DNA of 64,000 nucleotides from Beroe forskalii. Taxonomy: Eukaryota > Ctenophora > Nuda > Beroida > Beroidae. Where the stretch lies: contig WFMF01000003.1 in the NCBI GenBank assembly GCA_011033025.1, positions 1,271,483 to 1,335,482 on the forward strand, in the 5' to 3' direction. Positions 1-64,000 of the stretch are shown here, piece by piece (positions within the stretch are counted from its first letter, which is position 1; every line of letters starts with the position of its first letter). A program made the position numbers and the translations under genes. Below the pieces are notes generated by a model. It did no database searches, was not told the DNA's origin, and saw only the letters and a list, made by a program, of their open reading frames with translations.

Positions 1-104
1 ACGTAAAGCTGACCTTTGCGAAATTAAGGATAGACTCAATGAATTCACAATGAAGCTACTGAAATTATTTCGTAGATTTTTCGGCTGAATTTTCATTTCC
101 TCAG

Positions 105-935
105 CTTCGACCCCGAACAAGCATCTTCAAAAGCGGCTAGAGAGAGCATTCAACGTGCTGAGTGTTCAGTACACAGAGAACAACGTGGCGGAAACGAGAG
201 ATGAGCACCTTCTGCTGTATGGAATGAAGGTAAAATACTTGGGTTGGGCTAAAAATATATAATGCTACCTATTGCCAACATTGTGTATATTTGACTTTAT
301 GGTTTCGTAAACCAGAGGTACTCTTCTTCATAATTTCAAATAACCCTCTGCCATATAATTTCAGCCGGCAACCAAAAGCAAGCCTACCCCTCCGTCCCAG
401 ACTTCAGCAGGCAAATCAAAGAAAATAACCTCCAAGATGGAGTTCGATGGGTGCATCTTCAACACAAAGTCGGTAGAGGCGGAGGAAAAGAAGAGGAAAC
501 CATTCCCAGCATTTGGTAAATAGTCCCAAATATTCTGACAACCGGTGACAACCTCGAGTACACCTTTTGAATCGAAGTGACAAATTCATTTCTCTCTCAG
601 GGATCAGATCAAGTGAGTCACACCAAATGTACGGCAACAAAACCAAGCTGTACGGTGAAGATGTCATCATCACACAAACCGATGCTCAAGCAACATCTCC
701 AGGTTGCCACAGCAACCAAACCACCTGCAGCAGTTGCCATAGCAACACTACACCATGTTTGTGTACTACCCAGGACACCACTGAGGCAGTAACCTCGTCC
801 TCCTCAACAACATCGCCCAACTGTGCCAAGTCAAGTCCTACAGCTGGTAACTCCAGGAAGTACTCCATCTTCAAGTCAGGGGGTGTTCAAACCCCACTCT
901 ACACTTTCAGTGGTAGGAGTTCAGAGGGTACTTAG
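105..935 (+). CDS. Last three exons of an unrecognised protein gene
   Basis: I do not recognise this protein. Three exons join in frame: 105-229, 365-515 and 601-935 (stop TAG). Each intron has a GT donor and a pyrimidine-rich AG acceptor, and the phases agree at both junctions. The first exon encodes a charged, probably helical stretch beginning STPNKHLQKRLERAF. The middle exon is Lys/Pro-rich and contains KMEFDGCIFNT. The last exon encodes a Ser/Thr/Cys-rich tail ending in YTFSGRSSEGT. A GTAAAG at position 3 may be the donor of the preceding exon. The upstream part of the gene lies outside the window. It converges on GOLGA2, with about 670 bp between the two stop codons. A nuclear or cytoskeletal protein is possible from composition alone, but I assign no function. 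Confidence 0.7.
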
Positions 936-1601
936 TCCACCCTCAACTTGCACCTTCGTTAAGAAGACCAACAGACGACATACCGAGTGGAAAAGTGAAT
1001 AGATGGAGTGTCAGGGAGGAAAAGTGGGGTGGAAAGAGTAGGGGTTACAAACACGCATTTTATGGAATTGCTGAAAATGGGAATTAATCTTCAAATGTAA
1101 AATATGGATCTTAGTGTTTACATTATATCTAACAGTCATATTCCGAACTCATATCTTTAAATGGTTTACATAAAACAAAATTCAGGGGTTCTACTAATGG
1201 GTTAGCGGTAATTCGGTCTACTGAGAAAGGCACTAGAACGGAATTTGCAGAATTAAATATGCAAACTATCCTTCTATGGCAAAAACGGCCATTCATAAAA
1301 TGCTTACGTCATTCCAGTACTTATAATATCCTACAGTCCACATCATTTTACATCGGAATAATATTTACAAAAACTGTCGGGATTGTCTTATTACAAACTT
1401 TTCGGGATTAACAGAACTGTTTCACATAATCTCAATTCAAAATGCTTTTTATCTTTGGAATGAACTTCCTAAATAACACTACTGGAAATAACATAAAATC
1501 AGATTAATGAAACTAATGGAAATATAATCAACAAAGTCCATGCCGGAACCTACAATCTAAGAGATCTTGGTCTTATTTCTAGATTTGCCCAGATCGCCCA
1601 G
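936..1601. other. Intergenic spacer between convergent 3' ends
   Basis: This AT-rich stretch separates the stop codon of the first + strand gene from the stop codon of GOLGA2 on the - strand. It should hold both 3' untranslated regions. I see no open frame, structured RNA or obvious repeat in it. Confidence 0.6.
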
Positions 1602-4600
1602 CTAGATATTCTTAACGGGTCCTCGACTCCCCGAATAAACCGGTCCATTGACCATCTCTGGTAGAACATGGTCAGTTCGCAACCTCAACTTCCCAATAAT
1701 CTCGAGCATTTCATCGCGAGTGGTACTCATGATGCTCAGAGTGCTGACGTTGGATGAGATGGAGTCTGACCGCTGCCTTCCACCTCCAGTGGTGTTGGTT
1801 GGTGGGACGAGGTCGGGAGGGGTCTCGTCCATACAGGGCAGTTCCGAGATTAGGAGTTGTAGTCTACTTATGTGAGCCTGAAATGATGTAAGGAGATGAC
1901 CTTAAGTTCTAGAAATTGATAAATGCCCAAATTTATTATCGCGTATCTTCAGTAATTGACACAGTCCTAATGAAACAAATATTGTGTTATGCGTGTGATA
2001 AGAATTATGTCATCCGATATGAGTGAAATGTGTAAATTATCGATTAAATCAATTAAATCATACACAAATCCACACGTTACGATATAAAAACGTGCGTGGA
2101 AAACGTCACCAGAAATTGCTATAAATTACAGGTTACATGCGCGGCTGTCGTTGCGCGTTACACATACACATACAAAACTGTGAGACCGCCCGAAAATAAG
2201 CATTTGCTTAACATCGAAATAAGCTTGTTTTTAAAATCAGCAATTAGCTACAACAGCAAAATCAGCAGAAATCTGAAACAAGGAAAATCAGCACCCAGCG
2301 ATTGTAATCACCTGCATATCGGATCTTTCATTTAACAGTTTATTGATAAAATCATCCTTTTGTTGGAATTTCATTTGTAATGCTTGTCGTTGTGACTGAT
2401 ACAAGGAGATATACTCCCCTGAAATACAGAACTTTATTTCAGATGCTTTTCTTTGAGCTGCCAATATTCGAATTTAGAATTCATCTTAATGAGCCAAGAG
2501 ATTTTAAAATACAGCTAGGTTCTTAATTTGAAGAATATTTCAAGAAATTCATTCATGAAATTTTGGATCGTTCTAACAAACAAAAGCATCATCGCAAGCA
2601 AAAAGTCAAGGAATAATACCTATAGTATCAGTTTCGCCTTCAAGTAGGACATTCCGATATTCAACATCCTTCAACTTTTCAATTAGGTTCGCATTATCCT
2701 TCATAACATTTGCAAACTTTAACTGAAAGAAATAGACAAGTCAACGACCTTGAGAAAAGAAGAATAGAGAACTCAAATATAGTTAACGTAAGGTCGTAAG
2801 GAGACTCAAACATCAGAAGTAGTAAACAGCTAATTTCAAAAGCAGAGTTCACTGAAAGTTCATTTAACTGTAGTTTCTGCATGTGTCGCAAGTATTCATC
2901 CCCTTCACTCCCCTTCGCAGCTAGCATCTTCAGCTTTGCTTCAAACTCCTGTTCTGTAGACTCCATACCCGCCTTCATATCCTTACACGAGGCGCTATCC
3001 TCGTTATCAACTGCCTCGTTATCATTATCCTCACGAGCATTAGCCTCACGCCTCGTGTTGTTTTCCTTATCTTTTGTAGCAGATAAATCTCCCATCCTTT
3101 GGAATTGCCCGGCTGATGTGATAGAAATACTATCCTCCCCTACATCTGCCTGTGACTGAGCATCTTGCGGAGTAGTATGGTAGGGATCACTGCCGTTCTG
3201 TCCTATTTGTCCACTTATCAAACTCTCCGATCGTACCCTCAGATCGCTCTCACTTTGCGTATCGTAGTGTTGCGTCGCCAGGTACATGTGTAGTTTCTGT
3301 ATGACTTGCGATTGTCGGACGATTTCCTGCTGGTAGCGTTGTGTTGTTCGTTCGTGGTCTTCTGTTGTGCGAGATAGCTGCATTTCAAGCACTCTCACGT
3401 GGGCTTGGAGCTTTCGTTCAGCTTTTGTTTGACTTTCTTCTGCATTACAATTGGTTTCAAATTGAACCGGTGAAAGGGTTAACTGGTTTCAGGAAAAATG
3501 GTGTCAGATTAAAATGGTTTCAGGAAGAATATTGAACCAGTGTCAAGTGACCGGATGTCACAAAAAACTGTTATCAAAGAGCACTGTTCATCCCATACCT
3601 GTAACAGTTGCCGAAGCATCCTCCTCTTCAGTATCTGAGTCTGCCCCCGCCTCTATCTTAACAATCTCCTCCTCTAGCTGCTGCAACGTACTCTTCAAAC
3701 ACTCTCTCTCCTCCTCCCAACACTGCACTTCTTCCTTGTCTTCCACTGTTATTACCTGCGAGGGGAGGTTATCAGGGGTAAGAAAAGTAATTGATTGCTT
3801 TTGTTATGGAAAAATCAAAGACAATGAAGTCCTCGATGCCGTAGCAAGTCTTCACGAAAAAAGGTTTTATCGGGCATTCTCTTAAAAAAACAAACAATCA
3901 GAAGGGGAAATTGACTCAAGACAACGCCCTTCTTACTCTCCACTCGAAAATTCTACAGAACAAACTCACAGAAAGTTCATCAGATTGAGTTCGTTTCCTT
4001 TGTCTTATTTCCTGCGCTTCTTTCTGTACTTCCTTAGTCATCTCGTTGTAGAGCCTAGGGACAATAATAATAGTGTTATGATTATATTATAAACAGAGTG
4101 ATGGTTTTGTTGAGCTAATATTTACACAGAAGCTGTGAATAACAATGCCTCATCACGTCTGTTTAAGTGCAGTGATAAGTATGTAAACACTATGTAAACA
4201 AAATATAACACATAAAAAATTGCGCAGGTTTAAATTAAAAGAACAATTTATTATCATCATTGTTCAAGACTTAGCGATGTGACACCATCAATTCACCATT
4301 CTAAACCCTGATAATTACGTCATCTCCCTCCAAACCTGCTGAGTTCGGCCATGTAGTGTGAGTGTAGTTCCTCTTCCCTTGCCTTCAGATCAGATGCTCC
4401 TTTGTTTGTGACCTGTGAGCATGGAGTGTTAGGAGCATACAGTATTGTACTGTGGTGGGGGTTGTTGAGACTATAATTGACACGAGGTTGGTTAGTTGGT
4501 AGCTTTCAAATAGCATAAAGTAATCGTCTTCAGCCAGGGTGAATGATGTGGGCACATGGTAACAGTGGTGATGGAAATGTGAGTATGTGCGTGCATGGGT

Positions 4601-7600
4601 CGAATGTCGGTGATTGTAGTGATGTGTGTTTAAGGAGCAAACAAAATGTGAGGCTAACTATAAATGGTAAAGAAAACAAAAGTGACATCCAAATTTAAAG
4701 TTTATTCTTTAATATTCCCCAAATATTCCCCTCACCTGAAGTTCTGCTGGAGCTCAGACAACTGGCTCCTCAACGCCTCCACCTCGTCCCCATGAGATGT
4801 CTGAATGTCCGTGATGTACTGTTTGAACTGCTTGGTTTGAGATGATATTCTCTCCTCTAGAGTCCCGATCTGTTCTCTGAGGTGCTCCTCGTAGTAACGA
4901 TCCAGGAACTCACGCTGCTTCTCCCGCTCTAGTCTGGGGGAGGATAGGGATCAAATCTGTGGAAGAATAGTCTCAAGTCTAAACAATCGCTTATCAAAAG
5001 CACCATGTTTCAGAAAGCTATTTTAACTTTCGTACAGTATAAACCCACTCGAATTTGACGCCGCAACTGATCAAACCGAGGGTAAATACCATTAGAAGTT
5101 CGAAGCCCGAAAATGTTCATGAACCTCACCTCTCAGTAGCTAGCATGTCCTGTATCCTCTTCTCCACTGCCTCAGGCTGGTACTGTCTCTCCAGCCTCCT
5201 CACTTGCTCCTCTAACTCTACTTCTCTTTCAGACCGGGGTCCACTGACAGATGTCAGGGAGGCTACCTTCTCTTGTAGGGCGATGTTCATTGCTTTCACA
5301 CTCTCAACCTGTGAAAGGAGTTGGGGTGTTTTTTGCCAGTTAAGAAGGTAAGTAACTAGTCTAAACCGACCGTCGATTTGTCTTAGTTTATAACTGATAA
5401 CTAACTTTCTGAAAAAATGCCACAAAATTTTTTAAAGAGATTACATAAGTTTTATAAATTACATAAGTTTTAAATTACTATACCTGAGCAGCAGAGAGCC
5501 CCAGGATAGCTTTCTCCTGCTGGATACTGTTTATCTTTTCCTTGTAATCCTTTATCTGATCCTGTAACTGCTGGATGTGCACTCTTGAGCTGGTATCTTC
5601 TGCAAATGGGGGTACTGAGTACATTAATAATGCAACTTTTAAATCAATACATTAACATGCATTAAATGAAAATAAATTTCGACAGTAATCGAAGATGACG
5701 CAAATGGTACACGATTAATAATGCCACTTTCAAATCAATACATTAACATGCATTAAAATATGGAAATAAATCAATAAGACAGTAATCGAAGATGACGCAA
5801 ATGGTACACGATAAATGACTGATGAATAATGAATATAAAAGTTTTTACACTGCACATCTGATCACCACGAACATTCTCTGCCATACCGGCAGCTACCGGT
5901 TTGACAAAATGTCATGCCCAGAGATCAATGCAATATTTCCAGGAAAATCCAATGCATCCACTATGACCGATTATGCTCGATTCTACCTAGATCTGAGTAA
6001 ATATAGCCCAAATCCTGTCTAAATACATCACATACCGAGAATGCTGTCCTCAGATGATGGAACCTTCTTCTCCTCTTCCAGACGATTAACTCGGTCCTTA
6101 GCTTCAGCCAGCTCCATCATCAGAGATGCTACCTTAGAGGACAACTCCTGAACCTGAGATAATACGTAGTTAACTTTTTATAGAAATATATATCTAAGAT
6201 GGAGAACTGAAAAAACTGTCAAACTCGTTTACTACAGTAATTGGATTGGGCAACAAGTAAAATGATTCATGGAGATTGAAGCCCGAAAGAACAACTTTAT
6301 GAGTCCTGTCAAGTAAGGCAGAGTTCAGAAATAGATTTTGAACTTAAAGAAAACCTCGTTTGCCAGTGCCGCATTAGTGTCGCTAGTCTTCATGAGTTTG
6401 TCCTGGAGCTCTATCATATGGTCCTTCAGCTGCTTGTTCTGCCCCATGGCACGGCTGATGGTGGCTTTGTCGTTGTTGATTTGGGTGAGGAGTGAAGCTT
6501 GGTCCACGTGGGTTTCCTGGATAAAGTAGGGGTGTGTATTATGGACAAATGGAATATCAAATTACTTCCTAAAATCATTATCTAAAAAACTAATTATTTA
6601 GTTTTCACCCAATGTGACTTGGAGGCTGAATTTTGGAAACTTGCCAAGACAGATGGCTTTAGGATCAATACTTTAAGTCTCAAGTGGTATATCTCAAGTC
6701 TCATCACTCATGGTTTGAATGTTGAATGTTTGGTCTGGTGTTTTGGTTAGGACTTAGGAGCTACTATGATCAATGAGATCTGATACATCTTGATCAGTTG
6801 AGTCTTGAGAAGTCACGTGACCATGGTTAATCACGTGACCCTAAAGGTCCCTCGGTATCACGTGACCCTTACAAGAGTTCTCACTAAACCTAATCACAAA
6901 GATTGAGGCGCATGATGGTGGACAAGACATGATTGGGTTCTGATCAGGTGAGTGTCTCATCACCCAGAATGTACTTGTTCATGTGAGAACAAACAAGAAT
7001 CGCTGATTAGATCCCCTGGGAACCTTCCTGATTGTGAAGGGTATATAAACCCAGAAGATTCAGATAGCACATCATCATTTCCTCTCCCAACTAAATCAGA
7101 CATGTGTCGACACTGTGGAGCAGCAAACCCTGAATGGAGTCTCGGAGTAATGGTCCCTATCCCCGACCTTCCCCTCGTCTTCAAGTCACAACCCAACTGG
7201 AACTTCGAGCAGAAGATCTATGGGCAGAACGTGGTGGTGACGGAGCGGAGCAGGCCCACACAGACAGGACGGACAGGTGTCACGACGCGGAGGGGCGGTT
7301 CCCAGACGCCAAGACCACTTCCTGGTTCGGGAGATATTCCACTGCCCGGGGAAGCAGTACAACTGCTCGCCCAGACTGCGCTGCACTGGACGCCGGAGAC
7401 ACTGCTACGCCCTCTGCAAAGTTACCGTACAGCGCGAAGAAGGAGGTGGCTACAGAGTTTGTTGGCTCCTACGGCACTGGGGACATGATGCGAGCAGAGG
7501 TTCCTCTCTCCCAGCTCTACCCCACTGTAGGGCAGACAGTCTCCAGGGCAGCAAGGAGGGAAGAGGAAGAGGAGGAGGAGTCCAGCAGTTCACACCACTC

Positions 7601-10600
7601 CCCTCCTCTCTAGTCCTCCTGGGCACATCTTATGACATCCAGCACCAGCCCCTGGGTACATCCAGCAGACACCAGCCCTGACTACCTGCTGCACCAACAG
7701 ATGCTGACAACTCCCTCTCCACAGGACTTCTACATTCCTCAGCATCAGATTGAGTCCACCTACCCTACCTCTCAGTTCCAGACAGACAACTTCTGGAACA
7801 CAGCAGAGATCCTCTTCAGTCAGAACCTTCCCAGATGGCAGCTGATTACAACTACATCCCCTACTACACCCCACCCTTCCACTCATCATACGAGCTTACT
7901 CAGCTGGAGCCTCAACCCAAGAGATCCCGCCTGGAGGAAAACACTCTGACCCACCTCCCCCCACTCCACACATCCCAGAGACTCTGACCCACCTCCCTAC
8001 CCCACCCCTCCCTGAGATGCCTTTGACCCACCTGTCTACCCCATCCCTCCCAGAAATCCCGCTGTCCCACCCACCCCCTCAGACCACCTCCTCAGCTACT
8101 TCAGACTCTTTCACACCTGCTGCAGAACTCTGGAGACCCTACCTCAGCCCAACATCAGACTCAGCTGCTGAACCCCTACCACAACCAGCAGCTGAACCCC
8201 TACCACAACCAGCACCTGAAATCCTGGAGCTGCCAGTCAAACAGGAACCTTCCTTGCCAGTCAAACAGGAGTTTGTGCTGACAGCCGATCCTCTACAGTT
8301 CGAGCATGGGAACACCTTCTTTACTTTTGACTTTGAGTGAAATGTGTTTTTGGATGTAATGTGATTTTATAATGGTATATTGTTGATTTAAGATTGCAAT
8401 GTAAAATAGATTATATGTTCCCAGGGAATTTTCCAATGTTAAATATACTTTCTCGTGATATGAAATCAATATGTTGTTTAGAAATTTGCTCTTGATGAGT
8501 TCCTGTTATCAAATCATGATCTGGTATTTCTAACTAATTACAATTGAATATTCAAATACTGTGATTAAAAACGATGTTCAACTTCTCAAGAAATTTATCA
8601 ACTAACAAAGTACGAAAGTCTATTAGATCCCCAACCTTGAATTTATCAAGTTCTTTCTGAACACTGAGAGTTTGAATCATCTGCTCTTCCAGAGCGGTCT
8701 CTAAAGTCTCTTTCTGTTTCTGGAGATCAGCCAACTGTTTCCTTGTCTGTTTGTCAGATTGTCTGTCTGTCTGTTTATCGGATTGTCTGTCTGTTTGGGG
8801 CTTAGAAGTCGGAGGTTGCTGCTGAGTGGTGTCTTCAGATGGAGGAGGAACAACAGTATCTTCTACCTATGAATGTAATCAATGTAGATAATGAGATAGC
8901 AGTACGGGTAGCAATATCAAACATTTGTGTGAATAATAATTCCATGTTGCATCACGAATTGATGTGTATCTGTTACTCTGTAAGTATACGGAGATATAGT
9001 TGCAGCACATATTTACTGCCTATCATTAGAAGCTTTTAGCAGGAAACACAACAATTAATTTCGATCATCGACATTCGATGATTACTACACAAAATTTGCC
9101 GTTAATTTCTTGATCACTCACCACAATCTTCTTTCTCCTTCTTCTTCTTCTTCCTCACTGAGTTCTGTTGTCTGGTTTACAGCAGACAGGGAGGAAACAG
9201 TCTCTTGCAGACTCCTTATCTCATCTTCCCTGTTCTTCAGATCAGCTTCTAAAACTAGTGATTGAGAGTTTAAAAAACACATGAATATTATATACTGTCG
9301 TCTCAGTTTGTGTGTCCTAATGAAAGATAATTCCAGTATCACCATACATGACTTAATCAATCATGACTTATTCAATCAATTGGAATAATTGCAAAAATCA
9401 CGGAAGAACTTTTTTCATAATTGGCCCTGATAACGGTGCTACTCTATCACCGGCTCCCACAGTTACCTGATATCCTCTGTTTAGCCAGCGTATCCTGGTG
9501 ACTGAGTCTTCCAGCCAGCGTATCACACTGCGTCTCCTTAGCAACCAGTGTACTCCTTACACTCTCCAACTCTTTAGTTAGACGTGCTACGTCATCTTCC
9601 AATCTCATGACGTCGTCATTGCGTTTGAAAGGGTTGGGAACCGAGGACATGTCGTTCTGAACTTGAGCCTGGAGACGTGTACAGCTACGTTAACTTAGAG
9701 AATAATTACGGCAAAACATCATTCGATTGCAAGATATTGACAAATATTTTGTGACGATATCAATATTTCCTTCCTTGATGTATAGTTGAAAATTGATGTT
9801 TCCAACACAATCTTTCAGTATAGCCACGAGTTTTTCTTAACTTCACCAGTACCAACCTGAGACATGGATACGTTGGATAGTCTCTCATTCAACTCATTCC
9901 GTTCCAACATCAGGGAGGAGACCTCTGTTTGGAGGAGTGTGAGTTGCTCGTGGAGACTCGAGACTTGGGTGCTCAACTTGCTCTTTTCTTGGGACAGCTC
10001 CTTGTTCTCCTGGACAGATGATCGGTTAGGGTGCACCACAGCAGAAGTCTCCATCATTTTGATGAAAAACTATAGTTGATTGCTCGGAAACTATGAAAAA
10101 TGTATGCAGCGATTTCATTCGTCATATCTATGCGAGTTGACTTACTGCAAGTGAAGTGTTAAGTTGATTTTGTAATCCATTCCTCTTTTTCTCAGAAAAT
10201 GCGAAGTCGGAATTGGTTGAATGAAGTTGGGACTTGAGCACGCTAACTTGATCTGAAGGGAAAGCGGTGATATGAAAACTTCGACGATTTCTGGTAATTT
10301 AATTGGTAGACGATATTTTCTCTTCTAAATTCATCCCATTTATTTCAAAGTTACAGATCTCGCAGCCATATTTTGTCATAAAATTTTGATGAAACCCCAT
10401 TAACCTCTTAGCTGCTGAATCTCGGCATTCTGACTGTCTCTTGAGCGGAGCAGTTCTGCCTTCTCCTCAACTAGGATGTCGATGGTTTGTTGGTGGAGCG
10501 TGACATCGGACTGCTGGGATACCTGGGACTCCGAGTCGTTCTCCTGAGATCCGTTCACGTTCTGTCGAAATGGTGAAATGTTTTTAGATGATAGAGATCG

Positions 10601-10826
10601 TTAACATTTTAAGTTATCAATTTTTGGGCGATTTCAACACCCTAGGTGATTATGTAATATGTGAACGATCCCATACTAAGAAAGAACAACTATTTATCAA
10701 TAGATTCATGATTAAATCATGCCAAAGATTTTAAAAAATTACCTTTTCAAGCCGAGCACTTTTCTTCTGAAACTTCTTCAGTTTCTTTTTGGCCAAAGCA
10801 ATTTGCTCCTTGTGAGAGGTATCCAT
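1602..10826 (-). CDS. GOLGA2: GM130-type golgin (GOLGA2 orthologue), about 19 exons
   Basis: GM130 is a cis-Golgi coiled-coil tether that binds p115 near its N-terminus and GRASP65 through its extreme C-terminus. Exons, from the start: 10743-10826, 10405-10561, 10146-10252, 9857-10069, 9467-9668, 9122-9254, 8636-8866, 6355-6516, 6036-6153, 5484-5599, 5130-5308, 4736-4933, 4336-4412, 3970-4054, 3599-3755, 2853-3439, 2620-2722, 2312-2418, 1602-1877. Together they code for roughly 1,095 residues; human GM130 has about 1,000. Diagnostic matches are the basic N-terminal AKKKLKKFQKK, the block KATISRAMGQNKQLK, and the conserved GETDTIG joined across an intron to EYISLYQSQR. Most of the rest is heptad coiled coil with acidic inserts. 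The protein ends PVKNI, a hydrophobic C-terminus suited to a GRASP groove. Phases fit at all junctions except 9122/8866 and 4736/4412, so a microexon or sequence error is likely there. The 2.1-kb intron 6517-8635 hosts another gene. Confidence 0.9.
5623..5810. repeat. Two-copy tandem duplication in a GOLGA2 intron
   Basis: Two adjacent copies of a 91-97 bp unit run from about 5623 to 5713 and 5714 to 5810. Both contain AATCAATACATTAACATGCA and end GCAAATGGTACACG. They differ by a few substitutions and small indels, so the duplication is fairly recent. Confidence 0.85.
6813..6867. promoter_or_regulatory. Three identical E-box sites (TCACGTGACC)
   Basis: The 10-mer TCACGTGACC occurs three times in 55 bp, at 6813, 6831 and 6858. 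Its core CACGTG with T/C flanks is the classic site for bHLH-ZIP factors of the USF/MITF/TFE type. The cluster lies about 90 bp upstream of the + strand coding region nested in the GOLGA2 intron, so it may be that gene's promoter. That role is inferred from position only. Confidence 0.6.
6952..8340 (+). CDS. Nested intronless transcription-factor-like coding region, frame broken
   Basis: This lies inside the largest GOLGA2 intron on the opposite strand. All three + frames show protein-like stretches in succession. Frame 1 has an N-terminal part with CRHCGAANPEW and KIYGQNVVVTE. A Cys/His-rich block follows in another frame (FHCPGKQYNC, then RHWGHD near 7320-7490). A Gln/Pro/Tyr-rich part contains QDFYIPQHQ and NYIPYYTPPF, then a basic PKRSRLEE. 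The final frame has LTHL-type proline repeats and two VKQE sequences, which fit the SUMOylation consensus, and stops at 8340 after FFTFDFE. The frame changes near 7950 fall beside a run of six C, which suggests base-count errors rather than decay. The C-terminal part looks like an activation domain. The Cys/His block loosely recalls WRKY/GCM/FLYWCH zinc folds, but I cannot assign a family. No introns are obvious; the start codon is uncertain. Confidence 0.5.
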
Positions 10827-11238
10827 TTGTCATGCTCAAAGTGAAAGAAATAATTATTCATTACAAATCAATAATAAAAACTTGTACAACCTCATATTGA
10901 AATAACAGGTCAAAATTAAGTTTGAGGGTAAAAATCACCATCATTCATGTCGGTAATAATCCAAGTGAAACACAGTTTCATTCTTTAAAAGTTTAAAGGT
11001 TTGATCCAATGGTAATGAAAAATCAAAGATAACCATTGTTATGAAATAATTTATAACCATGCCAGGAAAATCATTAATAGAGCATCAAATAGGGAGAATA
11101 ATGTTGTATAAAAATCATAAAATGTGATCATCTGAAAAATAATTTTTGTTGTCCCTGATCAATATTTCACTCCTCATATAAAAAATCAAAATTTAATGTT
11201 TTATAGAATTTATATAAAAACATCCCCATTAAATTATT
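10827..11238. other. Spacer between hydrolase gene and GOLGA2
   Basis: This AT-rich stretch of about 410 bp separates the hydrolase stop from the GOLGA2 start on the same strand. Just before the GOLGA2 ATG, in the - direction, a T/C-rich run ends in an AG, which could be a splice acceptor. No gene is visible. Confidence 0.5.
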
Positions 11239-12850
11239 CTATAGATTGCTCTTGAAAAAGTTAAGATAAAGGTTAACAGCTCTGTCAACATCTCTCTTAA
11301 TTTTGGGGTCTGCTAAGTCTCCCCTCATAGACCAACCATGCATCATATCAGGAAAATCTTCAATGGTCAGATTATCTTTCAAAATTTGATCAGCAAGTCC
11401 ACCAGATTTAGTGTTCTCATGGTCATTTCCAGCAGGCATAAACAGCTGCTTACAACTTGTGATGTTCTTAAGCAAATTCTCCTCGCTATCTTCAACAGCT
11501 TTACAAATGTTTGAGTGGGATGGATGAATACTTACACCACCTTTGAAATCAGGGAATGAGGAGTATTTCAGGACTAGGTAGGAACCCCAGCAAGTACCAA
11601 GAGAACCAAACGTTTTTGCTCCTCTTGATTTTGCAAATGACAATACCCTGTTCACATCAGGTTCAAGCACATCATAGGTATATTTCTTGATGAAATCCGG
11701 GGGGGGTTCAGCAGTAAGTGGGAGGACGGCATCACCCTATCTGGTCGAGAATCCCAACCACCCACCCACCCACCAGATAGCGGCATGCCTGTAACTGGTC
11801 AAGCTGAACTGAAAATTAGACCCACCCCTACAAGCTACAGAAATTGTTTCAGGGACCACAAATTGGTTGCAAAAAGCGACCCTTTGTTTCATATAATCTT
11901 AGTTTCTCACTCTTATCAAATATATAAAGTCACTTACTCTTTACGAAGTGATTCCTTTCTAGGGACACAATCAATTTAATACCCAAAATTGCTACAGATT
12001 TTAAAAACACAAGAGAATTTTACCATACAACTGCCTAGATATCAAGATACCTAGAACTATCTAGACTGCAATGGGTAGGTATTGATGTGACCCGCAACAT
12101 TTTTTACGAACTCAAAACTTTTTTTACTAACTAGGTACTAATCAACTTGAAACTTTGAAGTCTTATCTCCATAGTAACATTTATGTCACGTGAATTCTTC
12201 AAACAATTGTGCCAAATCATTGGCATATATCATCGATATTAGAAATCAGCTGGTTACGTCATCTTTTGTAGCATGTAATAGTCCATGATGACGTCACACC
12301 AATTTAAGGTTAAGATTCCTGATTCATAATTAAATTTACTTAAGAGCGCTAGGAGCAGCCGAGAAATCCAGTTTCAGTATCCAAAATTTGTGAAAATGGG
12401 CATTTTTGACAAATTTTTCACAAATTTCGTAACAAATTTAGTGGATTTACTGCATTTTACCCTAAAATTTATACCATTTATCGTCTGCCGCTATCTGGTC
12501 GCTAGTTCGAAGTACCCACCCACCCCCCATGCCCTTAAGTGTGATGCCGTCCATACCACTTACCGCTGAACCCCCCCCGTGAAATCTACTAAACCAGGAT
12601 CAGTAGGTGTAATGAACCCTCCACGATAATAATCAGGAAGAATCACCATGAATCCATGCTCTGCCAATAGATCAACATTTTGCCTTGTTCTACCACCATT
12701 AAATCCAAAAATGTCATAATTCCAAATGACACATTTTTCACCAGAACCAGCTACATATAATTCAAGATCATCCACTTTTTCAACCGAACCCTTGCATTTG
12801 TATTCTGCATTATCCAAGAATGGATGACTTATAGGTGGACAGCAGCTCAT
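11239..12850 (-). pseudogene. Dienelactone hydrolase family gene split by a transposon
   Basis: The gene encodes an alpha/beta hydrolase of the dienelactone hydrolase (carboxymethylenebutenolidase-like) family, cytosolic enzymes that cleave lactones and esters. The 5' part is 12587-12850 and the 3' part 11239-11697, with no intron. Between them lies an 882-bp element flanked by a 7-bp target duplication. Without the element and one duplicate the frame is continuous and encodes 240 residues; the human homologue CMBL has 245. The triad is visible: Cys at about 124 in GTCWG, Asp at about 180 in AGNDHE, His at about 208 in MHGWSMRGD. As assembled, the reading frame runs into the element and stops after VQR. 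A heterozygous or recent insertion is plausible because the rest of the frame is intact. Family assignment is firm; loss of function is inferred. Confidence 0.87.
11698..12579. mobile_element. 882-bp non-autonomous inverted-repeat DNA transposon
   Basis: The ends are inverted repeats of about 40 bp: the left begins CGGGGGGGTTCAGC and the right is its near-perfect complement, with GTAAGTGG and GGACGGCATCAC further in. TGAAATC is duplicated on both sides (11691-11697 and 12580-12586), a 7-bp target site. A second shorter block (CTATCTGGTCG, then CACCCA runs) recurs near each end. No transposase frame is present, so this is a MITE-like derivative. Superfamily is undecided; 7-8 bp duplications suggest hAT- or P-like elements. 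Confidence 0.88.
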
Positions 12851-13090
12851 TCTTTGGCTATATTGAAAATTGGGAATAAGAAATTAAGAAGCTAGGGACT
12901 AGTATGGATTATGAAACTAAATTGAGAGTCATCAAGGACCCAAGAAATAATTGTATAAGGGCAAATTTCAAATAATTCCAAAGCCGGTGATAGACTTAGT
13001 TTCATTCAAGATAAACCTCAATGAATCAGGTCAGAATTAGTTCACAAGTGATACACAACATAAAAAGATATTTCAGTGAATTATGCATTA

Positions 13091-14099
13091 TTATTTATTC
13101 AGAGCACACGGAATTTTTGACTTATGAAGCATTATAGCTCTTTCAAAGGCTACCTTTGTTACACAATCATCAATTTGGGATAGAGCATCATGGTTTCTGC
13201 AATAAATAAAAATAAACAACTATAAAAATAAATTACAAATAAGTCTGTAAAATTTAAATGTCAAATTTTGAGCATATATCTAGTTAAGAAGACATACACA
13301 TCAAATCTTAAAAAGATTCATTCAGTTAATCATTTAGTTAACCTAATAACCTATGTAAATAGACTCACCTTGGCACCTTATTATTTTCATTTGGCATGAT
13401 ATTATGCTCTCTGAGTGCCTGGTAATATCCAGTTGAAAATCCAGTCTTATACCATGACATAAGCATGGATGCCAGTGCCTCATCACTGCACTTACTGTTG
13501 GGGAATGGGTGAGGGGGACAAGGTGGCTGAGGTATTGGTCCATGAGAGTGTCCCATCTGAGAGTGATTCATAAAAGGGTTTTGATGATGAATGGGGCAAG
13601 GAGCTGGTGGTGGATGCATCATTGGGTACTGGTTCTGTGTGGGAATGAATGAACTATAATTCATCTGAGAGTCAGATTGAGGTAAACTATTATTGGCAGA
13701 ACTATCTACAAGACTTTCAGATGCTTTGCTAAGATCAGAGAGCTTGACATCACAAACTTCCTCATACCCTATATAACAAACAGTTGCAAATGTTTCACAA
13801 AGTGCTACTATATCAGCAGGATAATACAAGCCATCATCCTCGTATTTAGCATGACAATGATCTCCAACTTTCCATTGATCAGGAGGTAATACTACAGATT
13901 TATTTTTCTTGGGTCTATTTCTTTTCTTTGATGCTTTCTTTTTATCACTTCCATGTTTTTCTTTGGTGCTAGAAGTTTCTTTTTGACCTTCTGCCAATTC
14001 TGATTTGAATGATGTTATAGTTGAATCCCATGCCTTAATGAGAGCAGAATCATCCCATGCATCAGAATCAGAAGTGTAAATTTCCACTGGGTCTGTCAT
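13091..14099 (-). CDS. SMN1: Survival motor neuron protein (SMN)
   Basis: SMN is the core of the complex that loads Sm rings onto snRNAs in the cytoplasm and concentrates in nuclear gems. Two exons, 13369-14099 and 13091-13196, join in phase to give 278 residues; human SMN has 294. Domains in order: the Gemin2-binding helix near residues 15-32 (DDSALIKAWDSTI), a Lys-rich stretch near 45-68, a Tudor domain near 75-122 starting QWKVGDHCHAKY with cage aromatics in LYYPA and CYIGY, a Pro/His/Met-rich linker, and the oligomerising YG box (MLMSWYKTGFSTGYY). The third glycine of the YG motif is replaced, and about 45 residues follow, ending ALNK, longer than usual. The ATG follows directly on TTTCTAG, an excellent splice acceptor, so a 5' UTR intron or spliced leader is likely. 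The nearest downstream gene starts only 240 bp away on the same strand. Confidence 0.94.
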
Positions 14100-15261
14100 C
14101 TAGAAACAAGAATGGGAATAAAGTGATGAAACAAGATAGCATAAAACCATGGTGCCTCACTTTTTGAGAAGCAGTGTATTACACTAATTAATTAATTAAT
14201 TAATCTACTTAGTTATACACACAGTATAACCTGCTCCTTATTGTGAGCCCAAAGAACAAAATTTAAAAACTGCTACACTAACTTGGCCATTAAAATCCTA
14301 ACATAAATTAATAAAAAGTAATTAAAAGCTTAAAAAGTTTAAAAACAATTGTTAAAAATTAAAAATTAACACTATTGTTAATACCAATAGAAAACAGAGC
14401 ATAATATACAGAAACAATAGCATTGTCCATTTGTATTACACTAAACTTGGGTACTTTATTGGGTTATGATACTGTTCAAATTTACTTCTCTGATTTGCAC
14501 AGAAAGTACATTTTCATGCTTTCCTGTACTGCAAAAAGTGCCCAAATGCAGCACAATACACTGCACCTCAATAGATCAGGACACCAAGGTTATAAAGATC
14601 AGACTTTAGAACTATACATGTTTAATCAAATATGAATATTTCGGCTGAAATATTAGAATACACAGCAAAAATTTATAATATCATGAAATTTGCAATAAGG
14701 AAAAGAAATTTTTAAGGAAAATCAATTTATTTTTAATCATCAATTTGGAATACAATAAAAATAAGCTACAGAAAAAATTCCTCACCTTGACCCTTTAAAT
14801 AAATAACCCAAACATGCTTCAAGTTTAAACAGTACACTACTTTATTTTTGGCGCTTTTTGCATGTCGACCTGATAGCAGCTTAAGGTAATCCATAACATA
14901 AAGAATCAACAAAAAGAATCATAAAGAATCAACAAAACTGGATGTCAAGCCAAAATAATACATCAGACTGCATTCAGATTACATAATCTTATCCAATGAA
15001 CAAGGAACAACTTCTCAATCAAACAATTAACAAAGGCAAATAATACATCAGGCTGCATTCAGAGTACAATGTCTTATCTATTGAACAAGTTCTCCAAATT
15101 GCATTAATCTTTCTATTAAAGATTGAGATAAGATAACAGTATATTCGAGCTTAGATAACACATTTTCTATTGGCTCAAGCTCTTTCCCAGACCATCATAT
15201 GCTTTTACCTCTGGTTAGTGCCTTTGGAACTAAGCAATTAATTATTTCTCGACCATGTCGT

Positions 15262-15497
15262 AAGGTGCATGTAACGTTCGTCAGTCGATCGAATGGAGTT
15301 GGTCGATCGATCAACTTCATTTGATCGACTGATGTGTTTTTAATAGAAAATCTTTAAGCTAGTAGGGAAACAACTAAATATTGCTCATTTAAACACGATT
15401 CAAGTCAACAGGGAGCATTAAAACACATCATTCGTTCAATTTGAGTTGATCGATCGACCAATTCCATTCGATCGACCGATGAACATTACGGGCACCT
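15262..15497. mobile_element. Hairpin (foldback) MITE with GATC-rich arms
   Basis: Arms of about 70 bp face each other. The left contains AGGTGCATGTAACGTTCG then GTCGATCGAATGGA and GGTCGATCGATCAAC; the right carries the same blocks in inverse order and orientation, ending in GGGCACCT. The loop is about 90 bp. There is no coding capacity. I see no second copy in the window. Confidence 0.75.
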
Positions 15498-15780
15498 CAT
15501 GCAACTTAATTAAATTTCTGTTAAATGTGAAATAAAACTGTGAAAATTTCCGAAAAGGGTAAATAAATAACATGCTAATAAAATGCAAAGTAAAATTAAA
15601 AAGAAGTAATATTAATGATTTATGTATGACAAATCAAAAAAATATTTTCATTGTAGAATAGAATTAACAATTAATTTTAAATTTTTGATAGCTTGTCAAC
15701 ATTTTTTTCATAAATTTTTGGTATCTCTCCCATATAAACGGCTCTGAGTGACGTCACAGATCTAAACGTCAATTTTTCTG

Positions 15781-15885
15781 TATCCTAAACCTAACCATTG
15801 CCCTAACCAAAACCCTAACCTTAATCCTAACCCTGAACCTAACAAATCCTGACCCTAATAAGAACCCTAACCCTAATGCTTAAAG
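15781..15885. repeat. Degenerate telomere-like CCCTAA repeats
   Basis: About 105 bp consist of variants of CCCTAA / CCTAAC, for example AACCCTAACCCTAA near the right end. The array is degenerate, as expected for an old interstitial insertion of TTAGGG-type telomeric sequence rather than a chromosome end. Confidence 0.7.
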
Positions 15886-16089
15886 CGCTAGGTGCGCTTA
15901 ATTATATTTTTGTGAGTGACGTCATTGTCATAGATAATGAAGGCTCCCGTTTACATGGGAGACGTACCAAATTTTTCAATGATTTACAAACACAAATCTC
16001 CAGACTAAAAATATCTGTCGAGGCGCGGCGCGGCGCAGCTTGTTGAACTCTTCGAAGGAATGCGCGCGCAGTATGAGTTCCCCTAACCA

Positions 16090-16570
16090 AGGGTTCCTAA
16101 GCCTGCATAGGTGTGTGTACGCGCCGCGCGCTTCCCTACGAGGTTGAGGAAGCGCACCTCGTAGGATGTTACCCTACCCTCGCGCGCGGCGCAACGTTCC
16201 ACATTTGGACGTCACTTTGCAACCCCGCCATCCAGTCAGAAGAAATAGACGGGGCAACGTCTGTCGAAAGCGCACCGCGCGACGATAACAAAGGCGGGTA
16301 TTCGAGTTTAAATTTAGCAAAACCAGGGGTTTAGCGGCTTGCCGCGCACTTTGTGCGCAGAACCTGCAGGGTTCTGCATTGCATTTGGTTAGAGCACCAT
16401 GCAAAAAAAATGAAATAAAAATTGCTCTTTAACCAGATCCCTGGTTTCAGTGCTTTCACGCGCACGTTGCTAAACACGTATATCCCTGTCTGCGTTGCGC
16501 GGCGCGCTTCCTCAGGGTAGCGCGTAGGGTAGCGCGGCGCGCGTACGCACACCTATGCGGGCATAGGAAA
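16090..16570. repeat. GC-rich inverted repeat element
   Basis: A block around 16095-16175 (CATAGGTGTG, then GCGCGCTTCC) recurs inverted around 16495-16570 (CACACCTATGCGGGC). The inner part includes GCTAAACACGTATATCCCTG. The same sequence family appears near 62520-62620, so this is a dispersed repeat. Base composition and CpG density are far above the surroundings. It has no convincing coding content. Confidence 0.65.
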
Positions 16571-17756
16571 CGCGCACACGCAGCCGCGCTGATCAGCGTA
16601 GCTACTTGCTTCTTTGCATTTAAGTATACCTTGCAGGGTACATAAATGAAAGAAATAGGGTATTATGTTATTATTTTATCATAACTGATATGTAGTTTCA
16701 TCAAAAATAAAGATAAAGTAGAAAAGGGTTGAAGGAGGGGTTGTTGGATCCCCAAAGTACATAGGTGCAGATAATATTTTTTTGCAGTTCCCGAGAAATT
16801 TCTTGCAGTTTGGTTTCATTGCATTGTAGCTCACTCGGCGGCGCTTCGCGCCACCTCGTTCCCAAAAGCTAGCAGCAAGTTGGGCATTATCTACAGGGCA
16901 GGGGTCTTGGGGCGCTGCCCCCTGAAGCACTCGAACAAACTGCAAATTTTTCGATTTGATGCAACATGAAATTTGCTCTGCAATCTGAGAAATTTTGCAG
17001 TTTGCTCAGGGAATTTGCAGTTTTGTGAAATGAGTGTTGATGTCAAATCAAAAATTTTTATCTTTATCTTATCTTTATCTGATAATTAATGCTCTGGTTA
17101 ACACTCCTTTTTATTATTGCAGGTTTTGTTATCTAGATATAATTTTTTATATAGATATAGAAAAATCTTGCAGATTGATGTCTTGAAGAAATATTTCTTT
17201 TTAATTCAGATATAATTTTAATATTCAATATCTAAATAGTGGCTGGAAGATCCAGTTAAAAGTGGAAGTTTGAAGATAGTTTTTATGAAAACAGTGTTTG
17301 TGTGCTTATCAAAACCATTTATTTTATTTTATTTATTTTCAGGACCTCCAGTCACCATATCTGCAGTGGTGCCAAAGTAATTGCCAAATTTTAAACACTT
17401 TCATTAGATTTTCAGTTGTACTAATACTCGAAATAGATAGTAGACAGTTTTCCTGAAGTTAAAAACTGTCTAAGCTTATTAAAGTTTCAGATATTTATAG
17501 GATAGATATTTATAGTATAACAATTTGAATTTGAATATTAAGAACTATTTGATCATGACTTACAACCCTTTTGACAAGGTGCTGTTGACTGATGAGTATT
17601 CATACTATTGTATCAGTATTGAGTTAATGAGACAACTCTTTAGGTTGAACAATAGAATAGATATAGGTTTCCAATAGACCTTGGAGATTAAATCTAAACA
17701 CTTTAGGCTAGGAAATATAAAGTTAGTTATTATAATCAATCAATTATAATCAAGAT

Positions 17757-17933
17757 ATGACACATATCTTCGAAGTCAAGCCACAGAACTCTCCAACTAA
17801 TCTAGCTGTAGTCTTTGATAGGATCCATGAAAGAAATGCCTTCATCAGAGAGCTAAGCAGATCCAATGTGTATGTGTTACAAATATTTGAGCTCATCAGT
17901 CAAAAGCACATTTCTTTAAAAAGTGGTAGATAA
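17757..17933 (+). CDS. 58-residue small ORF upstream of PGGT1B
   Basis: An uninterrupted frame encodes 58 residues starting MTHIFEVKPQ, with FDRIHERNAFIREL and VLQIFELISQ, ending LKSGR. Composition is balanced and amphipathic helices are likely, unlike the chance AT-rich frames nearby. An AG lies two bases before the ATG, as at other gene starts in the window. It ends 134 bp before the PGGT1B start on the same strand, so joint transcription is possible. I do not recognise the family. It could also be a chance ORF. Confidence 0.4.
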   Translation: MTHIFEVKPQNSPTNLAVVFDRIHERNAFIRELSRSNVYVLQIFELISQKHISLKSGR

Positions 17934-18067
17934 CTCATGGTAGTGTTAAAATGGTTCTTAATATGGTTTGAATTGTAGTTCTGTATCAGATGTTAGTAAG
18001 CTGATATATTACTCCTATTTCAATAGACATGTTCATCATTTTCTTGTTTTGAGTTGAATAGAAGTTA

Positions 18068-21000
18068 ATGGCAGTCACTGCTTCTTCAAAATCAGAAAAG
18101 GATAAACTTAGGAAAGATTGTGCTAAATCCACAGATCTTCCAAATGAGTTGCTAAAAGACAAACATGTGAGGTACTTTAAACAGATGCTTTCACTTTTAC
18201 CTGAGGCATTTGAGAGCCATGATTCCACAAGGCTGACTCTGTTATACTTTTCATTAGGAGGTAAACTGTTATTTATGTTCAGCAAAACTGTTATCTAAAC
18301 TATTTGTTTCCACAATAGATATAACACTGTAATGATTCTATTTCAAAATTCATTTTTGACTTTAAATGCTTTCCCATGTTTGATTGATGCAATTAAATTG
18401 CTTAATCGTTTTTATATAATTTTTTTAAATTTAAATTGCTGCTCCTCTTAATTGCTTTTGATTGTGGAAATAAAACTAATTTAAATTTTCAGCTCTGGAT
18501 CTACTTGGTGCAATCCCTGATATAACGGACTCAAGGAAGAAGGAAATGATTAAATGGATTTATTCTTTGCAAGTAAAACCTGATGATATTTCTGGGTATA
18601 AACGATGTGGATTTTATGGTAATTAATAATTATACATTCTATGGATCCTTATGGCATAACACCCTTAACATAACTTACACCCCTACAGTTATGCAAAGTT
18701 TCATTGAGTGATCGAGATTTATTTGAGAACACTTGGGAGGAAATTGCAGTTGTTGGATATTGCCCTATGAATATACCAAGTTTGCTAAGCTGCTTGTATT
18801 TCATGGAAGCATTCTGCACATTTTATATGGAGTATGAACTAGATTGACTTCTTTCTTGATATAATGACATGATCTTCAATATTATGAAAATTCTTAAACG
18901 ACACAATAATATTTTCAGCAACCGATTCACTTCCTAACTCAGTTGAGGTAAACTATGGTCACATTGCGATGACGTATGTAGCACTCTGTTCCCTTCTCAT
19001 CCTAGGAGATGACTTGTCTGGTGTGGACAGGTAAAGATATTTATCTTCTGTTGCATTTTTATGGACTAAATGAGTACTTTTAAACATTATGTCCCATGAA
19101 TGTTACTTCGGTTGTCCTGAAAAACGTGCTCTAATTGGCTAATGTGTGATATGTGTCGATTGAATAGTGCCAAGTCTCCATGGCATGAGATATTATACTG
19201 TATGTTAAAATTCTAGGCTGCATAATATAACAAGATGCTCTTGAAACAACACGTTTTGCTCTTGTATACAAATTTAAAGTTTCCCTGGTCTTGTTATATT
19301 AACAACAAGCTCTAGGCCGTCTGTAGTACCTACTTATAATTTTATACTTACAGTACAACTTTTAATAAGTTTACGCACAATATGATTATTAATGAATAAA
19401 TTTGACAAATAAATATGCTTTGTTTCGAAATTCGAATTCCGTCTTTCATTTCATCACAAGTACCAGTGATCGTGTTTCCTTAAAGGTGCTGTGAAGCCAT
19501 ACAATTGATGTTGGATTAGTATAGAACTTAACTGGTAGCTAATAGCCTAATTATCTCTCGTAACAAAATGCATGTCTACATCCATTAAACTTCCCGAGAC
19601 AGCAGTTCCAGTTCCGCCCAACGAACTTACACAATAAACCACGGACCATGGTCTTGAGAACTGTGCAGCAACATTGTGCTCATTAGATGATTAGATATAT
19701 AAAATTAGTAACCGGCAGTCGGGCAACAGAGCCACTACTCACTTTGATGAACAGAGAAAGCCACTCAGCTTCCAGTCACGTGATGTAGATTACCAAACCA
19801 CGTGATTCTTCAAATGATTTTCTAAGAATTGTCAGGGTTTGAGCGCTCATAATAAAGTAATAATGAACATGATTTGATAATTGTTATCCTCAGATCTGTG
19901 ACTCATTTTAAATTGCTTCATGCTTTCTGAACTTTTGACAGCCATACCATTTGATAGGACCATACCATTCGACCGCCATACCTAGCATTTGACAGTCATA
20001 GTATCCACCTTGGTTATTGAATACTGAATAGTGAATACAATGCATACCTATATTACCAGTTACCTAACCATACAGTAAACTTTGGATACAATAACATAGC
20101 ATTTGGCCTCTTCTGAATCGTTTTAATTCCCTAGCAGTGTAACTTAGCTTGGTACCGAGTTGTTATGTTTATAAGCTGCGTACACATTGTATTGAACTTT
20201 GATGGATGTGAGATTCCCACTGTTCACTATAACTACAATGCGCTTATTGCTCTCTTATTGCTTATTGCTCTCTTATTGCTTATTGCTGAATCACTCCCTT
20301 ATTCCTTATTGCTCCCTTATCACTGATAGCTTCCTTTCGTTGCAGGGATGGTATAGTGTACGGTCTGAAGTCGTTACAGCTAGATTCGGGCTCGTTCCAA
20401 TGTGCCTCATTTGGCACTGAGTCAGACGCCAGATTCGTTTACTGTGCGTCATGTATCAGCTATATGTTGCAGGTCAGTGGTATCTGCTTACCCACAGGTC
20501 CATTTGGCAATGACCAATGAGTGAGCGAGTTGGAGTCATAAACTCGCGTGCTGATTGGTCAATGTCATGACAATTTGGCGATCCTGCGGGAAAGCTAATG
20601 CGCCGATGATATTAGTAGTGGGGTAGGTTATTAGTTAGTGATTTGAGATCATTATATGTGAAATGACGTTACTCAAACAAGTGAATCATGAGTGAATCAT
20701 TTCATTCCAGTAGAATGTAGTTGATGTTTTCGTTTTCTTCTAAACCTAGGCAATATTTCACTGTATCTAATAGTACTTCATTCGAGGCAATTTATGAATC
20801 GTGTTTATATTGGCGAATGAATGGAGAGTAATTAGAAATTCGAATAAGGTTGTTCCATTAATAGAAGAGCTGCTTCATCTAATTTTAGAAAGCTCTAGCA
20901 AATTCTTAATTGTTATAAAGTTCTAGATGCATGACAGACTGAGTAATCACTTGGATATAAGTGGGTATCTTGTCTACCTTAAACTACAACAAAACATTGA

Positions 21001-22854
21001 GCTAAAGTAAACAGTTGCCATGGTAGCGTCTGTCAACATATTTAACTCGAACACAAACATAAGATACCTAGTCCGTCAAATTAGTTTTAGAGTTTTGTGC
21101 CTGGTATCGCGTTGTTACTCCTGATTCTTTAGTAGTATGGAGGATGGCTCTAAAGGCCTCAATTGTATCTTCAGTAGTCCTTTACGCTTGGCTCTGAGGT
21201 TGAGACAAGTGCACAGGATCAAGGATGAATCAGCCCCCTGTTCTTGTGTTGCTCGAGTTGTTTCCCTTGCAGCCGTGTCCTAATCCCTTGCTTACCATGA
21301 CCCAATCCCTTCGTAACCATTTCCTAACCCCTAGTAACCGTGTCCCAACCCCTCTTATAATCTCAGGACTGGAGAGGAGTGGACCGCACCCTCGCCACTC
21401 AGTTCCTCCTCTCTTGTCAGTCCTACGAGGGAGGTTTTGGACAGAACACGGGACGGGAAGCACACGGGGGCTCCACTTTCTGTTCGGTAGCAGCGCTCAA
21501 ACTCATGGGAACATTCGATGAAGTGATGTGTGAGGAGAGGAGACAGAGGGTGTTGTCATGGTGCCTTAGGAGACAAGAGGTAGGTTATTTTAGGGTGCTG
21601 TCATGGTGTCTTAGGAGACAAGAGGTAGGTTATTATAGGGTGTTGTCATGGTGCCTTAGGAGACAAGAGGTAGGGTTGTCATGGTGTCGCCATAGCAAAT
21701 TAATAAGACAGTAATCAGCATAATGTGGACCGTTTTCAGTTTTATTTCTTTCTCAGTACTAAGAGTAATTTGGGTGAATTCCAAGAATTCCAAGATTCAA
21801 ATAGCAACCTTCAGACTGGGTTCAACGGTCGGCCCAACAAGCCCAAAGACACGTGTTATAGCTTCTGGGTTGGCTCCTGTCTCAAGCTTCTTGGTGGACA
21901 GGATTTCATAAACAAGGAGGGGAACTTCGCCTTTCTCATGACGACACAGGATCGTCATGTAGATCAAGTAATGATACTTCTACCAAGTTGAGAAAGGGTT
22001 AATTTGGACATGATTTTAGGCTTTTCGGAAGCATTTAATTGGAAGTTTCTTGTTATTTCTGAGGGAGGTTCCCCTAATTTCCCTTAATTATGACATCAAG
22101 GGCATCGTTGCTTTATTTTAAATTTTCAGAAGTCTAAATTAACCTAGACAAACTTATAATTTTCGTTAACGAGTAGACAGCAATTTGACATTTAAGACTA
22201 ATTAATTACGTTTACCAAATTTTACTATTTTCATGTTTACGAAATGACAAGTGTTTGCTGTTTATATATTTTGATGTTGATAAAGTGCTTCTACACTGTA
22301 GTCAGAAAGAAGCATACCAGCTCTTATCACTTCATTATCACGGACCTTTTTCCGCATTATTCCCGACAGTATAATGATTGTTCAGCACTGAACTGCACAA
22401 CACTTCAGCGTTTGTATGTTGTTTTTTAGTGCTCAGCGTTTAGACAGGAATCTGATCATGATCATGAGTATTGCTCACTTCCGTGAGTCAATTGCCTCTC
22501 TCGTTTCCACCCCACTCTCCTTACTCCCCATTTCCACTCCCATTAATATTCCCCCTCCCCACCCCCACTATTCCCTCTCCCCACCCCCACTATTACCCCA
22601 ACTCCCCTCTCCCACTTCCCCCCACCTACTCCCACTATTCCCCCTCCCTACTCCCTCTACTCCCTCAGGATCGTTACATGGGTGGGTTCAGTAAGTGGGA
22701 AGGCTACCTGCCCGACCCCCTTCACAGCTACTTCGGACTATCTGGACTTTATGTTGTATCCGGTGAAGTGGACATCCACCCTGCCCTGAATATTAGTATG
22801 AGAGCTTTCAGAGACTACCAAAGTAGATGTGATGTGCCCATTTCGTGGGATTAA
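18068..22854 (+). CDS. PGGT1B: Geranylgeranyltransferase type I, beta subunit
   Basis: This is the zinc-binding catalytic subunit of the cytosolic enzyme that attaches geranylgeranyl to CAAX proteins such as Rho-family GTPases. Seven exons: 18068-18260, 18493-18618, 18919-19030, 20346-20472, 21367-21579, 21764-21967, 22669-22854. All phases agree, giving 386 residues; the human protein has 377. Prenyltransferase alpha-alpha barrel motifs are clear: NYGHIAMTY, LILGDDLSGVD, YCASCISYML, YEGGFGQ, HGGSTFC, and GRPNKPKDTCYSFWVG. Predicted zinc ligands are Asp286 and Cys288 in DTC and His344 in PLHSYFGL. The exon 5 end is tandemly triplicated into the intron, exon 6 uses an AG after TACTA, and exon 7 follows a 170-nt pyrimidine tract. 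A few extra residues (HVDQ) sit at the exon 6/7 junction compared with the human protein. An AG lies six bases before the ATG. Confidence 0.97.
19031..20345 (+). other. PGGT1B intron, 1.3 kb
   Basis: This intron has no visible gene. It holds several CACGTGA motifs near 19780-19805. Its 3' end, from about 20237, is a run of CTTATTGCT units that forms the pyrimidine tract before exon 4. Confidence 0.5.
20485..20596. repeat. Hairpin repeat with CCAAT/ATTGG arms, copy 1
   Basis: The ends are inverted (CCCACAGG on the left, CCTGCGGG on the right). Inside, AATGACCAATGAG faces TGATTGGTCAAT around a short loop. A second well-matched copy is at 46765-46863 and weaker ones near 40868 and 61780. It is a small non-coding MITE-like family, here in a PGGT1B intron. 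Confidence 0.72.
21548..21674 (+). repeat. Three 45-bp tandem copies of an exon end and its 5' splice site
   Basis: Units run 21548-21592, 21593-21637 and 21638-21674, with a stub after. Each contains GTCATGGTG, CTTAGGAGACAAGAG and GTAGG, that is, the last codons of PGGT1B exon 5 and its donor. The frame stays open through all three, so use of donor 2 or 3 would add 15 or 30 residues (repeats of SWCLRRQEVG). Confidence 0.92.
22497..22668 (+). other. Long pyrimidine tract before PGGT1B exon 7
   Basis: About 170 nt are almost pure C/T, built from CCCACCCCCACTATT-like units and ending CTCCCTCAG at the acceptor. It is a far longer tract than splicing needs and arose by expansion of short C/T units. 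Confidence 0.85.
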
Positions 22855-23907
22855 ATTATGTAATAATATTTAATTAGATAATTGAATAATGAGGTTATTT
22901 AATGATGATTGGCGGTAATTCTTCGGTTGCCCAGATGTACTTCAGTAATTGTGCTTTGTTACGCGGTTAGGTTTTGTGATATATAAGGATTTCAACGAAT
23001 TTGGGACTGTTTTAACTTTTTAATAACGGGATACTTATACTCTTATAGTTATTAAATTGGTAATCGTTATTAAATGTACAGAATGTATGTCTGATTCATG
23101 GCGACCATATTTTCCCAGTTGCATAGACCACAAATTCAGAGGGGTTGTTTTGAAATTAAGACTTATGTACTATCCATACCCAATACTCCACCCAACACAA
23201 TGTTTTTGATGCAGTTATTGATAATATATTTATTAATTCGTATAAAACCGATTACTATGTATGGATGATTGCTTTGATGTGTATATACTTACGTTTACTG
23301 CTTCTAAATTTAGATTTTCGTCGTTTTATTCTTGACCAATGTTTAAAGTTAATTTGCGTAGTTCAAATGACGTTTATTTTGTTTAAAATCGCAAGTTCTA
23401 AGCACCTGTTCCAGACACAATCCTCTTTTATTGAAAAGTTATCTAATTTTGATAAAATAATAAACCCAAAAGTTCACACCTCTGCTATAAAGCTTTACAC
23501 TACAAGAGGCACCGATGAATGATGCTAATGTGCAATGTTTCCTTCATTTCTTTGTGTAATGTCTGCGGTGTTTCTTTTCATTTTTGTCAAATAACTTCGT
23601 TGAGTACTTGTACTATAAGCCTTCTGTTTTGTTTTGCTGGTTATTACGCTCCTTATTGTGGAATTCATAATAGCAAAGCAGCAAGGTATTATAAATTTTA
23701 CAAACGTACTTAAGTTTATTTGTAAAATATGATTAGGTACATTTTGATGCTTTTTATAATATCAGTTTCTTCTCGAAATGGGCTCAGTTATATGTTTGTG
23801 TAATTTCAGAACTTTGATTTACTATCCAATTGTTAATATTTACCTAACCTCTCTTTCTTTCCCTAGCTTTTCTATTGACCTAACCAGTAACCTCTTTCAT
23901 TCCATAG

Positions 23908-24445
23908 CTATAAGACGCCGTATGGGTTTTTACTTCCAGTATTTTCAACGAAGCCCGTGGATGGCCAATAGGAACAGTGTAAGTTTAAATGTATTTTTTA
24001 CTGAAACCAGATTGCTTGAAAAAGCTCGTAGAATTTGTCTTCGTGATTCATTGAAGGAATAATTGCTTAATTGGTCTGAACCGAATAGAATTTTGATTCT
24101 AAAACGTTAATTCTAAACTGATCACATACTCTTGAAAACTGTACAACTCTAAACATAGATTCCCTAAGTTATAAAACCATTTAAAATGGTTTGAAAGCTC
24201 TTGATTTTAAAAACTTCTCGTTTTCAAATTAACTTCCTAAGGTTTGAAATATATCTCATGTTTTATCCCAGGAGTTTTCTGTTGATGAGAGATTCGATAG
24301 CATCCGACCCCAACATGCGGTTATGAACCCCATTCCTCCTGAGCCCCCTCAAAGACGTATCTGTTCCATCAGTGACTCCTGCAGACTAAGTGTCAAGCGA
24401 GGTAGCGATGGAAACATATGGGAAATTACAGGAATTTTTAATTGA
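23908..24445 (+). CDS. Unrecognised two-exon small gene, 76 residues
   Basis: I do not recognise this protein. Exon 1 (23908-23978) follows TTCCATAG; its ATG is at 23922 and it ends at a perfect GTAAGT. Exon 2 (24272-24445) follows TTTATCCCAG and continues in frame to TGA. The product starts MGFYFQYFQRSPWMANRNS, then has an acidic part, a proline stretch (NPIPPEPPQ) and RRICSIS, a possible basophilic kinase site. The frame upstream of the ATG is also open back to the acceptor, so this could be the end of a larger gene. Confidence 0.42.
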
Positions 24446-24681
24446 TTTCTACAATATTTGATGTACCTATGATGTACCTATTATATTATTAAAAAGTTAG
24501 AAATTGTCATTATTATATCTCCGATTTTCATACCATAACTGCATTTTTAACCACTACATTTTGTCTATGTGCTATGAATCCATCAAATCATCACACGCTA
24601 TCGCATCAACTAAGAGTGAAGCAGTGTTTTTGCTAGAGTGAAACAGTGTCTACTCTGGCGTCATAACCCTTGTCATAGTGT

Positions 24682-24784
24682 GCTGGTGTCAAATTTAATA
24701 ATTGGTGTCAGAGTTGGTGTCAGAGTAAACTGGTGTCACAGTAAACTGGTGTCACAAACTGGTGTCACAGTAAACTGGTTTCAG
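24682..24784. repeat. AACTGGTGTCA minisatellite
   Basis: Six to seven imperfect copies of a 15-17 bp unit with the core ACTGGTGTCA. Related clusters occur in a GOLGA2 intron (about 3449-3547) and a TOPBP1 intron (55761-55905). Confidence 0.8.
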
Positions 24785-25796
24785 TCTTCAGAGCTGTGGA
24801 GTTCCAGAGAATACTGGTGAAGAGAAATTTTCTGACCAGTGCACATTGCGAATAGTAAAATGCCGAATAATTATTCGTGTATACGATATTATTTTTGATA
24901 ACGGGAGAGATATTTATACGTTTTATGTACGGCAGTTTTAGATATTCATCACTTTTTTAAAAATTAAAATTTTGCAGGAATAATCATTGAAATATGGACT
25001 TGTCAAATATTTAAGACGTGACATACACGCGTACGCCGAGTTCTACACGTATGTGTTATAGTCATAGTTTGATTTCTCAGAAATGGGCAATTTAAAGACG
25101 GCTCAACAGTCGTTACCCTACAGCAGGCGGCTTGCTTGCCGTCAAAGCGAGACTTTGAGCTGTTTCATTCTGTCGTATGATGGCCTTGTTCCACTTTACA
25201 ATATTATATATCTTGTTCGATATGTATGTAACGTGCGCCTTAAGGAGGCACTGGGTTCCGTGGTAAGACCGCTTACAGCACTGAGGGGTAACGACCACAT
25301 TTGGCGGAATATGTTGCGAAGCCAAGAGACTGTGCAGCAGAGGACAGATATCTTGTTCAATATATTACTATCCTGAATTCCTGAAACACAAGTCAAATTT
25401 TCAGAAGATATTTCGCAAATATTTACTGTGCTCTATTATGCATTTTGATTTACGAAATTATAACTTAAATTACGGACTGATTTAATACAAAATTCCTTCC
25501 TGGCTACTACTTCTTTCTGTTTTCCGAGATACAAAACAATAGAGGTAGATTGGAGAATGACTGAGTGCTCACTGTTCAGCTTTCTTCTTGACTTCTTGAT
25601 GTGCGTGGTCAGTTGTCAATGCTACTGAACAAACCCCTCATTAACAGCTCAGAAAGTCAGATTTCAGGGTTCGTCACCGAATTCCTCTCTCTAAACTCCT
25701 CAAGATTCTCCTTAGAGGTCGTCACGTACTTCCCTCTCTCTTAAGATTCTACCAGGGTCGCCAGTCACCGGACGCCAAATTAACGCTAACTCGGCA

Positions 25797-25900
25797 CTTC
25801 TGGGGGAGTGTTTGCTTGGCACTTCAGAGAAGCACTTCCAAGGAAACACTTCAGGAGAGCACTTCAGAAGTTGTGGAGAGCACTTCAGAGAGCACTTCTT
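25797..25900. repeat. GCACTTC-rich short repeat
   Basis: Seven or more copies of GCACTTCAGA-like units with variable spacing, for example GGAGAGCACTTCAGA. No coding role is visible. Confidence 0.7.
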
Positions 25901-27672
25901 ACAATTAGGATTTTCAACAGCCCCTGTTATCGTCACGTATACGCCAGGGTATCACTATTCTCTAGGTACAGTCAATAGCTTCACCTATTTTACAGCGCAC
26001 ATCACGCTACATGTCTGTACTTATCTATATATATGTATATAGTGCTGTTGGCCTCTTAATGTAGACAGTCGAGTCTCTTCAGTATAAAGACAGGGGAGCC
26101 CGGTCCGAGTCCAAGAGAAGGACCTTCAGTGTATGTAGACATAGAACTCAGTACTCTCTGTCTCTTGATTTAGTGTCTGTCTTGTAGACACCTGTGCAGT
26201 GTGCATGCTTTTGGCAGTTTGTGGTTTGCTGAATCGAATTCATGATAGAAGATGGTATTGGACTAGCACGAATCAGCCGTGCAAGGACTGTAACTTTTTC
26301 AAATAGTCAAATCATTGTGCTTGCATTCTTTCGAATGTTACATTTTGGTAAAACTGGTCTAATAAACGTGACCTGTCCTCGATTCTGAAAATTAATCAGT
26401 TGAATTTTTGACAGGTTGCACTTTACAGGCTGCAATGAGAGTCGTTTTAATTTTAATTCTAATCTTTAGAATGCTTCGCATACGTTCGTTTTTATAAATA
26501 TTTTTGTTGATGTATATTTTTACACTGCTTGATGTGATGAAAACTAAAATTTTAACAAAAACAACAGCGAATTGTGCCAATAATTTTCAGATTTTCTACC
26601 TTTGATGTTTTCTTAATTCATTATAATCATATGTTTTAAACCCTTAAAGAATTTAATAAATTTAAATTATTAAGTTTTATATGTTTGCAGTAAATATAGA
26701 AAAGAATTTCCACCTTGCCCTCTACACTTCCTCTATTGAACTGTGTACTCTGGATAGTCTAAATATACCAGACCTGCATGCCGTGCAAAAATGTGCCCTT
26801 ATTTGCTTCACAAGTCTAGAATTTATTATATTCTAGATGGAATCCTCGACTCTGTGATACTAATTTGGTAAATCTTCCCGTTGAAATTATATTTGCTTAA
26901 AATTTAAGATTTGTTTTTAACAAAACTTTCCTATCATTGATCTCTACTGCCCACATATATTCTTATGTTGCGTTTGGTTGTGAAAAATGGGCGTTTTAAC
27001 AGCCTCAACTCACCATTCAAACCTCTGATAATGACGTCACTCTTGATCCGCCCATTGCCTATTCTTCAGATCTTACTGAGTACGGCGGAAACTTTGTTTT
27101 CCCTCCCATGAGGTCCTTGTGATGTGTTTGAGAGTTGTGAAGGGGTGCCGCCAAAGATAACAAACTGGAAGTTGTGTTAAATTTGTTCCTTTCTTTTCTC
27201 CAATTCAAGATATAACACTGGAAGTTGTGTTCCTTTATTTACATGCTCAGTCGAACTCTCTTCATTTCCGTCTGAATAGTGAATATCATTGAACTTGGCA
27301 CCTGGCCATGATGGTTTTTACTTCTTTTTGTAAGATAACAGTGTCTACGCTCCGTTTAAGATCGCTGTTGGGGGTCAGATTAAACTCTCTTAAACACGAC
27401 ATGTGTTATTTTCCGAGCACTGAAATAAGACTAAAAAGGTGCCCAAGATGACCAATTCAATCTAGTACACACGCGCATAATGTTGTTAAGTTTTAAACTT
27501 ACTTGTTAACAACACTTCTGTAAATATTACAATAAAATTTGAGTGCCATGTAACAGACTAACAGAGCCGTTATTTGAAGGTAATGTTGCCATAGGTTGGC
27601 TAGCCCCTTCATATTATGGTGAATTGTGCGTTTTCTTGCTCCTAATATGCAGTGATTGGATCTCTCGAAGTA

Positions 27673-28357
27673 CCTTATTGTAGGAAATTAAGCACTCAGA
27701 AAATTAAGCACTAATGCCTCGAAAAGGGCTAAATTTCATGGTGCTTAGTGACATGTTGGCTTAATTTTTTATGCCTTTATTTTCAAATTATTTTAAGATT
27801 TTTCAACGTCGAAAAATGTTCGATATTTTGCTATACTATGTACAGTAGTAATTAATTTAGAACAATGGGTCAATGGAAGTTCAGAATCTAAATAATAATT
27901 TAATGATGAATTGAAAATAATGGAATAATCAAACATCCTTGTCGTAAGCCTCCTTCTCCACGTCTTCACCTTCCACAAATTTTTGGTTCTACATCCTTCA
28001 AGTCATCGTTATCAACTTGATTCCTGTCCACAGAATATCAAAAACTTAGCCTTTTCTTCAACTGATCGGTCAAGTTTGACCTGACTCTTGATCTACAGCC
28101 CTCTTTGTGTGATTGATTGGTGACCAGAACTGTTCTTCAGTCAGAACTTAAATCTGTTTTATGTAACAGATGCACATTAAAAATTGCGTATCATTCGAAA
28201 AATTTTGAAAAATTTGAACTAAGCCTACATGTAATTTGGCATACATGCAATCAAGCTTACATGCAATTAAGCACCAGATGTCTCAAAAGGGCTAATTTCA
28301 TGGTGCTTAATGACATGTAGGCTTAATTTTTTGAGTGCTTAATTTCCTACAATAAGG
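27673..28357. mobile_element. 685-bp mariner-like MITE with TA target site
   Basis: Both ends carry CCTTATTGTAGGAAATTAAG as inverted repeats, bordered by TA on each side, the target site of Tc1/mariner elements. A subterminal block (AAAAGGGCT, then TTTCATGGTGCTTA) also recurs at each end, so the repeats extend over about 100 bp. There is no transposase frame. A one-ended copy lies at 58927-59027. Confidence 0.82.
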
Positions 28358-29694
28358 TAGTTATCAAATCTTCAGGTGATGTTAATATTGCCGATTGTTC
28401 ACGTCAGAAATATACTCCATGCATTCCAAGAAAGCAGCAATATTCAGTAATTGAACAAACCACAATGTCTCCGACTGGATGAGTGGATTAGATAGCGCTA
28501 TAGTGGTACATGGTGATATAGTAATGAAACATCATATGAGATTAGACTCGCTCTATATCAGATGATCTGCGTATTGTAATCAGTTGATGAAACGCACGTT
28601 GGGGATCTTTTGTCGATGATAAGGTATTCATCAGTTGACAGTGTGATATTTTATTGATCCCTTGAAGAGGTATGAAGTTTGTGAATGAATTTCAACCTTT
28701 TGTCTTTGAATTTCTTTACATTTCATTTTGAAATTAATCTGAACTACTGTCTTGTGACTATCTTGGCACTGTGTGATATCTTTAATCTTTATCATTCTGA
28801 TTTCAAATAGAACTATTGCCAAGTGACAAGTCATGAGCTTTAATGTTGGATGGGAGTGGCGCCTGGTAATTTATCCTATTCAGCGATGATACTAAAATAG
28901 AACTGCAATTTCATGTCGCAGTTCAGATGTATCGGGCATATCTTTATACCAGATGTCTAAATGGAGTTTTGATTTATTTGTTTCTTCTCCAATACGCAAA
29001 GTGGAATTATTTTCTTGTCAGAGTATGTACTTTGATTAATTATTGCGTCGTGAACAAAAGAATAGATTATTCAGAATCAAGTCATTATGATGGTTTAATT
29101 AAATTAAACCATCATAAATTAAATTAATTTAGAACATCAATGACGTTAATTGACCTATTTCTATTCCGCAGTATATAGCAAAATCGTTTAGTAGACGATA
29201 ATTAGGTGATTAATATCTGATAATCACATAGTGAATAATAAATAATAAATAGCTTGGGTATTTTCGTTAATTAATTTTAGCATAATTGTTAATAATACTC
29301 ATATCAGTGCTTTCACTGTGGCAGTTCATGATTGCATTTGGTCACGTTTGGCAATTTGACATTATAACAAGTAAGGTACGTATCGTATTTAAACTGAGTC
29401 ACCAATTCGCCGGTAGGATGGAAGTTTGATCACCCAGGAGGCAACAAGGCGGATAGAAGGTGCCTTTGTTTTGACATTTAATTTTCGCTAAATGCTCCTG
29501 GCACCAACTTATATTGCGAAATAAATTAGTGTACTTTGATGTGTAACCTTATAAGATTGTAATTATCCTATTGCACGGAAAAATGGAGAATTTCCTTTTT
29601 ATTGTGCATGAAATGATGAAAATGAAGCAGTGAAACTCCGCCAGGAGGCGAGACAATTACTTTGCTAATAATGTTACTCGAGAAAGATGTCGTA

Positions 29695-30093
29695 CAATTC
29701 GTCACCTACAAGCTAAAAGGTCTTATGTGTATGTTTGTACTTTTGAGATATCGACTTTTGAACAAAAATCAGCAAAATGCCTTAAGTTAACTTAAGACCT
29801 TTATGCTTTTTATTGATGATTTCCGTACTCTATAACATGTTAACATATGACAAAAGGTCTTATGTTGATGTAAGTCCTTTCTGTTTTCGGAATAGGCCCA
29901 GTAAAATATCGCAAAAGGTTTTAAGCCAATTTAAGTCCTTTTAGATAAAAGTGAATAAATTGGAATTAAACGGTGATAGAAGTACAAAGATCGTTTGAGG
30001 AGGTCCGACTGAGCCCTCGGAAGGTACTCCTGCAGAGATCTAGAAAAGGTCTTAAGTGCACTTAAGACCTTCTAGCTTGTAGGTGACGAATTG
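29695..30093. mobile_element. 399-bp inverted-repeat element built from small palindromes
   Basis: The ends are inverted repeats of about 35 bp (CAATTCGTCACCTACAAGCT). Inside and at the ends are short palindromes with the arms AAAGGTCTTAAGT and ACTTAAGACCTT, at about 29717, 29785, 29853, 29911 and 30042. It has no coding capacity. Confidence 0.78.
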
Positions 30094-30550
30094 GAGTTTA
30101 TACTTTTATATGACTTGCTGCATAGCTTATACTCCAATTAATCTTACGACTTGCCCGGTGCTCGGTTGATGTTACTCCTTGAATAATACTACAAAGTTCG
30201 ATTATAATCTTACGTTTGTAATTAATCTTAAATATAGGATGTTTCTTCAGGTGTATTGTCTCTCCAAATTATTCCATCCCTGGGCGTTGCAAGACATTGT
30301 AATCCAGCATTTCCATGCCCATCCTTTGTTTTCCAATCTACCGAGGCGTTACGCATTGTTCTGTTTCAACCAGTCGTTCACTAAGCTTCTCTGGACGTTT
30401 CATAGTTGGTGTATGAGCTGAACTTATAAAGATGTTTATGTCAATGGCATAGGAACCATGATTTTCTTTCCTAAGGCTAGATAATTGGAGATGATTTGAC
30501 CATCTTACATTTTTACCGTTTGATCCATGTATTTAACAATGCGCCTACTT

Positions 30551-30806
30551 TACAATGTATTTTACAGTGTATCTAGCCTTGTACTTCGATACAAAATGTA
30601 TTTCAAAATGTATTTTGGCACAATATACTTTACCATAATGTATTCTGGCACAATGTATTTTGGCACAATGTACTTTACCAAAATGTATTTCGGCACAATG
30701 CCACAATGTATTTCGGCACAATGTATTTTAGTGCAATGTATTTTGGCTCAATGTATTTTGTCGCAGTGTATTTTGGTGCAATATATTTCAGCACAATGTA
30801 TTTAAT
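30551..30806. repeat. 15-bp minisatellite (TGTATTTTGGCACAA)
   Basis: About 16 degenerate copies of a 15-bp unit. Because 15 is a multiple of three, it creates a spurious long open frame on the + strand, which I do not call a gene. Confidence 0.85.
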
Positions 30807-33800
30807 AACTTTGTATTTTGCTTGCTTTCCAGTGAACGTGTGTTTCACAGTTCTGATCTAATAATAGAATATTATTATCTTATTATGTTAAAACTTATCC
30901 TGCATAATATAATGTTATATTAGGAAGCCTTAAAAATGTTTTATGTTAGTACTACAAACTCTATTTTCGGGAAATAAAGACTACTATCACAAGTTATAAC
31001 AAGACTGCTATCACAAGTTATAGCAGCTCAGATTTGAAATTTATTTCTGAAAGAAATAAGTTCAAATCTGAGTTTTGGATAAATAATATTGAACTGGAAT
31101 ATTGAACTGTTTAATTTGCGGCTGAAATATTACAAATTTTCTGCATTATGTCATAGCCGAATATAAAATACTGTAACACTTTCTATCCGGTTTTTATTGA
31201 CCTTCCCTACTGCTCCAATGACACTACTTTTCTATTATGTTACATCACCGCTGACCAATATCAACATGGCACCGCTGACCATCGACGAATAAAATTGCAG
31301 CAGAAATTGCCCCTTCTGAAGTTTCGAGAGAGGCGATAAGGAAATCGTAGCATGAACTACAATGTAAATTGTAATTCTGTATCGCAAACATATTACTGTA
31401 GAAAATATATTGAAAACTTTAGAAACTATTGAAATATATTGAAAATTTCGGCCATGTAGAACCCACGAGAACCTTCCCCAGATAAAATTTCGTTACCGAG
31501 AATTATTTATCTAGACTCGATAGTCTCGGAGTAATTAGATGATAAAAGGTAAGTGGGTAAGTGATGTGTATTTTTAAATAATACTACTAAGTCCGCTTGA
31601 GTGCGTACTTAAACACAAGCTTTTATCGTAGTGCATGCGCTCGTAAATATTATATTCGTTTAGGGTCAATTATTAGTTGCTTTGTAGTTTTATTCTGATC
31701 AGTGACCATTTTGATATAAAAATTTGCTGGTCTTGGCATATATTTTCTTCACAATCTCCTAAGTTTATATTGGTATGAAGCAAAGTTAATCATCTTCAGA
31801 GCAACTGAAGAGCAATACTTGGTAATACACCTACTAGGTATTAAGTTCTGGTTAGTTACCGGTCAGTTATTGGTCGGTTAATGGTTATCGGTACCTCAGC
31901 GGTTGATTTAGTTGGAAGGTTAATGAAATGGTTAACTTAATGATAGGTTGATGGAAATGTGCGTCACTGTCGAGCGATATCCTAATTTGTTAATGCAGAA
32001 AGTCAGCCTTTACTTATCACTTATGTGAAAATTCTGCTTTTATCGGATTTTAGTACTCATAATTATTATTTTTATTTTCACGATGAAAAGTTAGTGCTTT
32101 TAGTGGTACAGCTTCAGAACTTCTTCTATTTACGGCTCAAACGAAGAATATTATGTTCCACATCATCAGTTTATCATTCTAAACCTTGATAATGACGTTA
32201 CTCTCAACGACCTATATTGCAAATGCTCGCTGGTCGGTCTTTGTCATCTTTGCTGTGCCTTCAGAAGGCGTAGCGTTCCTATAGACTTATAGCTCTGGCA
32301 TTTGCTCATATGTCTTGTGTCTGCGTTTATTCGATGGTTTTTCCCGGAAGAATATCGACCTAAATTGTTTGGGATTGTCTACTAGGCTAGGCAAATTGCC
32401 TGGAAGTGGTTAACTGGCACCCAACTTAACCATGTCGTTGCTTTACCTGTTTTTACCGGAAAAGGTATTTTTAAAATACTGTAAGGTTCCTCGCTAGGAC
32501 TTGTAAATATACGATCTGATATATCAGTTATCGTAAATATTCGTGAAATCGTGAAATATCGTATATTTGGAAGGTACTGAACTACCGCAGTATTTCCAAA
32601 ACTTTACCGGCATTTCGGGCGTGCTCTACATGTGACGAAAGATTTATCGTTCAGGACTTCAGGTTTCGGGCATTCTTAACGTTTGCATACCTTGCATTTT
32701 GAACTTGAGCTTGCTTGCAGCTGATGTGGTACCAATTTCTCAGGAAATTTTCGTGTAGGTAACGTAGCACTTTGATCATTAGTCTAGAAAATATTTTGGT
32801 TTGAAGTGAAGTAGACAGGAAGAATGCCCGACATTAATATTGCAATTAAATTTTGTACGGTCAGGTACTGCCAAATTCTTGTTTATTAATCACACTCCGC
32901 AGTGCTGAAGGCTGGAGCGTTTGATCTTTTTTCTGTGAAGTTTTGATTGAGGTTGTTTTGACAGAAAATAATTATTTTTTCCTGGCAACTCTGCGAATTT
33001 CTCAAAGTCTAGACTCGTCTTTGAATGAATTACAATAACATGAACATTCCAAAATACAGAAGAACTCCTTCCAACATTTTGATCTGTAATTCTCATGTAT
33101 TTCCAATTCCTACATTTCTAGGACTGATCAACTCAAGTTGTAACTCCCAGGAGTCTGCAAAGATCGTATAAATTTCTGCATATGACAGAAATCGCAACAC
33201 ATTTTAACTTTTTGCGTTTTCCAATCCTGTGATTTGAAGTTGAAACTTTTAGGAGTTCCTATATCTGCAACTACCTACTCTTTTCATCGTTGTTTAGAAG
33301 CTTAGAAGTTAAGTCTAATATTATTATTAGCGATGCTGAGGGCGAATAAATATTCCATGTCATTTCTTTGCCCTTTAATTACGTCTGCACCACTTCCATC
33401 GAGCTTGGAGAATTTGCTTATAATTATAAAGTTATAGATTGTGTCTTGGAATTAGCTGATAATTATGGCTTCATTTTAAATGTTTGTAATTATAATTGTG
33501 TTCCACCCACGTACTGTACTACAAATTTAAGTATTTGTTATGTCGCTCTTTACTTGATGTTGTATAAATTACGCTTCATGTAGTATAAATTACGCTTTAT
33601 CCAAGGTTTACCAAGAATGATCAACTAAAAGTATATAATTACTTAATTAATTAGAAATGATCATTAAATTGTATTTTGATGATCACGTTAGGATCTAGGA
33701 TAATCCTAGTTCTTACCAAGCTCATCGGGAATTAATTCTAGAGAGCCTGTGTGTTATGTTTTCTTTTATCGTTAATAATGAATTGATTCATCATGACCTC

Positions 33801-34120
33801 TTACTATTCATTAAAGTCATTCTGGCTCATAAAATGTGGAACCTATCATCCATATAGACTACCAATCAGTAATTTACTAATCCTATTATGTTATATTTAT
33901 TACAATTATTCTCATCGATTTAATAACGACATAATTAGATAATTGAACGCTCGATTCGTCATTATATACTTTCAATTTGCTGCGTAGTTCGTACGTGATA
34001 CGACTGATATTGTGTTTATTTATCTGTTTATTTTCTGTTTATTTCTGCTCGTTTGAATAATTGAATGCTTGCTTTCTCTCATCTGACCCCCACTCCGCGT
34101 TAGCCAGCAGCTAACTCACC

Positions 34121-34258
34121 ATGTTCCTTATGAACTACATGAACGATCAGAGACAGCGAGTCACAGGAGGGGACAGAGGAAGAGGCGGAGGGGGAGGTGG
34201 AAGAGGCGACGATGGGAATCAGGAGTCACGATCCAATGCTGATCTCAGGAGAAGAAGC
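34121..34258 (+). CDS. Candidate first coding exon (Gly/Arg-rich)
   Basis: The ATG follows an in-frame stop and an acceptor-like GCGTTAG 17 bp upstream. The exon encodes 46 residues: MFLMNYMNDQ, then a Gly/Arg/Asp-rich stretch, ending NADLRRRS at a strong GTGAGT donor. It lies on the same strand as the RING-H2 exons 14 kb downstream and may be their 5' end. The link is unproven. Confidence 0.45.
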
Positions 34259-35171
34259 GTGAGTAGACGTGTTTTGTTATTTCTTGTAAAAATATTCTGA
34301 TAGATTCATCGTTCAGAATTCACATCATATTGCTGTCGTTGTGTAGAACACGTATGTATTAGTATTTAGTATAATATTCAACGTTTGGACTTTTGCTCTG
34401 ATCATGATCCAAAGGTTGGAGAATGGAGATCATGATCCTAAAGGTTGGACCTCTGCAATCTGCTGAGTGCTCGGATCATTATCCGAAAGGTACATCGAAG
34501 GGGCTGGTGCTACGTAGCACTGGATCATCTTAGTGTTGTCTAAGAGAGCAAGAGGTAATACATGCAGTGTGAAATGTGGACACTTCTATTGATGAAATTC
34601 GTCGTTTTTGCCTTTTGGTGCGATATATATTTTTGTAGTACTGCCAATTTTTTGACAAAACTTTGAAAGTTTTCATAGTTCTGCAATAAAATGAAGATTT
34701 GAGAGAGTTCACCTGTCATATGTCATGATCAAAACGTATATATCATTGACCTACATCATAATAATCGGAAATTCCGTCATTGTCATGGCCTGAAATGCTG
34801 TGTCTATGACATTGCACCGCTTATTTTGCCGTTCTTGGAGTCCGAGGTACCATATTTGTCATAATATTCTGCTCACTAATGAATTGGTTAAGTGGTAAGT
34901 ACAGCACACCCTGTCACTACAAACTCTGAGATGGATGGTACTCTGCGAGCCGGACACCACTCGGGGCGTTGCTTTCTGAAAAGTTGCGTTCATACGTCAT
35001 CGATTCGTTGCTTCAGAGCAATGGATATGACGTGGATTATGTGACCGCCTTTTCGGCAAAGTTTGATATATGAATTAATTTGGCATACTTGTCGATTTTG
35101 TAATATATACTGCCCTGAAATTTACTTTTCCGTCCGACCCTCGAACGAAGAAAGTTTGGTTTACGGATTTC

Positions 35172-35229
35172 GACATTTCGTTTTACCATTTTGCTGAGTT
35201 GACATTTCGTTTTACCATTTTGCTGAGTT
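35172..35229. repeat. 29-bp tandem duplication
   Basis: Two identical copies of a unit starting GACATTTCGTTTTACC and ending GCTGAGTT, at 35172-35200 and 35201-35229. Confidence 0.92.
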
Positions 35230-38200
35230 GAAACGGGATGAATTATGTTTTAGATTTTATATGATCTTCGGAATCAAAACGATTTTTTGGCTCTAGACAG
35301 TCCCGTTGTAAGTGGCACAAAGAAAAGTGCCAATTAAAGCAAGTCTAGCGGACAATGGGCTGTCTGCAGACGCTTTTCAGTTGCACATAGTTGCATAAAA
35401 TAGTGCCTTTTTCTGTTTTATAGCTGCATATAAACGAATAATTGCTGCACATATGCAACACTTCCGGTGAAGATGTCTAGCCTACCTGGGAACCGAACCA
35501 CCGAAAAAACGAAATATTTCTTACTTTCATGACATTTCACGTCTGATTAAAGCTTTTAGCATGATCAGATTTTTTAACAACCAAGCATAATATTATCTTC
35601 TTTTCTGGAGGAGTGCTAGCGTTCAACACAATCTAGGTCCGGCTTAGTTACCTTTTTCTGATTTGAAATATCTTCTACGTTTTACTATCAGGAATAATTT
35701 TCATCATATTGGAAGGTTTTTCGGCGTTAGCTGTACAAATGATTGTTATATTTATCATCTGGCTTCCGCATCAACAAGTTCTGACATGGAATACTGTTCT
35801 TGACAGTTGACGTCCTAGTGCCATTTGCCAAGTACAAAAAGATATAATGATATCTTCATTTAGCACCTGTTGTTTGGTCTGTTGTTTGACTCTCATCAGG
35901 TGCTTTTATAATCAACCATAAAAGCCATTAAGAGCTTGAATAATGAATGAGGATACGAAAACATGGCACTTAGGAGGCAATTATATCCAAAGTCTTTTAT
36001 ACAGTAACCTTTTGTTCGCTTTGTTTGGTAGTATTCTGAGAACCCTAATCATTGAATGGGTAACCCCTTCTATTCACCCTTTGCTCCTCTATTCTCTAAC
36101 CGTATGTAAACCTTTTCCTTACATTTTATTCCTTACTTCGTGTAAACCTTTCCTCTATTCCTTACTTCCCTTGATACCGATGATCACTGACCCACAAATT
36201 CTCGTTATTTCTTGTTTTAGATCACCCCATTTACTAGATTAGAAGATGAGATAGCTCCTCTGGGTTATTGTACGAACTTGTGATGGACCGAGTCCAGGGT
36301 CGGGAAGAAATAGTGGCAGAGCCAGTGAGATGGGAGGGAAAGAAGAACGGTGAAGCAGAATCAGCGAGAGTTAAATGGTGAGGGAGAGTGAATAAGTGAG
36401 AGGTAATAGTTAGGGAGAGTCAGTGAGAATATGTATGTATAGTAAGAAATGGTGAGGAAGATTCAGTGAAATGGGACGAAAGGCCGTGAGTGCCTAAACA
36501 TTTAATGAGCAGAGCAGAGAGAGTGATAGCCGATAGGGGAGATAAGACCTCTTAAGGAGAGAGACAATAGATCCTTGACCTTATAGATAAATACCTAAAG
36601 CCCGTCCCCTCGCCTAGGCTACCCTCTATATTTTGCAAACAGTAGTTTTCTTTGTAAACACTGATATCACTCACTGACACTGTATGTCGTATATTGCAAT
36701 GCCTTTCGTTGTTGACGTTTCTGCGTTGACACCAGGTGGTCGGTCTGGTTAGACTCATGATGATGTTGAAGCTAGGCCCTCTGAGATCCGTTCTGTTACC
36801 TATGAAGATATGACACTACTGACTGCTGAGGAGACCAACTTTTCATTTGTCTCGAAATGCAATACTTCTGTTTTATATATTTACCCGCCGTTCCACTACC
36901 TTTTGTTTCTTTTCCTTGGAATATGAAAACAGTTTCATTTATCCAGAACTCAGACGTTTTCCCCGTATATTTCCCTGTGATCTGCATTGAAAACCACGAC
37001 TTGCTACACAGTACAAAGTACAGTGTGCTGTACACGCTGGTTATTGTTTGGACTACACTTTTCCCATGTTCATGTTGCCGTATGTCTCCCAGAGTTTTCT
37101 TTGACGTATTATTTCGTGTTGTTACCGTCCTTTTAAAAGTCTTTCTTTCAAACTTTTTGTTACAATCGTTTTAAATCTGCTCCAGGAGTACTAATTACTT
37201 AACTACCTGCCTAAATACAGTTCATAAAAACATCAGACGATTCTGATAGTCTGGGTAGATAGACAAGCTGACTGTTTTACGAACTGATCTGATTTAATAT
37301 AAATTAGTGATAGCTCATGGATACCATGTTCATCCGAACGGTTAAAAGAGCTAAAATTCCCCTCTAATCGCTCATGAATCTAACTACAAACTCGTCTGAG
37401 ATATATTTACCCCCTAACTGACTCGCAGGAAAATTTTCAGAGAGTTTCCTTTCCTCTGCAATCAATCGCAAACATGCCCAAACTGCCCTACGATGTAATA
37501 TTTTCTGTACTGTACGACGTTGTACGGAGTTATATTTTGAATTTTCGATATTATAATAACGGCATGATAAGCCCTAATATGATGTTATTTCCCGATCGGA
37601 ATGCTGTCATTATTATAAGACTAAGATGCTCCTCATAGTAAACACCATCTTATGTTTTGTGCCTCGTGTCACAGCGGATATCTGCACACACACACTTTCT
37701 GTGGTTTATGAGCTTCGTGTTTGACCTGTTTATGTTGAGCTTCGTGTTAGTGTTTGATTGACTCCTGCAGTCTGCACATTTTCTGACGTTTGAGCTTCGC
37801 GTTTTGAGTTAGTGTTGGGGTTTATTCTTGCTTTGGATGCTTTATTACTGCCACGATTAAATGATCTTTCACCATATCATCATCAACTTTGTGTCCATAT
37901 GTCTTTGGGAGAAATATACGAAAGTGTTACTGTTTTGTAACTTTGCTAACACAGCAATTCTACCAATATTGCTGCCGTTCATCATAAGTGGTTTGTCTAA
38001 GTGCTCTCATTTGCTGGATGGTAGTTGCAGTAATATCGTGATGAGAATAATGGATGAGAGAATAATGATTTAATTGCCCTTCTTCTGTCCGATCATCGCT
38101 TATTTTTCTCCTTAAATCACTTATCACTTATCACACGTAATACTGATGTGATCATCCCAGCGGCGCGCATGGAACATTTACTGAGCTGTGATGTCATCGT

Positions 38201-38688
38201 CACTATGGCATGTTGCTATGTCAACAGTCAATCTATAGCAACATGTTTGTCTATAGCAACATATCAGTTTCCATTTAGAAGCAACATTAATTTCCCTAGC
38301 AACGCATTGGTCGTCTCCATAGCAACTCGTTTAATAACCGGTCAACTAATCGCCCTGTGTTTGGGTTCGGGGAAACGCATGGCTTATTTTCTTGCTTTCC
38401 ATGGTTACTGCATGAAAAAACTAAAATAAGAACTGTTGAAAAGTGTAAGTCAGCCCACGCACACACTGGTGTATAATTGGAGACACTGGGCTATTAATAG
38501 CGCTACTCTGAGAAGAGTTAAAAAGCTGCTGTTAATAATCCGAGATGATGACAGGGATATGACTTATTAATCTGTGTTTCATGTTACAATGTCTACCAGA
38601 AACACAATCGGTGTATCGGAGTGTGCCTTGTTGTAGGAGCTTATAAGGCTACTGTTTATACAGTTCAGGACAGAGTTTGTAGGGCTTC

Positions 38689-38795
38689 TGAAGTATTGGA
38701 ATCGGAAACAGCTCCTTGAACATGGTACCCTCATCCCTGGTACCTGAAGTATTGGAATCGGAAACAGCTCCATGAACATGGTACCCTTGGTACCT
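38689..38795. repeat. About 55-bp tandem duplication
   Basis: Two copies of a unit containing TGAAGTATTGGAATCGGAAA and AACATGGTACCC, one base different in CTTGAAC/CATGAAC, the second shortened by a few bases. Confidence 0.9.
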
Positions 38796-39114
38796 GATAA
38801 ATTTAGGAACAAAATATGAAATAAGATAAGTGTGTTCACTGTTCCGTGATCATCATCTGGCGAATGAGGACCGTAATATTAACTTATCTTTTGATCGAAC
38901 ATAGCTATAATTTGACGAATGCCAAATCACATATTATGAGATTATGACTCGAGTAATTATAATCACTTATCCATTACCCAACAAATATTATATCCATAAT
39001 CACCAGTGATTAGAACCCACCCAAAACACGAATATACTAAGCCACCTAATTCTAATACGAATGTACTGAGCCACTAATACTAATGCCCCACAAAAAAGGA
39101 GGGTGGTCGGAGTG

Positions 39115-39201
39115 ATGACTATGGAGGCATTACGATCCGGGTTCTTTGGGACTTCCACCACCTCCTACACTCAGCTCTACGACGGAGTCACTGCTGAGAA
39201 G
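39115..39201 (+). CDS. Candidate exon, 29 residues, with repeated donor site
   Basis: The frame MTMEALRSGFFGTSTTSY continues to TAEK and stops exactly at GTAATG. Codon content (Ser/Thr/Tyr/Gly) looks coding and GC is higher than the surroundings. No good acceptor is seen upstream, so it may be an alternative first exon. Three further donor-like copies follow in the intron. Confidence 0.4.
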
Positions 39202-39330
39202 GTAATGTAGAGAAGACTAGAAGAGTGTCACTACTGTGAAGGTAATGTAGAGAAGATTTTCGCTAGTAGAAAGGTAATGTACTGAATGTAGTCACTAGTA
39301 TCTAGTGAGAAGGTAAGGTGCAGAATGCTG
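39188..39330 (+). repeat. Four spaced copies of an exon end with GAAGGTAATG donor
   Basis: The motif around the exon end (GTCACTGCTGAGAAGGTAAT) recurs in degenerate form with donors at about 39201, 39241, 39272 and 39312. Confidence 0.7.
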
Positions 39331-42300
39331 TCGTGACTAGTCACAATTCTAGGGTAATTTGGGGTAATTAGGACCCCCTGAAAGGTGTCAAGGCGGGTCA
39401 AGTGACCAATGACCTTTCGCCTTACGATACAGGGTCTAACAATACTTCACTCTCCACATGGACCAAATTTGTTACAATAAAAAAGGACGCCCCTTTAAGG
39501 TGTCAAGGTGACCATTCGCCTAACAGTAAAGGGTCCAATGATCTAATTGGCTAAATTTATAGCCAGCTGAAGGAACAAGGGATCACTGATCAGAGGGTTA
39601 GGGGAGGGATTTTTCCCATGAATAATGCTATGATAATTTGGCAGCTACGAATTACTTGGTTGTCCGAATGTCAGAATCAGATTCCTAGTCGTGGATCCTG
39701 GGCGCGACCTTTAGCATATTAGCACAATACTTTGCTCTCCATCTCATTCGTATAAATTTCTTTCTTAGTCCTCACAAATTCTCACTTCTGCACGGAGAAT
39801 TGTAGTACATTAGCTGCTTCATGAGTTTGTTTCACGTTAAGAGCGTTGGAATACCAGGAATTACTTGGCTGTCAGATTCCTGATGCTGCTCTTAATGGTG
39901 TAAATTTGAAATGATAGACGAGCGACCAGCAGCATTCGCTCTGTATTTCATTTGTTAATTTCTCAGTTCTCTACGCTTTTGCAGTACATTTGCTGTTTCA
40001 GGAGTTTTAGTTTAAGGGCTGGAATTCCTGTTGCAGGTTCCATAACTAGAAAAGATCATCGCCTTAATAACTTTTAAGAATGGAGATGTCAACATTCTGG
40101 TAGATCCTTAAACTTACTAACATTTTAGCTCTTAATTTACTAACATTTTAGCTCTTTACTCAATGTCTAGGCCGTACAGCCCTAACACTTTACTAGCTTA
40201 ATACTCGTTAACGTAACAATGACGCATGGAGAAACAGCCTGCAATATACGAATCGATAGTAAGATAATGTCACTCTATTAGTTACAACAATTACTCTAAC
40301 AACCGAAATTCTGACTCATTTTAGGTATTTCAAAAACTATATATTGGCGCAAAGCCAAAAAGAGACCGGAAATACATATAATATTCCCGACTTTCGGTCG
40401 GCAAAATCAGAAGTTAACGATCATTTTGCTGATTGCGAGTATTTACAATTGCTGACACTTGACACGTCTATTCTCCCTTTACACACGCAGTGTTTACTGT
40501 TGTACTGCTAAATTACCTTGCAGTATGTCGAAGTGTTTCTTTGCAGACCTGTACTCCTGTGTATGTTGGTGAGTGGCTGCTGCTGGCTTGTCAGGAGCTT
40601 TGGTTGTTCACGTGTGTGTACGTTTCGTTGTACAATTGAGTTTTGTAATGATACAATAAAGTAATACAATCGTGTCGTATTAATCGTCTCGTAGCGCGAA
40701 GAAGACTCGATCATTCGAAGTTATTTCTTACGGCTTTTGTTTTGTATACGTACTGCAGCTCGTTTATGGGCGGTGGTTCTCTAGTTAACCCATAATGGAA
40801 TCCAGAAATCCTCTTGACATTGACCAAAGTCCAAACTATAGCATGCGGGTTTATTTTCAACTCACGGGCACTGATTGGTCACTGTCAAAGGGACCGATGG
40901 GCAATCTAAAGTGCCACCAGTAAATAGATCTGGTGACATTAAAGCTAACTGTCTCTACGCGATCGTCGGTTTAGTCCTAATATAAATTATGAAAGGTAAA
41001 TTACTACCTTGACCTTATGGCCTTATGGCTTGACGACTATTGACTCTGATAATCCCATTGTCTGCTGGGATGATGCAATACATTTGGTATACTTCCTGGA
41101 TTGATAGATTTAAGAATTGCACTCAAAAGCATGGATAAATTGAAACCACTGATAGCAAAAGTAATACCTTCTACTTCTGAAATTCTTGCGTAGTGAATCT
41201 ACGGATAGTGGGTTTTCTGTCTCACACTTCATTGTTATGTTACGTGTGACTTTGTGTGAATCTGTTGAGCTATTCTGTTCATAGAAAGTTATAGAATATC
41301 TTCGATGATAGTTCCATTTTAACTGCGTTAGTTGAAAAATTCTATAAGATAATTTTATTTTTCTGTTCGTTTTTCGCTGAAATGGCAAACACCAAAATTC
41401 CGTTGAACAAACCATTAAACAGTACCACGTACAATTTAACATCAGGCTTCCGCTTACGAAAAGTATTATGGGCGTTTCGAGGAAATTAAATTTTTCTTGC
41501 ACACATTTTACAACAACCGTCAGAGTTAGATGTGTTAAAAAGTCTGGAAGAAACCATGGTAAAAGAAGGAGGTAAAAAGAAGGAGAGGCCTACATTTCAC
41601 GAGTTTTTAATGTTCTGATGGTTTAAGTCATTGCCATGTATTTTAATGGTCAATGTATGAAAGAGAACCGTCAATTTTCCATGCAAGACTTTTAGTATGT
41701 GAAGGCAATAATAATATTACATGAACTGTTGACCTGTTAAAATGTGTTGTGTCGTAGTATGTTATGTGGAGTTGTGGATAGGAGTTTTTACCATGACATA
41801 GTTGAAAAGTTGGCAGACTTTATACAAGACAATATGGCTAACATTTCCTCCTCTTTTTTTCTATATAATATTCCATTAGAAAAACGTCTAGTTCTAGCTT
41901 TAAAGAACAGTAAAAGACAATTAGAATTTTCCATCTAGATAGGTGGGTATTGGGTGCTTGTTTATCAAGAAGTTAAAAAGGTTATCCCAACCTTTGCTTG
42001 CTTGACGCCTAAACAGTAAACCTCCATATGTCCATATATATTCTCGTTTTATATCGAACATATTTTGTCTGTGCGTTATATAATTTTCCACCTAGAAGAT
42101 AATTGGGTGCTTGTTTATCAGAAGCTAAAGATTATCAAACTTTATTATACGTTTAACGTCTTCAACTTGCCTACCAAAATTTAAAATCTCCTAACTTACC
42201 ATGTGGCTTGAACCTAATAATATTATGCACTCATATTAGAGTATTAGCTAGCCAATAATCACATGATTTATTAGAGTATTAGGCTAATATCTACCCCTCT

Positions 42301-42465
42301 CGTATCATAATTTAACGTCTTCAACTAAGATTTAAAATCTCCTTGCCTACCTATTGGCTTGTACGGTCTAATAATATTTTAGGTATTAATATTAGGCAAA
42401 TATATCTACCACTCCCCCTCTGAAGTTCCATCCTAGTTCACTCGTCTTAGTGTCAGTGATTCGTG

Positions 42466-42598
42466 ATGTTGTTTTTGCACTGGGTGCGCCGTAACACCTT
42501 CATAGACCGGAACCCCGTGGACGGACCCAGGAAGATGTCTCTCTCCATGAGACTGAGTGGAGGGGATAGGAAGAGTATCTCCAGGGATGCTAAGCGAG
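42466..42598 (+). CDS. Candidate exon, Arg/Ser-rich
   Basis: The frame runs from ATG 42466 (MLFLHWVRRNTFIDRNPVDG, then a part rich in RKMS and RKSIS motifs) to a weak donor at GCGAG/GTTTTA. Its phase would suit the next candidate exon at 45617. The start is unsupported by an acceptor. Confidence 0.33.
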
Positions 42599-43479
42599 GT
42601 TTTATTGAGCTTGTTTGCTATTCTCCAGAGATATTTAGACGTTTTCTGAGAATAACCGCCCTAAAGCATCCTGGTCTATGACAAGCTGAGAAGGTAAGTT
42701 TCATGAAAATTATTGCCTTATTGGTGGTTGGCAAAGTATCTCCCGGGGGATGCTAAATCTAATGTGTGTGTGAGTGGTGTGGAGATTACTGTTTTCCAGC
42801 GAGGTAAGTTTTCATGGTAATCACACTGTGGATGGAGGAGCATCTCTATCAAGAGATCAAGGTTTTGGCTTTTGGGGACACCACTAGCCAACCACTCAAC
42901 CAAAGCCACATAACGTCAAACTTGGCACTTCTATATATGAATCACGATCATTGACTATGATAAATGATCGGAAAATCAAATCATGTAAAACGAGGTTAAA
43001 TGGGAGTGGTCATTGGCCAATCTCATGAAGCCCAAATAATGTCATCAAGACACTGAATATAATATTTAATATTTTTATTTGTGCTGTTAAATATGATTAA
43101 TCCCAGGAATGGTCACCTAGTCCACATTTTCTGCCCTCTCATTCTTATTTTGATATGACGTTTGTTTTTCGTCAATACTACTTTTTGGCATTGCTTTCAT
43201 CAAGACTGACCAATTCTAATTCCCACTCCATTTATCACAGCTTCAGAGTACGTGTGTGAACCTTCCCTTCTTGACCATTGGTAATCTACTAGCATATAAT
43301 CAACGAATATATGGAAATTTCAACACGTTTCCCAACTTTGAAATGACACCTTTCATTTCGACGTTTCTTTATGTCCATTGTACTGATATATGCTAATTTA
43401 CAGTGTTTTTGTGTTTTTCCTCACTGTATCGTCACTTCTTTCTCACTGTGTCAGTTTTGTTTAGCCGGGAGGAGCCTTT

Positions 43480-43585
43480 GTTAGTTATTTCTATTGTGAA
43501 TGATGCCACTCAATTAATTTATCCTGTTCGTTGTTAGTTAGTTCAATTGTAAATGATGCCACTCAATTAATTTCTCCTGTTCGTT
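43480..43585. repeat. 53-bp tandem duplication
   Basis: Two copies of a unit containing AATGATGCCACTCAATTAAT and CCTGTTCGTT, at 43480-43532 and 43533-43585, with five or so differences. Confidence 0.9.
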
Positions 43586-45616
43586 AGATGTTGTGAATTG
43601 TGTTTCAGTCTTTTCTTCAGAAAAAATTTAGGAGTAATGTCCCTAATGATCTCATGGCGAGTCCGTCTTCTTTTCCAATTTCATCACCTGGCTCCATTTA
43701 AATCCTCAGTGGTGAATTGCCTCTCACTTTTCTATTAACTATCTTATTACAAATGTGATTGAAACAAGTGTTTGAAACTTTTTCGGCGTTTTTATCTTTG
43801 TTTCTCTGCAAATTTTGCTTAGTTTTTTGTACTTTTTCGCAAGTTAATTTTGTCCTTTGCGATCAAATTGAAAATTTTGAAGTTTTGAATGACCTCATGG
43901 CGGCATCAAATCGACCGATTGTCAAAACCTGTCAAACACACTAACTGTAATGTCGAATCAACAAAAACAGAAGAGAACATCATAACTTATTTCTATTTCA
44001 AATATCATCACATATTATATTTAATTGTTAAATAATGACAGGTTTAAACATAATTAATCATTTACATCATTATATACCTAGTTAATATACCCGACCCTTA
44101 ACTGCGTTTATTACTCATGATCGTAATATACTTATAGCCCAAATATATGAATATAAAATATAAAATATATTTATATATTTATATATACCGTTTCACTCCA
44201 ACTTCAACCACTGAGCTCTGTATATAACGTTAGACCGTCCCACTCCTTCAGCGATTGGAAGTCTTCCTATGATGTCATCTTCATAGCCTACCATGGAGCA
44301 CTAATGACGAACACTTCGTCTATTTTTTGAGTGAACGTTGCGTATGCTATATAAGTTGTTCACTTAACGTTGTGTAATTAGTGATTTGAACTGGACTAAT
44401 ATATAAACCCACTCCAGAAATAGGCGCTTATGATGACGTCATTATCATAGCACAACATAGTACGTTAATGACGTTTATAACCGCCTATTTTTCCTGCGCG
44501 TACACTATCATCCCCAGCGTATCGTAGCAGTAGTGGTAGTATATACTTTGTACTTTGCAACCACCGTTTCCCTTATGAAGAGCTCTCCTATGAGTGTGTA
44601 CAATGGCCGTTTTTATTCTTTTATTGTTGGAGAGAGGGATCGTTCATGCTTATTAGATATAGGTTAAATATGTTTAATAAGTTTAAATGTAAATTATTTA
44701 GTCGTAGAATTATTGTTCCCTCAGGCTCCAATCAATAAGTGAAATTGTTTATCATTTTAATGTATTTTTAGTGCGCATTAAATCTATGTTAGTATTTTCG
44801 TCAGAGAATAGGTATTATTATTATTACTGTTCATAACGATGTTAAATCATTAATTTGTTTAATCATACATAATATTATGATTATAAATATTCACTTTAAT
44901 AAAAGGACAAATGATCGGTAAGCTTTTACCATCACAGCATAATGCACATTCAATTATGAAATAATTTGAATACATAATGTTTAATTATGTAGGAATGACT
45001 ATAACTACAATCAATCATGGAATTCTATAGAAGGTTTTAATTAGCCTCATAGTCGAATTGCTCTGCTTTCATCCCTTCCTAAAACATCCTATTATTAACT
45101 TTTAAACTTAGAATAGCTCACTATTCATTACTTATGTTTAATTACACAAAGGGCCCCCTCACTTCTCATTATTTTCAATAATTGGTTTTATTTATCTTTA
45201 CTGCTCTATCATCGGCTCCCTAATGTTAACCAACTGTTTCTTTAAAATATTATATAAAGATTAAATAAATATATCACATAATATTATCATATTATGTCAA
45301 TGTTGTGATAAAGTTAATATATAACAATATGAATACATTATGTTTAATAATGTTCTCTCATGTGGACTTGGGACTTGACCTTTTTTTCGATCGTTGAGAA
45401 CGGAGAATATAACTTAGTTGACTTTGCGGGAAATTGTACACCCTACGAAGGGCGTGAAGCATTGAATATTGTTCTTGTATACATTTTTATCTGTTCTCAA
45501 TATTTCTTTGATTTCTTTATTTGTTTATTTTTACATTTCTTGTTTATATTTTGCGTCAAATGATTTGATTGCTGGCTCGGGTCCAAGTCTAAACCTCCCT
45601 GTTTACTGTAAGTGCA

Positions 45617-45748
45617 GGCCCTGTTTCTGTACCGGTGACATTTATGAGATTGTGGAAGAAACGGAACCCTACCACCATCATCATATTCGAGAACATTGTC
45701 TTCGACGACGGACTGGCGATTTCCTTGCCCAGGAGGACGGCCAATGTG
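45617..45748 (+). CDS. Candidate exon with a beta-rich segment
   Basis: An acceptor-like GTAAGTGCAG opens a frame containing VTFMRLWKKRNPTTIIIFEN and LAISLPRRTANV, ending at GTGCGT. Local GC is raised compared with flanking DNA, as in true exons here. The phase fits the 42466 exon but not the 48340 exon, so the chain is incomplete or wrong. Confidence 0.38.
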
Positions 45749-46764
45749 GTGCGTAGCGATTCTAATATATTCCATAGTTCCATGGACATTTCAAATTTGA
45801 TATTCCATGGATATTCCAAATCTTTGTGTCATTTCTAAATCTTGAGTCACTAGTGTATCAAAGAGAACTTATAGCCATAGCCCATCGATACTTCTATAGA
45901 ATCAAAATAATTTTAGGCTTTTCGGCATTTTATCGAAAATATTTCTGATCGGGCTTGATTCGTGGTTTTCATTGTCTAGCAGCCATCTGGATAAACTTTT
46001 TTGGTAGATTGTGATATAGCCTATAGGTAGGTAACTGAGGATGGATTCTATGGAATCACGCGAAATTTGTTCCAGACAATAATCATTCGAATCATTTCCT
46101 CGAACATAATTATGAAATTTACTAGAGCGTAGACAAGCTAAATGGTAACCCTCGAAGGGGTTCCTGTCATCAGTCTTGAAGGGAATATAGGCACTTCTCA
46201 GGGTTTAATAGTAAACTGAAGGGGTATGTTTCCTAAGAATTAGAGAATTCTCTGAAACGTCTAACTTCTTGACTGGAAACTTCTTGACGGGAAACTTGCA
46301 CATTATCAGTTTTCTTATTTTCCGTACTGTACGTGAAAAAATATCGTTAGAAAGAATTGACCACCCCAGCAAGCTAGCATATTGCATCACACGACCAGGC
46401 TGGCTCTGGTTTGTGCGAACAAGATAAAAAATATTGTCGACCACTCCCTACCACCCCAAAAAATATGTTCGATTAGCCCAGCGAGATGATACCCAATTAT
46501 GTCCGACATTATGCGAATAGCCCTACCAAAATCCCGTGAATTTTACCTGGAACGGAATAATTACTATACCAATTCGAGAAACAAGCGTCCAATGAAATAG
46601 CAGCGTTGGTTAAATATTCCTCGCTTTTTACTGTTTTTCGTGAACTATTTTCTGTGATATAACACTGTCGGGTAATTATGTAATTATTGGAAGTAGTACA
46701 GTAGCGTGTACTGTTTAACAGGCCAGTTCTCCCTCCCATTCCAGTGTTATATCGACAGTGTAAT

Positions 46765-46863
46765 AGCTTTCCCACAGGTTCATTTGACATCGACCAATCA
46801 GCGCGCGATTTAACTGTGAACTCGTGCGCTGATTGGTCGATATCGTGACTGGTTCGGGATCCC
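46765..46863. repeat. Hairpin repeat with CCAAT/ATTGG arms, copy 2
   Basis: Same family as 20485-20596: AGCTTTCCCACAGG on the left, then GACCAATCAGCGCGCGA facing TCGTGCGCTGATTGGTC around a 15-base loop. The inner arms are nearly perfect, so this copy is younger or conserved. Confidence 0.78.
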
Positions 46864-48339
46864 TCCTTCACTCTCCTTTCCTTTCACATCTTATAGACTT
46901 CCCCGTCTCTCTGACTTCAGTAACTATTCTGTGAAACCTGAGTCTGCGTGTACAGCTGTTCCTGCGAGGATTCCTGATGTGATATATGACATGGAAAAAA
47001 ATACTTTGTGTGGCGACTGCAATCTGTCTTAAGTTGCCGCTGAGTTGTTGAACAGCGGACTAGATATGTTTTGCTGGAACTGACCTTTTTACACTGGAAA
47101 AGGAGGAAAAATTTGAGTTACTATATAGTCGTTCACCTAGAAGGCGATTTTAGGTTTATGGATAAATCTGAAAATTAAAAAAGTAAAATAGAGGTCAATT
47201 TCATGGGGAGAGCGGTCCATCAGTGAAGAATCCTTCAGTCATCGATTAGACGATTTATCTATTTTTATCTACGAACCACAGTACAGAAGTGCTGTACTCT
47301 GATCAGCCATGTTTATCGTAAAGACGCAAAAAATAGAATCTTGTAAAGCTATGTTCATGACGATGATGACGCAGAAAGACGAATATATTTGAGTGAGTAG
47401 GTATGATGTACTCAAAATAGCAATACAATCCTGTGTACGAAGCCTTATTTCTCGTGAAGTGTAGTACTGCCGGCACGCCTTTACAGTCAAGTCTCTGTAG
47501 GTGTCATAACTCCAGCCCATTCAGACTTCAGTTACAAGTTTTCAACTGCAAAGCGATTTTAAAATCCCTGGCAAAGTTCCAAGTTTTCCTAAAGACTTGT
47601 CTGTCGTAAACAAGCCCTGCATTCACCAGACAGTTCCAGGTTAGAAGACACTAATTAGAGTTTCCAAGTCATCTCCATTTACCTTCATTTAACTGTCTTC
47701 CAATCGGACGGCAGTGTTTGAGTGTGTGTACGGCCGGGGAAACCAAAACATCAACACTTAAAACCTAAATATAGTATAAAACCTTCCTCTAAAGACCTAA
47801 AACATAAAATGTTATCGAATATATCATACAGTAGTCGGTTTTTCGTTTATATTAAGGTCGCGATGGAGAAATAGGCGAGTGAGAAAAGACGTTATTATGA
47901 GGGATTTAAGAGGTGCGTTGATGTCGTTAAACGCGTATTGTTCATGAACGACACTGTGCCTACAATCTCACAGAGTGTTTGTAGAGCGTAGGTGTCGACA
48001 CTGTTATCGTGACTGTTCGGTTTTGGGGAAATGGTTGGCGTAAGAGTAAGAGCAAAGAGTGGTCTTGTTTTAAACTTTTAAAACATGGACAATTATTTGG
48101 AAAGTTGGAAGCTGTAAAAAAGATTAAATCGAGTCACCCATTTCTATTCATGAGTTATAGAAAGTTTCATTCACTTTAACACTGGCTCACAATCCTGGTC
48201 TATCCCAATATTCACCACTTCATTTCTCTTCTCATTTTGAATCCCATTCTATTTCTATCTCATTTAAAACATTCTCCTCCCTAATTTCTATCCCCAAGTC
48301 CTAATCCTCCTAACCCCTCCACTTTTAACCCTCCCTCAG

Positions 48340-49548
48340 CGCGGGTTCCTCCGAGTACTCGGACCAGTCGTACGACTACCAGATAGAGCCTAGTCCTGAC
48401 ACCTCCCCCATGAGAGAGACCTCCACCTCCAGTCCTCCTCCTCCTCACGAACTGCACAGGGACTGTCTGCCGCAACCCCAACCACTCTCCTACACCGAGC
48501 TAAACCGACTACCAGGTACGTTACACTGAGCTAAACCGACTACCAGGTGATATTTTAAATTGGGATATATACACCGGAACTAAACTGAGGTATGTTTTTT
48601 GTGCTAAACCGATAAGTGTTTTAAAACAATATGAGCATTTCGAAACAGGAGAAAATGTTAAGAACTAGGAGCAACAAAAATTTTCAAAATTAAATGCATC
48701 CCCCCACACATTTCATATTTTAGTTTACAGTCACTTTCTTGCAGTGGTCCAGTTAAAGGGACAAGATCTCAATGTGAAGTGTTGCTGTGATAAGCCCTGG
48801 GAAAAAGATGAGGAGGTTGGTCTTCTAAGAAAACTTGTTATCCAATGTTGTACAATGACTATTCATCTAACCAATCTATTGAAATTTTGACGCCTAAAAT
48901 TCTGTCGTATTGATGTCAAAAATAATCAGAATCACGGAACTTTTATTTAAAATATATTTAAAACAATTTCCAACTGTGTGGGTATTTTGTTCTTCATTAT
49001 TTCTATGTTCTGTAGCCTTCCGGTGCACGGTAAAAATAAAGGTACATACAGTTTGTTTATACTTTACACTTTTAAAATTATATTTACTTGTCATCACTTG
49101 AATTCTAAGATACCAGTAACTTTCTCCGGTTAATAAGAAGCATACGGTGCCGTTAATTACATGTAATTTGAGCGAAGTTTCTTAGAAACGTGTACTGGAC
49201 TTGTACTAAACAAGAAACTTCTTAAAAAATTCAAAATTTTAAAGCTGAAATACTCCGAAGTAGTCGACGGTTTTTCAATTTTAGGGCTTTTCACTCCCAC
49301 TTTTTCAGGCAACACCACCTCTCAGCACTACTTTTAATCTTTTATTAAAGCTTCACCTGACTTGAAAATTCTATGATTTTCACTCCCAACTTTTTCAGGC
49401 GACGCTACTCCTCTGCGGACACCACCTTCACTCGACCTGCGCCTGCAAGCTGATGGAAACGGGCGTTTGCCCGATCTGTAAATCGCCGGATGTCATCGAG
49501 GATAAACTCAGAGAGATACGAATAGACTTGACAGAGTTTAACTTTTGA
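48340..49548 (+). CDS. RING-H2 protein, three C-terminal exons
   Basis: Three exons join in phase: 48340-48515, 48745-48815 and 49399-49548 (stop TGA). The first encodes a disordered Ser/Pro/Tyr-rich stretch (EYSDQSYDYQIEPSPDTSP, then SSPPPP). The second and third form a C-terminal zinc domain: VKCCCDKPWEKDEE, then LCGHHLHSTCACKL and CPICK. The spacing C-x-H-x2-H-x2-C followed by C-x2-C is that of RING-H2 E3 ubiquitin ligases. The first ligand pair is odd: three adjacent cysteines instead of C-x2-C. The tail ends EIRIDLTEFNF. Function as an E3 ligase is inferred from the domain; the substrate and the 5' exons are unknown. It converges on TOPBP1. Confidence 0.77.
48491..48552 (+). repeat. 31-bp tandem copy of an exon end and its 5' splice site
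   Basis: Units 48491-48521 and 48522-48552 both read TACAC, GAGCTAAACCGACTACCAG, GT. The first is the coding exon end with donor GTACGT, the second an intronic copy with GTGATA. A third, weaker copy follows near 48570. Confidence 0.9.
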
Positions 49549-51030
49549 GGAGAGAGCGAGAGTGTGTGTCATTCTGTACGTTTGTTTGTTTACGTCATAT
49601 ATAAGTCTGTGAGGGAGTCTAGAGCACATAATATGGAGGATTGTTCGAATATGTGACAAGTTTTAGTACACAGCTACATAAATACATATATGAATGGTGA
49701 TGCAAATAGTTATGCCCATTCAGTGATATGCTGGGTAGTATTTCTGTGACATTTTTAGGAGCTAGCAGATCAGTGCTTTTATAATCATATAGATGCTACG
49801 GCTCAAGACAGAGGGCTGTAGGGTTTCGAACGCTGAAATGAGTACTGAAGTTGGTGTTCTTTATTTCTTAGCCGATAATTTTGTGAATAGAATACCGAAT
49901 GATTTTGATTGACGGAATATCAGTTTACCCATATCGCGCTATCGTTTGGTCAATAATCGCAGACTGTTCTTTGGTTAAGTTAAAAGCAGCGCCTATGATA
50001 ATGAATGTAATCTGTTACTTAAGAAATGTTGAACGTTAGGGAAAGTCATTGTGAAGAAAAGCCAAGTTATGCTATGATGTTGGAGTAACTTGGAATGAAT
50101 ATTTGTCTTTATATATTGATTAATAATATTATTTATTCTTTTATGACTTTATGACCCGTGAATGAAAATTCCGAATTTGATTATTTTATCTGAACTATTG
50201 TATTTCATAAAAAGGTTAAAAGTCCAATATACACGAAAATGAAACCAAAAAACGTTTGAGCGATAAAGTAGTAAAAGACTAGTTATGCAACGATTCTCTT
50301 AACTTTTTTGTGTAGTTTATTACATGAATATTTGACTGAAAAAAGCTAATATTTCTGCAACGGAATGGCCAAAATACGACATTTTGCCTTTGTTATATAT
50401 TTATTTCCGCGATAAATTATTTTTTACTGTTTTAAACCGTAGTTTTCCTTGTGCATGAAACCTTACTTCCAAGAAATGCAGAATTCTATGACCTATGCAA
50501 CACTCGGGAATTCATACAAATGCATTTTCTAAGAAACTCATTATTCTTCAGAGTTTACAATGGTATTTGTAGGTTGTACATTTGGTTTCCCTTTGTTAAA
50601 GCAATCGGCACGTTTGTGACGAGAAATTCGCCGGCGCGAAAACCAAATGACATTTTATTGATATAGTCCGCGCAAATATGAAATTAGGGAAAATTGCGCG
50701 CACTAAAGATAAAAGTGTTCTCGCGTGCGCGCGCGGCGTGGGAAATTGAACCAAATTTAGCCATGACTTGAAGTAGAGACCTTTGAAATTGTGATTTTAA
50801 CGAAGTGAATCAACCAATTAGGTTTAATACATAAATCTGAAGAATGATCATATTTATACCAAATAAGTCTGTCGTCTCGCAATATAAAGATTTGATTTAT
50901 TTCGCGGATAATTTCGCATGTAACTTGACAATAAACTTCAGATGCATCTGTCCTGAATTTTGAACTTTCAACTATAGTTTCAACAGTTTATAACTTCTCT
51001 TGAATAACCATGAAACACTACATTAACACC
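49549..51030. other. Spacer between convergent RING-H2 and TOPBP1 genes
   Basis: This is expected to hold both 3' UTRs. It contains a short GC-rich run of GCGCGC near 50690-50740. No supported gene is visible. Confidence 0.5.
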
Positions 51031-54000
51031 CTACGTTTTATGCCGTTTCGAAGGAGTAGAAGTAAGCGACGTATCGGGGACTGATCGCTTGGTATTATTA
51101 AGCGAAGTCACGTGACTTCTCTTTGCCATGATATCTCGTGCTACAGGCAAGATCTGATCGTCTCTGACAGAGGGACTGTCACCGTGGATTAGGTATTCGG
51201 GAACGTACTCCAGTTTTAGGCAGTGTACGCCGGCTTCAATGAGAGCACCCAGGGGCACATCTGAGGGGTTATTGGTACGATATTTATACTTGTTCTAGAC
51301 AGGGGCTCCAAGGAGCAATTGCTCGAACGATAGCTCGGGTAGGCGTTTTAGAAAAGATGACCCTCTACGCTTGGTGCATGCATGAGCTGGTGTAAACAGG
51401 GGCGGATCTGCAAGAGATTCAGACAGACACCCCGGCGCAGGATCTCCCGCTTCAGGTGTTCCCAACCGCCAGGGCTACATAGGTAAAGTATTACGATTTG
51501 TAAGATATAAACGATTTTCACTCATCAGGTTTGGGGGTCATGGTGGTTTCCACCAAAGCATGAGTGAGTCCAGTGAGGACCTTGTAGGGAGGAGTATCCT
51601 GAGATACCTTACCACCACCACACTCAATAACTCCTGGGGTGGAAGGCGGGGTGAGTTCAGGTGGAAAAAGGGCTGACAACGATAATCACAAGATATTCTG
51701 ATTACAAAAGCTTCTGATTACAACTCTCGTATCTCTTGAGGCGAAATTATCGGAGAACTTGGGGAAAGGGGTCAAAGGGAAGGGAAGAATTCTGGAATGA
51801 AGATTTAAAGAGAGCAATACATAATATGTTCAATACCTTTGATGCCTTTTGTTTTGTGGCTGGTGATACACAACATCACATTCCACCCAGTGAAGGCTTT
51901 CTGACCGAACCACCTACACGAAGCAGAGGCTAGACTATGGCTGATTCCTGAGAATGAAAACATTATAGTTTGAAAAACTTCAGAACAGTGTTTCTAACAT
52001 CAGATCAACAAAAATCTCAATGAACTACTCCTCTTTTAAAACAACTGTGAAAGTTCCACTCAACCCACCCTTGAGGTTTGCAGTGAAGTGGTTCCAGGTG
52101 AACTGCCCCTCCTCGACCCAGTCTCCCCGCTGTCTGCAGGCAGTAAGGAATGTGGGGTGGAGTACCCACTTACCAGACCCCACTGCAGAGATGTACTTCT
52201 CATTCCGGTTAGGCTTAGTTGCCTGCGGGGGAATAGGTTAGGGTTGCTGGTAGAGGAAATGAGTAAGGAATGCTGGTGGAATAAGTAAGTTTTGTTTGGC
52301 CAGGAAATAAGTTTGGTTGGTCACTTTTTAACTCACCACGAGATGGGTACATCTGGTATCAAAACTGGCTGAAGAGAGAACAGTTCCGCCGAGAGATGAG
52401 ACTACCCCTCCAAACTCCTTCTTCTCAGCTTCGTTCATTCCTGAGCAAAGTTTTACTTACATTCGGCTATGATCTTTGTCGTAAGGAATTTAAGTAAACA
52501 CAAGTCTATGACTGTGAAACAATCGGCGATCATAAACTATATTTCAGTCTATTATAGATTTAAATTTGATTTAAAATTTCAGATCAAATCAAACTAATAC
52601 CACTATATTCGTACCCGTGAATAAGAAGAATCGCGGGGGTGGCGGGGGAGCTGGTTGCTCCTCGGCCTGCTCAATGTCCCCGTCTGATATGTCAATGTCG
52701 AGGGGATCAATGTCCTTCACAAGATCCTTTACTTCTGACTCAGAGAGCTTGTGTACCTCCTGATGAAGGTTTTTTAGTCAGAATAATCATGGAAAAAGAA
52801 GATTGAATTTTGATGAAAAAGGAATTCCGACCGGTAACCATAAACTGGTAAAGTAGGACTAAACATGAAATTTAACCTTTTTCACAGATTCCGTGTTTGG
52901 AGTAGAAGCTGATGCTGGAGCAAGTGAAGGATTGGGAATATTCGAATTATTGAGGGTGTCATCGGGAACACCATGTCTGTTGTCAACCGGCTTAGCTTTG
53001 GTGTCACTCTTGTTTTCAAGGGATCCTCTGGAGTCTAGAGGAGCTTTTGACAACCCTGCTGTACTAGGACCTTCCTCTCCAGCTAGAATAGCCTCCCTCT
53101 TCTCATCACCGTCCTCATAAGCAATGGTGGGATGGGGTTGTGTCATGAGATCCTCAACCGGGTAATCCATCCGCTCGATCTTACGGAATGTGGTGCGTTT
53201 AGCTTTACTCCGTGGAGTCCCTGGAGCTACAAATCCTGAAGATGTTTCATCTGACGAACTTATCCTTTCCAACATCTTTATTTCTTTTTGAAGATTAGCG
53301 TCTAGAGAGTGAGCGTTGTCAGCATCCACTGGAGGAGGTTGAGCAGGGAGGGGTTGAGTGTTGTCTATATCAACTGCAGGTACTTCCACATCTTCACTAA
53401 CTAGGGAGTGGAGGAGGGGATTAGTTGTTACGAGAAGGTTAAAAAGGGGATAGTCGTTAGATATAGAAGAGGATAAGAGTGCAATAAATAACAAACTGAA
53501 TGGGTAGAAAAGAAGTATCAAGAACACCGGATTAACTTAGGTGGATTCTAATAAGGAGAGGAAGCGAAGAAAAGAGGAATATAGAAATGGTGAAACACTG
53601 GATAACTGAAGAGCTTACATCCCCTTTCCTTCTACCTGATATGTTGAGGGAGCGCTTTGGATCGAACCCTGGTGGGAAATCTGACTCCGGCAGTCTCTCC
53701 TTCGCCTCGTCACACGCCCGCACCCAGAAACAGGAAACTGTCTTAACCCCTCGCTTCACAGCTTCCTCAATGTTAGGTTCCCGAACTTCTTTCAAACCTG
53801 AAAAGGAGTCAACTGTCAACTTATCAAGGTTGAAGTTCAAACGATTTAACTGATACGAGAGTGTCATCATCAAAAGCTTTCGAAAATCATGCAATTATCG
53901 TCGTCAAGATACCATTTCTGAAACGTTAAATTTTCCCACAATATTTCTCCAATACCATCTTTGTCGCTACTCACAGCAGATGACGTGTGTGCAGGCCCTG

Positions 54001-57000
54001 TCAATGCAGGTTCGCACGGCAGCCCCGTTTCTCCGGGCCGTGGCTTTGATTTCAGCCACCGGAATCTCAAGGTTCTTGTTCTGCTTCACTACCAGCGTCA
54101 CCTGTGGAGAGAAGCGGTGGGTTTTAAGTGATCATGAGGGTATATTAAGTGGGTGATTTTATTGGTCGGAGGAAATATTGCACGCAATTCGCAGGAAAAC
54201 TCGTGTAAAAGAACAGGGTAAGGATTGGAATCATTGATTAATACCGATCGAAAAAGCCAAGGAATTGTGTCATACAAGGAAAACATACCCCACTGAGTGT
54301 TCTTGAAGTCGGAGCAGCCTTCTTCAGCGCAGCTGTGATGTTCCTCTTGTAGATAGTCTCTAGACTGCTCACTGTGGTGTCAAGAGAGGGGGCAGGGGAC
54401 TCAAGAGCCGCCAAAACACCATCGACCTGGGGGAAACGACACATTTTGATGTTCTATTTTAATCTTTGAAACAGAAAAATACATTAATCTTAAATTTTTT
54501 AATTAGGAAAAAGTTTCGATAGTTGCTTCAATCAATTTAAGATGCTTCCAACTCCTAATATGGTTTTATTGGATCACCACGATATCACAAATCACTAAAC
54601 CCTCCAGATCCCACCTTGATCGCACTCTTTGGTTTAATCTTCATGGGTGTCACGAATCCCTCCTCATCATGTTTCAGAACAGACCCAGACCGGGTGATGG
54701 TTACAGCTGGGGTCTCCTCAGGAATCTGTTCAACTACTTTACTAACAGCTCCACTCAGCTTCTCTGATGCTCGGTCTTCTAACTGAGCTATATCACGCTT
54801 TCCTGAACGGAGGTTGATTGGGAGGCGGCAGGGGGTAATATTCAAGGCGGGAGTACTCGATCTTCATTTCATGTAAAGAAGATGTCATTATTTCCACCGA
54901 AATAAAACGCATTGATATAAGATTCTAAAATTGAGGACTCAATCATTTCTAAGATAAATACATTATCTTGTATTAAATAATGAGATTCGTGAATAGTGAG
55001 ATTCTTATTTCTACAAACCTGGCGTCTCCTATCGTAGAGGAAGGGCGTGGTGTCTGCCAAGTTCAGTGTTTCCAGACACTTATACAGCCAGGACACGTGC
55101 ACACAGGGTAGCTTCCACTTGAAGGCAGCCAGCACCTTCTTAGAGTCAGCTTCATACCGCTAAGAGGAAACAATCGGTTAACCAAACCGATATCAACCGG
55201 ATAACCAAACTGTCAATAACAACCGGTTAACCAAACCGTTATAGAAATACCGGCTAACCGGTAGTATTTACCCGACCGAAACCGGAATGTAAACCAACCG
55301 TTAACAAGTTAACCGAACATAAAAAAGACTGCGTTTCAACGGTTAAAATGTATTTACCTGGTATAGTAGATGAGTGCAGGGCCGACATTCAGGCATGTTT
55401 TTGCTGGTCGCACTGCTGCCTCTGATAGCCTTGTTTGTGAAGGTTCCTTGGTAGACCCCACCCAGGGTCTCCACCACTTTACAGATGTGAGCCAGCTCAA
55501 ACCCTGAGAACTGGGAAAGAGTTGAGTTTAATGATGGGAATGAAATTGGTTAAAATTACAAATAAGTTAGATGTCAAGACATCAGTTTCCAAACACAATT
55601 CAAAGATAGAAGGAATTCATTGCATTTGACATCCCTCACCTGAGTGTAGCAGATAACGCAGCCCTGCAGCACATTACACGATGGGGGTACCTCTCGGGAA
55701 GTGAAGAGGATGTTGTCTCCCACAGAGAGGATCTTTCCTCCCTGGATACACCTGATAACAGTCAAACTGGTGTCAAAGTTAACTGGTGTCAAAGTAAACT
55801 GCTGTCAAGTGAACTGGTGTCAAGTGAACTGGTGTCACGCGAACTAGTGTCAAGTGAACTAGAGTCAAGTTAACTGGTGTCAAGTGAACTGGTGTCAAGT
55901 CAAGGAGATCTCACCTCTGTAACCACATGTAGGTAACATGGGTAGTGTTAGAATGCTGGGTCTCTTCCTCTTTGAAGGGATCTCCCACCACAAAGTGAGC
56001 GTTATCAGCCCTGCAATTAGTGAATTGAGATGAAATTCCTGGTTTTAAACCAAATAAAATCAATGAACGAGTTGAATATTGGCAAAAGAAGCTGATCGAC
56101 AATTAATTTGCAAAATAAATCATAATCTTCCGAATCAATCTGAATTATTTTTCATACCTTAGGCATCCCCCATGAGCTATTATTTGTTGTTGAACATTTC
56201 TTGCCGTTTTGGTTGGAATCTTTGACGAGAGGAGAAAAGAAAATCCTTTGAACAGATCTGATTTTTGTAGCATCTGAAAGGAATATTGAAGGGAATGAAA
56301 ATTGGCATACCTGAGGTACATTGAGGAACTTAAGAAAGTTTAAATGATGTACCCTCACACACCAACAAATAAGATAAAATGTAATCATGATATAACGTAC
56401 CGTAGAATCGTGGGATTTAGTGCTGTTAACGACAGTAGTTGTTTCGGAGCTTATTGTTCTGGAAGTTGAAGGCTGACCACCACGCCCCGGGGTTGCTATA
56501 GTTGTATCATTGGTTGCCGTGGTGTTACCACCCGTTGCTATGGTAACATCATTCGTCACCGTGGTAAGGTCGTTGCTACAGGTGGTGTTGGTAAGCGTGG
56601 TATCTCCGGCTGTGGTGGTGTTGCTGCTGGTACTGATCCAGAATCGCATGGGATTTCTCCTGGGACTGAAATGGGGATTAGAAACACTCGGCTGCTGATG
56701 AGAAGATCCTCATTGGGGAAAATGGAACATCAGAATTATTATATCAGAATTATTATATTGTGTAGTTAAAGTTCAGAAGGAACGAAAACAGCGCAAAATG
56801 TCCTGCACTTTGACCACCCCCACCTGTTTTTCCGTTTTGACAGGTCTGAAGTTTGGTAGAGGATTGTTCTCCTGCGCCATTGCTTGGTGCCCGGAAGGCA
56901 TCAGACTGTAGGAGTCCTCTGACTGCTGAACTCCCCTCCTGCATCGACTTCACCAACCAGTCTACTGATACCACTGCCGCTTCAGGCTGCATCGCGTTCA

Positions 57001-57352
57001 GCATCTCAACCTGAGATGAGCTTGAATTTTCCACACTTTTAAGAAGGATAAAGCGGAATTGAGGCATGAAAAATCGATAAATCTGTGTCTATTTTTATTT
57101 CCACACAATTATAACCACAGACTCACATTATATCATTATTCATTTTGATCAACTATTTCAAACTTTTTGTGAATTTTCCCCGACTTTTCACTAAACCTCT
57201 TTGTAGGTTTTCGTCTTAGAAACGATGTGAGTAACTCTCTCGGACAGCACATCCAGCCGCATAGCTCCTCCCTGGTTGATTATCTTCTTTATCTTATCTA
57301 TTTCAGAGCTGGAGAAGCCAGAGAGGAAGATCCTGCACCCTTCCAAGTATCC
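51031..57352 (-). CDS. TOPBP1: TOPBP1, BRCT3 to C-terminus (5' exons absent)
   Basis: TOPBP1 is a BRCT scaffold of replication initiation and the ATR checkpoint. Exons in coding order: 57197-57352, 56824-57010, 56401-56659, 56158-56273, 55915-56010, 55640-55751, 55358-55510, 55019-55159, 54615-54855, 54289-54426, 53975-54101, 53636-53797, 52877-53400, 52615-52759, 52337-52440, 52069-52222, 51837-51947, 51522-51633, 51031-51260, about 1,090 residues. Order follows the human protein: BRCT3 (SSSEIDKIKKIINQGG), BRCT4-5, a linker with ALESPAPS, BRCT6 (NLEIPVAEIKATARRNG, then LPESDFPP), an acidic linker with APGTPRSKAKRTT, BRCT7-8 (RNEKYISAVGSGKWVL; HCLKLEYVPEYLIHG) and a basic tail TPSKRHKT. The expected N-terminal 350 residues (BRCT0-2) are not in the window. 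No Trp lies in the linker where the ATR-activating motif sits in vertebrates. Phases clash by one base at three junctions (56824/56659, 55019/54855, 51522/51260). Confidence 0.95.
51295..51473 (-). other. Possible alternative last exon in the final TOPBP1 intron
   Basis: An acceptor-like TTACCTATGTAG is followed by an open 59-codon frame with protein-like content (PEAGDPAP, FTPAHACTKRRGSSFLKRL) ending LLLGAPV and TAG. In the phase left by the preceding TOPBP1 exon a different frame is used, which stops at 51348. It is GC-richer than ordinary introns here. It is either an alternative terminus or chance. Confidence 0.25.
55165..55325. repeat. AACCGGTTAACC repeats in a TOPBP1 intron
   Basis: Several copies of ACCGGTTAACCAAACCG-like sequence with degenerate spacing. 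The core AACCGGTT is self-complementary. Similar ACCGGTTAA motifs occur near 63683-63715. Confidence 0.7.
55761..55905. repeat. AACTGGTGTCAAGTG minisatellite in a TOPBP1 intron
   Basis: About nine copies of a 15-16 bp unit AACTGGTGTCAAGTG with single-base variants. Same family as 24682-24784. Confidence 0.87.
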
Positions 57353-57394
57353 CTGACGAGACACGCGAGGTCACTCAGTGACCTCTGAGAGGTC

Positions 57395-58605
57395 CCTATC
57401 ACTAACAGGGGACCCTATCAAGTTAACATAGGACCCTATCACTAACAGGGGACCCTATCAAGTTAACAGAGGTCCCTATCACTAACAGGGGACCCTATCA
57501 AGTAAACAGAGGTCCCTATCACTAACAGGGGACCCTATCAAGTTAACAGAGGTCCCTATCACTAACAGGGGACCCTATCAAGTTAACAGAGGTCCCTATC
57601 ACTGACAGGGGACCCTATCAAGTTAACAGAGGTCCCTATCACTGACAGGGGACCCTATCAAGTTAACATAGGACCCTATCAAGTTAACATAGGACCCTAT
57701 CACTAACAGGGGACCCTATCAAATTAACAGAGGTCCCTATCACTAACAGGGGACCCTATCAAGTTAACAGAGGTCCCTATCACTAACAGGGGACCCTATC
57801 AAGTAAACAGAGGTCCCAATCACTAACAGGGGACCCTATCAAGTTAACAGAGGTCCCTATCACTAACAGGGGACCCTATCAAGTTAACAGAGGTCCCTAT
57901 CACTAAAAGGGGACCCTATCAAGTTAACAGAGGTCCCTATCACTAACAGGGGACCCTATCAAGTTAACAGAGGTCCCTATCACTAACAGGGGACCCTATC
58001 AAGTTAACATAGGACCCTATCACTAACAGGGGACCCTATCAAGTTAACAGAGGTCCCTATCACTAACAGGGGACCCTATCAAGTTAACAGAGGTCCCTAT
58101 CACTAACAGGGGACCCTATCAAGTTAACAGAGGTCCCTATCACTGACAGGGGACCCTATCAAGTTAACAGAGGTCCCTATCACTAACAGGGGACCCTATC
58201 AAGTTAAACAGAGGTCCCAATACTAACAGGGGAATTAACAGGGTCCCTATCAAGGGACCCTATCAAAGAGGTCCCTATCACTAACAGGGGACCCTATCAA
58301 GTTAAACAGAGGTCCCTATCACTAACAGGGGACCCTATCAAGTTAACAGAGGTCCCTATCACTAACAGGGGACCCTATCAAGTTAACAGAGGTCCCTATC
58401 ACTAACAGGGGACCCTATCAAGTTAAACAGAGGTCCCTATCACTAACAGGGGACCCTATCAAGTTAACAGAGGTCCCTATCACTAACAGGGGACCCTATC
58501 AAGTTAACAGAGGTCCCTATCACTAACAGGGGACCCTATCAAATTAACATAGGACCCTATTACTAACAGGGGACCCTATCAAGTTAACAGAGGTCCCTAT
58601 CACTA
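57395..58605. repeat. 40-bp minisatellite, about 30 copies
   Basis: The unit is AGGTCCCTATCACTAACAGG plus GGACCCTATCAAGTTAACAG. Most copies are near identical, with a few partial units and an irregular patch near 58207-58270. The half-units AGGTCCCTATC and GGACCCTATC show that it grew from an older 20-bp repeat. It directly abuts the first TOPBP1 exon seen. Confidence 0.97.
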
Positions 58606-59224
58606 AATAGGCTACAGTAAGATACCATAGCTATAGTCATATATGATACTGACACTCATTAGAGGGAGGGTTGATTGTATATTTAACTATGGTATTATAA
58701 TTGATGAACTCATCCAAAGCTATACAGCCTAAAAGTTGGAAGCAAAAATTATTTTGTCCAATTTTGTCCAAAGTTAACTTCATTTTTGAGAATTGACAAA
58801 AACCATTGGACAAATTGGACATAATTGGACAAAATTGGACTTGGCCCTGCCTCAAAATGTAGAAAAAATGTGTAATTTGAATACATTATATGAAAACATT
58901 GAATGAAACAGTTTCCAATTAATTAACATGTAATTAAGCACCAGACCTCTCAAAAGGGCCTAATTTCATGGTGCTTAATGACGTGTAGGCTTAATTTTTT
59001 GAGTGCTTAATTTCCTACAATAAGGTAGATGCGTCCCTTTTTTCTGGTGTCAAACCTTAGCTGAATCCTGAATTTGAACTTAATATTTTTCACTCATCAA
59101 TTCATATTTAGGTATGTGATAATATATTTTCTCTAAAATTGATAGTTAAGATTATCACTCGTCAATTTGAAATCAGGTATGTATGTCAGGCATTGGAAGT
59201 TAACCCGCTTTTAAATACTTTCAG
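58606..59224. other. Spacer between minisatellite and vasculin exons
   Basis: AT-rich, with several AATTGGACA units near 58755-58840 and the one-ended mariner-like copy. I find neither the missing TOPBP1 5' exons nor the missing vasculin 5' exons here. Confidence 0.5.
58927..59027. mobile_element. One-ended copy of the mariner-like MITE
   Basis: About 100 bp match the right end of the element at 27673-28357, including CTTAATTTCCTACAATAAGG followed by TA. The left end is missing. Confidence 0.82.
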
Positions 59225-61054
59225 CCGTCGCTGCAATCCACCAAACCCAGAAAATCAGTGGCAGTTAACAGCGGAGCGTGGTCCTCTGCCCCCTCACGCA
59301 GCAAGGGAAAGCTCTACAACAGCTCCAACAAGGCTGGTAAAGTCCAATCTGCCCCGGGAGGGCCCAGACAGCGATCCAACACTCAGGGAGACGGAGATAA
59401 ACCCAGCCCAACCAAACCCAAGGGAGCTAAGAGTAGTGAGACCACGGGCAGCAAGTTCGATTTCTTTAACTCTCTACGATTGGACGAAGGCCTAGTTAAC
59501 AATGAGCTAGAGAACAATTCTTTTGAGAAAGGTGGGTGGGAATTTTGTTTTAAATCATCTCTCTTTTAATTATGCTCAATTACTTGCAATTTCTAAAACA
59601 CGATCTGGGCCGATTCTGATGCTATTCTTATAATGAATTTGATAATTTTTCAAGAATGAGTAAATTTTTCCCGGAAATCAGACAAACGATGATACTCCCT
59701 CGATTTACTTGATATGAGGAAATGATGATTTGTAATGACCCACTTCATCATCTCAGAGTGTGACGGTTTGAACGGTGTAGAATCTCAGAACTCCACCCCT
59801 CTTTCTTCCAGTGTGGAGACTGAACACAGGTAACATTTGGGATGTTTTGTCGATTCGTGATGGATTGGTTGGGATTGAATTTAGGAGTGATTAGTATCGT
59901 CACGATAGTCATGTTTGCATCATATTGACTATCTATGTACGCGTTATTTTCTACTTCAGAGATATTGAAAAACTTCTCGTTATGTTAGAGTGTCAAGCAT
60001 CATTGCTGTGCAATGACGACATTTCCTTGCATGGAAAGTTGTCTTGCTCACGAACAGTCAATCTGCTAACATGACATCATCAAACAATCGTCGCGAGTTA
60101 TTCTGGCCATTTTGTTTCCCTGCGTCTTCATACATATCTGATAAGTATGGGCTTATGATTATGTAAAATGGCATCATTACACAGGCTGCTGAAGGTGATG
60201 GGATGGTCTGAGGAGCAAGAACCACCACTGACCGAAGAAGAGGTGCTCTCTGCTCGCCGTGAGATGGAGAACCACCGCAAGCCTGACACTCACTCTCCAA
60301 CCACCCTCTCTCCTTTTCCTTGGGTACGTGCCAATTACATTCATTCTGTGGCAGAACACTAAAACTCGTTATAATTAATTCCCCTCCCAATCGCTGAATC
60401 TCCTTTTTGTCTTACAAGAGGCGATTTGCCTTGGGTACGTGCCAAGTCAAAAAGGCTAGATAATGCTGTACATAGTTTTGTGTTGGTACACCAAAACTCG
60501 TATTAATGAATGTTTCTTGCTATCAGTTTGGCAGGCTTCTATTATTTGACAGGCTTCGGAGTGAGCTGAGCCAGCGGGGGTGGAGAATGGAGTTCATAAT
60601 AATAATAATAATAATAATAATGTTTTGGCAGCTTAGCCAACTCAATTCTTACATAAAAAACTCTAAATCTACCCCAATTCCAAATCATACTGTAGATTGT
60701 TATTCAGTTTTGTGATTAACAAACAAATCAGTGGACCTCTCATACTTCTATTCAGAGTCTGAGTTCGAACTGACTAATGTCATATCATTTAAAATTTTTC
60801 AGGATGCGAAAGAAACGAATTTATTCATTCACATTATATTTTAATTCAATATTTATCTATTGCCGCCATCCTCCTCTCCCCCCCCCTTAGTCAGACGTTG
60901 TCTGGCCGACTCTGCGCGCGAAGGGGATCTGACACCCCAAAAATAAAACACTTTACCTGAATTTTCATGATTTGAACGTTTTTCACAGGCTCCTAAATTC
61001 TATCTGCCAAGCGAGGACGAGGATCTATCTTCGGATAGCGAGGATGAAACTTAG
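59225..61054 (+). CDS. GPBP1: Vasculin (GPBP1/GPBP1L1 family), C-terminal exons
   Basis: Vasculin is a nuclear GC-rich promoter-binding factor. Four exons join in phase: 59225-59531, 59757-59829, 60185-60323 and 60989-61054 (TAG), 195 codons. The first encodes a Ser/Lys-rich basic region followed by GSKFDFFNSLRLDEG. The second ends SSSVETEHR and joins LLKVMGWSEEQ in the third, matching the family's hallmark EHRLLKEMGW; PLTEEEV follows, as in the human protein. The end is acidic (LPSEDEDLSSDSEDET). The N-terminal half of the protein should lie upstream, between the minisatellite and 59225, but is not there. The third exon's donor region is duplicated about 110 bp downstream. Confidence 0.9.
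60312..60512 (+). repeat. Duplicated exon end and 5' splice site in vasculin
   Basis: CCTTGGGTACGTGCCAA, which spans the exon 3 donor at 60323, recurs around 60430, and the following AAAACTCGT landmark recurs at about 60362 and 60493. The second copy lies wholly in the intron. Confidence 0.8.
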
Positions 61055-61894
61055 CACTTACCATTGTGTGCTGACACCAGTGACACCAGTCTATGTGAGG
61101 CAATGGCACCACTTTCTAAAAGTGGTGACACCACTTCCTAAAAGTGGGGTGCATTGCTTGATACCACCACTCACTAATATATCTATATTCCTTGAACTTA
61201 TGGAATTTATTTCAACAGGGATCCAACAACTTGGTGTCACTTACTCTTTCTTACTTAATCTATTTGTATTGGTTAATCTATTTGTATTGGTTTTATCAGC
61301 AACAATAGATTTGTATTTTTATAGGCTTTTTACGGACAGAATACCAAGTATATTCACATACTTGAATTAATTTTATAATACTTGAATTATTAATATTAAT
61401 TTTATACTTGAATTTAGATTTGGTTCTTTTAATAATAATAGATCTTTTTTACAGTTTCCCTAATATCATTGATTGTGATTTAAAACCTAAATTATTTATC
61501 ACTTTAACCGTTTGTTTCAAAATCATTTTAACCAATATTTTTTTTGAAAATTACCTTTATTTTAATTTGAAAATCGTTAATCATTGGTTCGCCACATACC
61601 GACAAACATTTTCCACTTTACCGTACATTCTCTTTACAATTGATAACTGAATGTATACAGAATTAATAGTTTCAGGGTGTTTTTAAAAATTGTGCAATCA
61701 TGCTACACGGCAGCGTAAATTTTGCCACATGAATATAATTTTAGTGACTAATATCGGCAACGTAATAGCCAATATCCAAAGGATCATTTGACATTGACCT
61801 AATTGTGCTGATTGGTCATTGGTATGAAGGTTTTAGGATCCTAAAAAAGTAAGTAAGCCGATGAACCAGCCATAATTATCAGCGCGCTGATTTC

Positions 61895-62515
61895 CTTAGG
61901 GAATTGCACGCGTGCGTTCACTTCCTTAGGAAAACTGCGTGCGCGTTCATTTCCTTAGGAAAACTGCGTCTGCATTCATTTCCTTAGGAAATTGGATGCG
62001 CGCGTTCATTTTCTTAGAGAATTGCATGCGCGCGTTCATTTCCTTAGGAAATTGAGCGCGCGCGCTCAATTTCCTAAGGAAATGAACGCGCGCATGCAAT
62101 TCTCTAAGGAAAATTGCGCGCGTTCATTTCCTTAGGTAATTGCGCACGCGTTCATTTCCTTAGGAAATTGCGCGCGCGTTCATTTCCTTAGGAAATTGTG
62201 CGCACGTTCATTTCCTTAGGAAATTGCGCACGCATTCATTTCCTAAGGAAATTGCGCGCGCATTCATTTCCTAAGTGCTAACGATATTGCGCGCGCGTTC
62301 ATTTCCTAAGGAAACTGCGCACGCGTTCATTTCCTAAGGAAACTGCGCGCGCGTTTATTTCCTAAGGAAACTGCGCGCGCATTCATTTCCTAAGGAAACT
62401 GCGCGCGCCGCGTTCATTTCCTAAGGAAATTGCACGCGCGTTCATTTCCTAAGGAAACTGCGCGCGCGTTCATTTCCTAAGGAAACTGCGCGCGCGTTCA
62501 TTTCCTAAGGAAACT
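61895..62515. repeat. Minisatellite TTCATTTCCTWAGGAAA plus GCGCGCG
   Basis: About 20 units of 28-30 bp alternate TTCATTTCCTAAGGAAA (or CCTTAGG in the left third) with ATTGCGCGCGCG or ACTGCGCGCGCG. Each half is self-complementary, so every unit can form hairpins or Z-DNA. Orientation switches at 62060. Confidence 0.92.
62013..62108. other. Perfect 96-bp palindrome
   Basis: The arms 62013-62060 and 62061-62108 are exact complements with no spacer. The centre reads ATTGAGCGCGCGCGCTCAAT; moving outward come TTTCCTTAGGAA and GCATGCGCGCG and their complements. Confidence 0.95.
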
Positions 62516-62519
62516 GCGC

Positions 62520-62640
62520 TTGCTTGCTAAACACGTATATCCCTGTGCTGGCTCGCGCGGCGCGCTTCCCGTAGGGAAGCGCGTGGCGCGTACACACACC
62601 TATGCGGGCTTAGGAATGCGCGCGCGTTCATTTCCTAAGG
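62520..62640. repeat. Second copy of the 16-kb GC-rich repeat
   Basis: GCTAAACACGTATATCCCTG, GCGCGGCGCGCTTCC and CACACCTATGCGGGC occur here in the same order as at about 16467-16565. Confidence 0.8.
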
Positions 62641-63198
62641 AAATTGCTTGCGTGTTGCGTCCATGTAGTGCAGTGTGTGTCGATCAGAGGGATCGGGAAA
62701 TAGGAATGCACTGATCGGCCGTTTGGCTGATTGTGCATGTGTGAATCACGATCACTTGACAGAACACACTGAGTCTGGTAGTGGAGACGCTTAGGGACAT
62801 TACTCCATGTTACGGAGCCTTATTTTGCGCGCGCAAGCGCGCCTCTTTTACGAAAAGCGCGCGCAAGCGCGAACAAACAGGGACACGTAACATGTGGTAA
62901 TTAGGGACATAAAAAGCAAAATGTAAAATTTTTTCTAAAATCGACAATTTTATGGTACCAAGAGAAAGCTCTCGTTGAGTAGATTACGAGATCGACTAGA
63001 CGCAAGCGTGATAGGGTAGGCCCTTTTTGGGAAGTGTCAGGGATTTTTGGGCAACTTCGGTTTTTAGATAGTATCCATGACGCTGATTCCGAGGAATATC
63101 GCCATAATTCATGAATCGGTCGGGAAGTTGTGTGTTATCGCGTTTGAAAATTTTTGCTAGGGACTGGGAGGGGGGTGCAGCAGAGTTTTGCACGCTAG

Positions 63199-63556
63199 GC
63201 TTCAAAATACCCGCGGGTAAATTGAAGCCCGCGCATCCTTCGTTGCGCGACCGTGGGAAAAAGCTTCAAAATGCCCGCGGGTAAATTGAAGCCTGCAAGT
63301 GCATCTTTCGTTGCACGACCGTGGGAAAAGCTTCAAAATGCCCGCGGGTAAATTGAAGCCTTTAATGCTGCTCGATATACAGCTGTTTTCTATGTAGTAG
63401 GATTTACCCTCCGCCGCGCGCCATTTTTTTCCGCGGGGAGTATGCAACACGACCCTCCAACCTTCCGAGTGTTGCGCGCTAGGGATGGGTGAAATCCATC
63501 TATTTTCTATGAATATTGAATGAGGCTTCAAAATGCCCGCGGGTATTTTGAAGCTC
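63199..63556. repeat. GCTTCAAAATGCCCGCGGGT palindromic repeats
   Basis: Three units of about 70-78 bp (about 63200, 63263, 63328) pair GCTTCAAAATGCCCGCGGGT with AAATTGAAGC; a fourth near 63522 reads GTATTTTGAAGC after it and is nearly fully palindromic. Between units is GACCGTGGGAAAA. Confidence 0.85.
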
Positions 63557-63983
63557 GTTCTCATTCTACATAACAGAAAACGAAAATGTCATGTATCCAT
63601 GATTGGAAAAACATCAAATAATACCAGTGGGTATTTTGATTTTGAACTCATGAAGCTCATTTTTATTCTATTTCTTAAAATGACCGGTTAAACATAACCG
63701 AAACCAAAGACCGGTTGAGCGGGCGTTTTTAGCTGCATGAGCCAAAACCGACTTTGGTCCCGGACAGTTGACACCAGTGTGACACTGACATGACATGCTG
63801 AAGCGACACTATGAAAGTATGAACATGAATATGATTTATCGCTGATTGGGTTATCGTTGACAGTGACACCAGTGATTTTTTAATCACTATTCACTGCAAT
63901 AGTCTGATGTTGCGTACTATCACTAAAAATTACTACTTGCGTATTAGACTTAGAGACACCAGTCTGGTAAAGTCAGCGTCAAA

Positions 63984-64000
63984 NNNNNNNNNNNNNNNNN
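63984..64000. other. Assembly gap (Ns)
   Basis: The last 17 positions are N, marking a gap in the assembly. Confidence 1.

Follow-up and report, generated by a model that had tools for sequence, protein, structure and literature searches.

The duplicated exon ends in the 64-kb window (the whole stretch of DNA analysed) are probably the product of ordinary short tandem duplication, tolerated since the upstream donor stays intact. The genome is rich in short head-to-tail duplications, some of which would fall by chance on the 3' end of an exon and its donor; as the duplicate comes to lie downstream, neither the original donor nor the preceding exon would be harmed. The spliceosome may keep to the first donor, while the extra copies would leave with the intron and would thus be tolerated about as well as duplications inside introns. 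Occasionally, donor duplications may expand into longer arrays. Drift together with selection against exon changes would suffice for this course of events, and the first donor would be the one used in the RNA. The features concerned are collected in Table 1.

Table 1. Duplicated exon ends and associated features in the window.
Feature	Position	Strand	Basis
PGGT1B exon (geranylgeranyltransferase-I beta), end tandemly repeated	21367..21579	+	Pfam and gapless GGTase-I beta match
45-bp tandem repeat, 2.8 copies, one donor per copy	21547..21674	+	TRF, sequence, donor scores
Next PGGT1B exon	21815..21967	+	start by homology, end from gene finder
Candidate coding exon	39099..39201	+	gene finder, coding score only
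40-bp repeat across donor	39187..39256	+	self comparison (score 24), sequence
Exon upstream of the RING-like end of its gene	48340..48515	+	gene finder
31-bp repeat, two copies, spanning donor	48491..48548	+	self comparison, sequence
Vasculin-like exon	60185..60323	+	Pfam Vasculin, 30.3 bits against a cut-off of 27, largely within this exon
21-base dispersed copy of the sequence around the vasculin donor, with its GT at 60435	60425..60445	+	self comparison

PGGT1B has a predicted protein that matches Pfam Prenyltrans with an E value of 1.2e-58. The three 45-bp units that the preliminary description had placed across its donor were recovered by TRF with 93% matches between units, and each copy carries a GT (21580, 21625 and 21670; PWM scores 6.9, 6.9 and 6.6, respectively). 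The acceptor AG of the following exon lies at 21813-21814; the gene finder had placed the exon start at 21757. When 21579 is joined to 21815, 118 residues result that align without gaps to the GGTase-I beta chains 8rdx_B and 1n4p_B, and, as judged from this predicted protein, the first donor is the copy that fits the conserved sequence.

At the exon ending at 48515, positions 48491-48517 and 48522-48548 match over 27 bases with one mismatch at a spacing of 31, which bears out the two 31-bp units described across this donor; the GT dinucleotides at 48516 and 48547 have PWM scores of 6.7 and 5.5. The exon itself has no match in a Pfam search, and the last two exons of the gene reach 19.8 bits with zf-RING_5, under the cut-off of 27.9. 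Pfam likewise gave no match for the part of the predicted protein encoded by the exon ending at 39201. The four donor-like sites reported after this exon can be read in the sequence (GT at 39202, 39242, 39274 and 39313). The 40-bp repeat found by self comparison takes in just two of them, those at 39202 and 39242; the other two are AAG/GTAA sites identified from the letters alone. For the vasculin-like exon, a second donor copy near 60430 does exist, the 21 bases at 60314-60334 reappearing with one mismatch at 60425-60445, but the spacing of 111 bp makes it dispersed and not tandem. At the corresponding donor of a vasculin paralogue the pair is weaker, with a score of 11 and a spacing of 117. 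Head-to-tail unit copies, as in short tandem duplications or minisatellites, were therefore found at PGGT1B by TRF and at the exons ending at 48515 and 39201 by self comparison, so that tandem duplication across the donor, originally proposed for four exons, stands for these three and not for vasculin. When the nearest copy donor was followed in six inspected cases, it ran into a stop in five (39201, 48515, 60323, 80231 and 85390) and was open in PGGT1B.

Whether donors are hit more often than other positions was assessed in 344 kb, that is the window plus 280 kb of flank, by comparing the donors of modelled exons with matched positions taken from the next 120 bp of their introns. Unfiltered exon predictions (at a score of at least 18, 15 of 156 donors and 7 of 160 acceptors) contained exons within minisatellites and were replaced by a filtered set, which excluded exons with a coding score below 7 and those that consist of arrays to 40% or more. 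TRF returned 299 array rows in the 344 kb. When the region was simulated three times with a first-order Markov model, the rate at a score of at least 16 was printed as 0.0, so the duplications are not chance similarities. By position, 7 of 159 donors lay in a displaced copy, where the intron rate predicts 8.8 and the rate inside the same exons 3.2; with 154 donors the figures were 7 versus 8.8-9.0, and in an earlier 314-kb run with 153 donors 4 versus 6.5-7.4. Fixed-offset controls on the filtered set at a score of at least 16 gave 6 of 157 donors, compared with 6-12 at offsets of +10 to +150 and 1-5 at -50 to -10. Deep inside exons the repeat profile stands at 1-2%; it climbs to about 5% at the donor and to 4-8% within the intron, with a modest hump of up to 8.3% just inside the intron (+20 to +50), compared with 4.2-4.7% at most offsets between +60 and +100. 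For six of the seven donor matches the best copy is found further downstream, within the intron; for the remaining one, at -115466, it is 45 bp upstream. This placement and the gapless fit of the upstream PGGT1B donor agree with the earlier suggestion that such duplications are retained because they need not disrupt splicing; the accompanying suggestion of a preferential origin at donors was not established by the comparison with intronic positions, in which no donor excess appeared.

The impression that four cases are more than expected holds nominally within the window, which is the very set that suggested the idea: 4 matches at 43-48 donors compare with 0.9-1.6 expected (P 0.009-0.044), the individual expectations being 0.9 by locus (P 0.011) and 1.22 (P 0.0086) or 1.59 (P 0.044) in the other comparison. 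Pooled intron rates of the window, 4.6-8.0%, raise the expectation for 48 donors to 2.2-3.8. It does not hold in the flanks alone, where the locus test found 5 loci at 111 donors versus 3.35 expected (P 0.25); one of these five, in a PDE-like gene, is a manual addition, and a further two, at -16296 and 110577, span putative donors, taken from the exon models as predicted, that do not pass the position test. Placement of all loci gave 9 versus 4.6 (P 0.047), a figure that takes in the discovery window and the one hand-added donor. A donor excess as a general feature is thus not supported by the matched controls and not replicated in the flanks. A depletion at acceptors was also considered, as 2 of 172 acceptors were found by position and 2 of 161 in a second run versus 7.0 expected (P 0.003, rising to 0.125 with stricter exons), but was dropped because the locus test (4 versus 4.48) does not show it and because the direct comparison of donors with acceptors, which had been proposed at the outset, yielded Fisher P values of at least 0.10 in 16 of 16 settings.

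An approximately twofold preference for donors, in origin or persistence, favoured for example by transcription or by the AG/GT motif, nonetheless deserves consideration, and we regard it as unlikely. The gene finder under-calls duplicated donors, as exemplified by the PDE-like one added by hand, so that an excess of this size may have gone unseen, and the counts in the window, over all loci and relative to the rate inside exons point towards it, whereas those in the flanks and at matched positions speak against it. Motif counts over the whole genome give a mixed picture. Reversed-motif controls do favour donor motifs: tandem pairs of CAGGTAAGT number 243 versus 19 for the reversed motif and those of AAGGTAAGT 109 versus 17, donor-motif pairs at gaps of 15-28 number 36 versus 9 for their reversals, and CAGGTAAGT pairs occur at at least 19 loci versus 7 (counted by hand as clusters more than 5 kb apart). 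One-base-changed controls, on the other hand, point both ways, with 29 pairs for CAGCTAAGT (reversed 10) versus the 243 for CAGGTAAGT, and 330 for AAGTTAAGT (reversed 405) versus the 109 for AAGGTAAGT. Moreover, long arrays predominate among the motif pairs listed, pairs were counted irrespective of exons, and normalisation by single sites (1734 versus 1365) concerns CAGGTAAGT only. Among 107 intronic arrays, donor-like sites in gene orientation were present in 22, 10 and 6 at scores of 3.7, 4.7 and 5.7, compared with 14, 4 and 1 in antisense and 13.5, 4.8 and 1.7 in random segments; the excess of strong sense donors, 6 versus 1, favours a preference, two of the six rows being one and the same array.

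It is very improbable that the copies serve as working alternative donors and so extend the protein. As the preliminary description had pointed out, the PGGT1B unit is in frame, and the frame is indeed open at both later donors, which would add 15 or 30 residues; the nearly equal donor scores and the two differences between the coding parts of copies 1 and 2, both synonymous as read from the sequence, are in line with such a function. The additional residues would, however, sit immediately before the conserved NGRPNKPxDTCYSFW, where the GGTase-I beta alignment is gapless, and the stops behind the copy donors tested in the other three window cases argue against it as well. Tandem repeats are prone to error in assemblies, and this general consideration could make the copies appear as artefacts. 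We judge this to be the least probable of the explanations, as substitutions separate the PGGT1B copies and a diverged paralogue has its weaker counterpart of the vasculin pair at the same place. In addition, searches of the assembly with the PGGT1B repeat unit, with 48340-48600 and with 39090-39350 returned the query's own locus only; no un-duplicated second copy turned up for any of the three, so that these places give no sign of collapsed or duplicated haplotypes. Tolerated ordinary duplication remains the preferred reading. In the flanks, 24 donor copies are present at a CAP-Gly gene and 8 at the PDE-like gene, where the copy at +81 is in frame and open. A further reading, which seems to us very unlikely, is that donors of several genes have repeatedly been amplified into arrays of nearly identical 5' splice sites and that this genome tolerates such arrays, the donor core of the CAP-Gly array being kept and the rest of its unit drifting. 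If selection keeps these donors, the arrays could, as redundant platforms for U1 binding, ensure that the exon is recognised or block premature 3' end formation within the intron.

In the Rogers model, as outlined in excerpts of the sources, introns are gained when a segment with AGGT is duplicated in tandem (PMC4974935, PMC2891723); an example cited there is that of fission yeast genes in which an exonic AGGT segment of 24 bp is present in several tandem copies (PMC4974935). The present cases resemble this model in that a short tandem duplication contains AG/GT, in three of the four window cases (GAG/GT, AAG/GT and CAG/GT; vasculin has TGG/GT), and each pair of copies holds a potential GT...AG unit. 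They differ in that the duplicated donor already existed and its copy lies in the intron that it starts. A new intron linking the donor of one PGGT1B copy with the AG of the following copy was not found, since the protein needs the join from 21579 to 21815; this homology-supported acceptor lies outside the repeat, and no new unit-length intron is indicated. With tandem alternative donors such as GYNGYN, as far as the cited extracts describe them (PMC1779574, PMC2423196, PMC2279118), the cases share at least two close donors per exon end, but shifts of 3, 6 or 9 nucleotides (PMC2279118) contrast with spacings of 31-111 bp that arise from copying a whole segment. Judging by the parts of the reports drawn upon, the dual-specific splice-site array of human UBC (PMC10809524) also consists of tandem units each with a potential splice site, but there the units are coding and each site is usable as 5' or 3', whereas here the extra units are intronic. 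Intronic VNTRs near splice sites, for example in ABCA7 (PMC5954066, in part), are likewise tandem repeats within an intron, but the repeats described here extend over the end of the exon as well as its donor.

If donors were preferentially duplicated or retained, the genome would offer a natural test of spliceosome choice among identical 5' splice sites and would also inform on the origin of alternative donors and new introns. As they stand, the present cases are natural experiments, with near-identical donors 31-45 bp apart and up to 24 per intron, and not evidence of a special mechanism.

The repeats that the preliminary description placed at exon ends of the window (contig C358:1271483-1335482; assembly of 216 Mb in 1134 contigs) are present with their extra donors, i.e. 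additional 5' splice sites, in the PGGT1B exon and in the exons ending at 48515 and 39201, as listed in the table below. In PGGT1B a donor closes the exon-like stretch of each unit. The vasculin exon ending at 60323 agrees with that description in part: a copy of the donor region does lie downstream, but the unit, 21 bases with one mismatch at a distance of 111 bp, is not tandem. Homology identifies the PGGT1B exon firmly (Pfam Prenyltrans, E 1.2e-58; matches at E 3.4e-36 and 3.9e-36 to the geranylgeranyltransferase-I beta chains 8rdx_B and 1n4p_B) and the vasculin exon with moderate confidence (Pfam, 30.3 bits, cut-off 27). For the exons ending at 48515 and 39201 the coding score is the sole support; the RING-like match is confined to the last two exons of the 48515 model and, at 19.8 bits, stays under the Pfam cut-off of 27.9.

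Splicing of the first PGGT1B donor (21579) to the acceptor at 21815 would yield 118 residues that align without gaps to GGTase-I beta. As had been proposed, the unit is in frame and donors 2 and 3 could add 15 or 30 residues, the reading frame being open in both extensions. The insertion point lies immediately before the conserved NGRPNKP...DTCYSFW stretch, which we take to hold zinc and diphosphate ligands. At the exons ending at 39201, 48515 and 60323, splicing from the downstream copy tested would bring in a stop codon in the frame of the model, and it is for PGGT1B only that homology supports the identity of the used donor.

Repeated donor regions in the window and its flanks (window coordinates; negative values and values above 64000 lie in the flanks)
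Feature	Coordinates	Strand	Repeat	Donors
PGGT1B repeat	21547-21674		45-bp unit, 2.8 copies, 93% matches	GT at 21580, 21625, 21670
Exon ending 39201			clear 40-bp repeat and two further AAG/GTAA sites	GT at 39202, 39242, 39274, 39313
Exon ending 48515			31-bp unit, two copies	48516 and 48547
Further exon	end 80224 or 80231 by model		45-bp pair	
CAP-Gly gene array (tile L015)	+85368 to ~+86370		41-bp unit starting in exon end (exon end +85390)	24
PDE-like gene (tile L026)	about -100449 to -100156	minus	eight tandem donor-region copies	8

Donor arrays also occur in flank genes. The donors in the gene with three Pfam CAP_GLY stretches score 5.4-6.5, and among 36 six-column blocks across the 24 copies GGTAAG has the fewest mismatches (0), followed by GTAAGT (2), with GTAAG intact in 24 of 24. 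Homogenisation of the array could produce such conservation of the core. In the other gene, presumably a PDE relative, the donors (spacing 37-47 bp, scores 6.2-7.0) were located through their GTAAG, and conservation of this motif is there by construction. The likely exon end at this array escaped the gene finder; we take the true donor to lie at -100190, where resemblance to PDE proteins gives the conserved reading SEG/D. The copy at +81 is, like the PGGT1B copies, in frame and open (27 residues). A limited literature search turned up no description of donor amplification into long arrays within introns; the closest published splice-site arrays among the papers it returned are those of UBC dual-specific sites (PMC10809524).

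The vasculin exons have a copy at -3906 to -980 that is 77-91% identical to 59218-62519, and a genome search with 60185-60530 found this copy (79%) as the one other place. The two sets of exons lie ~63 kb apart (C358:1268454-1268794 and window 59218-62519); by eye the introns are more divergent and the exons nearly identical. The paralogue carries a weaker donor-region copy downstream of its donor (score 11). Counted from the alignment, donor and copy agree at 12/13 positions within each paralogue and counterparts between paralogues at 11/13 and 10/13. In each paralogue, donor and copy seem to have changed in concert; the slightly higher likeness within paralogues could reflect conversion or chance, the numbers being too small to tell.

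Other repeats were noted nearby. A 40-bp array of ~30 copies occupies 57388-58606, with related arrays at -56010 to -55306 and, in the opposite orientation, around +151852 to +154411. A 28-bp array (61882-62519, 22 copies) has a nearly palindromic core, TTTCCTAAGGAAA, with CG-rich sequence on either side. The gene models at +126831 to +146985 and +147151 to +168207 have opposite orientation and nearly identical predicted protein stretches, which suggests an inverted duplication.

The proposed excess at donors was examined in 344 kb of joined sequence (the window and 28 tiles of 10 kb around it), with exons modelled by a self-training exon-chain gene finder that started from splice consensus tables. 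A junction counted as duplicated if covered by an ungapped copy that lay 12-300 bp away, scored >=16 at +1 per match and -1.5 per mismatch, and was exact in the four-base core. This holds for 7/166 donors and 2/172 acceptors, at background copy rates of 5.7% in intron near junctions, 9.2% in all intron and 2.6% in exon interiors. For donors with a neighbouring model exon, 7/159 stand against 8.8 expected from the adjoining 120 bp of intron and 3.2 at the same-exon rate, hence the donor rate lies between those of exon and intron. The repeat profile climbs through the donor, peaks modestly between +20 and +50 (<=8.3%) and then runs at 4-5% from +60 to +100. After removal of mini-exons the counts are 7/153 donors (among them -41274, 80224 and 85390 in the flanks) and 2/157 acceptors, with 4.9% at near-junction intron positions. 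Three runs of first-order Markov sequences gave zero such copies at printed precision; the copies are therefore real duplications, and the 344-kb region is full of them.

When each repeat locus was instead placed at random in introns plus 30 bp of exon, with mini-exons removed, 9 loci fell at 154 donors versus 4.6 expected (P 0.047); the PDE-like donor was entered by hand, mini-exon removal having failed to mend its exon, and the acceptors (4 of 157 versus 4.48 expected) received no such correction. The claim that the four window cases exceed chance holds nominally within the window (4 versus 0.9, P 0.011) but is not replicated in the flanks (5 versus 3.35, P 0.25), which are the fairer test since the idea originated in the window; two of the five flank loci (-16296, 110577) straddle a modelled donor that failed the position test. 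Together, the position and locus tests put the donor effect anywhere from no excess to one of roughly twofold.

Genome-wide, the same motif was counted in pairs 15-45 bp apart on both strands, with the reversed motif as control. The donor motifs CAGGTAAGT (243 pairs versus 19) and AAGGTAAGT (109 versus 17) both exceed their reversals, which favours some donor preference; at gaps of 15-28 CAGGTAAGT gives 36 versus 9, and single sites number 1734 versus 1365. One-base changes gave 29 pairs versus 10 for CAGCTAAGT and 330 versus 405 for AAGTTAAGT; set against the intact donors, the broken motif is rarer for CAGCTAAGT (compared with CAGGTAAGT) and commoner for AAGTTAAGT (compared with AAGGTAAGT). 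Counted by hand as clusters >5 kb apart, loci number at least 19 for CAGGTAAGT among the matches listed (100/243 pairs and 36/36 at gaps 15-28), 7 for reversed CAGGTAAGT (19/19), at least 29 for AAGGTAAGT (100/109 listed), 10 for CAGCTAAGT (29/29) and at least 13 for AAGTTAAGT (100/330 listed). These pairs are dominated by arrays and were counted without assignment to exons, and they do not settle the question of donor preference. On another contig (C122:285946-287442 and 313152-313497) lies an array of ~43-bp units, the printed ones reading GTAAGT...CACTAAAC...TTGCTCAG; each of these combines a donor with motifs resembling a branch point and an acceptor, and the array looks like a satellite made up of minimal introns.

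Short tandem duplications that then drift and occasionally grow into arrays would suffice to generate these structures. A downstream copy would leave the first donor and the exon untouched, so that its sole cost would be competition from later donors, and we infer that such copies are tolerated.
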